In this document: in pieces, positions 1-50,620 of the stretch | How the letters are laid out: every line of letters starts with the position of its first letter | How positions within the stretch are numbered: the first letter of the stretch is position 1 | NCBI GenBank assembly: GCA_947625735.1 | Contig: CANQPL010000019.1 | Location: 1 to 50,620, forward strand | DNA length: 50,620 nucleotides | Reading direction: 5' to 3' | Source: an uncultured Clostridia bacterium | GTDB taxonomy: Bacteria; Bacillota; Clostridia; Oscillospirales; Ruminococcaceae | The notes under the pieces: model-generated | Told to the model about the DNA's origin: nothing | The model's database searches: none | The model's input: only the letters and a program-made list of their open reading frames with translations | Translations under genes and position numbers: made by a program

Positions 1-1842
1 GACGGAATTGAGGAGATTACACTTCCCGATACAATTACATCTATTGACGATTATGCTTTTGCAGATTGTAAGAACTTATCAAAAATAAATATGTCTGAAA
101 ATCTTATTACAATAAAAATGAATGCATTTAATAAATGTACTGCATTAGATAATGTTGAATTTCCTGAATATCTTGAAACAATAGGCGGGTATGCTTTCGC
201 TAACAGTGGATTAACAAACTTAGTACTTTCGAATAGCGTTATTACAATAGATTATAATGCATTTTCAAATTGTAATAAATTATCATCGGTAACGCTTTCA
301 AAGTCATTACAAAAAATGGGAACAGAAGTATTTGAAGATTGTGACAAAATAACGTCAATAGAAATACCAAAGAGTTTAGAAAAAGGCGATTATCACTATT
401 TCGATAACCAATACAAAGGAGTTTTTTCAAATTGCAGTAATTTGAAAGAGGTAACTTTTGAAAGAGGAACTACAAGAGTGGCATATGGTTTATTTGCAGG
501 CTGTGACGGAATTGAGGAGATTACACTTCCCGATACAATTACATCTATTGACGATTATGCTTTTGCAGATTGTAAGAACTTGTCAAAAATAAATATGTCT
601 AACAAACTTAGTAATATTGGAAATAGTGCATTTAGACGCTGCCAGAAACTTAAATCCATTGAAATCCCGGACGGCGTAACATATGTTGGAGTACAGTCTT
701 TCGAAGGCTGCACCAAACTTGAAACTGTGCATATGTCAGAAAAAGTTACCACAATTAAAAGCAACACATTCAACGGCTGTACAGCACTCAGAGAGATAAA
801 TTTCCCCGCAGGTCTTACAAAGATAGAGGAAAACGCTTTTAATGGCTGCAAAGGAATAGTTTCGATAGAAATACCCGAAGGTGTTACATCTATCGGAAAC
901 AAGGCTTTCTGCGACTGCGAAGCGTTGGAGACAGCAGTTCTTCCCGATGGACTAAAAACCCTCGGTACAGAATGTTTCCGTGATTGCATACTTCTTGAAA
1001 AAGTAACCATAGGTGAGGGTATTACGACAATTCCTATTTCTGCGTTCAGGGGAACATACATCGAAAGCATCACCCTCCCGTCCACGGTAACAAAAATAAG
1101 TGATTACGCATTTGCAGAATGTGTGAATCTGAAAAAGATCGTTATTCCCTCATCGGTAACCTCTATTTCGGCAACGAACGTGTTCTCTTATCCGAAAAAA
1201 ATGACGATATATGGTGTAAAAGGCTCTTATGCTCAAACGTATGCTAATGAAAAGGGAATAGCATTTGTAGAGCTTGTGCAAGATGCGATCACAAATGAAG
1301 AATACGGCATTACTGTTATACCGACAGACGGAGGGCTGAAGCCCGGAATTACATTGCGTGTCAATAAGATCAACATAACTGATGAGATCGCCTCTGAGAT
1401 TGACGGAGCGGCTGTAGGTTATGAGATCGCCCTGATGGACGGAGATATCGAAGTCCGTCCCGGCAGTGAACTTCAGGTAGTTATCAAGATTCCCGATGAT
1501 ATCAACGGTTTGACGGTAAAGGCGTGGAGAATGGGAGCTGACGGAGCATTTACTGATGCAAATGCTTCCTATGATCCGCAGAATGATACTATCAGCTTTA
1601 CTGCAAATCGGTTAGGCATTTACGTACTCTCCGAAAAATCCGGAACTGATTTCACAAAGGGCGATTTAAATTCTGATGGAACCATTAATATTCTCGACCT
1701 TGCGATCATGCGCAGATACCTTTCAGGAAATGAATCGGAGATAGATATGCAGGCGGCAGATCTTGACGGAAACGGAGATGTAACCATTCTTGATCTTGCA
1801 ATTATGAGGCGTTATCTTGCAGGGAATATTGATACTTTATAA
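1..1842 (+). CDS. BspA-type leucine-rich repeat protein with C-terminal dockerin (5' end outside window)
   Basis: The frame is open from base 1, so the gene starts upstream and only its last 613 codons are present. Residues 1 to about 400 are LRR_5/BspA repeats of roughly 23 residues with the pattern I-P-x-x-V-T-x-I-G-x-x-A-F-x-x-C. A beta-rich module follows (about 420-550, ending ISFTANRLGIYVLSEK), which recurs before the dockerin in the next two genes. The last 60 residues are a type I dockerin with two calcium loops (DLNSDGTIN and DLDGNGDVT) and helices ending MRRYLSGN and MRRYLAGN. The family is secreted and binds surfaces or proteins; the dockerin would plug into a cohesin such as the one encoded at 7634. 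The next gene starts 57 bp downstream. Bases 1-95 repeat at 505-599. I cannot see a signal peptide because the start is missing. Confidence 0.9.
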   Translation, partial: DGIEEITLPDTITSIDDYAFADCKNLSKINMSENLITIKMNAFNKCTALDNVEFPEYLETIGGYAFANSGLTNLVLSNSVITIDYNAFSNCNKLSSVTLSKSLQKMGTEVFEDCDKITSIEIPKSLEKGDYHYFDNQYKGVFSNCSNLKEVTFERGTTRVAYGLFAGCDGIEEITLPDTITSIDDYAFADCKNLSKINMSNKLSNIGNSAFRRCQKLKSIEIPDGVTYVGVQSFEGCTKLETVHMSEKVTTIKSNTFNGCTALREINFPAGLTKIEENAFNGCKGIVSIEIPEGVTSIGNKAFCDCEALETAVLPDGLKTLGTECFRDCILLEKVTIGEGITTIPISAFRGTYIESITLPSTVTKISDYAFAECVNLKKIVIPSSVTSISATNVFSYPKKMTIYGVKGSYAQTYANEKGIAFVELVQDAITNEEYGITVIPTDGGLKPGITLRVNKINITDEIASEIDGAAVGYEIALMDGDIEVRPGSELQVVIKIPDDINGLTVKAWRMGADGAFTDANASYDPQNDTISFTANRLGIYVLSEKSGTDFTKGDLNSDGTINILDLAIMRRYLSGNESEIDMQAADLDGNGDVTILDLAIMRRYLAGNIDTL

Positions 1843-1899
1843 AAAAAGTAAGGGGTATTCCTGTACGATATAAAATATAACTAAAGCAGGAGGTTTACA

Positions 1900-4800
1900 A
1901 TGAATAGAAAGAAAGTTATGGGAGCGATGCTTGCGCTGTTGATAGCAGGTTCGGCAATGCCTGCGGGGAGCGCAACGGAGCTGCCGGGGTTGACAATTAC
2001 AGCAGGGGCTGAGGAACAAGCAACAGGAGATGTGGTGATAGATGAAACTACTTTTCCTGATGAGAATTTCAGAAATTATGTTCTGAGAGAATTTGATAAG
2101 GACGGTGACGGGAAGTTATCCGGGTCGGAAGTTGAGGCTGTTTCAGAAGTCGTTGTCGATTATATGGGAATTACTGATTTGACGGGAGTTGAATATTTTA
2201 CAAATGTTGAAAAAATTTCCTGTTTCCATAATGCTCTGACAACACTGAAAATAAGTAACATGCCTAAGCTCAGTAATCTTGAATGTGCATATAATGAGAT
2301 TAAATCGTTGAACATCAGCAACTTTCCTGCTCTTACAAATTTAAGCTGTACAAATAATAATATGGAAAGTCTGGTTCTGGACAATATGCCTGTGCTTGCG
2401 ACTATCTGGTGTGCAGGCAATTCGTTAGCAAGTCTTGACCTGAGCGGTGTACCCAATCTTAAAAATCTTTATTGTTTCAGTAATGATCTTAAGGAATTGA
2501 TTATAAGCGATCATCCGGTACTTGAAAACCTTGATTGCGGATCCAATTATCTTACATCATTGAATATCAGTAAACTGCCGGCACTGAAATCCCTTGATTG
2601 CAGCTTCAATAATCTTACGACATTGGATATCAGCAATCAACCGCAACTGACATCTCTGGATTGTCATGGCAATGATATTAACAATATTATATTCTGTGAA
2701 GAAAATGACATTTTGCAGGTGTTATGCTCATTCAATAAGGAATATTTATTTGATGACCGGATAGAGGAAACACAATCTCATGGCATGAGTGTCAACAGCA
2801 GCTTTCCAATGCAATGGGTCGATGATAACGGCTGTGTATCCCTTAGGTTTCTTCTTAACTATGATTTTGATACAACTGTTCCGATGGAATGGAAGGGTGC
2901 AGATTACGATCCTGTCACGAACACACTTAGTAATATTACAAGTGAATATGTTACTTTCAGCGGAAAGCAGCATGGAATGATCAGGGTTGCGGATATCGGC
3001 GGAATAAATATTTCAGATGAGACTTTTCCCGATCCTGCTTTCAGAGATTACATAAAAGAAAACTGTGACAAAAATCAGAATGATATTCTTTCCTCAAATG
3101 AAATTGAATCTGTAACCAGTTTGAATCCACAGGCTCTCGGCATTCGTTCATTGCAGGGGTTAGAGTATTTTACGAATCTGGAATTTCTCTATTGCAATAA
3201 TAATGAGCTTACAGATCTTGATCTAAGCTGCACACCTGAGCTTACAGAACTCGTTTGCAACTATAATGCGCTAACAAGTCTTGACCTGAGCAGCACGCCC
3301 GATCTTACAGAACTACAATGTGCCGGTAATGCTATTACAGATCTTGACCTGAGCAATACCCCCAATCTTACGTATCTCAATTGCGACGATAATGCGCTAA
3401 CAAGTCTTGACCTGAGCCACACATCCGGATTTACATCTCTCTTTTGCTGTTACAATGAGCTTGCAACTCTTAACCTGGGCAACAACCCTGAGCTTACAGA
3501 ACTCTATTGCTACGGCAATAAACTTACAGACCTTGACCTGAGCCACACGCCCAAGCTTATGGAGCTTGCTTGTAGCTATAATGCTCTGGCAAGTCTTGAC
3601 CTGAGCCATACGCCCGATCTTACATCTCTCGATTGTGATAGTAATGATCTGACAAATCTTGACCTGAGCTATATGCCCGATCTTACGTATCTCAGCTGCA
3701 ACGGTAATGCTCTGACAAGCTTTGATCTGAGCAATGTGCCAAATCTTACAAGTCTCGATTGCGGATATAATGATCTGACAAGTCTTGACCTGAGCCGGAC
3801 GCCCAAGCTTACGAGTATCCGTTGCGGCGGTAATGCTCTGACAAGTCTTGACCTGAGCTGCACTCCCAGTCTTACGGATCTCGATTGTAGCAATAATCCT
3901 CTGACAAGTCTTGACCTGAGCTGCACTCCCAGTCTTACGGATCTCGATTGTAGCAATAATCCTCTGGCAAGTCTTGACCTAAGCTACACGCCCGATCTTA
4001 CATATCTCGTTTGTGATAGTAATGATCTGACAAATCTTGACCTGAGCCACACGCCCGATCTTACATATCTCATTTGTGATAGTAATGATCTGACAAATCT
4101 TGACCTGAGCCACACGCCTAAGCTTACGTCTCTCCAATGTAACGAAAATGCTCTGACAAGCTTTGATCTGAGCAATGTGCCAAATCTTACAAGTCTCGAG
4201 TGCGGATATAATCATCTGACAAGTCTTGACCTGAGCAACAACCCTGAGCTTACAGTACTCTATTGCTACGACAATAAGCTTACAGACCTTGACCTGAGCC
4301 ACACGCCCAATCTTTATAATCTTCGTTGCAACAATAATGCTCTGACAAGTCTTGATCTTACCGGTACAAAGGTTACAAGCGAAAGTTTCTATTGTGATAT
4401 TTATGATAATTGTTACCTTATTGGTGCTGCCTACAACGGTACATTTTCACTTAAAGAGCTCGAGCAGTACGGCTTTGACCCCGCAAGGGCTTCCAACTGG
4501 CAGGGAGCAACTTACGATAGCGCAACCGACAGCCTGACCGGGTTTACTTCAAGTACCATTACTTATGATTACGACTGCGGAAACGACATTACCGTAACAT
4601 TTACCCTTTCAGCCGATCTGCAGATCGTCAATGAAGAGTACAGCACTACCGTGTCTGCCGCTGATGGCGAGCTTTCCTTTACTGATGAGGAGGGCAATGC
4701 GGTTTCCGACAGCAGCGATGTTATCCTTGAAGTTGAGCCTGCCGACGATCAGCTGACCGATGAAAACAAGCAGGCGATAGAAGCAGAAAATCAGACAGTA

Positions 4801-5232
4801 GCGGCAGTATTTGACATTACCCTGACCTGTGACGGACTTACCGTTCAGCCTGACAATTCCATAAAGGTTTCTATCGGAGTTCCCGAGGGTGTAGACGGCA
4901 GTGCCTCTGTGATCCGCAGACTGGAAAAAGACGGCAGTTTTACGGTAATGGACAGCGTATATGACCCCGAAACAAATACCATAAGCTTTGTTACAAATCA
5001 TCTGAGCATTTATGTTATCTCCGAAAAATCCGGCGCTGATTTCACAAAGGGCGATTTAAACTCTGATGAAACCATTAACATTCTTGACCTTGCTATCATG
5101 CGCAGATATCTTTCGGGTAATGAATCTGAGATAGATATGCAGGCGGCAGATCTTGACGGAAACGGTGATGTAACCATTCTTGATCTTGCAATTATGAGAC
5201 GTTATCTTGCAGGGAATATTGATTCATTCTAA
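1900..5232 (+). CDS. Secreted LRR protein with EF-hand-like modules and C-terminal dockerin
   Basis: 1110 residues; the ATG at 1900 follows GCAGGAGG. A signal peptide (about 1-25) begins MNRKKVMGAMLALLIAG. Residues 40-75 form a module with an EF-hand-like loop (DKDGDGKLSGSE), then about seven irregular LRRs (107-290). A second module of the same kind (about 372-420) precedes about 18 LRRs of exactly 21 residues (424-820) with the pattern L-T-x-L-D-L-S-x-T-P-x-L-T-x-L-x-C-x-x-N. One Cys sits at the same place in almost every repeat. A beta-rich module lies at about 905-1040 and a dockerin at 1049-1110. The likely role is extracellular binding, held on the cell through the dockerin. The gene sits between two close paralogues, and its last 260 bp nearly match those of the next gene. 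No catalytic motif is visible, so the ligand cannot be told from sequence. Confidence 0.92.
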   Translation: MNRKKVMGAMLALLIAGSAMPAGSATELPGLTITAGAEEQATGDVVIDETTFPDENFRNYVLREFDKDGDGKLSGSEVEAVSEVVVDYMGITDLTGVEYFTNVEKISCFHNALTTLKISNMPKLSNLECAYNEIKSLNISNFPALTNLSCTNNNMESLVLDNMPVLATIWCAGNSLASLDLSGVPNLKNLYCFSNDLKELIISDHPVLENLDCGSNYLTSLNISKLPALKSLDCSFNNLTTLDISNQPQLTSLDCHGNDINNIIFCEENDILQVLCSFNKEYLFDDRIEETQSHGMSVNSSFPMQWVDDNGCVSLRFLLNYDFDTTVPMEWKGADYDPVTNTLSNITSEYVTFSGKQHGMIRVADIGGINISDETFPDPAFRDYIKENCDKNQNDILSSNEIESVTSLNPQALGIRSLQGLEYFTNLEFLYCNNNELTDLDLSCTPELTELVCNYNALTSLDLSSTPDLTELQCAGNAITDLDLSNTPNLTYLNCDDNALTSLDLSHTSGFTSLFCCYNELATLNLGNNPELTELYCYGNKLTDLDLSHTPKLMELACSYNALASLDLSHTPDLTSLDCDSNDLTNLDLSYMPDLTYLSCNGNALTSFDLSNVPNLTSLDCGYNDLTSLDLSRTPKLTSIRCGGNALTSLDLSCTPSLTDLDCSNNPLTSLDLSCTPSLTDLDCSNNPLASLDLSYTPDLTYLVCDSNDLTNLDLSHTPDLTYLICDSNDLTNLDLSHTPKLTSLQCNENALTSFDLSNVPNLTSLECGYNHLTSLDLSNNPELTVLYCYDNKLTDLDLSHTPNLYNLRCNNNALTSLDLTGTKVTSESFYCDIYDNCYLIGAAYNGTFSLKELEQYGFDPARASNWQGATYDSATDSLTGFTSSTITYDYDCGNDITVTFTLSADLQIVNEEYSTTVSAADGELSFTDEEGNAVSDSSDVILEVEPADDQLTDENKQAIEAENQTVAAVFDITLTCDGLTVQPDNSIKVSIGVPEGVDGSASVIRRLEKDGSFTVMDSVYDPETNTISFVTNHLSIYVISEKSGADFTKGDLNSDETINILDLAIMRRYLSGNESEIDMQAADLDGNGDVTILDLAIMRRYLAGNIDSF
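3205..4360 (+). repeat. Tandem 63-bp LRR-coding repeats
   Basis: About 18 in-frame 63-bp units encode the 21-residue LRRs of the second LRR block. Units 3841-3903 and 3904-3966 are identical, and neighbours near 4000-4125 differ by only one or two bases. The array has therefore been expanding or converting recently. Confidence 0.9.
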
Positions 5233-5282
5233 AAAAGTAAGGAGTAATCCTGTACTATATAAAATAAAAAAGGAGGTTTGAG

Positions 5283-7577
5283 ATGAACAGGAAAAAACTT
5301 ATGGGAGCGGTGCTTGCGCTGCTGATTGCAGGATCGTTACCGCCTTTAACGCAGGTTCCCGGGCTGCCGGGGCTGACGATCACAGCAGGGGCGGAAACCC
5401 GGAATGGCGGAGGTGTGGTTATAGATGATACTGCGTTTCCCGATGAGAATTTCAGAGGTTATGTTCTGGGAAACATAGACAGCAACGGCGATGAGTTACT
5501 GTCAAGTGAAGAAATCGCCAATGTGACCCAAATTGATGTAACCTATATGAAAATAAAGTCTTTACAGGGGTTGGAGTATTTTACGAGTCTTAAGAAACTC
5601 GATTGCGACAATAATTATCTTACAGATCTTGACTTGAGCCACACGCCCGATCTTACGAACCTCAATTGTACAGGTAATGATCTGACAAGTCTTGACCTGA
5701 GCCACACGCCCGAGCTTACAAATCTCCGTTGCGGTCATAATGAGCTTACATATCTTGACCTGAGTCACACGCCCAAGCTTACGAGTATCGATTGCTATTG
5801 GAATGATTTGAAAAGTCTTGAATTATGTTATATGCCCGATCTTTCTGAACTCAATTGCGGTAATAATGATTTATCAAGTTTTGACCTGAGCTACACACCC
5901 GGTCTTACGTATTTTGCCTGCGCACGGAATAATCTGACAAGTCTTGACCTGAGTTATACGCCTAATCTTATGCGTATCAGTTGCACCGGTAATGCTCTGA
6001 CAAGTCTTGACCTGAGCTATACGCCCGATCTTACGTATCTCAGCTGCGACGGTAATGCTCTGACAAGTCTTGACCTGAGCCATACGCCTAAGCTTAAGGA
6101 TCTCGATTGCGCAAGCAATGCTCTGACAAGTCTTGACCTGAGCTATACGCCTAATCTTACGTATCTCAGCTGCAGCCATAATTCTCTGACAAGTCTTGAC
6201 TTGAGCTACACGCCCGATCTTAAAGAACTTTATTGTTACGATAACGCTCTGACAAGTATTGACCTGAGTTATACGCCTAATCTTACGTATCTCAGCTGCG
6301 GCAATAATTCTCTGACAAGTATTGACTTGAGTCACACGTCCAAGCTTACGGATCTCTATTGCGGCAGCAATGACCTGACAAGTCTTGACCTGAGCTACAC
6401 ACCAAAGCTTACGTATATCAATTGTAGCGATAATGCTCTGACAAGTATTGACCTGAGTCACACGCCCGATCTTACGGAGTTTGGTTGCGCCGATAATTTT
6501 CTGACAAGTATTGACCTGAGCCACACGCCAGATCTTACGAATTTCGAGTGCAGCGGTAACGCTCTGACAAGCCTTGACCTGAGCCACACGCCCGGGATTA
6601 CACGACTCGTTTGCGATAATAATGCTCTGACAAGTATTGACCTCAGCTACATACCCAATCTTACGTATCTAATTTGTGACAGGAATGCTCTTACAAGTAT
6701 TGACCTGACAGGAACAAAAGTTATAAACTATTCATTCTGGTGCTATTACAACAGTTACGGCATTGACCTCACTGCAAACAGCACATACCCCCTCTCCGGG
6801 CTTAGAAAAAACGGCTTTGACCCTTCAAAGGCATCTAACTGGCAGGGAGCGACCTACGACAGTACAACCGACAGCCTGATAAACTTTACTTCTGATACTG
6901 TCACCTATAATTATAACTGCGGAAAAAACAATACAGCACAGTTTAAACTTATCGTCCGGGAATGGATTATCAATGAAGCGTATGATGTGACGGTATCCGC
7001 CGTCAAAGGAGAGCTTTCATTTAAAGATGAATCCGGAAACACCCTTCCCGGGGACAGTGAAGTCATTCTTGATGTGCGTCCCGCCGATAAGACCCTTGCC
7101 GATGCTGTTCGGGTAGAGATTGAGGCAGAGGGGAAAAAACTCCAGGCTGTGTATGATATCCGGCTTCTTTCTGATGGTGTTGACGTTCAGCCGGAAGGCT
7201 CGGTCATTGTTACCATGAAGCTCCCCGAGGGAACGGACGGCAGCAAGGTAAAGATACACCGCCGTGAAGCGGACGGCTCGTTTACCGATATGCACGCTGT
7301 CTATGACCCCGAAACAAATACCATAAGCTTTGTTACAAATCATCTGAGCATTTATGTTATTTCCGAAAAAACCGGCGCTGATTTCACAAAGGGCGATTTA
7401 AACTCTGATGAAACCATTAACATTCTTGACCTTGCTATCATGCGCAGATATCTTTCGGGTAATGAATCTGAGATAGATATGCAGGCGGCAGATCTTGACG
7501 GAAACGGTGATGTAACCATTCTTGATCTTGCAATTATGAGACGTTATCTTGCAGGGAATATTGACAGCTTTGAATGA
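5283..7577 (+). CDS. Secreted LRR protein with C-terminal dockerin
   Basis: 764 residues, a shorter paralogue of the preceding gene. The ATG at 5283 follows AAAGGAGG with good spacing. The signal peptide begins MNRKKLMGAVLALLIAG. A single EF-hand-like module (about 43-80, DSNGDELLSSEE) precedes 17 LRRs of 21 residues (about 106-465), each with a conserved Cys in the L-x-C-x-x-N turn, closed by a cap (LTSIDLTGTK). The beta-rich module (about 560-695) and the dockerin (701-764) are almost identical to those of the gene before. The spacers in front of this gene and of the one at 1900 share an AAAAAAGTAAGG...CCTGTAC.ATATAAAAT segment, so gene plus spacer was probably duplicated as a unit. Function beyond extracellular binding is unknown. 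Confidence 0.92.
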   Translation: MNRKKLMGAVLALLIAGSLPPLTQVPGLPGLTITAGAETRNGGGVVIDDTAFPDENFRGYVLGNIDSNGDELLSSEEIANVTQIDVTYMKIKSLQGLEYFTSLKKLDCDNNYLTDLDLSHTPDLTNLNCTGNDLTSLDLSHTPELTNLRCGHNELTYLDLSHTPKLTSIDCYWNDLKSLELCYMPDLSELNCGNNDLSSFDLSYTPGLTYFACARNNLTSLDLSYTPNLMRISCTGNALTSLDLSYTPDLTYLSCDGNALTSLDLSHTPKLKDLDCASNALTSLDLSYTPNLTYLSCSHNSLTSLDLSYTPDLKELYCYDNALTSIDLSYTPNLTYLSCGNNSLTSIDLSHTSKLTDLYCGSNDLTSLDLSYTPKLTYINCSDNALTSIDLSHTPDLTEFGCADNFLTSIDLSHTPDLTNFECSGNALTSLDLSHTPGITRLVCDNNALTSIDLSYIPNLTYLICDRNALTSIDLTGTKVINYSFWCYYNSYGIDLTANSTYPLSGLRKNGFDPSKASNWQGATYDSTTDSLINFTSDTVTYNYNCGKNNTAQFKLIVREWIINEAYDVTVSAVKGELSFKDESGNTLPGDSEVILDVRPADKTLADAVRVEIEAEGKKLQAVYDIRLLSDGVDVQPEGSVIVTMKLPEGTDGSKVKIHRREADGSFTDMHAVYDPETNTISFVTNHLSIYVISEKTGADFTKGDLNSDETINILDLAIMRRYLSGNESEIDMQAADLDGNGDVTILDLAIMRRYLAGNIDSFE
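5610..6720 (+). repeat. Tandem 63-bp LRR-coding repeats
   Basis: Seventeen 63-bp in-frame units coding for the 21-residue LRRs. The recurring core is ACAAGTCTTGACCTGAGC. The repetition also keeps other frames open, which produces spurious antisense reading frames. Confidence 0.9.
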
Positions 7578-7588
7578 TAAGTATATAA

Positions 7589-7603
7589 CCGTCTAACAGA
7601 CGG
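7589..7603 (+). other. Small hairpin in the intergenic spacer
   Basis: CCGTCT-AAC-AGACGG is a perfect 6-bp stem with a 3-nt loop, 12 bp after a dockerin gene stop and 30 bp before the scaffoldin start. No T-run follows, so it is unlikely to terminate; it could be an mRNA-processing or stability element. Confidence 0.4.
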
Positions 7604-7633
7604 AAATATAAATAAATAATGGAGGAAAAAAAG

Positions 7634-10498
7634 ATGAAACGACTAACAGCATTTCTGACAGCAGTGGTCATGTGTCTGTTTCAACTAACACCATTAAGTA
7701 TGATTAGTATGATGGTGTATGCTGAAACAGCACCTGTACCGTTGAAGACGACAATCACAAGCGGAGCGATTTCAGGACCCGGTGATGAGGTAACAGCAGT
7801 CATATCTCTGGGTCAGATGAGAAATCTGTGGACAATAAGCCTTAACATTACATATGACGCAAATGTAATGACTCTGAAAACAGAAAACATTAAACCTCTG
7901 GGATATCTGAAAGCTAATCAGGCAGGCGTGGTTATCCCCGCACAGACAAAGATCGATCAGTATGAAAGCGGTACAGCAGATGCTGTAAAGGTATCGTATG
8001 CTGATGAAGGCAATGCGGTTATCACAGGAGATCTTGTGGAACTGACCTTTACAATTAAGGATACTGTAAAAAATGGAACATACCCTATATCTGTATCCGC
8101 ATCCGAATTGTATTATCTTGAAGATGATGGCATCAATTACGGTGAGCTGACACCGGAAGCACCTGTGCCGGGCGGCGATCAAGAAGCTGAAGTGGAGATT
8201 ACAGGCGGTATAAGCACAGTTTCCACACTGAAAAAGCTTACTATTGACGGCTGCACCCTTGCCCCCGCATTCTCCTCTAATGTAACAGCTTACACAGCTA
8301 CTGTACCCTTCGGAAAGAGCGTGCCTACAATAGCTAAGGCGAATGCAGTTCCCACCGACTCCAAAGCAACAGTAGCCATTACACAGGCAACAAGCTTTGA
8401 AGAAGGCGAAAATGTTGCAACTATTGTTGTAACCGCAGCATCCGGTGATGCAGCAGACAGCACGACCTACACAATTACATTCGTTGCTCAGGAACAGACA
8501 GAAACACCCGTTATCAGTCCTTCTGATACTGTTATCAAGAGAGATACAGAGATCACTATTACGGGCAATGGCACTATCTACTACACCACAAGCGGCGCTA
8601 CACCTCAGCCCGGTGCTGACGGTACAAAGGTATACACAGGTTCCATTAAACCTGCTGATATTGTACCTCTGAATGTCAACGAGCTTACCATTACAGCAGT
8701 TGCTGTAGAAGAGGGCAAGGCAGCAAGTGAACAGGCACAGATGAAATACACACTTCCTGATGCAGATTTCACCCTCAGCGCTCTTACAGTAAACGGTGTG
8801 TCTGTAGAAGGCTTTGATCCTGCAAAATTTGAATACACCTATGAAGTATCCTATAAGGACTGGAAAGACGCTAAGGACAAGATATACACTATCGCAGCAA
8901 CTCCTAAAAATCCCGATGCTGTAGTACTTTATAGCGAAAATGATTTTGCTCTTGCAGGCGACAGCGAACAGAATACTCTTAAGGAAGCAACAGTTACCGT
9001 TACATCTGTAAACGGCGATTCGGGCGAATATAAGATCACATTCGTAGTGCTTGCGTGTGTACATGATATGGATCTTACCGATACCGTTCCCGCAGAGTGC
9101 CTGACTGCCGGCAAGGAGACCTACACCTGCACGGTTTGCGGTCATATCGAAGAAAAAGAGCTTGCGGCACTGGGTCATTCTTACAAGGAGAGCGGACATC
9201 TTGATGCTGCTTGTGAAACTGCAGGTTATGACGAATACACCTGTGAAAGATGCGGCGACACCTACAGAGAAACAATACCGGCTACCGGACATGATTGGGA
9301 CGAGGGAAAGGTTACTCTTGGCGCTTCCTGCGAAATTGACGGAAATACACATTATGTGTGCAAAAACGATCCTACTCACACCAAAGACGAGCCTAAGCCT
9401 CCTAAGACAGGACATAAGTGGGGATTCTGGACAAAGGACGAGACTCTTCCCGATACCTACTACAGAGTATGCGAAAATGACAACAACCACAGAGACGTAA
9501 AGACAGCAGCAGAAATAGATCATGAGCATAATTTCAATGGCGGAAACGTTGTTCCCGTAAAGTCACCTACCTGCTCCGAAAAGGGTCTGCAATATGTATA
9601 CTGCACATATGAAAGCTGCCCTGAATATGTGGAGGAGGAGCTGGATATGCTGCCTCATACACCCGGTGAAGCAGAGATTGTAACCGCACCTGATTGTGTA
9701 AATATCGGCAAATCTCAGGTAAAGTGTACTGTCTGCGGAAATGTTCTTGAAGAAAATGATATTCCTGCAATAGGTCACACCTATGGAGAAGCATGGGAAA
9801 GCGATGCAGCAGGACACTGGCACGTATGCAGCGTATGCGGTGAAAAATCTGCTCGCGAAGCTCATGTTGAGGACGGCGGTGTAGTTACCACACCTGCAAC
9901 ACAGGAGGCAGAGGGCGTAAGAACATATTCCTGCACCATCTGCGGCGCACAGACAAGAACCGAAACCATTGCAAAGCTCCCTGAGGAGCATACTCACACA
10001 CCCTCCACAGAGGGAGGAGTTGCTGCATGGAGCAGTGACATCAACGGACATTGGCAGGTTTGCGAGTGCGGCGAAGTGCTGAACTATTCGGCACATACTG
10101 ACCTTGTAAACGTAGTAGTTACAGAAGCAACAGCCACAACAACAGGTCTTGTTGAATCTCGCTGCAGCGTCTGCGGTTATGTTGTTGCAACTAATGTAAT
10201 TCCTGCAACCGGCAGCAACACACCCGGTCAGGATACACCCGGTCAGGATACACCCGGTCAGACCACTGATCCTGACAACAATTTTAACGAGCATGCTTTC
10301 TGGGCAGCAGTTTCCGGCACCGGAAAGACAGGCGTAAACAATGAAACACCTGCACCCAAGGTGGAAAGCGTAGAAGCAGGAGCAGGCATAACAGAGGAGA
10401 GTGCTGACACATCTGCACCTCTTGCAGTTATAGTCATTGCAGCAGTTCTTGGAACTGCGGCAGCAGCACTTACCATTAAGAGAAGAAGACAGAAGTAA
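7634..10498 (+). CDS. Membrane-anchored cohesin protein (single-cohesin scaffoldin-like)
   Basis: 954 residues. I chose the ATG at 7634 because GGAGG at 7621-7625 precedes it; the ATG at 7619 lies inside that ribosome site. The signal peptide is 1-30 (ends VYA). Residues about 34-195 fit a cohesin: GPGDEVTAVISL, a WTISLNITYD strand, ITGDLVELTFTIKD and a closing EITGG. Two cadherin-like beta-sandwiches (about 198-290, 375-470) flank a CHB_HEX_C-like module (about 295-370). A Cys-rich stalk (about 474-865) has about ten C-x-x-C-G-type modules, often with IPAxGH. A PGQDTPGQ linker leads to one membrane helix (about 928-948) and a basic KRRRQK end. I see no LPxTG, so anchoring is by membrane insertion. 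It is the only cohesin candidate in the window and lies among eight dockerin genes, so it is their likely surface receptor. The cohesin call is by pattern and needs structural support. Confidence 0.8.
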   Translation: MKRLTAFLTAVVMCLFQLTPLSMISMMVYAETAPVPLKTTITSGAISGPGDEVTAVISLGQMRNLWTISLNITYDANVMTLKTENIKPLGYLKANQAGVVIPAQTKIDQYESGTADAVKVSYADEGNAVITGDLVELTFTIKDTVKNGTYPISVSASELYYLEDDGINYGELTPEAPVPGGDQEAEVEITGGISTVSTLKKLTIDGCTLAPAFSSNVTAYTATVPFGKSVPTIAKANAVPTDSKATVAITQATSFEEGENVATIVVTAASGDAADSTTYTITFVAQEQTETPVISPSDTVIKRDTEITITGNGTIYYTTSGATPQPGADGTKVYTGSIKPADIVPLNVNELTITAVAVEEGKAASEQAQMKYTLPDADFTLSALTVNGVSVEGFDPAKFEYTYEVSYKDWKDAKDKIYTIAATPKNPDAVVLYSENDFALAGDSEQNTLKEATVTVTSVNGDSGEYKITFVVLACVHDMDLTDTVPAECLTAGKETYTCTVCGHIEEKELAALGHSYKESGHLDAACETAGYDEYTCERCGDTYRETIPATGHDWDEGKVTLGASCEIDGNTHYVCKNDPTHTKDEPKPPKTGHKWGFWTKDETLPDTYYRVCENDNNHRDVKTAAEIDHEHNFNGGNVVPVKSPTCSEKGLQYVYCTYESCPEYVEEELDMLPHTPGEAEIVTAPDCVNIGKSQVKCTVCGNVLEENDIPAIGHTYGEAWESDAAGHWHVCSVCGEKSAREAHVEDGGVVTTPATQEAEGVRTYSCTICGAQTRTETIAKLPEEHTHTPSTEGGVAAWSSDINGHWQVCECGEVLNYSAHTDLVNVVVTEATATTTGLVESRCSVCGYVVATNVIPATGSNTPGQDTPGQDTPGQTTDPDNNFNEHAFWAAVSGTGKTGVNNETPAPKVESVEAGAGITEESADTSAPLAVIVIAAVLGTAAAALTIKRRRQK

Positions 10499-10521
10499 AT
10501 ATCAGGTTATCTCCTTAAAGC

Positions 10522-10555
10522 AAATGCCGGAATCTGTATTTTGATTTCGGCATTT
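10522..10555 (+). terminator. Rho-independent terminator after the scaffoldin gene
   Basis: A 13-bp stem (AAATGCCGGAATC pairs with GATTTCGGCATTT, one G-T pair) with an 8-nt loop begins 24 bp after the stop, followed by a T-rich tail (GTTGTATATTTGTTT). It probably ends the first transcription unit. Confidence 0.65.
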
Positions 10556-10570
10556 GTTGTATATTTGTTT

Positions 10571-10692
10571 CAGGTCAGTAATATAAGGATAATGACCTGA
10601 TATCAGATCGCAGGCGGGTAAATATCGGACGGAGAGATATTTTCTGCTCTTTGCCGCAGCAAAAGTCTGTGATCTGATATAAAGTCATTATC
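10571..10692 (+). other. Structured intergenic element, possible leader RNA
   Basis: This lies in the 268-bp gap before the LRR-dockerin gene at 10767. Arms 10588-10615 and 10665-10692 are 28-nt inverted repeats with 24 of 28 positions complementary. They enclose smaller hairpins, for example AATATC with GATATT. A competing short hairpin (CAGGTCA 10571-10577 with TGACCTG 10593-10599) uses part of the left arm, so the two folds exclude each other. This resembles a leader or switch, but no known riboswitch family is recognised and no clear promoter is seen. Confidence 0.45.
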
Positions 10693-10766
10693 TGCATTGG
10701 CTTTGATATGTAGGTTTAGTTATGAACTGTAAGATTAACACAGAAAATATTTTTTGAAAGGAAAGA

Positions 10767-13700
10767 ATGAATATGAGAAAAAGAGCAGTAAAAAGGATAG
10801 CGGCACTTTGTACGGCACTGCTGCTGTCTGTCGGTACTCTCGGGGCTTTTCCGGAGGAGTATTTTCCCCGGATATCCCTGCCGGCAGCGGCAGCGGAAAC
10901 CATTGTTGCTTCGGGAAAATGCGGTGAAAATGTGAATTGGGAGCTGGACGATAAAGGTGTACTGACTATAAGCGGTACGGGGGATATGTACGATCATATT
11001 AGCTTTAGATATTGTCAATTTATTCTTTATGAAAATGAGATTACGTCTGTAAAAATTGAATACGGTGTGACATCAATAGGTGATTATACTTTTTGTCTTC
11101 CTAATTTGCAGTCTGTCAGCATTCCTGATAGTGTGGTATCTATTGGATATGGTGCATTTGAGGGCTGTGACACTTTGGAAAGTATTGTGCTACCGAATAG
11201 TTTAAAATCAATCGAGGGGACAGCTTTTAGGTTTTGTGATTCTCTTCAGTCAATAAATATTCCTGACGGTATTACATCGATTGAACCCTTTACTTTTAGT
11301 TTCAGTGAATCTCTTACATCAATCGTTATTCCGGATAGTGTAAAATCAATCGGACAGGGGGCTTTTGGGTTTTGTGAATCTCTTCAATCAATAAATATCC
11401 CAGACAGCGTTACAGAAATCGGAACTGATGCTTTTGCCCATGGTCCCAAGCTTACTCACATTCACATTCCGGCAGACAAGACCTATAAGGATTATGCAGG
11501 AAAGGGTGAATTGCCGGCAGACAAAAACTGTTACTATCCCGGCGGCTGCAAGGACAGTAAATGTGTACTTAAAGGGAACATTCCCATTGACGATGAGCAT
11601 TTTCCCGATAAAGAATTTCAGCAGTACATTCTTGAGACAATAGACACTGACAATGATGAATTCCTGTCGAAAAAAGAGATACAGGTCACTTCGTTAATGG
11701 ATATTTCTCAGAAGGGAATAACTGATCTGACAGGTATCGAATATTTTTCCGATCTGCTCACTTTAGATTGCAGTCAGAATTACCTTAAAAGTCTTGACCT
11801 GAGTAAAAATAAAAAGATCATGGATCTGGACTGCAGCTTTAACGAGATAACGTCCCTGACCTTTGGAGAAGACAGTCAGCTTGAAAAGCTTGTCTGCAAT
11901 TACAATAATCTGCCCTGTCTGGATCTTAGCAATTGTTCCGGTATCAAACAGATAAAAGCAACCGAAAACCAGTTTATCACCGACTTTAACACGACCGAGG
12001 AAAATATAATGTCACAGCTTCGCCGTGTGGGATTTGATCCGGCTAAGGTGGTCGGCTGGAAAAATGCCGTCCATGACTATGCATCGGACAGGCTTATATA
12101 TACACCCGGTGATCCCATTTTATACAGTTACAACTGCGGCAAGGGATTTGTGGTTGAATTTTCCATTGTTGTCAACGGTGATACCGCTGATTCTATCGTG
12201 AAAAAAGAATATGTCAAGCAGCATATTCAGAGTGCTATATTGAAGCAATGGGAAAGCATTAATGCCCCTGTAGAACGTCTGGAAGCCTATGACAACATCT
12301 TAACAAACGTGGCAAACGGCACATGGAGCCGTATAAAAAATATCAAAACGGTGGTGGATATTGATTTAGGAGGAGCATTGGACGAGATCACTAAAAATGA
12401 TTATGTTCTGATACTCCAAGATGTTTTTATGTCGGAAATAGGTGTTGAAACTGCTGAAAAATGCCTAAGTGACAGTATTACCAAGGGAATTTCCGAGTTT
12501 ATTTCCGCTGTTTCAAGTGCAAACAGCAAACTGATAGTTATTTCCGATAAGGATCAGGACGAGCTTGATATTCTGCAGGGACAACTCAAATCTTCAATGA
12601 ATGCCAACATCGTTACAAACTATATAGATAAACTTGCGGATATATATGCAAAGAATAATGTGGACATAAAAGATGCCAAATCGGTATTTATGGATAATTT
12701 GAAATATGGCGGAGAAATCCTCGGCACCTGTTCGGAGATCATCGGAGAGGTCAATGATATTTCAGAAATGCTTCAGATTGTTGCAATTGGGTACTTCTAT
12801 CAGAATGCAGATGATGATTTTATCGAGCTTTTAGATGATATCGACACTGCAGCATGGGAAGAAAATTCCAAAGAGTGTAAAAAGCTGCGCGATGCCATTG
12901 CACAATTTAAAGCCTATCACTATGATTATCTGCAAACGGCAATTAAGGAGATAAAAAAAACCGGTACTATTGAAGCACTTACACTGATATTCAATCACAG
13001 TAAGGATATTTATGGAATAAGTTTTACAAAAAGCATTACAGACTGTATCGCTAAAAAGATCGAAAAATGCTGCGCAAGTGCGGGTACGGAATCAGCAAAA
13101 GCAATCAGCAGCAATATTATGTACATCTATACAGCTATCAAAACAGGTGTGGATTTAGGTGTTGCGGCAAGTGATTTTATGTTCGGCATTTCCGACATGG
13201 AAAGCAAGGTAACAAAAATGTACGAATACGGAGTATTCGAGAAAATTGTCATTTCCATTCTTGACGAAAGATCAGAAAGCTTTTTAAATTCCATAACCTC
13301 CGGTGAGTCAATAGATAATCAGTATGAAAAGGCTCGGAAGTACGATCAGGCTTTTACGGTATACCGCACGCTGGAGATAGACGGAAGTAAAAATCTTTCA
13401 GAATTTTATGAGACATTTATATCTGAGGGAGTGAAGGGTACTATCAAAGACGCAATATCCGAATCATTGCTTACGGCATTGCTGACGCCGGCAGTTTCAC
13501 TTCCTTATCAGATCTGGTGCGATAAAATGTCAGCACAGTATACCAAGCAAAAAGCACAGATGGATGAATATGTAAAAGGTATGGAGCTGGGATTGTTCTG
13601 CCATTTTGATTGGACAATCATGCCCGAAGATTATGAGGGCGTTGCAGAAGATTATGATTACTGGAAATCGGTAGTTGTAAGCTGCCCTGTAAAGCTTACG

Positions 13701-14195
13701 GTGTATGATGATAAGGGAGAGCTTGTGGGCAGCGTATCATCTGCCGGAGTAGAAATTGTAAATGAAGATTTCAGGTATTATCTGTATTATCTGGAAAACA
13801 GCGATTCTTGCGTTGCAGTGGTGCCGGAAAGCTTTACTGTAAATATTTCCGGTACGGATACCGGCACTATGGACGTAATCGGCGGACACTTTGAAAAAGA
13901 CAATATGGACTATTTTGACAGTATCGAAGATGTTGCTATTGACAGCAGTTATTCCTCTGAGGTAACAGTGACAGAGGAAAAGGTCACACTGGAAAATAGT
14001 GCTTTAAAAGGTGACGTAAACAGAGACGGAGCAATAAACATTCTTGACCTTGCCACCATGCGCAGACATCTTGCAGGAAACCCGACAGAGATAGACGAGC
14101 AAGCGGCAGATCTTGACGGAAACGGCGACATAACTATTCTTGACCTTGCAATACTGCGACGTTATCTTGCGGGGAATGAAGAAGTATTAAAATAA
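10767..14195 (+). CDS. Secreted BspA/LRR protein with helical central domain and dockerin
   Basis: 1142 residues. The ATG at 10767 follows AAAGGA; an ATG six bases later is equally possible. A signal peptide (about 1-45) is followed by BspA-type LRR_5 repeats (about 90-240). A module with an EF-hand-like loop (DTDNDEFLSKKE, about 290-303) and a few Cys-bearing LRRs follow (about 310-410). Residues about 470-940 are a long predominantly helical region that I do not recognise. A beta-rich module follows (about 960-1070, with CPVKLTVYDDKG and SGTDTGTMDV), also found before the dockerin of the 19770 gene. The dockerin is at 1079-1142. This opens the second half of the locus; the following start is only 18 bp away, so translation is probably coupled. 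The helical region is the unusual part and may hold a distinct function. Confidence 0.9.
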   Translation: MNMRKRAVKRIAALCTALLLSVGTLGAFPEEYFPRISLPAAAAETIVASGKCGENVNWELDDKGVLTISGTGDMYDHISFRYCQFILYENEITSVKIEYGVTSIGDYTFCLPNLQSVSIPDSVVSIGYGAFEGCDTLESIVLPNSLKSIEGTAFRFCDSLQSINIPDGITSIEPFTFSFSESLTSIVIPDSVKSIGQGAFGFCESLQSINIPDSVTEIGTDAFAHGPKLTHIHIPADKTYKDYAGKGELPADKNCYYPGGCKDSKCVLKGNIPIDDEHFPDKEFQQYILETIDTDNDEFLSKKEIQVTSLMDISQKGITDLTGIEYFSDLLTLDCSQNYLKSLDLSKNKKIMDLDCSFNEITSLTFGEDSQLEKLVCNYNNLPCLDLSNCSGIKQIKATENQFITDFNTTEENIMSQLRRVGFDPAKVVGWKNAVHDYASDRLIYTPGDPILYSYNCGKGFVVEFSIVVNGDTADSIVKKEYVKQHIQSAILKQWESINAPVERLEAYDNILTNVANGTWSRIKNIKTVVDIDLGGALDEITKNDYVLILQDVFMSEIGVETAEKCLSDSITKGISEFISAVSSANSKLIVISDKDQDELDILQGQLKSSMNANIVTNYIDKLADIYAKNNVDIKDAKSVFMDNLKYGGEILGTCSEIIGEVNDISEMLQIVAIGYFYQNADDDFIELLDDIDTAAWEENSKECKKLRDAIAQFKAYHYDYLQTAIKEIKKTGTIEALTLIFNHSKDIYGISFTKSITDCIAKKIEKCCASAGTESAKAISSNIMYIYTAIKTGVDLGVAASDFMFGISDMESKVTKMYEYGVFEKIVISILDERSESFLNSITSGESIDNQYEKARKYDQAFTVYRTLEIDGSKNLSEFYETFISEGVKGTIKDAISESLLTALLTPAVSLPYQIWCDKMSAQYTKQKAQMDEYVKGMELGLFCHFDWTIMPEDYEGVAEDYDYWKSVVVSCPVKLTVYDDKGELVGSVSSAGVEIVNEDFRYYLYYLENSDSCVAVVPESFTVNISGTDTGTMDVIGGHFEKDNMDYFDSIEDVAIDSSYSSEVTVTEEKVTLENSALKGDVNRDGAINILDLATMRRHLAGNPTEIDEQAADLDGNGDITILDLAILRRYLAGNEEVLK

Positions 14196-14213
14196 TTTTT
14201 GGAGGACTGTAAA

Positions 14214-17200
14214 ATGAAAATGAAAAAACTATTATCTATGGTAACGGCAGTTGTTCTGTCCGTTACCATTAGTGCGGAGGTTTTCGCTGTTGACGCACCG
14301 GGCAGTAACGGAAACAGTCAGACCTCAATCTCAAACGAAATGCAGGTTACCGGAACAAACTCTTTCGGAAATATGCTTGCACAGGAGATAAATGCAAAAG
14401 AAAATGAACAGCTTGAAAATAACGGTTACAACGTTTTTTCCGTTGAGGTAACAGGACAGACGGCAGAGGTAGAACTGCAAACCCTTAAAAACAGCACTGT
14501 TGTTGTGGGCGTTTACACAGAGGACGGCAGCACACTTCTGCAAACTGCCAATGCCGCTGTGACACCCGATGATGAGACGGTCAAGGTTACTTTTGCACAG
14601 ACGCTCCCTGAGTATTTCTACATAAAAGCATATCTCATCAACAGCGAAAATATGCGTCCCTTGTGTACGGTGTATGAGTGTCCCAATTACACAAAGGAAA
14701 TGCAGGAATTTTTCAAAAAGACAACTGCGGATTTTCCTGCGGACAGAGTGCTGAATCTGGATAACGACACTACAAATAATTTTGCGGTGTACGGTGATGA
14801 TGTAAAGGTCATTCCCCGAAAATCCGGTGTGAATACCCTTGTTTCCTCAGGAAACGGCAGATATGTTTTCGGAAATGCGGACGAAAATCTTACATCTCTT
14901 GCAGCGGGGGACATTTTCGCATATAAGTATGATGATGAAAATGTGATTATTGCAGCGGTAAAGACTATCAGCGAAAAGGACGGCACGGTTACAATTACAG
15001 AAGCGGAAGATGCTTCTATGGAAGATGTGTTTGACTATTTAAAAATCGACGTAGAAGCGAGCATGGAAGATGTTACTGTGGATACGTCCGGTCTGGACGA
15101 AGGTGTGGTTTACGAGGGTCTGGTAACCAACGAAGAATCAGAGAATCAGGCAAAAGGTATTGCAACTGTAGCACTTGCTGAAGATGATATAAAACAAAAA
15201 CATTCAGCAAAATTTGCCTTTTTAGATAAAAAAATCGAAACTGAAAATGTTAAGGTTAGCCTTTCAGGAGAAATTGGTCTGGCACTCACGCCGTCTCTGA
15301 AATATTACATTGATCTGGACTACCAGTATATAGAACTTTCTATTGAATTAGAAGCAAAAGTGGAATTAAGCCTGACCGGAGAGGTTACCGGAAAAATACC
15401 CCTCGGGGATTTCTCGTATAAGGGTATTCCCGGACTTTCCATAGGCATAAAACCGTCTATTGTCTTAGAACTGTCTGTTGCTTATACTGTAGACGGAACA
15501 GTTACCGGTTCGATAGGTGTTCGTGCAGAACACAACAAGGGTTCTCAGGTGAAAATAGAGAATATCAGCAAAAAATTTGAGTTTGACGCAGAATTAAAAG
15601 TAGAGGGAACTATATTTGTTGGATTTTCTCTGGAACCGAATATTGAAGTTATAGATGACAATATAGCGGAGATGAAATTTACTGCCAAAACGGGTGTTGA
15701 AATAAAAGGAACACTGCCCATACTGACAACCGATAAGGACGAAAATGACGGAGATAAGGAGCATTTGTGCCGTGCGTGCATTGACGGTGAGGTATCATGG
15801 AAGTTTACAATTTCTTTCTCAGCGTCTCTTCTGAAGCTCCCTGAGCTTACGTTTAAAATAGATTTGTTAGATAAGAAGGTGCCGCTGCCTGCGCTGGATT
15901 TCTACTATTCCGTTGATTATAATGATTTTGGCTTGGGCGAGTGTCCGCACAACAAATATAAGGTTACGCTGCTTGTCTTTACAGAAAGCTATTCGCCGGT
16001 GGCAAATGCGCAGATAACGATTTCCTCTCTTACTTCCAAACAGGAGCTGGTAACAGATGAAAAGGGAAGTGCAGTTGTTATGCTGGAGGATAACACATAT
16101 GAGGTGTTTGTCACAGGCGAAGGCTATAAAAGAGTTAAAAAAGGAATAACTGTTGACGGCAAGCCTACCTCTCTGGTAGTTACATTGAAGCCCGACACCG
16201 AAAGCGGCAATACAAAACCCGATACCGGCAATAACGGAAATATCGGCTTTGTTCCTGTGCCGTCTGCGGATAATAACAGCGATATAGTCAACAGCAATAC
16301 TCCGACAATAACACAAGGGGTAAAGCAGGTAAGTCTTGGATATGATCACAGTGCAGCAATTACAGTAAATGGCGATCTTTATACTTGGGGGTTGAATAGT
16401 ACTGGTGAGCTTGGGGACGGAACAACGAAAAGTAGTTCTGTGCCTAAAAAAGTAATGAGCGATGTTGCTTCGGTAAGCCTTGGTAGGTGGTATAGTGCAG
16501 TAATAACAACAAATGGTGATCTTTATACTTGGGGAGATAATCGTTGGGGTCAGCTTGGAGACGGAACAAGCGATGACGATGATCACCCACACCCTAAAAA
16601 AATAATGAGCAATGTTGCTTCTGTAAGTCTTGGTTGGGATCATAGTGCAGCAATAACAACAAATGGTGATCTTTATACTTGGGGAATGAATCATCATAGT
16701 CAGCTTGGAAACGGAACATATACTGAATATAGCGTTGCAAATCCAACACCCCAAAAAATAATGAGCAATGTTGCTTCTGTAAGTCTTGGAAATGGTTTTA
16801 GTGCAGCAATAACAACAAATGGTGATCTTTATACTTGGGGATGTAGGTATGATGGTCAGCTTGGTTATGGGGCAAAAAACTATAATAATAGAGTACCTAA
16901 TAAAATAATGAGCAATGTAGCTTCTGTAAGTCTTGGAGGTGAGTTTAGTGCAGCAATAACAACAAATGGTGATCTTTATATTTGGGGTGATGCTTATCTT
17001 GGGGACGGAACAACGAAAAGTAGTTCTGTACCAAAAAAAATAATGAGTAATGTTGTTTCTGTAAGCCTTGGGTGTAATCATAGTGCAGCAATCACAACAA
17101 ACGGTGATCTTTATACTTGGGGCGTGAATGAATCAGGAGAGCTTGGAGACGGAAAAGGCGGATATCAGAAAGTTGGTTTAACTCCTAATAAAATAATGAG

Positions 17201-18407
17201 CAATGTTGCTTCCGTAAGTCTTGGAACTTGGCATAGTGCAGCAATAACAACAAACGGTGATCTTTATACTTGGGGAAATAATTATAATGGTCGGCTTGGA
17301 AACGGAACGGTAGATGATTATTATAATGTAAATCCTACTCCCATAAAAATCGACATACCCCCTAAGAATTATACAATCAAGTTTACTTCTAAAGAAAACG
17401 TACAACTTCCACAAAATATCACTGTGCAATATGGAACATTTGTAACACTTCCAAATGTTCCTACCAAAACCGGATATGACGGGAAATGGATACTTGAAGG
17501 CAAAGAAATTACTTCGGTAACAGTAGAAAGTGACATTGTAATCGAAGCAGTCTATACTAAGAGAAATGAAACAATTTCAATTGCTTCTGATGAACTTACC
17601 ATTACCACAGAAGTGTTACAGACGGATTCCGCCGACATCATGCCCATAGCAGAAACCACCGACCCCAACATTTCTACCGACCACCCGCAAGCCCCCGCAC
17701 CTACTCCGGACGTTTACCCGGAAACGGCACAGCACTTCTCCGGACTGCTTGCAAATGAAATTTACTACTGCTACGGCATGAAGTCGAAAACTGCCGCAAA
17801 TCCCTTTGACAGCGGCAATCTTCTGTTTATTGCACAGGCAGTTTCGGACGGCAGCGGAAATCTTGACTTTACATATCAGCCGGTTGATGATTATCCCAAT
17901 GCAGAAGTGTTTGTAAAATCAATGACAGATTTTGAGGTCACAAATGCAGAAATTACGGACATCACCGAAAATAAAGGAATTGTAACCGTAAGCTGGAACG
18001 CTGTTCCGAATGCAAACAAATATAAGGTCTACAAAGTTATGAACGGCGTTTACATCGAAGCAGGGGAGACAAGCGGAAATTCCTGCACACTGTCGGACAT
18101 TATCCCCAATTACAATTATAAACTGGTGGTAACGTCCTGCGTACACGGTGAGTGGTCAACTCCCTCGGACGAAAATGCAGTGTTCTTTATGCTGACCGAG
18201 AAACAGGAAGCTTTTACAAAAGGCGATGTAAACGCTGACGGCAAAATAGACATTCTTGACCTTGCCACCATGCGCAGACATCTTGCAGGAAACCCGACAG
18301 AGATAGACGAGCAAGCGGCAGATCTTGACGGAAACGGCGACATAACTATTCTTGACCTTGCAATACTGCGGCGTTATCTTGCGGGGAATGAGGAAGTACT
18401 TTCCTGA
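14214..18407 (+). CDS. Secreted RCC1-propeller protein with dockerin
   Basis: 1398 residues. I start at the ATG at 14214, 7 nt after GGAGGA; an upstream in-frame TTG overlaps the ribosome site. The signal peptide ends about SAEVFA. An N-terminal domain (about 30-195) is nearly identical to that of the 24687 gene. A beta-rich domain of unknown type follows (about 330-530), then a carboxypeptidase-regulatory/Cna-B-like domain (about 580-665). Seven RCC1 repeats (about 702-1042, SLGxxHSAAITTNGDLYTWG) should form one seven-bladed propeller. After them come an InlB B-repeat-like segment, a module containing GLLANEIYYCYGMKSK, an FnIII-like domain and the dockerin (1337-1398). RCC1-type propellers usually bind proteins, so I infer a secreted binding protein docked on the cell surface. 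No enzyme motif is seen. Confidence 0.9.
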   Translation: MKMKKLLSMVTAVVLSVTISAEVFAVDAPGSNGNSQTSISNEMQVTGTNSFGNMLAQEINAKENEQLENNGYNVFSVEVTGQTAEVELQTLKNSTVVVGVYTEDGSTLLQTANAAVTPDDETVKVTFAQTLPEYFYIKAYLINSENMRPLCTVYECPNYTKEMQEFFKKTTADFPADRVLNLDNDTTNNFAVYGDDVKVIPRKSGVNTLVSSGNGRYVFGNADENLTSLAAGDIFAYKYDDENVIIAAVKTISEKDGTVTITEAEDASMEDVFDYLKIDVEASMEDVTVDTSGLDEGVVYEGLVTNEESENQAKGIATVALAEDDIKQKHSAKFAFLDKKIETENVKVSLSGEIGLALTPSLKYYIDLDYQYIELSIELEAKVELSLTGEVTGKIPLGDFSYKGIPGLSIGIKPSIVLELSVAYTVDGTVTGSIGVRAEHNKGSQVKIENISKKFEFDAELKVEGTIFVGFSLEPNIEVIDDNIAEMKFTAKTGVEIKGTLPILTTDKDENDGDKEHLCRACIDGEVSWKFTISFSASLLKLPELTFKIDLLDKKVPLPALDFYYSVDYNDFGLGECPHNKYKVTLLVFTESYSPVANAQITISSLTSKQELVTDEKGSAVVMLEDNTYEVFVTGEGYKRVKKGITVDGKPTSLVVTLKPDTESGNTKPDTGNNGNIGFVPVPSADNNSDIVNSNTPTITQGVKQVSLGYDHSAAITVNGDLYTWGLNSTGELGDGTTKSSSVPKKVMSDVASVSLGRWYSAVITTNGDLYTWGDNRWGQLGDGTSDDDDHPHPKKIMSNVASVSLGWDHSAAITTNGDLYTWGMNHHSQLGNGTYTEYSVANPTPQKIMSNVASVSLGNGFSAAITTNGDLYTWGCRYDGQLGYGAKNYNNRVPNKIMSNVASVSLGGEFSAAITTNGDLYIWGDAYLGDGTTKSSSVPKKIMSNVVSVSLGCNHSAAITTNGDLYTWGVNESGELGDGKGGYQKVGLTPNKIMSNVASVSLGTWHSAAITTNGDLYTWGNNYNGRLGNGTVDDYYNVNPTPIKIDIPPKNYTIKFTSKENVQLPQNITVQYGTFVTLPNVPTKTGYDGKWILEGKEITSVTVESDIVIEAVYTKRNETISIASDELTITTEVLQTDSADIMPIAETTDPNISTDHPQAPAPTPDVYPETAQHFSGLLANEIYYCYGMKSKTAANPFDSGNLLFIAQAVSDGSGNLDFTYQPVDDYPNAEVFVKSMTDFEVTNAEITDITENKGIVTVSWNAVPNANKYKVYKVMNGVYIEAGETSGNSCTLSDIIPNYNYKLVVTSCVHGEWSTPSDENAVFFMLTEKQEAFTKGDVNADGKIDILDLATMRRHLAGNPTEIDEQAADLDGNGDITILDLAILRRYLAGNEEVLS
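16324..17343 (+). repeat. Seven RCC1-blade repeats, nearly identical in DNA
   Basis: Units of about 135-160 bp. Blocks such as AATAATGAGCAATGTTGCTT and ACAACAAATGGTGATCTTTA recur almost unchanged in most units. The variation between units lies in the loop that follows TATACTTGGGG. The stretch looks more AT-rich than the flanking coding sequence. Confidence 0.85.
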
Positions 18408-18458
18408 TGAATTTTCCAAAGCTTTAACCATATTCAAAAAAAGAAAGAGGTAATTATT

Positions 18459-19751
18459 ATGAAACTGAAAAAAATTGCTGCATTGGTACTTTCGACTGCA
18501 CTTCTGAATTTTGGCGTGACAGCCTTTGCTAACACGGAAGACAACAGTGCAGAGGTACTCCTTCCTCCGGAAAATACATACGATAACGACCCTCGGGTGA
18601 TCCTGCTTTCTCCGGAAGAGGTAACACAGGCAAATGAGGCTCTGGAGGAATATCGTGCCCGGCAGGAATACTCCATAAGCACGGTATCGCTGAATGATGA
18701 TTATTTTACCTACGATTATACCCGTGACTGGTTCTACAATGAACTGAATGACACCGAAAAACAGCTGTATCGTGAGATGTACGAAGGTTGTCTGAATTTT
18801 GTGGATTCCACAGAAACACTGGAGAGATATCCGTATAGTAATGTAATTTATGGAATTTTTGATACCACCGGTGAATATCCGGATCTGTCCCTTGATCGGA
18901 TCAGGCAGATATACGATGTTTTCCGCTTTTCCAATCCCCAGTTTTATTTCTTTGACAGCGGTCTGACCGTCTTTGATCCGCTGTATCATAGTGTATATCT
19001 GGTATGCGAGGGGGAGCTTATGGATGGCAGCAAGAGACAGGAGATCAATGCTGTGATCCGAGAAAAAACTGATGAATGGCTTCCCCTCATCAAGGCAGAA
19101 AAAAATCCTCTGGATAAGGTAATGCGTATTGCTCATATAATCTGCGACAATGTGGAATACGGCTTTGGTCCGGATACAGGAACTGACAGATCGGAATTTC
19201 ATCAGACCATGGCGGGCTCCATTGGTGAGGGTGTGAGCGTGTGCAACGGTTATGCTATGGCAGCTGCCTATCTGTGCCACCTGGTGGATATCCCATGTGT
19301 AGGTGTAAACGGCGATAACCACGCATGGAACCGGGTAAAGCTTTTCGGAGATTGGTACGAATTTGACACAACATGGGCAGACAGTCGATATGTAAACGGT
19401 CCGGCTTTCTTTGACTCAAAGTGGATTCTGAAGAGTACGGCGACCTTCCAGGCACAGGACAAAGCAATGGGAAAAACTTCCCATACCCCTGAAGAACCTA
19501 TGTATGTGGATCTTCCGCTTCCTCTCTGCCTGAAAGACGACCCGCAGGTTCCTGATTTTATTAAGGGTGATGTAAACGGCAGCGGCGAAATAGATATTCT
19601 TGACCTTGCCACCATGCGCAGACACCTTGCAGGAAACCCGACAGAGATAGACGAGCAGGCGGCAGATCTTGACGGAAACGGCGACATAACTATTCTTGAC
19701 CTTGCAATACTGCGTCGTTATCTTGCGGGCAATGAAGAAGTATTAGGATAA
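18459..19751 (+). CDS. Secreted transglutaminase-like (papain-fold) protein with dockerin
   Basis: 430 residues; the ATG at 18459 follows AAGAGG. Signal peptide about 1-24 (ends TAFA). The core (about 175-310) has the transglutaminase-like triad arrangement: Cys262 in GEGVSVCNGYAMAA, His288 in NGDNHAWNRV and Asp303 in WYEFDTTWAD. Bacterial members act as peptidases, cross-linkers or cyclisation enzymes on the cell surface or outside the cell. The dockerin is at about 368-430. It is the only dockerin protein in this locus with a visible catalytic triad, so it may process or cross-link proteins of the complex or host and plant proteins; that is inference. The gene lies between an RCC1 gene (51 bp upstream) and an LRR gene (18 bp downstream), almost certainly in one operon. 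Confidence 0.88.
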   Translation: MKLKKIAALVLSTALLNFGVTAFANTEDNSAEVLLPPENTYDNDPRVILLSPEEVTQANEALEEYRARQEYSISTVSLNDDYFTYDYTRDWFYNELNDTEKQLYREMYEGCLNFVDSTETLERYPYSNVIYGIFDTTGEYPDLSLDRIRQIYDVFRFSNPQFYFFDSGLTVFDPLYHSVYLVCEGELMDGSKRQEINAVIREKTDEWLPLIKAEKNPLDKVMRIAHIICDNVEYGFGPDTGTDRSEFHQTMAGSIGEGVSVCNGYAMAAAYLCHLVDIPCVGVNGDNHAWNRVKLFGDWYEFDTTWADSRYVNGPAFFDSKWILKSTATFQAQDKAMGKTSHTPEEPMYVDLPLPLCLKDDPQVPDFIKGDVNGSGEIDILDLATMRRHLAGNPTEIDEQAADLDGNGDITILDLAILRRYLAGNEEVLG

Positions 19752-19769
19752 TTTTTGGAGGAATGTAAA

Positions 19770-22700
19770 ATGAAAAAGAAAAAATCAATGTATCTTGTCG
19801 GATTTCTTTCAGCAGCCATGCTGGCAGCGGGAATGATCGGGAGTATGCCCGATACATTTCCACCGGTACAGCCTGTGGCAGTTTCGGCAGAGACGGTAAA
19901 CAGCGGAACCTGCGGAAGCAGTGTGTCTTGGAATCTGGGAAGTGACGGTACACTTACTATAAGCGGAAGCGGGGCTATGACAAATTATTCGAGTTCTACA
20001 CCTGCACCGTGGAATTCGCAGAAATCAGCAATTAAAAGCGTTATAATTACCGATGGAGTGACATCTATCGGAAACTCAGCTTTCCGCGACTGCGATTCAA
20101 TAGAGACAGTATCAATACCTGATACAGTAACATCAATAGGTTCATATGCATTTTACGACTGTGACAAGCTTACAAAGGTAAGCTTTAACAGCAGAGATGT
20201 TTATTCATATGCATTTTGTAGCTGTGATAATCTTACAACAGTAGTAATGGGCAATACGGTAAAGTACATAGAAAGCAATGCTTTTTATAATTGCAAAAAC
20301 CTTTCAAATGTAACATGGTCGAATAATCTGACAGGAATACGATCAAGTGCATTCTGGGGCACAGGATTGACAGAGCTTCAGATGCCCGATACAGTAACAA
20401 CAGTAGGTGAGAGAGCGTTTGCATACAGCCCATTGAAAAATGTACATCTTTCCACATCGCTGACAACATTGGAATCCGGTGCATTTCTTGACTGCGACGG
20501 ACTTACAGCAATAGAGATCCCTGCAAGTCTTACAAAAGCAACTGAAGACTATTATAGCGGTGATGTGACGGATAATGATGAGAAAGTATCATCCGGATAT
20601 ATAGGTCCATTTTCACACTGTGATAATCTGAAGGGTATCACTTTTGCCAACGGAACAACAACAGTACCCGGTTATCTTTTCTACAACTGCGATTCAATAG
20701 AGACAGTATCAATACCTGATACAATAACATCAATAGGTACATACGCATTTTACGACTGTGACAAGCTTACAAAGGTAAGCTTTAACAGCAGAGATGTTTA
20801 TTCATATGCATTTTGTAGCTGTGATAATCTTACAACAGTAGTAATGGGCAATACGGTAAAGTACATAGAAAGCAATGCTTTTTATAATTGCAAAAACCTT
20901 TCAAATGTAACATGGTCGAATAATCTGACAGGAATACGATCAAGTGCATTCTGGGGCACAGGATTGACAGAGCTTCAGATGCCCGATACAGTAACAACAG
21001 TAGGTGAGAGAGCGTTTGCATACAGCCCATTGAAAAATGTACATCTTTCCACATCGCTGACAACATTGGAATCCGGTGCATTTCTTGACTGCGACGGACT
21101 TACAGCAATAGAGATCCCTGCAAGTCTTACAAAAGCAACTGAAGACTATTATAGCGGTGATGTGACGGATAATGATGAGAAAGTATCATCCGGATATATA
21201 GGTCCATTTTCACACTGTGATAATCTGAAGGGTATCACTTTTGCCAACGGAACAACAACAGTACCCGGTTATCTTTTCTACAACTGCGATTCAATAGAGT
21301 CAATATACATTCCCAAATCTGCCGGCTCCATCGGTACCTCTGCATTTGAGGGCTGCGAAAATCTTATTGCAGTAAATATTCCGGACAAAGTGGAAACTAT
21401 CGGCAACTATGCATTTCGGTACTGCTCAAATCTTACTCACATTCATATCCCGGAAGGCAAAACCTATTCCGATTATGCAGGTAAAGGCAGTCTGCCCTCC
21501 GAACCCTCATATTATTTCCCAGGCGGGTGCGGGAAAGATAATTGTCCGCTGAATGGCAAAGTCGCAGGCTACGAATTAGACACATCTTTAAAAAATATAG
21601 ACAGGATCAATTACAGCGAACTGACCGGTTATGATAAAAGTGCATATAACTTATCATATTTTATCAGAGCAGACGCAGATTATGACTCTATAGACGGTCT
21701 TATAGTCAGATACGAGCTTTCCGACGGCTTCAGCTTTTCTGAGAACAGCAATGTGAACACAAAGGAAAGCATAGTAGAAGCATATAAGATATATGACATC
21801 TGGGAAACATTTTCCGACTCTCTGACGATCTATCCTACAGGCGGATTTGTAGAATCGGTTACAATAAAAGCCAATGTATATAACGGCAGTAATCTGATAG
21901 TTTCTGATTCGGAAACTATCCCCGTAGGTTCAGAGGTTAATTTTAAGGATTATGAATCCGAAATCACCATAAACACGAACGGATACAATATTGCATCGGG
22001 CATTTCATACAATGATGAAGATATAATATACAACGAATCGACAAAAGAATTCAATCAGACATCTTACAATTTGGGCTTTTCAATGACACAGGATATCGGT
22101 GAAAATAAATCAATAGACGGGTTAACTGTAGTTTTCGGACTTGCACATGGGTTCAGCTTCTCACCCGACAGCTCTGAGGGAAAAATACAGGTGACGGTGA
22201 AGGATAATCATACAAGCAGTGCATCAGAGACCTTCAACATGGAACAGCCTATCTATCCCGACAAGAATTTTGATTACAGTAAGATCAAAAGCGCAGATAT
22301 TGTTGCACGTATATATGACGAGGATCAGCTTATCGGAACAGCAGTAATGAGTAAAAAAATACAAGCTGAAAAAACAGATAATGAGGAAACAGCTTCACCT
22401 TTTGGTACAGAGATAAATTCCTCTAATATATCAGATTTTAAGGATAAAAACGGCGATTTAATTATTGAAAGCGGCGATTATTATACTTCGGGAAATGTAT
22501 CCTGTAAAAATCTTTATATCAAGGGAGGAACACTTACTGTATCAAGCAAATCTGTGCTTACAGTCAGCGAAAATGCAGAGGTTACAGGCGGAAAAGAACA
22601 ATTTTTAATCTTTGGAAGCGATGAAAAAGGCGGTGAATTATCCGTTTACGGAACTTTGAATGTTAATGGTAATATGACAATAGGCAAGACATTCGGAGTA

Positions 22701-24668
22701 CTGAAAATGACGAGCAGCAAATCTTGTGTTGATGTTAAAGGCGATCTGACATTTAATGCTAAGAAATACGACTCACACGATACATTGACAAATGGTGTGC
22801 TGAAAATCGGCGGCAGCTTTTACGGTTCCAAAAATACCGGAAATTTTCAAGCTTCCGGCGATCATGTTACTCAATTCTACAGCTCTGATTCGTTTAAAAT
22901 TGAAATGAACACCAAGCTCGACAGCAATAATACCAAAAACTCATATTTCAATAATCTTATTTTTACAGATGAAGCAAACGACAATTTTAATGGAACAATC
23001 AATACGTTCAATGTCAAAGGATATTTCCGCCTTAACCAAAAAAATGGTGAGGATCTGAAAACTAAATTTGCCGATTATGTCGGTACAGATGAAGCTGTAA
23101 ATGCAATCCAACAAAAATTTTCTTCATTTTATGACGGAAAATCATCTTATGACGGGACAACTTCTTCATTAGCAACCAGCCTTGGTTCGGCAAGTAAGTA
23201 TCTTTCCAATAACAGTATCAAAGAGATAGCGGCATCTACCGAAATGTTTTTTGAACTTGAGGTAATGAATGAGGACAATAATAATAATATCAAGGTTGAA
23301 GGTTTAGAAATTCGTATCAATAAATTCAATAAATTGATTTCTTTTGAAAACGTTCCGTTGAAAAACAGCAAAGACACAGTAAACGTATATGTTTATCTTG
23401 ATGCATCAGGAACCGGCTTAATGGCATCGACGTCATTATTATGCAGCGCAACATGGTTTATTATGAATAAGGATATTACACTCAGTGGAACAGCGGTCAT
23501 GACATATTCTGCAACAGATTCCCTGTACAATGATCTAAGAAAAATATATAATGAAAAGGCACATGGCAATGATTATTGGTACTGGTGTGTTCAAGTCGCA
23601 AATGATTTTCTTGGCGGGTACAATAAACTTTCAGGTGCAAAGGCATTTAAGAACGCCCAGACAGCATTAAATATAGTCGATAAATGTGTTGAAAGTGTAA
23701 AGAAGGGCAATGTCGATCCTTTCCTTAAAAAGTTCACCGACGGCAACCAAGCAGTGAAATTGTTTGAAAATATGAATAAGGTTGTTGACGGAAAAATTTC
23801 TTGGATAGAATATTTTAAATGCCCTGTTGACGTTGAGGTGAGAGACGAAAACGGTCAGGTTGTCGGACTGATACAGAATAATACGGTCAAGGTCACCACG
23901 GAAGATGTTCAGATGTCTGTATCAGGCGATACAAAGATAATCAAAGTAAGCGACATAGGCAAGTACAGTATCAAGGTTACCGGAACAGATACGGGTACGG
24001 TTGACTATAAAGTAGATGAAGTAGTGAACGGAATGGCATACCGCAGAATATCCTTTGATGCGCTGCCGGTTGATACCAATACTGTTTATGAAGGCACAGC
24101 CGAATTTAAACAGTTTGCACCTGCCGAAAATTACAGACTTATAGATTATGACGGTAACTATTATTATGCAACAAGTGATGTGATGGATATGGACGGCAAT
24201 GAAATAACGGCACTGCCGGGAGAAGTAGAATATCATTCGGTATATATTCCCGAAAATGTCACAGTTACAGTAAACGGCATATCAATTGAAGATAAAGGCT
24301 GTGTATGCAGCGGAGATGTTCTTACTATAACTGCTGCACAGGTTGAAGGCAGTAAACTCTTCTCATTAAAGGTGAACGGAAATGATTTTGCAAACGGCGG
24401 TACATATACAGTTGAAAATGAGGATATTGAAATTACTGTAGAGTATCAGGAGCTCGGCATTGATGATGATAATTACATCAAAGGCGATGTAAACGGTGAC
24501 GGTAAAATAGACATTCTTGACCTTGCCACCATGCGCAGACATCTTGCAGGAAACCCGACAGAGATAGACGAAAAGGCGGCAGATCTTGACGGAAACGGCG
24601 ACATAACTATTCTTGACCTTGCAATACTGCGACGTTATCTTGCGGGAAATGAAGAAGTATTAAAATAA
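19770..24668 (+). CDS. Large secreted BspA-type LRR protein with dockerin
   Basis: 1632 residues; the ATG at 19770 follows GGAGGA by 7 nt. Signal peptide about 1-42 (ends VSA), then the TCGSSVSWNLGSDGTLTISG module often found before BspA repeats. LRR_5 repeats fill about 90-585 and include an exact-length internal duplication of 199 residues (20094-20690 against 20691-21287). Two related beta-rich domains follow (about 600-860, with SIDGL and FSFS motifs). Next is a probable beta-helix-like stretch (about 880-1060), a mixed region, then the CPVDVEVRDENG...GTDTGTVDY module shared with the 10767 gene. The dockerin is at about 1569-1632. The likely role is adhesion or binding. The copies differ at only a few bases, so the protein may vary in length between strains. 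Confidence 0.9.
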   Translation: MKKKKSMYLVGFLSAAMLAAGMIGSMPDTFPPVQPVAVSAETVNSGTCGSSVSWNLGSDGTLTISGSGAMTNYSSSTPAPWNSQKSAIKSVIITDGVTSIGNSAFRDCDSIETVSIPDTVTSIGSYAFYDCDKLTKVSFNSRDVYSYAFCSCDNLTTVVMGNTVKYIESNAFYNCKNLSNVTWSNNLTGIRSSAFWGTGLTELQMPDTVTTVGERAFAYSPLKNVHLSTSLTTLESGAFLDCDGLTAIEIPASLTKATEDYYSGDVTDNDEKVSSGYIGPFSHCDNLKGITFANGTTTVPGYLFYNCDSIETVSIPDTITSIGTYAFYDCDKLTKVSFNSRDVYSYAFCSCDNLTTVVMGNTVKYIESNAFYNCKNLSNVTWSNNLTGIRSSAFWGTGLTELQMPDTVTTVGERAFAYSPLKNVHLSTSLTTLESGAFLDCDGLTAIEIPASLTKATEDYYSGDVTDNDEKVSSGYIGPFSHCDNLKGITFANGTTTVPGYLFYNCDSIESIYIPKSAGSIGTSAFEGCENLIAVNIPDKVETIGNYAFRYCSNLTHIHIPEGKTYSDYAGKGSLPSEPSYYFPGGCGKDNCPLNGKVAGYELDTSLKNIDRINYSELTGYDKSAYNLSYFIRADADYDSIDGLIVRYELSDGFSFSENSNVNTKESIVEAYKIYDIWETFSDSLTIYPTGGFVESVTIKANVYNGSNLIVSDSETIPVGSEVNFKDYESEITINTNGYNIASGISYNDEDIIYNESTKEFNQTSYNLGFSMTQDIGENKSIDGLTVVFGLAHGFSFSPDSSEGKIQVTVKDNHTSSASETFNMEQPIYPDKNFDYSKIKSADIVARIYDEDQLIGTAVMSKKIQAEKTDNEETASPFGTEINSSNISDFKDKNGDLIIESGDYYTSGNVSCKNLYIKGGTLTVSSKSVLTVSENAEVTGGKEQFLIFGSDEKGGELSVYGTLNVNGNMTIGKTFGVLKMTSSKSCVDVKGDLTFNAKKYDSHDTLTNGVLKIGGSFYGSKNTGNFQASGDHVTQFYSSDSFKIEMNTKLDSNNTKNSYFNNLIFTDEANDNFNGTINTFNVKGYFRLNQKNGEDLKTKFADYVGTDEAVNAIQQKFSSFYDGKSSYDGTTSSLATSLGSASKYLSNNSIKEIAASTEMFFELEVMNEDNNNNIKVEGLEIRINKFNKLISFENVPLKNSKDTVNVYVYLDASGTGLMASTSLLCSATWFIMNKDITLSGTAVMTYSATDSLYNDLRKIYNEKAHGNDYWYWCVQVANDFLGGYNKLSGAKAFKNAQTALNIVDKCVESVKKGNVDPFLKKFTDGNQAVKLFENMNKVVDGKISWIEYFKCPVDVEVRDENGQVVGLIQNNTVKVTTEDVQMSVSGDTKIIKVSDIGKYSIKVTGTDTGTVDYKVDEVVNGMAYRRISFDALPVDTNTVYEGTAEFKQFAPAENYRLIDYDGNYYYATSDVMDMDGNEITALPGEVEYHSVYIPENVTVTVNGISIEDKGCVCSGDVLTITAAQVEGSKLFSLKVNGNDFANGGTYTVENEDIEITVEYQELGIDDDNYIKGDVNGDGKIDILDLATMRRHLAGNPTEIDEKAADLDGNGDITILDLAILRRYLAGNEEVLK
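20094..21287 (+). repeat. 597-bp tandem duplication inside the LRR gene
   Basis: Two head-to-tail copies, 20094-20690 and 20691-21287, keep the frame (199 codons each). I found three base differences, all within about 45 bp of the copy start; the rest appears identical. A partial third copy begins at 21288 (GATTCAATAGAG) and then diverges. Confidence 0.92.
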
Positions 24669-24686
24669 TTTTTGGAGGACTGTAAA

Positions 24687-27600
24687 ATGAAAATGAAAAA
24701 GCTATTATCTATGGTAACGGCAGTTGTACTGTCCGTTACCATGAGTGCGGAGGTTTTCGCTGTTGACACACCGGGCAGTAACGGAAACAGTCAGACCTCG
24801 ATCTCAAACGAAATGCAGGTTACCGGAACAAACTCTTTCGGTAATATGCTTGCACAGGAGATAAACGCAAAAGAGAATGAACAGCTTGAAAACAACGGTT
24901 ACAACGTTTTTTCTGTTGAGGTAACAGGACAGACGGCAGAAGTAGAGCTGCAAACCCTCAAAAACAGCACTGTTGTTGTGGGTGTTTACACAGAAGACGG
25001 CAGCACACTTCTGCAAACTGCCAATGCCGCTGTGACACCTGATGATGAAACGGTCAAGGTTACTTTTGCACAGGCGTTACCGGAGTATTTCTACATAAAA
25101 GCATATCTCATCAACAGCGAAAATATGCGTCCGTTGTGTACAGTGTATGAGTGTCCCAATTACACAAAGGAAATGCAGGAATTTTTCAAAAAGACAACAG
25201 CGGATTTCCCGGAGGACAGGGTGCTGAATCTGGATAACGACACTGCAAATAATTTTGCGGTGTATAGTGATGATGTTAAGGTCATTTCTGAACAGACAGG
25301 AATAAATAATGTCACAGGCTCTGTAAATGGTACATATGTTATTGAAAATGCTGACGAAAATTTTACAGAACTCAAAAGCGGCGATATGATCGCATATGAA
25401 TATGGAGACAATGAGCTTATTTTGTTAAGCGTTGACAGCATAAGTGTGAATGGCAGCACGGTTACGATCACGGAAAAAGAGGCATCACTTGAAGATGCGT
25501 TTGAGTATATTAGAATAGATTCAAGTGCAGATCTTGAAAATGCCGTTGTTGATAATTCGGGGCTTCAGGAAGGTGTCAACTACTTAGGTAGGGTATCGTC
25601 TGCTGAAGATCATGAGGAGGCACAACCTTACGGAATTGCGACCATTGCCGAAGATACAGGCATAGGCTCGTCATCTTTGAAATTTTCTGATGAATACGAA
25701 GTTTTTTCTAAAAGTCTCGGAGATGACAACAAAAAACTTGATATTTCGGGCAAAATAGGCTTTTCACTTGTGGGAACGGTAAAATACTATATGACATTAA
25801 GTCAGCAGTACATTGAAGTTTCTTTGGATTATGAAATAAATGCTGCACTGAAGATCAATGCTTCCGGAAAAGCAGAAATGAAATTATCGAAATTCTATAT
25901 TCCCATTATTCCCGGAATAAATATTACGGTAGAGCCAAAGCTGACTTTTGAGGTGGCAGTCGATGCAGACCTTACCTTTAAATTTTCAGGTTCTTTGGGA
26001 ATGAAAGCATCTGTGCAGGAGGGTGTGCAGAATATCAGCAAAAAGCCAACCTTTGACGGCGATGCAACAATTACCGGAAAATTGTACGTAGGCATTGAAC
26101 TGAAACCCGACATTGAGGTAATCAACGAAAATATTGCCAGTGTTTCTTTGACAGGGTCTGCCGGCATAGAAGTAAATGGTTCAATGGAGTTGGTTTCGGA
26201 TAAACCGGAAGGTGATAAGGTCCATGCGTGCCAGCATTGTGTGGACGGTTCGGTAAAGGCAAAATTTTCTATCTCTTTCAAAGCGACGCTTCTGAACATT
26301 AAGCAGCTTACTTTGGAAAAAACTATCCTTGATAAGTCGTTTGATCTGTTTGATTTTTATTTTTCTCTGGATACCAATCAATTTGGTAAGGGTGAATGCC
26401 CGAATATGAAATACAAGGTTACTTTCTATGTGGTTGATTCTGCCGGAAAGCCCCTGCAGAATGTAATGATAATGCTTAATTCAGGAGAATCGACAGAGAG
26501 CGGCAGCGATGGATATACAAAAGCAATATATCTTGCTAACGGTAATTATACCGCACAGACACTCGATGGTGAACACAGAGAAAAGACAGTTTCTTTTAAT
26601 GTAGACAATAGTGCGGTAAATGGAAAATGGATTATGCTTTATGGGATTAACGAGGTTCTCCCGGATTCGATCGCCGCAAAACAGATCATTTTGGGCGGTG
26701 CCAGCAGTGCTGTTATTACTGAGGAAGGCGATCTTTATACATGGGGAAATAATGACTATGCTCAGCTTGGAAACGGGACAAGAGTTGATGCAGCTTACCC
26801 AATGAAAGTCAGGGAAAATGTTGCTTCGGTTGATATTACTTCTAGCTACTATTGCGAAAATTTTTTAAGAGCCGGATGCGGTGCATTTGTTCTTGAAAAT
26901 GGTGGTTTATATGTTTATGGTGGAAATGCCAGTGGTCAATTAGGATACGGTACAAGGAGCCTTAAAGAAGTTCAAACAAAGCCAATACGTATAATGAATG
27001 ATGTAAAAACAGTAGAAACTGCTTTGGGAGTTATGGGCTGTCTTACAAATGATGGAACATTGTATCTGTGGGGTCATCTCAGCAAATTAAACAAACCATA
27101 TGATTTTAATGATTTTTATGGAGCGGGTTATTATACTCCTGTTGAAGTTGCAAAAAACGTTTCTGATTTCGATATTGATTCCCGTGGAGCTTATTATATT
27201 GATGAAAACGGAAGTTTGTACAATGTACCATCAAATACATCAGAACCAATCATGGAAAATGTTGTATCTGTTAAAGCGTATGGAAGTTCAATCGTTAGTG
27301 TTATTACATCTGATGGTAGCCTTTATTTAAAAGGTAATAATGATTACGGACAGATCGGTGACGGAACTTATAAAAGCAAGTCAAACTTTGTTAAAGTAAT
27401 GGACAATGTTGCTTCGGTAAGCCTTGGTGAATATCATGTTGCTGCTGTTACAGATGATGGGGTGCTTTATACATGGGGAAGTAACGGATACGGTCAGTTG
27501 GGCACCGATGATGTCAGCTTGCTGCCTAACAGGATAATGGATAATGTGGCGGCGGTAAGCTGCGGCGATTATCATACCGGAGTAATTACAAAAGACGGCA

Positions 27601-28418
27601 GGATCCTGATGTGGGGAAGTAATTCTCATGGTCAGCTTGGCAACGGCACCACCACCGACAGCGGGGTTCCTGTGGAAGTTGATCTTAGCGGAGAAACAGC
27701 ATTATCTGTAATGGCAATTGCGGCAGAGGGAGACACATTTACCGGACTTATTCCCAATGAAGTATACAATATCTACGGAATGAAATCCCGCACAGTGGAA
27801 GATCCCTTTTCCTCTGACAATCTACTTTATATTTCTCAGGAAGTAAGTGACAGCAATGGAACGATCAGATATGATTACGCACCAAAAACTACATATCCCA
27901 ATCCGGAAATATTCTGCAAAGCTATGAAAGAATTTGATGTGGGCAATGCACATATCACAAGTGCGGAAACAACAACAGATAAAGTAACTTTAAAATGGGA
28001 CATTTATCCCGGTGCAACTGCGTATAAAGTGTATAAGGTAAGCGGCGGTATCTATTCGGAAGAAAAGGAAACCACCGTTCCAATGTGTATTATTTCCGGT
28101 TTGGAAAGCGGAAAGGAATATGGATTTATTGTCACAGCTAAAGTAAACGGCGAATGGTCATACAGATCCGATGACGATGTTATTTTTGTAGCCACACAGA
28201 AAGAGGACGAGCCGGAAAGCACTTTTACTAAAGGCGATGTAAACGGTGATGGCAAAATAGACATTCTTGACCTTGCCACCATGCGCAGACATCTTGCAGG
28301 AAACCCGACAGAGATAGACAAGCAGGCGGCAGATCTTGACGGAAACGGCGATATAACTATTCTTGACCTTGCAATACTGAGGCGTTATCTTGCGGGGAAT
28401 GAGGAAGTACTTTCCTGA
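24687..28418 (+). CDS. Secreted RCC1-propeller protein with dockerin (paralogue)
   Basis: 1243 residues; ATG at 24687, with the same GGAGGACTGTAAA leader as the 14214 gene. The first ~195 residues, including the signal peptide, are nearly identical to that paralogue; the sequences then diverge sharply, although the domain order stays the same. After a beta-rich domain (about 330-530) and a Cna-B-like domain (about 570-650) come seven degenerate RCC1 blades (about 665-1000, for example GVLYTWGSNGYGQLG). A GLIPNEVYNIYGMKSR module, an FnIII-like domain and the dockerin (1182-1243) follow. It is the last gene of the locus, 31 bp before a strong terminator. The blades are much more divergent than in the paralogue, so the two propellers probably bind different partners. 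Confidence 0.9.
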   Translation: MKMKKLLSMVTAVVLSVTMSAEVFAVDTPGSNGNSQTSISNEMQVTGTNSFGNMLAQEINAKENEQLENNGYNVFSVEVTGQTAEVELQTLKNSTVVVGVYTEDGSTLLQTANAAVTPDDETVKVTFAQALPEYFYIKAYLINSENMRPLCTVYECPNYTKEMQEFFKKTTADFPEDRVLNLDNDTANNFAVYSDDVKVISEQTGINNVTGSVNGTYVIENADENFTELKSGDMIAYEYGDNELILLSVDSISVNGSTVTITEKEASLEDAFEYIRIDSSADLENAVVDNSGLQEGVNYLGRVSSAEDHEEAQPYGIATIAEDTGIGSSSLKFSDEYEVFSKSLGDDNKKLDISGKIGFSLVGTVKYYMTLSQQYIEVSLDYEINAALKINASGKAEMKLSKFYIPIIPGINITVEPKLTFEVAVDADLTFKFSGSLGMKASVQEGVQNISKKPTFDGDATITGKLYVGIELKPDIEVINENIASVSLTGSAGIEVNGSMELVSDKPEGDKVHACQHCVDGSVKAKFSISFKATLLNIKQLTLEKTILDKSFDLFDFYFSLDTNQFGKGECPNMKYKVTFYVVDSAGKPLQNVMIMLNSGESTESGSDGYTKAIYLANGNYTAQTLDGEHREKTVSFNVDNSAVNGKWIMLYGINEVLPDSIAAKQIILGGASSAVITEEGDLYTWGNNDYAQLGNGTRVDAAYPMKVRENVASVDITSSYYCENFLRAGCGAFVLENGGLYVYGGNASGQLGYGTRSLKEVQTKPIRIMNDVKTVETALGVMGCLTNDGTLYLWGHLSKLNKPYDFNDFYGAGYYTPVEVAKNVSDFDIDSRGAYYIDENGSLYNVPSNTSEPIMENVVSVKAYGSSIVSVITSDGSLYLKGNNDYGQIGDGTYKSKSNFVKVMDNVASVSLGEYHVAAVTDDGVLYTWGSNGYGQLGTDDVSLLPNRIMDNVAAVSCGDYHTGVITKDGRILMWGSNSHGQLGNGTTTDSGVPVEVDLSGETALSVMAIAAEGDTFTGLIPNEVYNIYGMKSRTVEDPFSSDNLLYISQEVSDSNGTIRYDYAPKTTYPNPEIFCKAMKEFDVGNAHITSAETTTDKVTLKWDIYPGATAYKVYKVSGGIYSEEKETTVPMCIISGLESGKEYGFIVTAKVNGEWSYRSDDDVIFVATQKEDEPESTFTKGDVNGDGKIDILDLATMRRHLAGNPTEIDKQAADLDGNGDITILDLAILRRYLAGNEEVLS

Positions 28419-28449
28419 TTTTATCGACAAAACATAGTATAATTTTTAT

Positions 28450-28475
28450 ACCCGCAGGGAGGTTGCCCTGCGGGT
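28450..28475 (+). terminator. Strong rho-independent terminator of the dockerin locus
   Basis: ACCCGCAGGG and CCCTGCGGGT form a perfect 10-bp stem around a 6-nt loop, followed by ATTTTAT. It lies 31 bp after the last dockerin gene. Confidence 0.9.
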
Positions 28476-28915
28476 ATTTTATATACTGTAAACATAAGAT
28501 CAGCCCTGCTTCCTTCACAGCTAACGTAATTCCGCTTGCTCGGTGGTATGGTTTTCATAGGCGTTTTATATATTTTTTGAGTAATTATGCTGGACTTTGG
28601 TGAAATATGATAAATCAACCGTATTTATTCCGGTAGAATTAATGTCTGTTTGAGAGTAGTGTAATTTTATAGGGTAGTAAAACAACAAAAAATATTTATT
28701 AAACATTGCTCCTGTTCCACATACAATCTTTAAATTTTAATTACATTGAATCCTTATCAACAATAATTATCTGAATTTTCTTTTCCTGTTCAGTCGCCAG
28801 TTATTTTTTGGTAAGGTTTATTTGGAATTACAATAATATATCCGGAATGATTTTAAGATGTTTAACAGAAGCAACTGATTGAACAATGTAAAAAAACAGA
28901 TGTTATACTGCGTTG
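28476..28915. other. 440-bp gene-free region between convergent genes
   Basis: AT-rich sequence between the dockerin-locus terminator and the end of plsC. Apart from the isolated CRISPR-like unit I see no convincing ORF, RNA gene or terminator for plsC. Short antisense frames here lack ribosome sites. Confidence 0.6.
28648..28683. repeat. Isolated 36-nt type II CRISPR-like repeat
   Basis: The unit starts GTTTGAGAGTAGTG and ends GGGTAGTAAAAC. It is exactly 36 nt, with the GTTT and AAAC ends usual for type II repeats. I looked one repeat-spacer period (about 66 bp) to either side and found no second copy, and there is no cas gene in the window. It is a single orphan unit or part of an unrecognised RNA, not an array. 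Confidence 0.45.
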
Positions 28916-29638
28916 TTATGAGCGTTCGGCGGTTACCTCGTTTATCTTCGCTTCTATTCTTGAATGAACAAGCTCTGCAAGCTCCTTGGAGGACATTCCT
29001 TGATATTCATCGTAGTATATGGGAGGAAGATAGTGTATCTGTGCCTCTACGGGCTTGCTGCCTTTTTCGTCAAGGACCTTATGAGTGTCGATAAGAGCGA
29101 TAGGAAGTACGGGGCATCTGGTTTTGATAACGCATTTGAAACTGCCTCCGTGAAACTCATTCATTTTATTTCCGTCTCTGCTCCTTTTTCCCTCGGGGTA
29201 TATAAGATAGTTTCGTCCCTTTTTAAGCTCATCAACTATAATGTTCATCACCTTCATGGACTGCCTTGCATTTTCTCTGTCAAGGGCAAGGGAATAGGAG
29301 CATTTTGCTATCTGCTTGATAAACGGAACATTTGCAAGCTCCTTTTTCAGTACCACTCCTATGGGGTGAGGACAGGTCACTACAACTGCGGGTATGTCAA
29401 ACAGTCCCTGATGATTTGCATACAGCATAAACCCGCTTTTTTCGGGAATATTTTCAAGACCGCTGACCTTAAAATCAACGTTGCCCGCCTTTATCATCTT
29501 ATCAAAAATATATTGTATATGATGATATTTTACTATTTCATCATATTCATCGGTATGGTTTGCGTAATGGCAGAGTTTGAGAAATGCCCACGGCGCTCTC
29601 GTGAAATTCTTGACTACCATAAGTACAAGTCTGTTCAT
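28916..29638 (-). CDS. plsC: 1-acyl-sn-glycerol-3-phosphate acyltransferase family protein
   Basis: 240 residues; the start is preceded by TGGAGGAAG. It transfers an acyl chain to lysophosphatidate to make phosphatidate in membrane phospholipid synthesis, acting at the inner face of the cytoplasmic membrane. The acyltransferase motifs are clear: N-H-x4-D (His76, Asp81 in ANHQGLFD) and the YPEGKRSR substrate-binding block (147-154). The length is normal for PlsC. A good promoter lies upstream (29691-29719). It is a single-gene unit, convergent with the dockerin locus and divergent from the ACT/hom genes. The paralogous family includes lyso-ornithine and other acyltransferases, so the exact acceptor is less certain than the reaction type. 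Confidence 0.9.
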   Translation of the reverse strand: MNRLVLMVVKNFTRAPWAFLKLCHYANHTDEYDEIVKYHHIQYIFDKMIKAGNVDFKVSGLENIPEKSGFMLYANHQGLFDIPAVVVTCPHPIGVVLKKELANVPFIKQIAKCSYSLALDRENARQSMKVMNIIVDELKKGRNYLIYPEGKRSRDGNKMNEFHGGSFKCVIKTRCPVLPIALIDTHKVLDEKGSKPVEAQIHYLPPIYYDEYQGMSSKELAELVHSRIEAKINEVTAERS

Positions 29639-29690
29639 GTTCTTCCTCCAATAAAGTCCGTTAAAAATCGGTGCATAACTTCTATATAAT

Positions 29691-29719
29691 ATTGTACTAC
29701 AAAATATTCATATTGTCAA
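29691..29719 (-). promoter_or_regulatory. Sigma-A promoter for plsC
   Basis: On the minus strand TTGACA (29714-29719), a 17-bp spacer and TACAAT (29691-29696), about 50 bp before the plsC start. Confidence 0.75.
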
Positions 29720-29784
29720 TATTCTGCAAATTAAAAAAATATTTGCTGAACGTTCTGTGGATTGATAAAAATTTTTTCAAACCC

Positions 29785-29813
29785 TTGACAAAGGGGGAAA
29801 ATAATGTTATAAT
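29785..29813 (+). promoter_or_regulatory. Consensus extended -10 promoter for the ACT gene
   Basis: TTGACA (29785-29790), a 17-bp spacer and TATAAT (29808-29813), preceded by TGT so that the extended -10 motif TGnTATAAT is present. It lies 66 bp before the start. Confidence 0.85.
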
Positions 29814-29879
29814 TGTTTGTGTATCAAATACAGATGTACTTCCGAAAAGTACAAGGTATGCGATGGGAGATGAAAAACC

Positions 29880-30344
29880 ATGTCGGAGGAAACGCCCGTC
29901 ACTCCCGAGGGAAAACGTTTTGCGGTAGTTGACTGCGATGTGCTGCCCGAGGTTTTTATAAAGGTCATGGAGGTAAAGCGAATGCTTGCCTGCGGAGAGG
30001 AAAAAAGCTCCGCTTCGGCGTGCAAGAAGGCGGATATATCCCGCAGTGCTTATTATAAGTACCGTGACAGCGTGTTCACATATGAGGAAAAACTGACGGG
30101 GAGAGTTTTTTCACTTTATGGAGTGCTGAGAGATAATCCCGGAGTGCTGTCGGGAGTACTCAGCTGTCTCCATGAATGCGGGGCGAATATCCTGACTTTA
30201 AATCAGAGCGTTCCTGTAGACGGAGCGGCGGCGGTCACGGTTACGGTAAGGCTTTCGGGCAGACCTATGGACGGCGAAACCCTCAGACGGCGGGTATCGG
30301 AAATCGGCGGTGTAGTAGAGGTGCGGCTTATTTCCGAGGAATAG
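29880..30344 (+). CDS. ACT domain-containing protein (PheB/UPF0735 type)
   Basis: 154 residues; the ATG at 29880 follows GGGAGA. The N-terminal half (about 15-70) has a helix-turn-helix-like part (KADISRSAYYKYRDSVF) typical of the UPF0735/PheB family. Residues about 73-152 form an ACT domain with the ligand-loop motif DNPGVLSGVLSCL and a beta strand ending EVRLIS. ACT domains bind amino acids and tune the enzymes they contact. In many Firmicutes this gene lies next to homoserine dehydrogenase, as here (308 bp downstream on the same strand), so a role in control of threonine/methionine or aromatic amino acid synthesis is likely but not proven. The exact ligand cannot be read from the sequence. 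Confidence 0.85.
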   Translation: MSEETPVTPEGKRFAVVDCDVLPEVFIKVMEVKRMLACGEEKSSASACKKADISRSAYYKYRDSVFTYEEKLTGRVFSLYGVLRDNPGVLSGVLSCLHECGANILTLNQSVPVDGAAAVTVTVRLSGRPMDGETLRRRVSEIGGVVEVRLISEE

Positions 30345-30652
30345 CGGCAGGCAGTGCGGAGTTTTAAAGGTTGGTATTATACCGCTTTAATTTGCCGTAA
30401 TAATACCATATGGGCATTTATAATTGCGGCAGGTAATTAAACAGCACTTCGGTTTTATACCTTTTGACAAACGCTTTTCGGGTATGGTCCATAAGCCTTG
30501 AAACGAAACAGGCAAGCCCGTATATTACCGCACAGTCTGAAAAATATGACTTTCCGTATCTTTATTTTGTCGTGACACAGCAAAAAATACTGACGTGTGC
30601 AGACGTATGACCCGCAAATTATTATAATAAAATATAAAGGAGAACGTAATTT
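30345..30652 (+). other. 308-bp spacer between the ACT gene and hom
   Basis: It contains an 8-bp inverted repeat (GGTATTAT 30373-30380 with ATAATACC 30400-30407) without a following T-run. There is a TTGACA at 30464-30469 without a matching -10, and a TATAAT at 30623-30628 without a matching -35. I recognise no T-box or riboswitch. How hom is transcribed is therefore unclear. Confidence 0.4.
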
Positions 30653-31879
30653 ATGTCAAAATTTGCAGTTTTGGGACACGGTGTTGTAGGCTCGGGGACG
30701 GTAGAGCTTTTCTTTAAAAACAAGGAGAAGATATGCAGAAGATCGGAAATGGATCTTGATCTTAAATATATCCTTGACATCAGGGATTTTCCGGGGCTTC
30801 CTTATTCTGATCTTTTTACAAAGGATATCAATGTCATATTAAACGATGACGAGGTAACTGTGGTGGCAGAGGTAATGGGAGGAGTGCATCCCGCATATGA
30901 ATTTGTTTCGGAATGTCTTAAAAGAGGAAAGAGTGTTGCTACCTCAAACAAAGAGCTTGTGGCAGTAAAGGGAGCGGAGCTTCTGCGCCTTGCAAAAGAG
31001 CATAGCTGCAACTTTATGTTTGAGGCGTCCACAGGCGGAGCAATACCCATTATCCGACCGATACACAAATGTCTTGCGGCAAATGATATCACCGCTTGCG
31101 CAGGCATACTTAACGGAACAACTAACTATATCCTGACAAAAATGCTCAGTGACGGCGTGAGCTTTGACGAGGCGCTTGCAGAGGCACAGCGTCTCGGATA
31201 TGCGGAGAGAGACCCCGCAGCCGATGTGGAGGGGCATGACGCCTGCCGCAAGATCTGCATACTTTCATCTCTTATATACGGCTCTCATGTATACCCCGAA
31301 TGGGTACACTGCGAGGGCATAACCGCTCTTACTTTAGAGGACGCCGCATATGCAAAGTCATGGGGCGGCGTGATAAAGCTGATAGGTTCGGTAAAGAGAA
31401 CAAAGGACGGCAGGATACTTCCTATGGTAGCGCCAAGGTTTGTGAACAAGGGCAGTGAGCTTGCTTCTGTGGAAGATGTTTTCAACGGCATTATGGTATA
31501 CGGGGACGGTTTTGAGCGCATAATGTTTTACGGAAGAGGTGCAGGAAAGCTGCCTACAGCAAGTGCGGTACTGGGCGATGTTATCGACTGTGCAAAGCAT
31601 AAGATCACCATTCTTTCCCAGACATGGGAGGACAGCAGGGATAACAGCTTTATTGCCGATTACAAGGAGGACACTGTCAGACTTTATCTTCGCCTGAAAG
31701 ATACCGATGCCGATGAGGTGAAAAAGGCATTTCCGAATGCGGCATTTATTACCCGTGAGGGTCAGCCCGCAGGTGAAATAGCTATTATCACCGACAGCGA
31801 AAAGGAAAGCGCTGTTGATGAAAAGCTCTATGATTTCAAGGGCAGGGTCTGCGGCAGGATACGTCTGCTGGATATATAA
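30653..31879 (+). CDS. hom: Homoserine dehydrogenase
   Basis: 408 residues; the ATG at 30653 follows AAAGGAGA. It reduces aspartate-4-semialdehyde to homoserine with NAD(P)H, the branch point towards threonine and methionine; cytoplasmic. The Rossmann motif GHGVVGSG is at 8-15. The catalytic domain shows EASTGGAIPIIRPI and AGILNGTTNYI, and the conserved DACRK follows. The C-terminal tail (about 335-408) still resembles an ACT domain but lacks the usual P-G-V-L ligand loop, whereas the stand-alone ACT protein upstream has it. The total length is a little below the common 425-435. A histidine-phosphatase gene follows 28 bp later, probably cotranscribed. The enzyme call is certain; allosteric behaviour is inference. 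Confidence 0.95.
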   Translation: MSKFAVLGHGVVGSGTVELFFKNKEKICRRSEMDLDLKYILDIRDFPGLPYSDLFTKDINVILNDDEVTVVAEVMGGVHPAYEFVSECLKRGKSVATSNKELVAVKGAELLRLAKEHSCNFMFEASTGGAIPIIRPIHKCLAANDITACAGILNGTTNYILTKMLSDGVSFDEALAEAQRLGYAERDPAADVEGHDACRKICILSSLIYGSHVYPEWVHCEGITALTLEDAAYAKSWGGVIKLIGSVKRTKDGRILPMVAPRFVNKGSELASVEDVFNGIMVYGDGFERIMFYGRGAGKLPTASAVLGDVIDCAKHKITILSQTWEDSRDNSFIADYKEDTVRLYLRLKDTDADEVKKAFPNAAFITREGQPAGEIAIITDSEKESAVDEKLYDFKGRVCGRIRLLDI

Positions 31880-31907
31880 ACAAGCCTCCGAAAACGGTGG
31901 AAAATTC

Positions 31908-32501
31908 ATGACAAATGTTTATTTTATCCGTCATGCCCGGTCCGATCAGAATTATCACGATGATATGCTTCGTCCCCTTACTGCTAAGGGTATGGGGGAC
32001 AGGAAGCCGGTCACGGATTTTTTAAGAGATAAAAATATATCTGCGGTAATTTCAAGTCCGTTTAAAAGAGCAGTCGATACCGTAAGCGATTTTGCGGAGC
32101 GTTCGGGTCTGGGGATACGGATAATGAACGAGTTCAGGGAAAGAAAAGTTTCAGATGAATGGATAGATTCTTTTACGGAATTTGCCAAAAAGCAGTGGAG
32201 TGATCCCGATTACAGGCTTTCGGGCGGGGAATCGCTCAGAGAGGTAAGGGAGCGGGTCATTACGGCATTAAATCTTGTTACCAAAGAGTATGAGGGGAAA
32301 AACATTGTTATAGCAAGTCACGGTACGGCGATCTGTACAATTATCGGTTATTATGACAGCTCTTTCGGATATAATGATTTTGAAAGGATAAAAGATGTCA
32401 TGCCGTGGGCAGTGCTACTCAGCTTTAAGCCGTATAATAAATGTGCGGGTATAAGGAATATGACTTTTTTTCGGGCGGAGCGGAATAAAATAATATCATG
32501 A
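31908..32501 (+). CDS. Histidine phosphatase family protein
   Basis: 197 residues from the ATG at 31908, which follows GGTGGA; the frame runs further upstream but would overlap hom without a ribosome site. It belongs to the phosphoglycerate-mutase-like superfamily: an R-H-A motif (Arg8, His9), a second catalytic His138 in IASHGTA, and acidic residues in NEFRERK. Members remove phosphate from sugars, nucleotides or cofactors; the substrate cannot be named here. It sits just after hom, but nothing in the sequence shows that it acts on homoserine phosphate. Cytoplasmic, no signal peptide. Confidence 0.88.
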   Translation: MTNVYFIRHARSDQNYHDDMLRPLTAKGMGDRKPVTDFLRDKNISAVISSPFKRAVDTVSDFAERSGLGIRIMNEFRERKVSDEWIDSFTEFAKKQWSDPDYRLSGGESLREVRERVITALNLVTKEYEGKNIVIASHGTAICTIIGYYDSSFGYNDFERIKDVMPWAVLLSFKPYNKCAGIRNMTFFRAERNKIIS

Positions 32502-32510
32502 TTATGTATA

Positions 32511-32542
32511 AAGATAGAGGTTAGTTATCTGCCCTCTATCTT
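32511..32542 (+). terminator. Probable terminator or attenuator hairpin
   Basis: AAGATAGAGG pairs with CCTCTATCTT (10 bp, 12-nt loop), 9 bp after the histidine phosphatase stop. The T-run is short (TTCTGATTTAT), so read-through into the peptidase gene is possible. Confidence 0.5.
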
Positions 32543-32566
32543 CTGATTTATAAGGAGTGTACAGCC

Positions 32567-34273
32567 ATGAAATTCAGCGAAATGACCTATACAAGACCTG
32601 ATATAGAAAGCATCAGGGCAAAGGCGCAGGAGATAACAGAGCGTATCCGCAGTGCAGAAAATGCCGATGCGGCAGCAGATGCCTATCTGGAGTGGGACAG
32701 GTATGCCTGCGGTTTTTCTACCATGAGCAGTCTTTGTTATATCCGTCACACCATCAACACAGAGGACGAATTTTACGACAAGGAAACGGAATTTTTTGAC
32801 GATATGGGACCTGCCGTTACCGAATGTGCGCAGAATGTGGCAAAGGCTCTGGCAGAAAGCAGATTCAGACAGTCACTTGAGGAAAGATTCGGCAAGGTCA
32901 TGTTTATAAATACCGATATTTTTCTAAGGAGCTTTACTCCCGAAATGATACCCTTTATGCAGGAGGATAACAAGCTTACCACGGAATACGAAAAACTCAT
33001 TGCCTCGGCTCAGATAGATTTTGAGGGCAAAAAGCTGACACTTTCACAGCTTTCTCCTTATAAGCAGTCCGCAGATGATGAACTGCGCCACAGGGCATGG
33101 GCAGCCGAGAGCGGATTCTATAAAGAGCATGAAAATACCCTTGACCGTATTTATGATGATATGGTAAGGGTGCGTACCGCAATGTCTGAAAAAGCGGGTT
33201 TTGAAAATTACGTTCCTCTGGGTTATCTTAATATGTGCCGCAACTGCTATGACCCCGAAAAGGTGAGCAGATTCAGAGATGCGGTAGTAAAATATATTGT
33301 CCCCGCCGCAGATAAAATTTTCCGTGAACAGGCAAAAAGGCTGGGAGTGGGCTATCCTCTTAAATATGCGGATACTGCTCTTTCCTACCGTGACGGAAAC
33401 GCTGTTCCCAAGGGTACTCCCGAGGATATCATAGAAGCGGGGAGACGATTCTATCATGCTCTTTCTCCCGAAACTGCCGAATTTTTCGACTTTATGACCG
33501 AAAATGAGCTTATGGACGTTATCAGCCGCAAGGGTAAGGCTGCGGGGGGCTACTGCACTGAGCTGCCCGATTACAGATCTCCCTTTATTTTTGCTAATTT
33601 CAACGGCACACAGGGAGATGTGGAGGTCATCACTCATGAGGCGGGTCATGCATTTGCGGCATATGTTTCAAGGGATATTGTGCCTACCGATAATCAGCAG
33701 CCTACTCTTGAATCCTGCGAGATCCATTCCATGACTATGGAATTTTTCGGCTGGGCAAGTGCAGAGGACTTTTTCGGAGATAAAAAGGCGGCGAAAAAAT
33801 TCTGCCGCAAGCATCTGGAGGACGCTGTTACCTTTATACCATACGGTACAATGGTAGATCATTTTCAGCATATTATCTATGAAAACCCCGGACTTACTCC
33901 CGAAGAGCGTATAGGCGAGTGGAAAAAGCTGACTGCTGTCTATATGCCGTGGATAGATCTTGACGGCTCTCCTTTTTACGGTGAGGGCAGGGCATGGCAG
34001 CGGCAGACTCATATCTATGAAAGACCTTTTTACTATATCGACTATTGTCTTGCTCAGACTGTGGCACTGGAATTCTGGGTGATAATGCAGCGTGACCGCA
34101 GAGAGGCATTTGACAGATACATGACTCTTGTACGTCAGGGCGGAACAAAGACCTTTGACGGGCTTGTTGAGTCAGCGGGGCTTGATACTCCTTTCGGAGA
34201 TGAGGCTTTGAAAACCGTTGCCGAAGCTGCCGAAAAATGGCTGGAAAGTGAGGAAAACAGAGTTGAACAGTAG
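32567..34273 (+). CDS. M3 family oligoendopeptidase
   Basis: 568 residues; the ATG at 32567 follows TAAGGAGT. It is a cytoplasmic zinc peptidase that cuts short peptides, related to oligoendopeptidase F and the thimet family. The zinc site HEAGH is at 357-361 and the third ligand is probably Glu385 in ESCEIHSMTMEFFGW, at the spacing usual for the family. The length and full-length similarity fit the roughly 565-residue Firmicutes M3 group. The following M20 dipeptidase gene overlaps its stop, so the pair is probably coupled in translation and works together in peptide breakdown. There is no signal peptide. Confidence 0.93.
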   Translation: MKFSEMTYTRPDIESIRAKAQEITERIRSAENADAAADAYLEWDRYACGFSTMSSLCYIRHTINTEDEFYDKETEFFDDMGPAVTECAQNVAKALAESRFRQSLEERFGKVMFINTDIFLRSFTPEMIPFMQEDNKLTTEYEKLIASAQIDFEGKKLTLSQLSPYKQSADDELRHRAWAAESGFYKEHENTLDRIYDDMVRVRTAMSEKAGFENYVPLGYLNMCRNCYDPEKVSRFRDAVVKYIVPAADKIFREQAKRLGVGYPLKYADTALSYRDGNAVPKGTPEDIIEAGRRFYHALSPETAEFFDFMTENELMDVISRKGKAAGGYCTELPDYRSPFIFANFNGTQGDVEVITHEAGHAFAAYVSRDIVPTDNQQPTLESCEIHSMTMEFFGWASAEDFFGDKKAAKKFCRKHLEDAVTFIPYGTMVDHFQHIIYENPGLTPEERIGEWKKLTAVYMPWIDLDGSPFYGEGRAWQRQTHIYERPFYYIDYCLAQTVALEFWVIMQRDRREAFDRYMTLVRQGGTKTFDGLVESAGLDTPFGDEALKTVAEAAEKWLESEENRVEQ

Positions 34274-35612
34274 GATAACAGTATCTGAAGATGAATATAT
34301 CGGAAAAGGACTGGAGCTGTTAAAGAAGCTCATTTCTTATAAAAGCGTAATGGGCGCTCCCGAGGAGAACGCTCCCTATGGAAAAGAGTGTGCGCAGTGC
34401 CTTTCCTTTGCGGCGGATACTCTCAGGAATGACGGCTTTTTTGTAAAGGAATTTGACGGCCATGCAGTTACGGCAGCTTTTGATGAGCGTCCCTGTGAGC
34501 TGGGGATACTTTGTCACCTTGATGTTGTGCCTACAGAGGGGCAGGACTGGAAAAGCGACCCTTTTAAGGCAGAGGTGCGTGAGGGCAGACTTTACGGCAG
34601 GGGAGCAATTGATGATAAGGGTCCTGCTGCCGCTGTCATAACGGCTATGCGAATGATTAAGGACAGCAAAGTAAAGCTAAGGAAAAATGTACGTCTTATT
34701 CTCGGCAGCAATGAAGAAAACGGTTCGGAGGATATGAAGTATTACAGGAAACGTGAGCCGTTCCCGCCAATGCTTTTTACTCCCGACGGGGATTTTCCGC
34801 TTATTACAATAGAAAAGGGAATGATCCGATTTGAGATAAGCGGCGGATACGGGAGCAGCCTTATCAGCTTAAAAGCAGGCAGCGTGATAAATGCTGTTCC
34901 CGAATTTGCCGAGGCAGTGATAAGTATGACAGAATCTTCAATACCCCTGTTTAATGCAGAGGGCGTTACCTTTGAGACAGCAAGGGAAGGTGAATATACA
35001 AAAATATCCGTAAAAGGAAAAGGGGCGCACGCATCAACACCGTCACAGGGGGCAAATGCATTAACGGCACTGCTCAGTATTCTGTCACGTCTGCCCCTTG
35101 ATGATAAGACCCATGCTCTTATGGAGAGTATGACGGAAATATTCCCCTACGGCGAATATGACGGCAGTGCTGCGGGAGTAAAATGCAGTGATGAACGCTC
35201 GGGAGGGCTTACTCTTGTGCTTTCTCTTGCGGAAAACGGAACTTTCAAGGCTGACTGCCGTTTTCCCGCAGGCATAACATCTGACGGGATAATATCCGTA
35301 ATTTCGGAAAAATGCGGGGAAAGAGGACTTTCCTTAAAAGCTATACTTACAAGCGAACCCCACTGCGCCGATGAAAACAGTGAAATGGTAAAAACTCTCC
35401 TGAATGTGTACGAGGATATTACGGGAGAAAAAGGGAAGTGCCTTGCCATAGGCGGCGGTACCTATGTTCACGATACGGAAAACGGTGTGGCATTCGGCGC
35501 ACAGTGGAGCGAGGAAAACAATATGCACGGGGCAGATGAATTTATCGGTCTTGATGAATTTAAAAAGGATATAGAAATTTACTGCGAAGCCATTCTCAGA
35601 CTTTGCGAATAG
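34263..35612 (+). CDS. M20 family dipeptidase (PepV-like)
   Basis: 449 residues. I chose the TTG at 34263, 7 nt after TGAGGAA; it overlaps the M3 gene by 11 bp. An upstream in-frame TTG at 34218 has no ribosome site. The zinc ligands follow the PepV pattern: His85 (CHLDVVP), Asp117 (GRGAIDDKGP), Glu151/Glu152 (SNEENGSED), Asp175 (FTPDGDFP) and a C-terminal His422 (NNMHGADE). PepV-type enzymes release amino acids from dipeptides and some tripeptides in the cytoplasm. The lid/dimerisation segment is present (KGKGAHASTPSQGANA). Together with the overlapping M3 peptidase it forms a peptide-degradation pair. The non-ATG start and overlap suggest translational coupling. Confidence 0.92.
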   Translation: MNSRITVSEDEYIGKGLELLKKLISYKSVMGAPEENAPYGKECAQCLSFAADTLRNDGFFVKEFDGHAVTAAFDERPCELGILCHLDVVPTEGQDWKSDPFKAEVREGRLYGRGAIDDKGPAAAVITAMRMIKDSKVKLRKNVRLILGSNEENGSEDMKYYRKREPFPPMLFTPDGDFPLITIEKGMIRFEISGGYGSSLISLKAGSVINAVPEFAEAVISMTESSIPLFNAEGVTFETAREGEYTKISVKGKGAHASTPSQGANALTALLSILSRLPLDDKTHALMESMTEIFPYGEYDGSAAGVKCSDERSGGLTLVLSLAENGTFKADCRFPAGITSDGIISVISEKCGERGLSLKAILTSEPHCADENSEMVKTLLNVYEDITGEKGKCLAIGGGTYVHDTENGVAFGAQWSEENNMHGADEFIGLDEFKKDIEIYCEAILRLCE

Positions 35613-35624
35613 GGAGGGTAAAAA

Positions 35625-36194
35625 ATGTCGGTGATACTTGCGTCTGCTTCGCCGAGAAGGCAGGAGCTTTTAAAATATGCGGTAAAGGATTTTACGGTAA
35701 TTCCCTCCCGTGCAGAGGAGAAGCTGCCCGAGGATATTGCTCCTGAGGATTGTGCAGTGTATCTTGCAGGGCTGAAAGCCGCAGAGGTAGCTAAAGGTCA
35801 TGAATTTGATACTGTCATAGGCTGTGATACGGTGGTGCTGCTTGATAATAGGATAATGGGAAAACCCGAAAACATTATAAAAGCCCGTGAAATGCTTACA
35901 GCTCTGTCGGGCAGAGTCCATAAGGTCATCACGGGCGTGTGTATCCGCAGACGGGATAAGGAGGTGCGTTTTTCCGAATGTACGGAGGTTGAATTTTATC
36001 CCCTTACCGAAAAGGAAATTTCCGATTATGCCGAAACGGGAGATCCTATGGACAAGGCGGGGGCATACGGAATACAGTCTGAGGGGTGTATACTTGTCAA
36101 AGGGATAAAAGGGGACTTTTTCAATGTGGTGGGACTTCCCGTGGCAAGGCTCAGACGGGAGCTGACTAAATTTGAGGAGAGCTTTTATCTATAA
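35625..36194 (+). CDS. maf: Maf family nucleoside triphosphate pyrophosphatase
   Basis: 189 residues; the ATG at 35625 follows AGGGAGGG, 12 bp after the dipeptidase stop. Maf proteins hydrolyse dTTP, UTP and modified nucleotides to monophosphates, keep them out of nucleic acids, and are linked to septum control in Bacillus. Visible motifs are SASPRRQELL (7-16), IGCDTVV with Asp68, GKPxxxxxAxxML and the KAGAYGIQ block. The arrangement fits the YhdE/dTTP-UTP subgroup. Its end overlaps by 10 bp the end of the convergent membrane-protein gene. Confidence 0.93.
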   Translation: MSVILASASPRRQELLKYAVKDFTVIPSRAEEKLPEDIAPEDCAVYLAGLKAAEVAKGHEFDTVIGCDTVVLLDNRIMGKPENIIKAREMLTALSGRVHKVITGVCIRRRDKEVRFSECTEVEFYPLTEKEISDYAETGDPMDKAGAYGIQSEGCILVKGIKGDFFNVVGLPVARLRRELTKFEESFYL

Positions 36195-36871
36195 AGTCCT
36201 GTGAAAAGAGCGCTGTCCGCATGAAATTCATCTTGCAGCCCCTCTGTGCAGTAAACCGTGCCGTCATTACCTGTGACAATGATCGCACAAGTGCGGTGGA
36301 GGTTGTCTTTATCGGGGGAAAAACTCTCAAAGGAAATGCCGTCAATTACTTCACAACGCTGTAAAATACAGCTTTCTCTGATACGCTCTGCCCTGTCGGG
36401 GTCTGCGGTCTTTTCAAGGTCTATTTTTATGAAGCTCTCATCGGGCCAGCCTTTGATGATGCCCACCCTCTGACTGTCAATGTCGATAAGTACGGTATCA
36501 TGTGACATATCGTCAAAGCCTAAGATACCGCCTGTGTTGAATGTGCTTTCGTTAAATGTAAACTGTGCGTCCGCACGTTTCATCATGATATGTGCTTCTA
36601 TGCTGTCGACAGCCTCTCTTATTTCATATTCGTGGTTATATATAAGGATAGCTCCGCTCACTGCCGCACCGATACATACGCAGGTAATGATATATTTTTT
36701 CAAAGGGATTTTATTTAATGCGGGTATCCTTTTTCGCAGAAGATAGCAGATGTCATACAGAATACAAAGGGGAATGACCGGAATAAAACAAAGTGAGTAA
36801 AGTACTGATATTACCCCGATGATAAAGCCGTCAGACCCTGTTAAAATACCGAAAAAAAGCCTACTCCCCAT
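36185..36871 (-). CDS. Hypothetical membrane protein (3' part of a probably frameshifted gene)
   Basis: The open frame gives 228 residues starting MGSRLFF, but no ribosome site precedes that ATG. One or two membrane helices lie in the first 80 residues (GVISVLYSLCFIPVIPLCIL and KYIITCVCIGAAVSGAIL), followed by a soluble C-terminal domain of about 140 residues facing one side of the membrane. I do not recognise the family. The promoter and a better start lie upstream, at 36957 in another frame; joining the two frames across a run of seven T would give about 257 residues. The 3' end overlaps maf. It may be a sequencing error, a phase-variable gene or a pseudogene. Confidence 0.6.
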   Translation of the reverse strand: MGSRLFFGILTGSDGFIIGVISVLYSLCFIPVIPLCILYDICYLLRKRIPALNKIPLKKYIITCVCIGAAVSGAILIYNHEYEIREAVDSIEAHIMMKRADAQFTFNESTFNTGGILGFDDMSHDTVLIDIDSQRVGIIKGWPDESFIKIDLEKTADPDRAERIRESCILQRCEVIDGISFESFSPDKDNLHRTCAIIVTGNDGTVYCTEGLQDEFHADSALFTGLYR

Positions 36872-36957
36872 ACGGCACAGTAAATTCCGTAAAGCAGGGC
36901 AATGAGATAGGGAAGAAAGGTAAGCCCAAAAATAATTGACGGTATCTTCTTTTTCAT
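36841..36957 (-). CDS. N-terminal fragment of the same membrane protein
   Basis: 38 codons from an ATG preceded by TGGGGT and by a good promoter (36992-37020). It encodes MKKKIP followed by a hydrophobic helix (IIFGLTFLPYLIALLYG) and stops just after the T7 run (A7 on the plus strand, 36852-36858). A shift equal to one extra T continues into the 36185-36871 frame. Confidence 0.5.
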   Translation of the reverse strand: MKKKIPSIIFGLTFLPYLIALLYGIYCAVWGVGFFSVF

Positions 36958-36991
36958 CAATTTACCCCATTTCACAGCATTTTCTTAAATT

Positions 36992-37020
36992 ATCATAACA
37001 TACAATGTATGATTTGTCAA
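36992..37020 (-). promoter_or_regulatory. Promoter for the membrane-protein gene
   Basis: On the minus strand TTGACA (37015-37020), a 17-bp spacer and TATGAT (36992-36997) with an upstream TGT (extended -10). It ends 34 bp before the start at 36957. Confidence 0.75.
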
Positions 37021-37063
37021 GGAAATAATTAAGAGAATTAATTATGAAAATATCATAAAGATA

Positions 37064-37092
37064 TTGACAGAAAGCAAAAGAAGTGTTATAAT
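37064..37092 (+). promoter_or_regulatory. Consensus extended -10 promoter for the polyphosphate gene
   Basis: TTGACA (37064-37069), 17 bp, TATAAT (37087-37092) with TGT in front. It is divergent from the membrane-protein promoter, and the two -35 boxes are 43 bp apart. Confidence 0.85.
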
Positions 37093-37137
37093 ACCCTTAA
37101 GAAAAATCCCATTGACCTTTCGGAAAGGAAGATGCAT

Positions 37138-38613
37138 ATGCTTGAAAACGCTGTACGCTGTAAGGAAAAATCCGAAAATATCAAGGAAAAGACAGATGCT
37201 CTCGAACAGGAGCTTTCCGCTTTGCAGCAGAGGATAAGAGAAAAAAAGCTGCCCGTGATATTGCTTTTCGAGGGCTGGGGAGCATCGGGAAAGGGAACGC
37301 TTATTGCCGATGTGATAAAGCTACTTGACCCGAGATTTTTCAAGGTATATTCCACCATGCCCGCTGATGAAAGCGAGCGCAGATATCCTCTAATGAAGCG
37401 GTTCTGGGAAATAATACCCGGATATGGTGCGATTTCCGTTCTTGACAGGAGCTGGTACCGTGAACTTGCCATTGCACGGCTGGAGGACGGCATTTCCGAA
37501 AAGGAGTATGTCCGCAGAGTGGATAGTGTGAACATTTTTGAAAGACAGCTTTCTGATGACGGATATGTTATAATCAAATTTTTTCTTCAGATCTCCAAAA
37601 AAGAGCAGAAAAAACGCTTTGCGGGACTGAGGGAGGACAGCTCCTCCAAATGGAGAGTTACCGAGCTTGACATGAAGCGTCACAAGAATTATGATGAATA
37701 TTATGAACAGTTTGACCTGATGCTTGAAAAAACCGATACTCCATATTGCCGCTGGAACGTCATTGACGCCTCCGACCGCAGGACTGCACGCTTTCAGGTG
37801 TTGGATATAATCGTGGACAGTATAAAGAATGCTCTTGTATCAGGGAGCGGATATTCTGTTCCGCCTGCGGAGTTTGCTCTTTCGCCCTGTCCGAAGCTGT
37901 CTGAGATACAGCTTGACGGCAAGACGCTCACTCCCGATGAATACGGCGTTAAGCTGAAAAAAGCCCGCAAGGAGCTTTCACGTTTACACGGCAGGATATA
38001 TAAGAAAAAAATACCTGTAATTCTGGTATTTGAGGGCCGGGACGCTGCGGGAAAGGGAGGCGCAATAAAGCGTGTTTCCTACGCTCTTGACCCGAGAGGA
38101 TATGAAGCAGTGCCGATAGCCGCACCCGACAAAAATGAGCTTGATCATCACTATCTGCAAAGATTCTGGAAAAGGCTTCCCAAAACAGGACATATTGCCA
38201 TATTTGACCGTTCATGGTACGGGCGGGTCATGGTAGAGCGCATAGAGGGATTTACTCCCGAAAAACGCTGGACTCAGGCTTATCGTGAGATAAACGAATT
38301 TGAAAAGGAGCTTACCGATGAGGGAGCGGTCATACTGAAATTCTGGATACACATTGACAAGGACGAACAGCTTAAACGCTTCAATGACAGGACAAACGAT
38401 CCGCTTAAATCATGGAAGATCACCGATGAGGACTGGCGCAATCGTGAAAAGTGGGATATGTACGAGGCTGCCGTTGATGAGATGATAGAAAAAACGTCCA
38501 CAAAAGCAGCTCCATGGCACATTATTGAGGGAAACAACAAGCTGTATTCCCGTATAAAGGTAATGAACACAGTCATAGATGCACTAAATGACAGGCTTGA
38601 TGCCGATAAGTAA
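37138..38613 (+). CDS. pap: Two-domain PPK2 family phosphotransferase (polyphosphate:AMP phosphotransferase type)
   Basis: 491 residues from the ATG at 37138, which has better spacing to AAAGGAAG than the ATG at 37132. PPK2 enzymes move phosphate between inorganic polyphosphate and nucleotides; double-domain forms typically phosphorylate AMP to ADP (class II). Both halves keep the fold markers: FEGWGASGKG and DRSWYRE in the first domain (about 44-240), FEGRDAAGKGG and DRSWYGR in the second (about 290-485). In the characterised family the C-terminal domain does the catalysis; here the N-terminal P-loop has W-G-A-S in place of R-D-A-A, which fits a structural first half. Cytoplasmic, monocistronic, with its own strong promoter. 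Confidence 0.92.
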   Translation: MLENAVRCKEKSENIKEKTDALEQELSALQQRIREKKLPVILLFEGWGASGKGTLIADVIKLLDPRFFKVYSTMPADESERRYPLMKRFWEIIPGYGAISVLDRSWYRELAIARLEDGISEKEYVRRVDSVNIFERQLSDDGYVIIKFFLQISKKEQKKRFAGLREDSSSKWRVTELDMKRHKNYDEYYEQFDLMLEKTDTPYCRWNVIDASDRRTARFQVLDIIVDSIKNALVSGSGYSVPPAEFALSPCPKLSEIQLDGKTLTPDEYGVKLKKARKELSRLHGRIYKKKIPVILVFEGRDAAGKGGAIKRVSYALDPRGYEAVPIAAPDKNELDHHYLQRFWKRLPKTGHIAIFDRSWYGRVMVERIEGFTPEKRWTQAYREINEFEKELTDEGAVILKFWIHIDKDEQLKRFNDRTNDPLKSWKITDEDWRNREKWDMYEAAVDEMIEKTSTKAAPWHIIEGNNKLYSRIKVMNTVIDALNDRLDADK

Positions 38614-38616
38614 AAA

Positions 38617-38648
38617 AAGGGACTGCCCATTTTGCGGAGCAGTCCCTT
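38617..38648 (-). terminator. Terminator shared by convergent genes
   Basis: AAGGGACTGC and GCAGTCCCTT form a 10-bp stem with a 12-nt loop. On the minus strand it is followed by a T-run and lies 26 bp after the epimerase gene, so it mainly ends the minus-strand operon. It may also stop transcription from the polyphosphate gene. Confidence 0.8.
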
Positions 38649-38673
38649 ATAAACTGTTTAAAGATATCCGGGT

Positions 38674-39690
38674 TCACATAAGGATATCTTTTTTTGCTTT
38701 TTCAAGAGCAGAGATGACCTTATCGCACCACAGGTCAAATTCCTCGTCCTCTTTTTGCAGCTCCTTATGTGCAAGGACGTTGTTAAGTGTCATGCGGATA
38801 CCCTGTTCAAAGCGGATATCTGCACAAAAACCGGGAACTGCACGTTTTAGCTTGCTGTTGTCAAATACGACAGAGCAGGCTTTATCTCCTGTAAGACTGC
38901 CTGTAAAGTCGTAATCGCTGACAGATGCGAGAAATTCCGAGCTTACATGGTATGCATTGAGCTTTACTCCCAGTGCTGATGCGATGGTTTCATAGATCTG
39001 ATCCCATGTGAGGGATTCATCAGAGGTTATCTGAAATGCTTCGCCGATCGAATGAGGATTGCCCGTAAGACCGCAGAAGCCTTTTGCAAAGTCGCTGTTA
39101 TGTGTCATAGTCCAGAGCGAGGAGCCGTCACCATGTATGATAACGGGTTTTCCATCTATCATGCGCTTGACGACCTGCCATGAACCGTTTCTTCCGTGAA
39201 CGCCCAAAGGAACAGAGCATTCGTCATAGGTATGGCTCGGGCGGACAATTGTTACGGGAAATCCCTTTTCACGGTAAAGCTTCATCAAAAGCTCTTCGCA
39301 GGCTATTTTATTGCGGGAGTATTCCCAGTAGGGATTTGCAAGGGAAGTACCCTCATTTATCACATGGGAGCGGACGGGCTTATGATAAGCAGACGCAGAG
39401 CTTATGTAGATATATTGCTTTGTAATTCCGTCAAACAGGCGGAAGTCACGTTCGACCTGTTCGGGTACGAATCCGATAAATTCGCAGACCGAATCAAAGC
39501 TCATGCCTTTCAGCTTTTCTTTGACTAAAGCTTCGTCGCTGATATCTGCTGTGATAGTCTTTACTCCCTCGGGCAGCTCATGAGAGCGTGTTCCTCTGTT
39601 GAGCAGATAAACCTCCTCTCCCTGTGCTGCAAGACGTTTTGTGATCGCCATGCTTATAGTACCCGTGCCGCCTATCATAAGAATTTTCAT
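38674..39690 (-). CDS. NAD-dependent epimerase/dehydratase family protein
   Basis: 338 residues; the start follows AAGGAGG. It is an extended short-chain dehydrogenase/reductase. The nucleotide-binding motif GGTGTIS is at 7-13 and the catalytic Y-S-R-N-K (Tyr124, Lys128) follows SSASAYHKP. The family converts nucleotide-sugars or related compounds; the exact substrate is not evident. It is the last gene of a minus-strand operon, 48 bp after the GH59-type galactosidase, so a role in the metabolism of the released sugar is plausible. It ends just before a terminator. Confidence 0.85.
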   Translation of the reverse strand: MKILMIGGTGTISMAITKRLAAQGEEVYLLNRGTRSHELPEGVKTITADISDEALVKEKLKGMSFDSVCEFIGFVPEQVERDFRLFDGITKQYIYISSASAYHKPVRSHVINEGTSLANPYWEYSRNKIACEELLMKLYREKGFPVTIVRPSHTYDECSVPLGVHGRNGSWQVVKRMIDGKPVIIHGDGSSLWTMTHNSDFAKGFCGLTGNPHSIGEAFQITSDESLTWDQIYETIASALGVKLNAYHVSSEFLASVSDYDFTGSLTGDKACSVVFDNSKLKRAVPGFCADIRFEQGIRMTLNNVLAHKELQKEDEEFDLWCDKVISALEKAKKDILM

Positions 39691-39738
39691 CTGACCTGCC
39701 TCCTTGAAGATATTGTTGTGTATGTTTTTAAGGAAAGA

Positions 39739-42123
39739 TCATTTTGTGATTTCCCGATCCTGCAAAAGAACCTGAACGGAATCAATTGAGATCTCTCCGC
39801 TTAAAACTGTGATTTTAAGGATATGCTTTCCGCTGTCGGACAGAGGAAGAAGAAAAAATGTCTGCCGTTCGGAAAGTTTTTCTATCTTAAAAATACCGCC
39901 TACAGGCTTTCCGTCAAGCTCTGCGGAAAATTCTCCGCCGCTCTGCCCGCCTGTAAGAAGCACTCCCGTGCCGTCAAAGGATATTTTGGCATAAGCACCT
40001 GTACGTCCCTTTGAAACGCTCCTCCGATAATTTCTGAAGCTGTCCGTTGTATGGTGTTCCCAGTCCTCTGAATATCTGACGGACATATCAAGATCATCAA
40101 GGCGTTTTACATATGTACCCGCTGCCGATGACGGCTCAATAATTATGTTTTCAAAGCTGCATCTGCTGTAGGAGCTGTACAGTGCGGCTCTGCCTGCACT
40201 TTGACCGCCCTTTTCAGATCGGTACTCAATGATAAGTCTGCTGTCAATAAAGCAGGATACTTCGTCAAAAACAGCAGAGATCTTCAAGGTATGCACCACA
40301 AAAGGATCAAGGTCTGCAAGTCTGCCCGTTTTTACAGGACTTTTTCCTGCCCAAAGCTGCCATTCTCCGTTTCCGTAAAGACGCAGACTGTATCCGCTTA
40401 TTCCGTCTGCTGCAAGGATATAACGCAGCCCCACGCCTGCATAGCTGTTCTGACCGTCAAGAAGAATATCGGCGCTTACGCTGTAATTATACCACCTGTC
40501 GTCGCCGAAATTTGTGACAGGCTCAGGAGTAGCTCCCCATTCGTCAGCCTTTATATCAGGGGTGATAATTTGTTTAAGTACCCTTTTGCCGTTTTCTTCC
40601 TCAACTATTTCAAATGCGCCGCCCTGATCGGTTGTATACAGAGGTGCGCCGCCTCTTGACGAAAGAAAGCTGCTGCTGTAGGAAATGCTTTCACGGTAGG
40701 GGAGAGGGAGGGGAGTATCTGTTTCGGGAGAGGGCGTTTCAAATGCTACTTCTTCTTCATCAAGAGATGTCACGGTTACTATGGAATAGGGCTTGACAGT
40801 CACTTCAAAGCAGCTGCTGCAGGGAGATATGACTTCACGCCTTTTAAAATAATTCATATCATATTTTCCCTGTCCGTCAGGACCTCTTGTTTCCCACACA
40901 AAGATCCGTTTGTCCGCCCCGCTCAGACCCGTAATGCAAAAGCGGTATGTAATGGGATCCTTTGTGGTATTTGTGATGACCGTACTGAGATCTCCCTCAT
41001 CATTGCAGGCGGTAATATAGCTGTAAACTGCATCGGTAAGGGCATGACCGTCTCCTCCCGTTTTACCGTCGGCATGGCAGGCATCGAAAATAAAGCGCCA
41101 GCCCTTTTTTATAAAGCGGGAAAAGTGCAGTGAGGTAAAAAATCCGCTGTCAAGGGTAAAAAATCCGTTCCACGGTGTATTTGCGGTAATAAGCTGCTTT
41201 GAGCAGTAGCATACCCCGTCATAGCAGGCAGTTACCGCAGGCTGGTATTCGTAAAGGGTCATATATCCGCCGCTTACCATGGTTATCATGCGGTTTGCTA
41301 TATCAAGAGGACCGTTAATTCCCGTAAGACCCGAGTGTCCCTCATCAAAGCGTACCGCAGAGGGAGAATAATTCATAGGTGCGCTGCCCTCTGAGAACCA
41401 TATCTCCTTGCCGTATTTTTCAGCAAGAAGTTTTGTCTGCTCATCGGCAAAGGAGGTATAATGTGAGCCTATCACATCAACAGCGTTTCTGAGCCTTTCG
41501 TTATCGGTCATCTGCTGTGATATGTTCCATGTACCGCACTCATCGGCAGCAACGATCTTTATAGCCGAGAAGTCATACAGGGCTTCATTATCATTTTTCA
41601 GAGCTTCTGAAAGATAAATGATCCAGTCTGCATCTATTTCCCTTTCATTTCTGTTTGCGCCCACATAATCAAATTTCAGTCCGTACACCCTGTATGCTTC
41701 ATTCAGAGATGCCTTGTACCATTTATAACGTGCAGCGTAAACATCTTCGGCATCAGACACCCATTTTGGTTCGCTCCACCATAGCATATCGAGTGTGACA
41801 TGGGGATACATTCTTTTTATATCTGCGGCAAGCTGAAAGCCTGCACCTCTTGTAACATCAGGAATTTCATCGGCGCTTCGCATGATCTCAGGCTCTGTAC
41901 CCGAGGAGGTGTTTACATCTGCACCCATTTCCAGCTTATAGTGTGTAAATCCAAGTCCATTTTCTCCGAAAAGATATTCAAGTATCCTGTTATATACATG
42001 AGGATAATTTTCCTTATAATCAAGAAGAAGCCGTGATGTGCCGTTGCAGCTTATCATGCCCTGTCCTCTGTAAAGCATATTTGATGCAGTACAGGCTTTG
42101 CTGCCGTCTATGTTGATATCCAT
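39739..42123 (-). CDS. Glycoside hydrolase family 59-type (galactosylceramidase-like) protein
   Basis: 794 residues. The start is preceded by AAAGGAGG, which overlaps the stop of the kinase gene, so translation is coupled. The N-terminal half matches the GH59 TIM barrel: GTSRLLLDYKENYP, a YLFGENGLGFTHYKLEMGAD block and GTEPEIMRS. The candidate acid/base is Glu160 (GANRNERE) and the nucleophile Glu245 (IWFSEGSAP). The barrel is followed by a beta domain and a C-terminal lectin-like/LamG-type part (about 500-680), as in galactocerebrosidases. GH59 enzymes are retaining beta-galactosidases. I see no signal peptide, so it should act on an imported galactoside in the cytoplasm, unless a non-classical route exports it. 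The specificity is unproven; the family call is good. Confidence 0.85.
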   Translation of the reverse strand: MDINIDGSKACTASNMLYRGQGMISCNGTSRLLLDYKENYPHVYNRILEYLFGENGLGFTHYKLEMGADVNTSSGTEPEIMRSADEIPDVTRGAGFQLAADIKRMYPHVTLDMLWWSEPKWVSDAEDVYAARYKWYKASLNEAYRVYGLKFDYVGANRNEREIDADWIIYLSEALKNDNEALYDFSAIKIVAADECGTWNISQQMTDNERLRNAVDVIGSHYTSFADEQTKLLAEKYGKEIWFSEGSAPMNYSPSAVRFDEGHSGLTGINGPLDIANRMITMVSGGYMTLYEYQPAVTACYDGVCYCSKQLITANTPWNGFFTLDSGFFTSLHFSRFIKKGWRFIFDACHADGKTGGDGHALTDAVYSYITACNDEGDLSTVITNTTKDPITYRFCITGLSGADKRIFVWETRGPDGQGKYDMNYFKRREVISPCSSCFEVTVKPYSIVTVTSLDEEEVAFETPSPETDTPLPLPYRESISYSSSFLSSRGGAPLYTTDQGGAFEIVEEENGKRVLKQIITPDIKADEWGATPEPVTNFGDDRWYNYSVSADILLDGQNSYAGVGLRYILAADGISGYSLRLYGNGEWQLWAGKSPVKTGRLADLDPFVVHTLKISAVFDEVSCFIDSRLIIEYRSEKGGQSAGRAALYSSYSRCSFENIIIEPSSAAGTYVKRLDDLDMSVRYSEDWEHHTTDSFRNYRRSVSKGRTGAYAKISFDGTGVLLTGGQSGGEFSAELDGKPVGGIFKIEKLSERQTFFLLPLSDSGKHILKITVLSGEISIDSVQVLLQDREITK

Positions 42124-42138
42124 ATGTATTATCCTCCT

Positions 42139-44238
42139 TTAACGGGCTTTGAGCTTTCTTAAAAGGACCTCAATATCAATGGGCTTTGTGATAAAGTCGT
42201 TCATACCGCTTTCGTAGGCTTTTTCCTTTTCCTCAATGAATGAATTTGCGGTGCAGGCAAATATTCTGACTGTTTTTGCGTCCTCCCTGTCAAGGTCACG
42301 TATAGCTTTTGCAGCCTCAAATCCGTTCATTTCGGGCATAAGAAGATCCATAAGGATAACATCAAAAGTGCCGGGCGCCGAGTTTTTAAAACATTCATAT
42401 GCTTTTTTTCCGTTATCGCAGAGTACAGCCTCAAAGCCCTCGCTGTGAAGAAGCTCAAGCAGGATCTCAGAATTTAACTCATTATCCTCGGCAATAAGTA
42501 TGGATGGGAGTTTTTTGTCCTTGCCTGCCGACTTTTCTGCATTTTCGTCTTTTGGAGGATCACAGGGCGGTGCGGTAAATGTAAAGGTGAATAAGCTCCC
42601 CTCTCCCTTGACGCTTTCGCAGGTAATATCTCCGCCCATAAGCCGTGCAAGACGTCTGCTTATGGAGAGCCCGAGCCCCGTACCCTGATTGCCTTTGGAA
42701 ACTGTATCCAGCTCCTGTGCAAAAAGGTCGAACACCTTTTTCTGAAACTCCTCGCTCATTCCTTTTCCCGTGTCACGCACCACTACTGAGGTAAGGATAT
42801 TGCCGTCCTTTTCGGTCTGACTTACCGAAAGCTGCACTATTCCTCCCTTTGAAGTAAATTTCCGTGCATTATCCAGCAGATTCAAAATAACCTGCTGTAT
42901 GCGCACCTTATCGCCCAGCACATACGGGAACGGGATATCAGCTGAAACCGAAAAGTTGATGAGCTTATCCTGCATGGCATTGCCGAGGATAGAGCTTACA
43001 GTGTTAATTATAAGTGAAATATCCACAGGCTCTGATGTAAGATCCATTTTTCTGGCTTCGAGCTTAGAGGAATCAAGGATATCGTTTACCAGTGAAAGGA
43101 GGTATTTTGCGGTGATAGAGGATTGTTTAAGGTATTCCTCTAACTTTTCGTTGTTGTTAAGGTTAATTGACATAAGGAAATTAAGCCCTATAAGACCGTT
43201 GAGGGGAGTGCGTATCTCATGGCTCATAGTAGACAGAAATCTGCTTTTTGCCTGAGCCTCCGTCCTGCTCTGGGCAATGCGTATCCGCTGTCTTGTCACA
43301 TAGATGCCCAATATGAAGATAACTATGATCGCAACAATGAAAATGCCAACGGAATAGCGGTATCTGCTGAGAAAATCCGAAAATTCAAACTGATACTGAT
43401 TGTCCATTACTCCCTGAATGATATAGCTGCCCACCTCGTCCTCACTCATTGCGGCGATGGACTTATCAAGTATGTCAATAAGTATCTGACCGTTTTCGGG
43501 AGACGGCCCCTCTTGTCCGTCAAAAGAAACAACTGCCGAAAAGCAGAGATCATCGTCAAGACCTATTATCGGAATGGCTTGGAGCTTTTCATACTTCGGC
43601 TTGGAAAGCCAGTACTCCACCACATACTGATTTTGTATCAGAACATCGGAATCTCCGGAATTTACGGCATCAAAGCATTGAGGGATACTCTCATAATCTT
43701 TCAGCTCAAAGGTAGGGAAAATTCTTCCCAATACTTTTTTAAGGGTCTGTGAACCTGTAGATACCGCAGCTGTAAGGTCTGCCCCGTACTTAAAATCCAT
43801 GCCGTCCTTTGCCACAATGACCTTTCTGCTTGAAAGGTAAGGGTTACTGATAAGTATTCCCCGTGCATTTTTGTTTTCCTCGTTGTACTCCACGCTTGTG
43901 ACAAGATCGAATCCTCCGTCAAGAAGATAGTCATAGGTGACGTCATTTACAGGCAGAGGAGTATATTCAAAATCAAGCCCGGAAATACTGCTTATGCGGT
44001 CAAAGATAAGGCGTGAAATGCCGTCTGCCTCTCCCTCATCATTTTGAAAGCATATGGGTATGCGATCGGTTATGTAGCCGACTCTTACGCTGCTGTGAGA
44101 ATTTATATAGTCCTGTTCCTCGGGAGTAAATACGGGAGCGGAGGGCGTTTCCTCGGCATATACGCAGGTGAGCAGGCATGAAAAAATATAAGCTGCGGCA
44201 ATTATGGCAGAAAAAAGACGCAGGTATTTTTTGTTCAT
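42139..44238 (-). CDS. Hybrid sensor histidine kinase with solute-binding sensor domain
   Basis: 699 residues; the start follows GGGGAG. A signal peptide or first membrane helix (1-28) leads to an extracytoplasmic SBP_bac_3-type sensor domain (about 45-275). A membrane helix (299-313) precedes HisKA with His340 in STMSHEIRTPLNG and HATPase_c (N box LLDNARK at 454-460, DTGKGM, GTGLGLS). The C-terminal receiver domain has Glu584/Asp585, the phospho-acceptor Asp631 (VILMDLLMP) and Lys685. No DNA-binding or HPt domain is visible, so the output partner is elsewhere or control is internal. Its partner is likely the solute-binding lipoprotein encoded 59 bp upstream, whose domain is of the same family. 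It presumably senses a small, amino-acid-like or sugar-derived ligand and regulates the operon or related genes. Confidence 0.93.
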   Translation of the reverse strand: MNKKYLRLFSAIIAAAYIFSCLLTCVYAEETPSAPVFTPEEQDYINSHSSVRVGYITDRIPICFQNDEGEADGISRLIFDRISSISGLDFEYTPLPVNDVTYDYLLDGGFDLVTSVEYNEENKNARGILISNPYLSSRKVIVAKDGMDFKYGADLTAAVSTGSQTLKKVLGRIFPTFELKDYESIPQCFDAVNSGDSDVLIQNQYVVEYWLSKPKYEKLQAIPIIGLDDDLCFSAVVSFDGQEGPSPENGQILIDILDKSIAAMSEDEVGSYIIQGVMDNQYQFEFSDFLSRYRYSVGIFIVAIIVIFILGIYVTRQRIRIAQSRTEAQAKSRFLSTMSHEIRTPLNGLIGLNFLMSINLNNNEKLEEYLKQSSITAKYLLSLVNDILDSSKLEARKMDLTSEPVDISLIINTVSSILGNAMQDKLINFSVSADIPFPYVLGDKVRIQQVILNLLDNARKFTSKGGIVQLSVSQTEKDGNILTSVVVRDTGKGMSEEFQKKVFDLFAQELDTVSKGNQGTGLGLSISRRLARLMGGDITCESVKGEGSLFTFTFTAPPCDPPKDENAEKSAGKDKKLPSILIAEDNELNSEILLELLHSEGFEAVLCDNGKKAYECFKNSAPGTFDVILMDLLMPEMNGFEAAKAIRDLDREDAKTVRIFACTANSFIEEKEKAYESGMNDFITKPIDIEVLLRKLKAR

Positions 44239-44297
44239 GAAAACATCTCCCCGAATAAGGCAGTGTGCGGTAATGTCCGCATTTAACGCTGTTTAAT

Positions 44298-45095
44298 TTA
44301 TTTTCTTATCAGGATAACCTGAGCAGATGTGGTATAGGGGTCTGAAAAATCCACTGTTTCAAGGCGTTCATCGGTTATGGTAAGACCCGCTGCTGCCGCA
44401 TCGGCAAAGCCCGAATCGACTGCGGAAAGTATGGAATCAAATTCCATATTTTCTATTTTTAGCTCCATTCCCAGCACATCACAGACAGCACGCATCATAT
44501 CCACATCGAATCCCACTATATCTTCGCCGTCCATCATTTCAAAAGGGGGAAAATCGGCGTTTGTAGCTATTGTAAGCACAGGCTTGTCCGGCTGTTCCTC
44601 ATTATTTTCATCTTCATCGGATACGGGAGATGTGTACGGGTGATCGCCCTTTTCATCGCCTATCCAGTTGGCTGTTATTTCGTCAAGAGTCCCGTTTTTT
44701 TGTATTTCATCAAGAGCGGAATTTATGCTGTCGAGCAGCGGACTTCCCTTTGCAACGGCAATGGCATATTCCTCGGGTTCAAAGGTTTCGTCCAGCACGG
44801 TAATGTCTTTGAAGCTTTCGGAAAAATATCCGGCAGGCTCCATATCGAGGATAACTGCATCGACCTCGCCCTCACGCAGAGCGTTAACCGCACCTGACGG
44901 CTTACTGAACCTCACAACATCGGCATCTTTTATTTCCGAAGCATAGCCGTCTCCCACAGTATCAAGCTGAACGCCTATCACCTTGCCCTCCAGATCGGCT
45001 ATGGAAAAAACCGTATTTTCGGGAATTCTGTTACCGCACCCCGTAAGCATCAGAGCGGCTGCTGTGCCTGCTGTAAGCAGCAGCTTCAGTTTCAT
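44298..45095 (-). CDS. Solute-binding lipoprotein, SBP_bac_3 type with swapped (circularly permuted) halves
   Basis: 265 residues from the ATG at 45095 behind GGAGGG; an upstream TTG overlaps that site. It is a lipoprotein: signal peptide with lipobox LTGC (Cys20). The SBP_bac_3 parts are in reversed order. Residues 31-146 are the usual second half (SIADLEGKVIGVQLDT, VDAVILD, NGTLDEITANWIG). A 26-residue acidic linker (147-172) follows, and residues 173-265 are the usual first half (LTIATNADFPPFE, VGFDVDMMRAV, FSDPYTTSAQVILIRK). The protein ends exactly where the two halves are normally joined. Such proteins bind amino acids or similar ligands outside the cell. No permease or ATPase gene is adjacent; a sensor kinase is. 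It may act as a ligand receptor rather than a transporter part. Confidence 0.9.
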   Translation of the reverse strand: MKLKLLLTAGTAAALMLTGCGNRIPENTVFSIADLEGKVIGVQLDTVGDGYASEIKDADVVRFSKPSGAVNALREGEVDAVILDMEPAGYFSESFKDITVLDETFEPEEYAIAVAKGSPLLDSINSALDEIQKNGTLDEITANWIGDEKGDHPYTSPVSDEDENNEEQPDKPVLTIATNADFPPFEMMDGEDIVGFDVDMMRAVCDVLGMELKIENMEFDSILSAVDSGFADAAAAGLTITDERLETVDFSDPYTTSAQVILIRK

Positions 45096-45127
45096 ATATG
45101 ATCCCTCCAAAAAATACTTCTTATCAA

Positions 45128-45156
45128 ATTATACCATATCATTATTAATAGTTCAA
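45128..45156 (-). promoter_or_regulatory. Promoter of the solute-binding protein/kinase/GH59/epimerase operon
   Basis: On the minus strand TTGAAC (45151-45156), a 17-bp spacer and TATAAT (45128-45133) preceded by TGG (extended -10), 32 bp before the first gene. Confidence 0.75.
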
Positions 45157-45416
45157 TAGTTTACTGAAAATATTAAAAAGTATTTCACTTTTTATCGTAA
45201 AACAGCACATCGGAAATATTATCGTAACCGAAACGGAATTTGCTGCTCCGCTTACAAGCATGGCGGGGGATAAATAACAACCTGTCCTTACGGCAGTACA
45301 CAGCAAATCTGCATGATGATATTTGTACAATATTAATAAGATTATGGAAGTTATTACAAAAATGCAGGAATTATTTGCAGCTGATTTATAAAAAACGCTG
45401 AATTTATAAAAACCTA

Positions 45417-45445
45417 TTGACAAAGTAGGAAAAAGAGTGTATGAT
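45417..45445 (+). promoter_or_regulatory. Promoter of metY
   Basis: TTGACA (45417-45422), a 17-bp spacer and TATGAT (45440-45445), 61 bp before the start. Confidence 0.8.
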
Positions 45446-45453
45446 ATATACAT

Positions 45454-45478
45454 AAAACCTACTAAAACTATAAGTTTT
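45454..45478 (+). promoter_or_regulatory. Candidate operator just downstream of the metY promoter
   Basis: A 25-bp imperfect palindrome AAAACCTACT...CTATAAGTTTT lies at or just after the expected transcription start. Its CCTAnTAAAAnTATAAG look resembles sites of Rrf2-family (CymR/IscR-like) repressors that control cysteine and methionine genes. The regulator assignment is inference. Confidence 0.35.
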
Positions 45479-45506
45479 AAAGATATTTAAGAGGAGGATC
45501 ATAATC

Positions 45507-46805
45507 ATGAGCAATTTTTCCGGAAGAGAACTTAAATTTGAGACAAAGCAGCTTCATATCGGTCAGGAGAACGCTGACCCTGTTACCGATGCAAGAGCGG
45601 TACCCATATATGCGTCTACGTCCTTTGTGTTTCACAATTCGCAGCACGCAGCGGACCGTTTTGCTTTAAAGGACGCAGGCAACATCTACGGCAGACTGAC
45701 AAATCCCACACAGGATATTTTCGAGCAGAGAATAGCGGCTCTGGAGGGCGGTGTTGCAGCTCTTGCGGTAGCATCAGGAGCGGCGGCAATCGCATACACC
45801 ATTCAGAATCTTGCACAGGCGGGAGATCATATCGTTGCGGCAAAGACGATCTACGGCGGTACTTATAATCTGTTGGAGCATACTCTGCCCGCTTACGGTA
45901 TAACTACTACGTTTGTTGATCCCGATGAAGAGGGAGCATTTGAAAAAGCAATTAAGGAAAATACCAAAGCGATATTTATCGAAACTCTCGGCAATCCCAA
46001 TTCCAATATCATCGACATTGAAAAAACAGCCGAAATAGCCCACAGCCACAAGATACCTCTTGTTATCGACAATACCTTTGCAACTCCCTATCTTGTGCGC
46101 CCTATCGAGTACGGTGCGGATATTGTTGTACATTCGGCTACCAAGTTTATCGGGGGACACGGCACGGCTATAGGCGGCGTTATCGTGGACAGCGGAAAAT
46201 TTGACTGGAAAGCAAGCGGCAAATTCCCCTCCATTACCGAGCCTAATCCCAGCTATCACGGAGTAAGTTTCACAGAGGCTGCCGGACCTGCGGCATTTGT
46301 CACAAAGATAAGGGCTATCCTGCTCAGGGACACAGGCGCTACCCTTTCGCCTTTCCACGCATTTATTTTCCTACAGGGACTGGAAACGCTGTCACTGAGA
46401 GTAGAGCGTCATGTTGAAAATGCGCTTAAAGTCGTGAAATACCTTGCCGCTCACCCGCAGGTGGAGAAGGTCAATCACCCCGCCGTGTCCGAGGGTAAGC
46501 AGAAGGAGCTTTACAATAAGTATTTCCCCAACGGCGGCGGCTCTATCTTTACCTTTGAGATAAAGGGCGGAGAGGAAGAGGCTAAGAAATTTATCGACAG
46601 CCTGCAAATTTTCTCGCTCCTTGCAAATGTGGCGGACGTAAAGAGCCTTGCCATTCACCCCGCATCGACTACACATTCACAGTTAAATGCCGAGGAGCTG
46701 AGAGAGCAGGGGATAGCGCCGAATACCATTCGTCTTTCCATAGGCACCGAGCATATTGACGACATAATCTTTGATCTGGAAGAGGCTTTCAAGGCTATTA
46801 AGTAA
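45507..46805 (+). CDS. metY: O-acetylhomoserine sulfhydrylase
   Basis: 432 residues; ATG at 45507, 10 nt after AGGAGG. This PLP enzyme of the Cys/Met metabolism family joins O-acetylhomoserine and sulfide to make homocysteine (direct sulfhydrylation), a route to methionine; it can also act on O-acetylserine. Motifs: [20 protein letters not shown] and the PLP lysine Lys213 in [11 protein letters not shown]; the length is the usual 425-435. It is monocistronic, with a sigma-A promoter, a possible operator and a strong terminator. It draws on homoserine made by the Hom enzyme encoded at 30653. The subgroup call rests on length and the N-terminal ETKQLHIGQ block. Confidence 0.93.
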
Positions 46806-46862
46806 TTTTTATGTTACGGACTGCCGTTATATTGTAAAGCATTATCAAATAATAAACACTCA

Positions 46863-46902
46863 GGCTCTGCTGCAAAACGAATTGACGTTTTGCAGCAGAG
46901 CC
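46863..46902 (+). terminator. Strong terminator after metY
   Basis: A perfect 17-bp stem (GGCTCTGCTGCAAAACG with CGTTTTGCAGCAGAGCC) and 6-nt loop, followed by TTATTCGGTTTTT. It lies between the convergent metY and dnaE genes and may serve both. Confidence 0.85.
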
Positions 46903-47002
46903 TTATTCGGTTTTTACCTGAAAAAAATCTTTAAGACCGTAAAGCATTTCCAATTTAAACAGTTTCTGAATTGTAAATGAACGCAAATTGACAGATACCC
47001 GC

Positions 47003-50000
47003 TCAGCCGCCTGTTCTTGCAGTTATCGCCACATTTTCCTCTCCTGCCGTCCGACAAAGCTCCTCTATCAGCTCTGCGCTGACAGCACAGCTTCGCACCT
47101 CCTTGTGGACGATAGTGCGGTCAAGATCAGACAGCCTGAACATCACGGGAGTATTGCCGCTGTTTCTTTTCAGCAGATCGGTGCAGCGGCGGATAAGCCC
47201 GGTGTCGCTGCTTTTGCAGCGGATAAACAGCTTTGCGCTTTTATTCACCGTTTTCAGATAATCATTGGCGGAGATTATGACCGAGGGCAGCAGATTCCGG
47301 CTGCCCTCTCTGTCAGTAGAAAGCCTGCCCTCAATATAAACCTTGCTGCCGCTGCGGACAAGCTGCCTTGAACTGCCGTATACCGTTGAAAAGATCACTG
47401 CTTCCATTGCTCCGCTCATATCCTCAATCTGCGCAAAAGCCATAGGAGCGCCGTTTTTTGCGGTGTGGGGCTTTACCGAGGCAAACATACAAACAAGAGA
47501 GACATTTTCTCCCTCCTTCATAGCCGAGAGCTTTGCTATATCGGGCAGACGCATAGCACGGGCAATTGCGGCAGGCTCTCTCAGAGGGTGTCCTGTGATG
47601 TAGATGCCGAGTATTTCCTTTTCCATATCCAGAAGCTCATCATAGGAGTATTCCTCACAGGGAGGAATGTCCTCATCGCCCGAGGAGACTTTTTTGCCGA
47701 TATCATCTTCAAGCCCGAAAAAGTCAAGCTGTCCCTCAATATTGCTCCTTGAAAGCTCAGTTGCCGTTCCCATGAGCCTGTCGCAGTTTTCCAGCATCTG
47801 ACGCCTGTTAAGACCGAAGCCGTCCAGAGCGCCGCATTTTATAAGACTCTCTGCACATCTTTTGGAAAACTCTCTGCCGCTCATTCGTCTGAGAAGATCG
47901 GAAAAGCCTGTAAAAATGCCGTTTTTATTGCGTTCTGCAATAATACTGCTTATAACGCTTACTCCCAGATTTTTTGCAGCGGAAAGTGAAAATCTTATGC
48001 CGTCCTTTACGGGAGTAAATCCCATTCCGCTTTCGTTGATATCAGGGCGGAGAATGGGTATGCCGATCCTGCGGCAGTATCCGATATATTCAAGGATATT
48101 TCCCGCAGCCGACATAAGCGCTGCCATATACTCTTTGGGATAGTGACATTTGAGATACGCCGTCTGAAACGCCACCACCGAATATGCTGCCGCATGAGAC
48201 TTGTTGAATGCATAGGAGGCAAATCCTGCCATTTCATCGAATATCTTATCCGCTGTTTCACGTGGAACACCGTTATTTACTGCACCCTCAACAAATACCG
48301 AACGTTCCTGCTCCATTACAGAATGCTTTTTCTTAGCCATTGCTCTTCGGACAAGATCTGCACGTCCGTAGGAATATCCCGCCATTTTACGGCAAATTTC
48401 CATGACCTGCTCCTGATATACGATACAGCCGCAGGTAACGTCAAGTATATCCTTTAAAATAGGGTGAGCATAGGTAATCCTTTCGGGATAAGCACGGTTT
48501 TCAAGGTATTTAGGGATACTGTCCATAGGTCCGGGACGGTAAAGGGACAGTGCCGCCGTCAGATCCTCCACACTGCGTGGACGCAGCTTGATAAGGAGCT
48601 GCCGCATACCCTCGCTTTCAAACTGAAATACGCCTGTAGTATCGCCCGCTGACAGCATATCATAGGTCGGGAGATCGCTGTAGTCGATGTTATCTACTCT
48701 GAAAGACGGGTCAAGCCTTTGCACCGCTTTTTCGCAGTCACGTATGATCGTAAGGTTGCGAAGTCCCAGAAAATCCATTTTCAGAAGTCCTATTTTTTCA
48801 AGTGCAGTCATGGTATACTGTGTTGCACAAACGTTGTCACGGCAGTAGAGGGGCACATGATCGCTGACGGGTGTGTCGCATATAACCACTCCCGCCGCAT
48901 GGGTAGAGGTGTTTCTCGGCATACCCTCCACACGCTTTGCCTTGTCTATAAGCTCTCTCACATTCGGGTCGCTGTCATACAAAGTTTTAAGCTCCTCAGA
49001 GCCGTTAAGAGCCTTGTCAAGAGTAATGTGCGGCTCCTGCGGGATCAGCTTTGAAACCTTATCTCCCAGCGAATAGGGCATATCGAGTACCCTTGCAATA
49101 TCCCTGACAGCCGCCTTTGCCGCCATAGTACCGAAGGTAACTATCTGTGCTACTCTGTCTGCTCCGTATCTGCGGATAACGTAATCTATGACCTCCTGTC
49201 TGCGTTCGTAGCAGAAATCAATGTCAAAATCGGGCATGGAAACTCTTTCGGGATTGAGAAATCTTTCAAAAAGCAGATTGTATCTTATAGGATCAATATC
49301 TGTTATCCCTATACAGTATGCGGCAAGAGAGCCTGCTCCCGATCCTCTGCCGGGTCCCACGGGAATACCGTTTTTCTTGGCAAAGTTGATAAAATCCCAG
49401 ACGATCAGATAGTAGTCTGTATACCCCATTTTTACAACAACGTCAAGCTCATATCCGAGACGTTCCTTTACCTCGGGTGGGGGAGAGCTGCCGTATCTCA
49501 TAATAAGCCCGTCACGGCACATTCCTCTGAAAAATTCTTCATTGCTTTCTCCGTACTTTTTTTTCTGTTCATTTGTCAGATCAAATCTCGGGAGCTTTAA
49601 ATGTCCGAAATCCATTTCAAAGCTGCACATATCTGCGATACGGGCAGTATTCTCCACCGCTTCCGGGTGTCCTTTAAAAAGCGAAAGCATTTCCTCTTCG
49701 TTTTTAAGATAAAATTCATCATTGGGAAAGGCAATGGGAATATCCTCCTTGACAGTAGTATTTGTCTGTATGGCAAGGAGGATACGCTGTATTTCGGCGT
49801 CCTCTTTTTTCACATAATGCGCATCATTGGTAGCGGCAAGGGGGATATGTGTTTCGGCGGAAAGCCTGTAAAGACCGGAAAGCACTTTGACATCTTCCGG
49901 GAGACTGTGATTCTGCACTTCAAGGTAATAATTACCTCTGCCGAAGATCCCGTCATATAGCAGAGCGGTTTCTTTTGCACCCTCGTAGTCGTCTGCGGAA

Positions 50001-50437
50001 AGGAGTCGGGGTATCTCGCCTGCAAGACAGCCCGAAAGACAGATAAGCCCGTCGGCATGGGATCTTATCAGGTCAAGATCGACACGGGGCTTTGAATAGA
50101 AGCCCTCAGTGAAGCTGAGTGACACCATTTTTATAAGATTTTTATAACCCTTTTCATTTTTGCAGAGGAGAATAAGATGATAGGGGTGAGAATCCGCTCC
50201 GAATACCTTATCAAACCTTGTACGGGGAGCAACATAGACCTCACAGCCGATAATAGGCTTTATGCCGTTGGAAACGCACTCGTCATAGAAATCCACCGCT
50301 GCAAACATATTTCCGTGATCGGTGACCGCAAGAGCCTTCTGACCGCATTGCTTTGCATAAAGGACCATTTCGTCTATGCGGCAGGCGCCGTCAAGAAGAC
50401 TGTATTCACTGTGAACATGGAGATTAACAAAAGCCAT
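47003..50437 (-). CDS. dnaE: DNA polymerase III subunit alpha
   Basis: 1144 residues, full length; the start follows AGGTGA. It is a replicative polymerase of the C family. The PHP domain (1-200) begins LHVHSEYSLLDG. The polymerase core has GPGRGSGAGSLAAY (361-374), Asp403 and Asp405 in PDFDIDF, and Asp555 in LLKMDFLGLRNL, matching the three catalytic aspartates of E. coli DnaE. A helix-hairpin-helix/tau-binding region follows. The C-terminal OB-fold (about 990-1065) shows the SGAMEAVIF strand. This is the DnaE1/DnaE3-type polymerase, not PolC; in Firmicutes it usually works beside PolC. It has its own strong promoter upstream. Confidence 0.97.
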   Translation of the reverse strand: MAFVNLHVHSEYSLLDGACRIDEMVLYAKQCGQKALAVTDHGNMFAAVDFYDECVSNGIKPIIGCEVYVAPRTRFDKVFGADSHPYHLILLCKNEKGYKNLIKMVSLSFTEGFYSKPRVDLDLIRSHADGLICLSGCLAGEIPRLLSADDYEGAKETALLYDGIFGRGNYYLEVQNHSLPEDVKVLSGLYRLSAETHIPLAATNDAHYVKKEDAEIQRILLAIQTNTTVKEDIPIAFPNDEFYLKNEEEMLSLFKGHPEAVENTARIADMCSFEMDFGHLKLPRFDLTNEQKKKYGESNEEFFRGMCRDGLIMRYGSSPPPEVKERLGYELDVVVKMGYTDYYLIVWDFINFAKKNGIPVGPGRGSGAGSLAAYCIGITDIDPIRYNLLFERFLNPERVSMPDFDIDFCYERRQEVIDYVIRRYGADRVAQIVTFGTMAAKAAVRDIARVLDMPYSLGDKVSKLIPQEPHITLDKALNGSEELKTLYDSDPNVRELIDKAKRVEGMPRNTSTHAAGVVICDTPVSDHVPLYCRDNVCATQYTMTALEKIGLLKMDFLGLRNLTIIRDCEKAVQRLDPSFRVDNIDYSDLPTYDMLSAGDTTGVFQFESEGMRQLLIKLRPRSVEDLTAALSLYRPGPMDSIPKYLENRAYPERITYAHPILKDILDVTCGCIVYQEQVMEICRKMAGYSYGRADLVRRAMAKKKHSVMEQERSVFVEGAVNNGVPRETADKIFDEMAGFASYAFNKSHAAAYSVVAFQTAYLKCHYPKEYMAALMSAAGNILEYIGYCRRIGIPILRPDINESGMGFTPVKDGIRFSLSAAKNLGVSVISSIIAERNKNGIFTGFSDLLRRMSGREFSKRCAESLIKCGALDGFGLNRRQMLENCDRLMGTATELSRSNIEGQLDFFGLEDDIGKKVSSGDEDIPPCEEYSYDELLDMEKEILGIYITGHPLREPAAIARAMRLPDIAKLSAMKEGENVSLVCMFASVKPHTAKNGAPMAFAQIEDMSGAMEAVIFSTVYGSSRQLVRSGSKVYIEGRLSTDREGSRNLLPSVIISANDYLKTVNKSAKLFIRCKSSDTGLIRRCTDLLKRNSGNTPVMFRLSDLDRTIVHKEVRSCAVSAELIEELCRTAGEENVAITARTGG

Positions 50438-50471
50438 TTTTCAATCACCTTTTATTTTACTTTTCAGGATT

Positions 50472-50500
50472 ATTATATCATACCATGCATATGTTGTCAA
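50472..50500 (-). promoter_or_regulatory. Consensus extended -10 promoter of dnaE
   Basis: On the minus strand TTGACA (50495-50500), a 17-bp spacer and TATAAT (50472-50477) with TGA before it, 34 bp from the start codon. Confidence 0.85.
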
Positions 50501-50551
50501 GGAATCAGAAATATAAGATTTTACTATCATTGACAGATCTGAAAAAAAACG

Positions 50552-50619
50552 TAAATTCCCAAAGTAAATTCCACAGTAGGAAAGAGTGCGGAATTTAGTG
50601 TGAGAATGGGCGGAATTTA
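50552..50619. repeat. Four copies of TAAATTCC in both orientations
   Basis: TAAATTCC at 50552-50559 and 50565-50572, and its reverse complement at 50590-50597 and 50612-50619, upstream of dnaE. The two inverted copies sit in an 11-bp direct repeat (GCGGAATTTAG, 22-bp period). This may be an operator cluster for dnaE or for a gene beyond the window edge. Confidence 0.5.
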
Positions 50620-50620
50620 G

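Follow-up and report, generated by a model that had tools for sequence, protein, structure and literature searches.

Introduction

The cohesin-dockerin pair, a molecular plug and socket, is best known from plant-fiber digestion. It is also used outside cellulosomes, in the enzyme complexes of Clostridium perfringens, and Peer et al. in 2009 reportedly dealt with non-cellulosomal cohesin-dockerin systems. The locus described here resembles the C. perfringens complexes in employing a cohesin and dockerins outside cellulose degradation. The C. perfringens cohesins, however, sit on glycoside hydrolases (GH), judged from PDB titles and molecule names, whereas here eight GH-free proteins accompany one anchor.

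Ruminococcus flavefaciens FD-1 offers a closer comparison. Table 2 of its dockerin survey lists 28 leucine-rich repeat (LRR) modules among the dockerin proteins, and one operon encodes four transglutaminase-like and one LRR dockerin proteins according to Table 1, but five transglutaminase-like proteins according to the text (PMC2930009). The authors suggested that such dockerins serve cell-surface structuring (PMC2930009). The present locus thus has a precedent, as FD-1 already has LRR and transglutaminase-like dockerins (PMC2930009). The two FD-1 papers describe ScaE, which like our anchor has a single cohesin at the cell surface, and the group-4 dockerin proteins, which share with ours the LRR and transglutaminase-like domains, the head-to-tail operons and the symmetrical dockerins (PMC2930009, PMC5301203). 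In FD-1, however, these proteins form a lateral branch of an extensive cellulosome comprising 223 dockerin proteins, sortase anchors ScaE, and the mutated recognition residues are Gly-Arg (PMC2930009, PMC5301203). In contrast, no multi-cohesin scaffoldin was found here, the anchor lacks an LPXTG-like end, the residues are Ile-Leu/Arg-Arg, and an invertible-promoter-like switch is associated with the locus.

In inverton group 139, an example of such switches from gut Clostridia, a tyrosine recombinase is linked to inverted-repeat segments, with 32 of 33 invertons in Clostridia, and invertons in general are found near surface genes (PMC11892184). Our segment resembles this group by its recombinase and inverted repeats, but it faces a cohesin-dockerin array; the words "dockerin" and "cohesin" are absent from the main text of that paper (PMC11892184). 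No paper that combines dockerin with "inverton" or "invertible" came up in full-text searches. Publications already cover LRR- and transglutaminase-dockerins as well as roles outside cellulosomes. What is new is the putative recombinase/inverted-repeat switch on a probably adjoining contig, together with sister loci of another genus.

Organization of the Locus

The window analyzed is the whole of contig C19 (50,620 nucleotides) of an uncultured Clostridia bacterium. Nine ORFs lie end to end in positions 1-28418, all on the plus strand (Table 1). Unit I comprises the LRR-dockerin genes and the anchor gene P0004, and unit II spans 10767-28418. P0001 is truncated by the contig edge; its 5' part is probably on contig C94 (L044:2534-4932), directly behind the recombinase switch. 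The TTG starts of P0006, P0008, and P0009 are probably artifacts. The likely ATGs, each 3' of GGAGG, are at 14214, 19770, and 24687, respectively. Signal peptides and transmembrane (TM) segments were called by eye.

Table 1. Genes and terminator-like hairpins of the cohesin-dockerin array (window coordinates).
Feature	Position	Strand	Remarks
P0001, 3' part, BspA-type LRR (LRR_5) protein	1..1842	+	C-terminal dockerin 1657-1818
P0002, Cys-ladder LRR (LRR_4) protein, N-terminus signal-peptide-like	1900..5232	+	dockerin 5047-5208
P0003, LRR_4 protein, N-terminus signal-peptide-like	5283..7577	+	dockerin 7389-7550
P0004, anchor, N-terminus signal-peptide-like, cohesin 7775-8104	7619..10498	+	likely start 7634
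Terminator-like hairpin, 16 pairs, 3' of the cohesin gene	10519..10558	+	ends unit I
P0005, LRR_5 and a further ~600-aa region	10767..14195	+	first gene of unit II; dockerin 14007-14168
P0006, ~600-aa N-terminal region, RCC1 propeller, weak fn3 match	14199..18407	+	dockerin 18219-18380
P0007, transglutaminase-like protein	18459..19751	+	dockerin 19563-19724
P0008, BspA-type LRR protein	19755..24668	+	dockerin 24480-24641
P0009, RCC1 propeller, P0006 paralogue	24672..28418	+	dockerin 28230-28391
Terminator-like hairpin	28448..28477	+	ends unit II

Pfam matched Dockerin_1 in eight of the nine proteins (55.2-61.8 bits; cut-off 22.9), LRR_5 in P0001, P0005, and P0008, LRR_4 in P0002 and P0003, RCC1 in P0006 and P0009, and Transglut_core in P0007. 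Together with the TM-like C-terminus of P0004, these matches bear out the preliminary description, in which eight C-terminal dockerin proteins with LRR, RCC1, or transglutaminase-like domains surround one membrane-anchored cohesin protein. The description had also found neither glycoside hydrolases nor carbohydrate-binding modules (CBM). No GH or CBM model matches any of the nine proteins at E<=0.01, which agrees with this and supports the non-cellulosomal character of the locus. The LRR_EndoS model, which also matches, represents the LRR domain of an enzyme and not its catalytic domain. C262, H288, and D303 of P0007 can be read as what we take to be a Cys/His/Asp triad.

The model of the ~600-aa N-terminal region common to P0006 and P0009 was poor (pLDDT 46) and was left uninterpreted. 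The N-terminal part of the LRR protein on C94 showed no Pfam domain except LRR models and no PDB sequence match. NCBIfam matches to internalin, HupY, SlrP, Gli349, and CelK were all under the curated cut-offs, most of them by far, and the one nearest to its cut-off was the PARCEL repeat (29.5 vs 30). These sub-cut-off matches reflect common repeats or the dockerin.

The Anchor and Its Cohesin

The P0004 cohesin, at residues 53-162 of a 959-aa ORF that starts five codons 5' of the ATG at 7634, scores 32.8 bits against the Pfam cut-off of 24.1 and has a genuine cohesin fold, so its earlier designation as a cohesin holds. The C. perfringens cohesins 2vo8 and 2jh2 turned up when this fold was examined. 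P0004 also carries Cys-motif repeats, and weak cadherin-like and Fn3-associated matches, both slightly under cut-off. The C-terminus consists of a TM-like segment followed by RRRQK, with which surface anchoring agrees. There is no LPXTG-like sortase motif near the C-terminus; two IPATG words occur within the Cys repeats. Some anchors of the sister loci terminate in PxTG-like motifs. A search for P0004 relatives, from which its own genome was possibly excluded, found a single locus, whose match covers just residues 481-724 (28%).

Of the surface assembly that had been proposed, the anchoring is consistent with this TM-like C-terminus, but the multi-protein part is not retained: a lone cohesin on a lone anchor cannot gather several proteins on the same scaffold. 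Monovalent display, with the proteins interchangeable and held singly, fits better.

Dockerins and Their Partners

All eight local dockerins are of type I and have two calcium-loop repeats, the first loop of P0002 and P0003 having Glu instead of the usual Gly at position 6. The recognition residues, Ile-Leu at positions 10-11 and Arg-Arg at 17-18, are the same in both repeats of all eight; we presume the numbering to be that of type I dockerins, and positions were aligned by eye. By the same alignment, the code was compared with the Gly-Arg dyad that marks both repeats of group-4 dockerins. Because the duplicated code is common to them, any of the eight could plug into the P0004 cohesin, and it is predicted that all of them bind it.

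The genome (3.0 Mb, completeness 93.6%) has one Pfam cohesin, P0004, and nine dockerins. Eight of these adjoin that cohesin, and the linkage is thus more than chance. It is improbable that the dockerins serve other partners, such as cohesins of another cell or homotypic contacts, and that P0004 is an unrelated adhesin. Such a situation would accord with the R. flavefaciens microarray, in which most LRR dockerins had no partner (PMC5301203), but a cohesin anchor adjoins each array, both here and in the sister loci.

The ninth dockerin differs from the eight in its recognition code and adjoins a P0004-like anchor, L040, which, by homology, may carry a cohesin of its own. Pfam detected no cohesin there, whether the full-length L040 protein or just its domain was scanned. 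A relative of L040 in genome G169 reached 24.1, at the cohesin cut-off, with the domain alone and 23.4 in the genome search, with no match as a whole protein. A strict claim of only one cohesin in the genome is therefore weakened by L040, which is related to P0004. No scaffoldin with several cohesins was found in the genome.

The locus could also be a remnant or offshoot of a cellulosome, its dockerins docking to carbohydrate-degrading scaffolds that are made elsewhere or to scaffoldins encoded in the 6% absent from the assembly, an incompleteness that leaves room for them. The genus-mate G011 has a cohesin-dockerin adaptor, an anchor, and a GH5-dockerin protein, and two sister loci encode dockerins with a ricin-lectin domain, which we assume to be CBM13-like. 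We regard this origin as quite unlikely, given the single Pfam cohesin, the absence of GH and CBM domains from the nine proteins, and a ninth dockerin protein with no Pfam domain besides its dockerin.

The Recombinase Segment

Contig C94 is probably the left neighbor of C19, with an estimated gap of about 40 nt; its last 60 nt are identical to window positions 405-464. It encodes a tyrosine recombinase (PF00589) between perfect 23-nt inverted repeats. The segment has a strong promoter by consensus match, pointing away from the array as assembled. In 200 controls of L044 the longest perfect repeat averaged 12 and reached at most 17; all controls for repeats and promoters were first-order Markov chain regenerations, not exact dinucleotide shuffles. 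The C94 repeat does not occur in the window with up to three mismatches; thus, unit II has no recognizable second switch of that kind. In this genome, 6 of 12 recombinases have spanning repeats, and five of these six have an outward promoter of at least 11/12 near the repeat; in the other, L111, it is ~450 nt off.

It is likely, at a probability of roughly 0.6, that the locus serves phase-variable display of surface proteins through a cohesin-dockerin system of non-cellulosomal type. P0004 would be a membrane-anchored stalk with a single cohesin socket. Each socket would take one of eight plugs, and an individual cell would present various singly plugged proteins side by side. Unit I would sit behind the C94 segment, whose recombinase may act on the 23-nt repeats; site-specific inversion would turn the promoter to the first dockerin gene and so give the ON state, and the orientation as assembled would be OFF. 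With the anchor gene belonging to unit I, cell retention of any dockerin protein, those of unit II included, would depend on the switch. The displayed proteins may have an adhesive or capture role, and the LRR domains would suggest host interaction or protein capture.

Related Loci

A recombinase with inverted repeats and an outward promoter also precedes five LRR- or lectin-dockerin/cohesin loci of another genus. In sister loci, genes for LRR-, RCC1-, or ricin-lectin-dockerin proteins are joined to one cohesin anchor. In each of the first five loci headed by a tyrosine recombinase, and in a sixth, L086, inverted repeats of 21-26 nt (0-2 mismatches) bracket the gene. At L025, which encodes a resolvase, no repeat reaches 14 nt.

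From a longer list, nineteen recombinase loci were also taken (L086, L088-L105), most of them among those with the better scores. Fourteen of them entered the promoter test with the first five loci; L088, L095, L097, L103, and L105 were left out, as they lack a gene-spanning repeat of 17 nt or more when up to two mismatches are allowed. A strong outward promoter by consensus match was present in 18 of these 19 inverted-repeat-bounded segments (expectation 0.10), the exception being L102. The score was set only once the first five loci were known; apart from these, the promoter is present in 13 of 14 segments.

These data bear on the alternative of a surface locus without phase variation, beside which the recombinase segment would be just a mobile element, passive or dead, and the array would be expressed from the recombinase transcript or an unseen promoter. 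In the assemblies, the recombinase of all six dockerin-linked switches reads in the same direction as the array, and C94 has transposase-like debris (by reading) on its left, as this explanation would have it. Dead elements, however, would tend to lose their repeats and promoters, which occur together in 18 of the 19 segments, and in two relatives of the switch, L089 and L103, the segment as assembled points the other way with respect to its target. We hold this explanation to be rather unlikely, though the most plausible of the alternatives.

For some bacteria of this family, we lean slightly toward a self-contained, phase-variable plug-and-socket coat without a cellulosome. An invertible promoter would flip a one-cohesin stalk together with interchangeable LRR, RCC1, lectin, or transglutaminase-like dockerin proteins. 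With the socket under its control, the switch would alter the entire set of displayed proteins in one inversion. A working switch would make the cohesin-dockerin pair a surface module that is turned on or off at the level of the population, and the meaning of cohesin genes in such genomes would change. Why ruminococcal genomes encode LRR and transglutaminase-like dockerins has lacked an explanation. Here the puzzle comes down to a single Pfam cohesin with eight dockerins linked to it, in a genome that shows no multi-cohesin scaffoldin, and partner and purpose are therefore directly testable.

The gene adjoining the array (28916-29638) has homologues in the genus at just 27-32% identity, a paralogue in its own genome among them.

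Cohesin and Dockerin Inventory

The preliminary description of eight dockerin genes around one cohesin gene is confirmed. Genome-wide searches detected nine dockerins (PF00404), eight of them in the array of the window, and a single cohesin (PF00963, E ≤ 10). In both repeats, all eight array dockerins carry Ile-Leu (positions 10-11) and Arg-Arg (positions 17-18). The last 192 nt of P0005-P0009 show pairwise identities of 0.88-0.96 in ungapped comparison. The RCC1-dockerin genes P0006 and P0009 (window 14301-16100 vs 24774-26573) encode near-identical residues over the first ~160 aligned positions and are diverged in the remainder, which suggests recent gene conversion or duplication within the array.

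The genes form two transcription units: unit I consists of P0001-P0003 and the cohesin anchor P0004, and unit II consists of P0005-P0009. No promoter scoring ≥9/12 was found in window 10400-11000, where 1.2 were expected.

Features of the window and of contig C94
Feature	Location	Strand/direction	Remark
Hairpin terminator	window 10519-10558		3' of cohesin gene P0004
Hairpin terminator	window 28448-28477		end of unit II
Two-domain PPK2 polyphosphate kinase	window 37132-38613	+	
GH59 (galactocerebrosidase-type) protein	window 39739-42123	-	without dockerin
Perfect 23-nt inverted repeat	C94 908-930 / 2329-2351		
Promoter TTGACT-17-TATAAT	C94 991-963	away from array	
Tyrosine recombinase gene	C94 1141-2280		PF00589

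Putative Recombinase Switch Upstream of the Array

P0001 is truncated by the contig end. Contig C94 of the same genome (4932 bp), the probable left neighbour, terminates within an LRR ORF; its final 60 nt are identical to window 405-464 and its final 200 nt match window 265-464, a repeat internal to P0001, at 194/200 positions. The only other genomic match to the first 150 nt of the window is P0001's own repeat at 505-634 (90%). The repeat registers of the C94 end and the window start point to a gap of ~40 nt.

Only one promoter scoring ≥10/12 was observed on C94 between 60 nt left of the inverted repeat and the first gene. Inversion of the segment would place it ~240 nt upstream of the first gene's ATG. 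The array most likely serves a dockerin display that is monovalent and non-cellulosomal, with its anchor under a putative invertible promoter; the display would depend on predicted cohesin-dockerin binding and may have an adhesive function.

Among 19 recombinase segments bounded by inverted repeats (six dockerin-linked and 13 others of g13, another genus of Ruminococcaceae), 18 have an outward-pointing promoter of ≥11/12 near a repeat, against a Markov expectation of 0.10. The promoter score was set once five of the loci were already known, and the other 14 segments give 13/14; because the segments are related, both counts overstate independence. Some non-dockerin segments, in our reading, precede glycan-type genes or ~2300-aa surface proteins. 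L089 and L103 (the L103 promoter, ~9/12, judged by eye) are assembled in the would-be ON orientation, and their relatives within their own genomes, L090 and L104, are OFF-oriented. All six such switches in the source genome, C94 included, are OFF-oriented. Consensus assemblies may reveal only the commoner orientation.

Besides that of C94, the recombinase/inverted-repeat segments of the source genome are the five of L107-L111 on contigs C71, C15, C12, and C68, possibly a set of phase-variable loci. The L109 segment precedes genes that, to our eye, resemble polysaccharide chain-length/tyrosine-kinase genes.

Recurrence in the Genus and Family

In the genus of the source, PF00963 is present in 2/20 genomes and PF00404 in 5/20 (E ≤ 0.001). 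G011, the second genome with a cohesin, encodes an adaptor, an anchor, and scattered dockerins, among them those of a GH5 enzyme, of an LRR_5/DUF285 protein, and of a Big_2 protein whose transglutaminase match is sub-threshold. Family-wide, 149 of 396 genomes (≥85% complete) have PF00963. At least 18 of the 50 one-match genomes besides the source have a dockerin within 10 kb of a cohesin on the same contig, a count in which the G246 cohesin is below the cut-off and several of the 50 have more cohesins at E ≤ 0.01. Sequence was retrieved for twenty stretches.

In four g13 loci (L021, L022, L023, and L031), genes for dockerin proteins of the LRR_5, ricin-lectin, or RCC1 type form arrays that terminate in one cohesin anchor. 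As whole proteins, the L031 anchor scores above the Pfam cohesin cut-off (42.1 bits) and those of L021, L022, and L023 below it (22.4, 19.9, and 22.6 bits); the best cohesins of G190 and G265 were above it in the genome search. The L031 RCC1-dockerin protein is 37% identical to P0006 across the 600-aa N-terminal region of P0006. L086 combines a lectin-dockerin gene, separated from the recombinase by two other genes, with an anchor (25.0 bits). A recombinase, 21-26-nt inverted repeats, and a promoter that points outward and away from the array are common to L021, L022, L023, L086, and L053, which is the left part of the L031 locus.

G190 contains the recombinase-dockerin-cohesin locus twice (L021 on contig C11, L022 on C1), with similar switches and anchors and different dockerin cargo, which we read as duplication with a repertoire change.

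Candidate Second Pair

The ninth dockerin (contig C13) has the code FF/LE and RT/QR, unlike the eight array dockerins. Its divergently oriented neighbour (L040:4737-9602, 1621 aa) is homologous to most of P0004 (residues 1-862; 26% identity, 991 columns, E 8e-61 against a database of 17 anchors). Pfam detected no cohesin in this neighbour. Over 206 columns, its N-terminal part shares 43% identity with a G169 protein whose PF00963 score is 23.4-24.1 bits (cut-off 24.1) and which gives no match when run as a whole protein. The dockerin protein adjoining this G169 protein shares 55% identity with the ninth dockerin protein. The ninth dockerin and the L040 protein probably form another cohesin-dockerin pair that uses a separate code.

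Related Systems and Neighbouring Genes

A study of Ruminococcus flavefaciens describes 28 LRR modules among dockerin proteins, an operon combining transglutaminase-like and LRR dockerin proteins, and a suggested surface-structuring role for such proteins (PMC2930009). Another report shows that group-4 dockerins bind the surface cohesin ScaE and that most LRR dockerins bound no cohesin tested in the microarray (PMC5301203). Single cohesins (PMC4081043) and an NlpC/P60-like dockerin protein (PMC3573020) are described in other papers. Searches of open-access full texts found no paper for dockerin together with "invertible" or "inverton", with BspA and Ruminococc-, or with leucine-rich repeat, adhesin, and gut. 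Among the matches listed, dockerin and phase variation are both present in one surface-colonisation review (PMC3796261).

Other cargo was observed beside cohesin genes. A dockerin protein with Big_2 domains and a MACPF match (L032:3626-7312; MACPF 25.2 bits, cut-off 21.5) adjoins the cohesin-match ORF of G132 and may be a pore-former that belongs to a cohesin-dockerin pair. GH25 lysozyme-type dockerin proteins adjoin cohesin genes in two other genera (L026:4840-6291 and L029:5999-8179, the L029 cohesin scoring below the Pfam cut-off). The GH59 protein is the only glycoside hydrolase among ten scanned neighbours of the array, and its gene adjoins sensor-kinase and solute-binding-protein genes (window 42139-45110).
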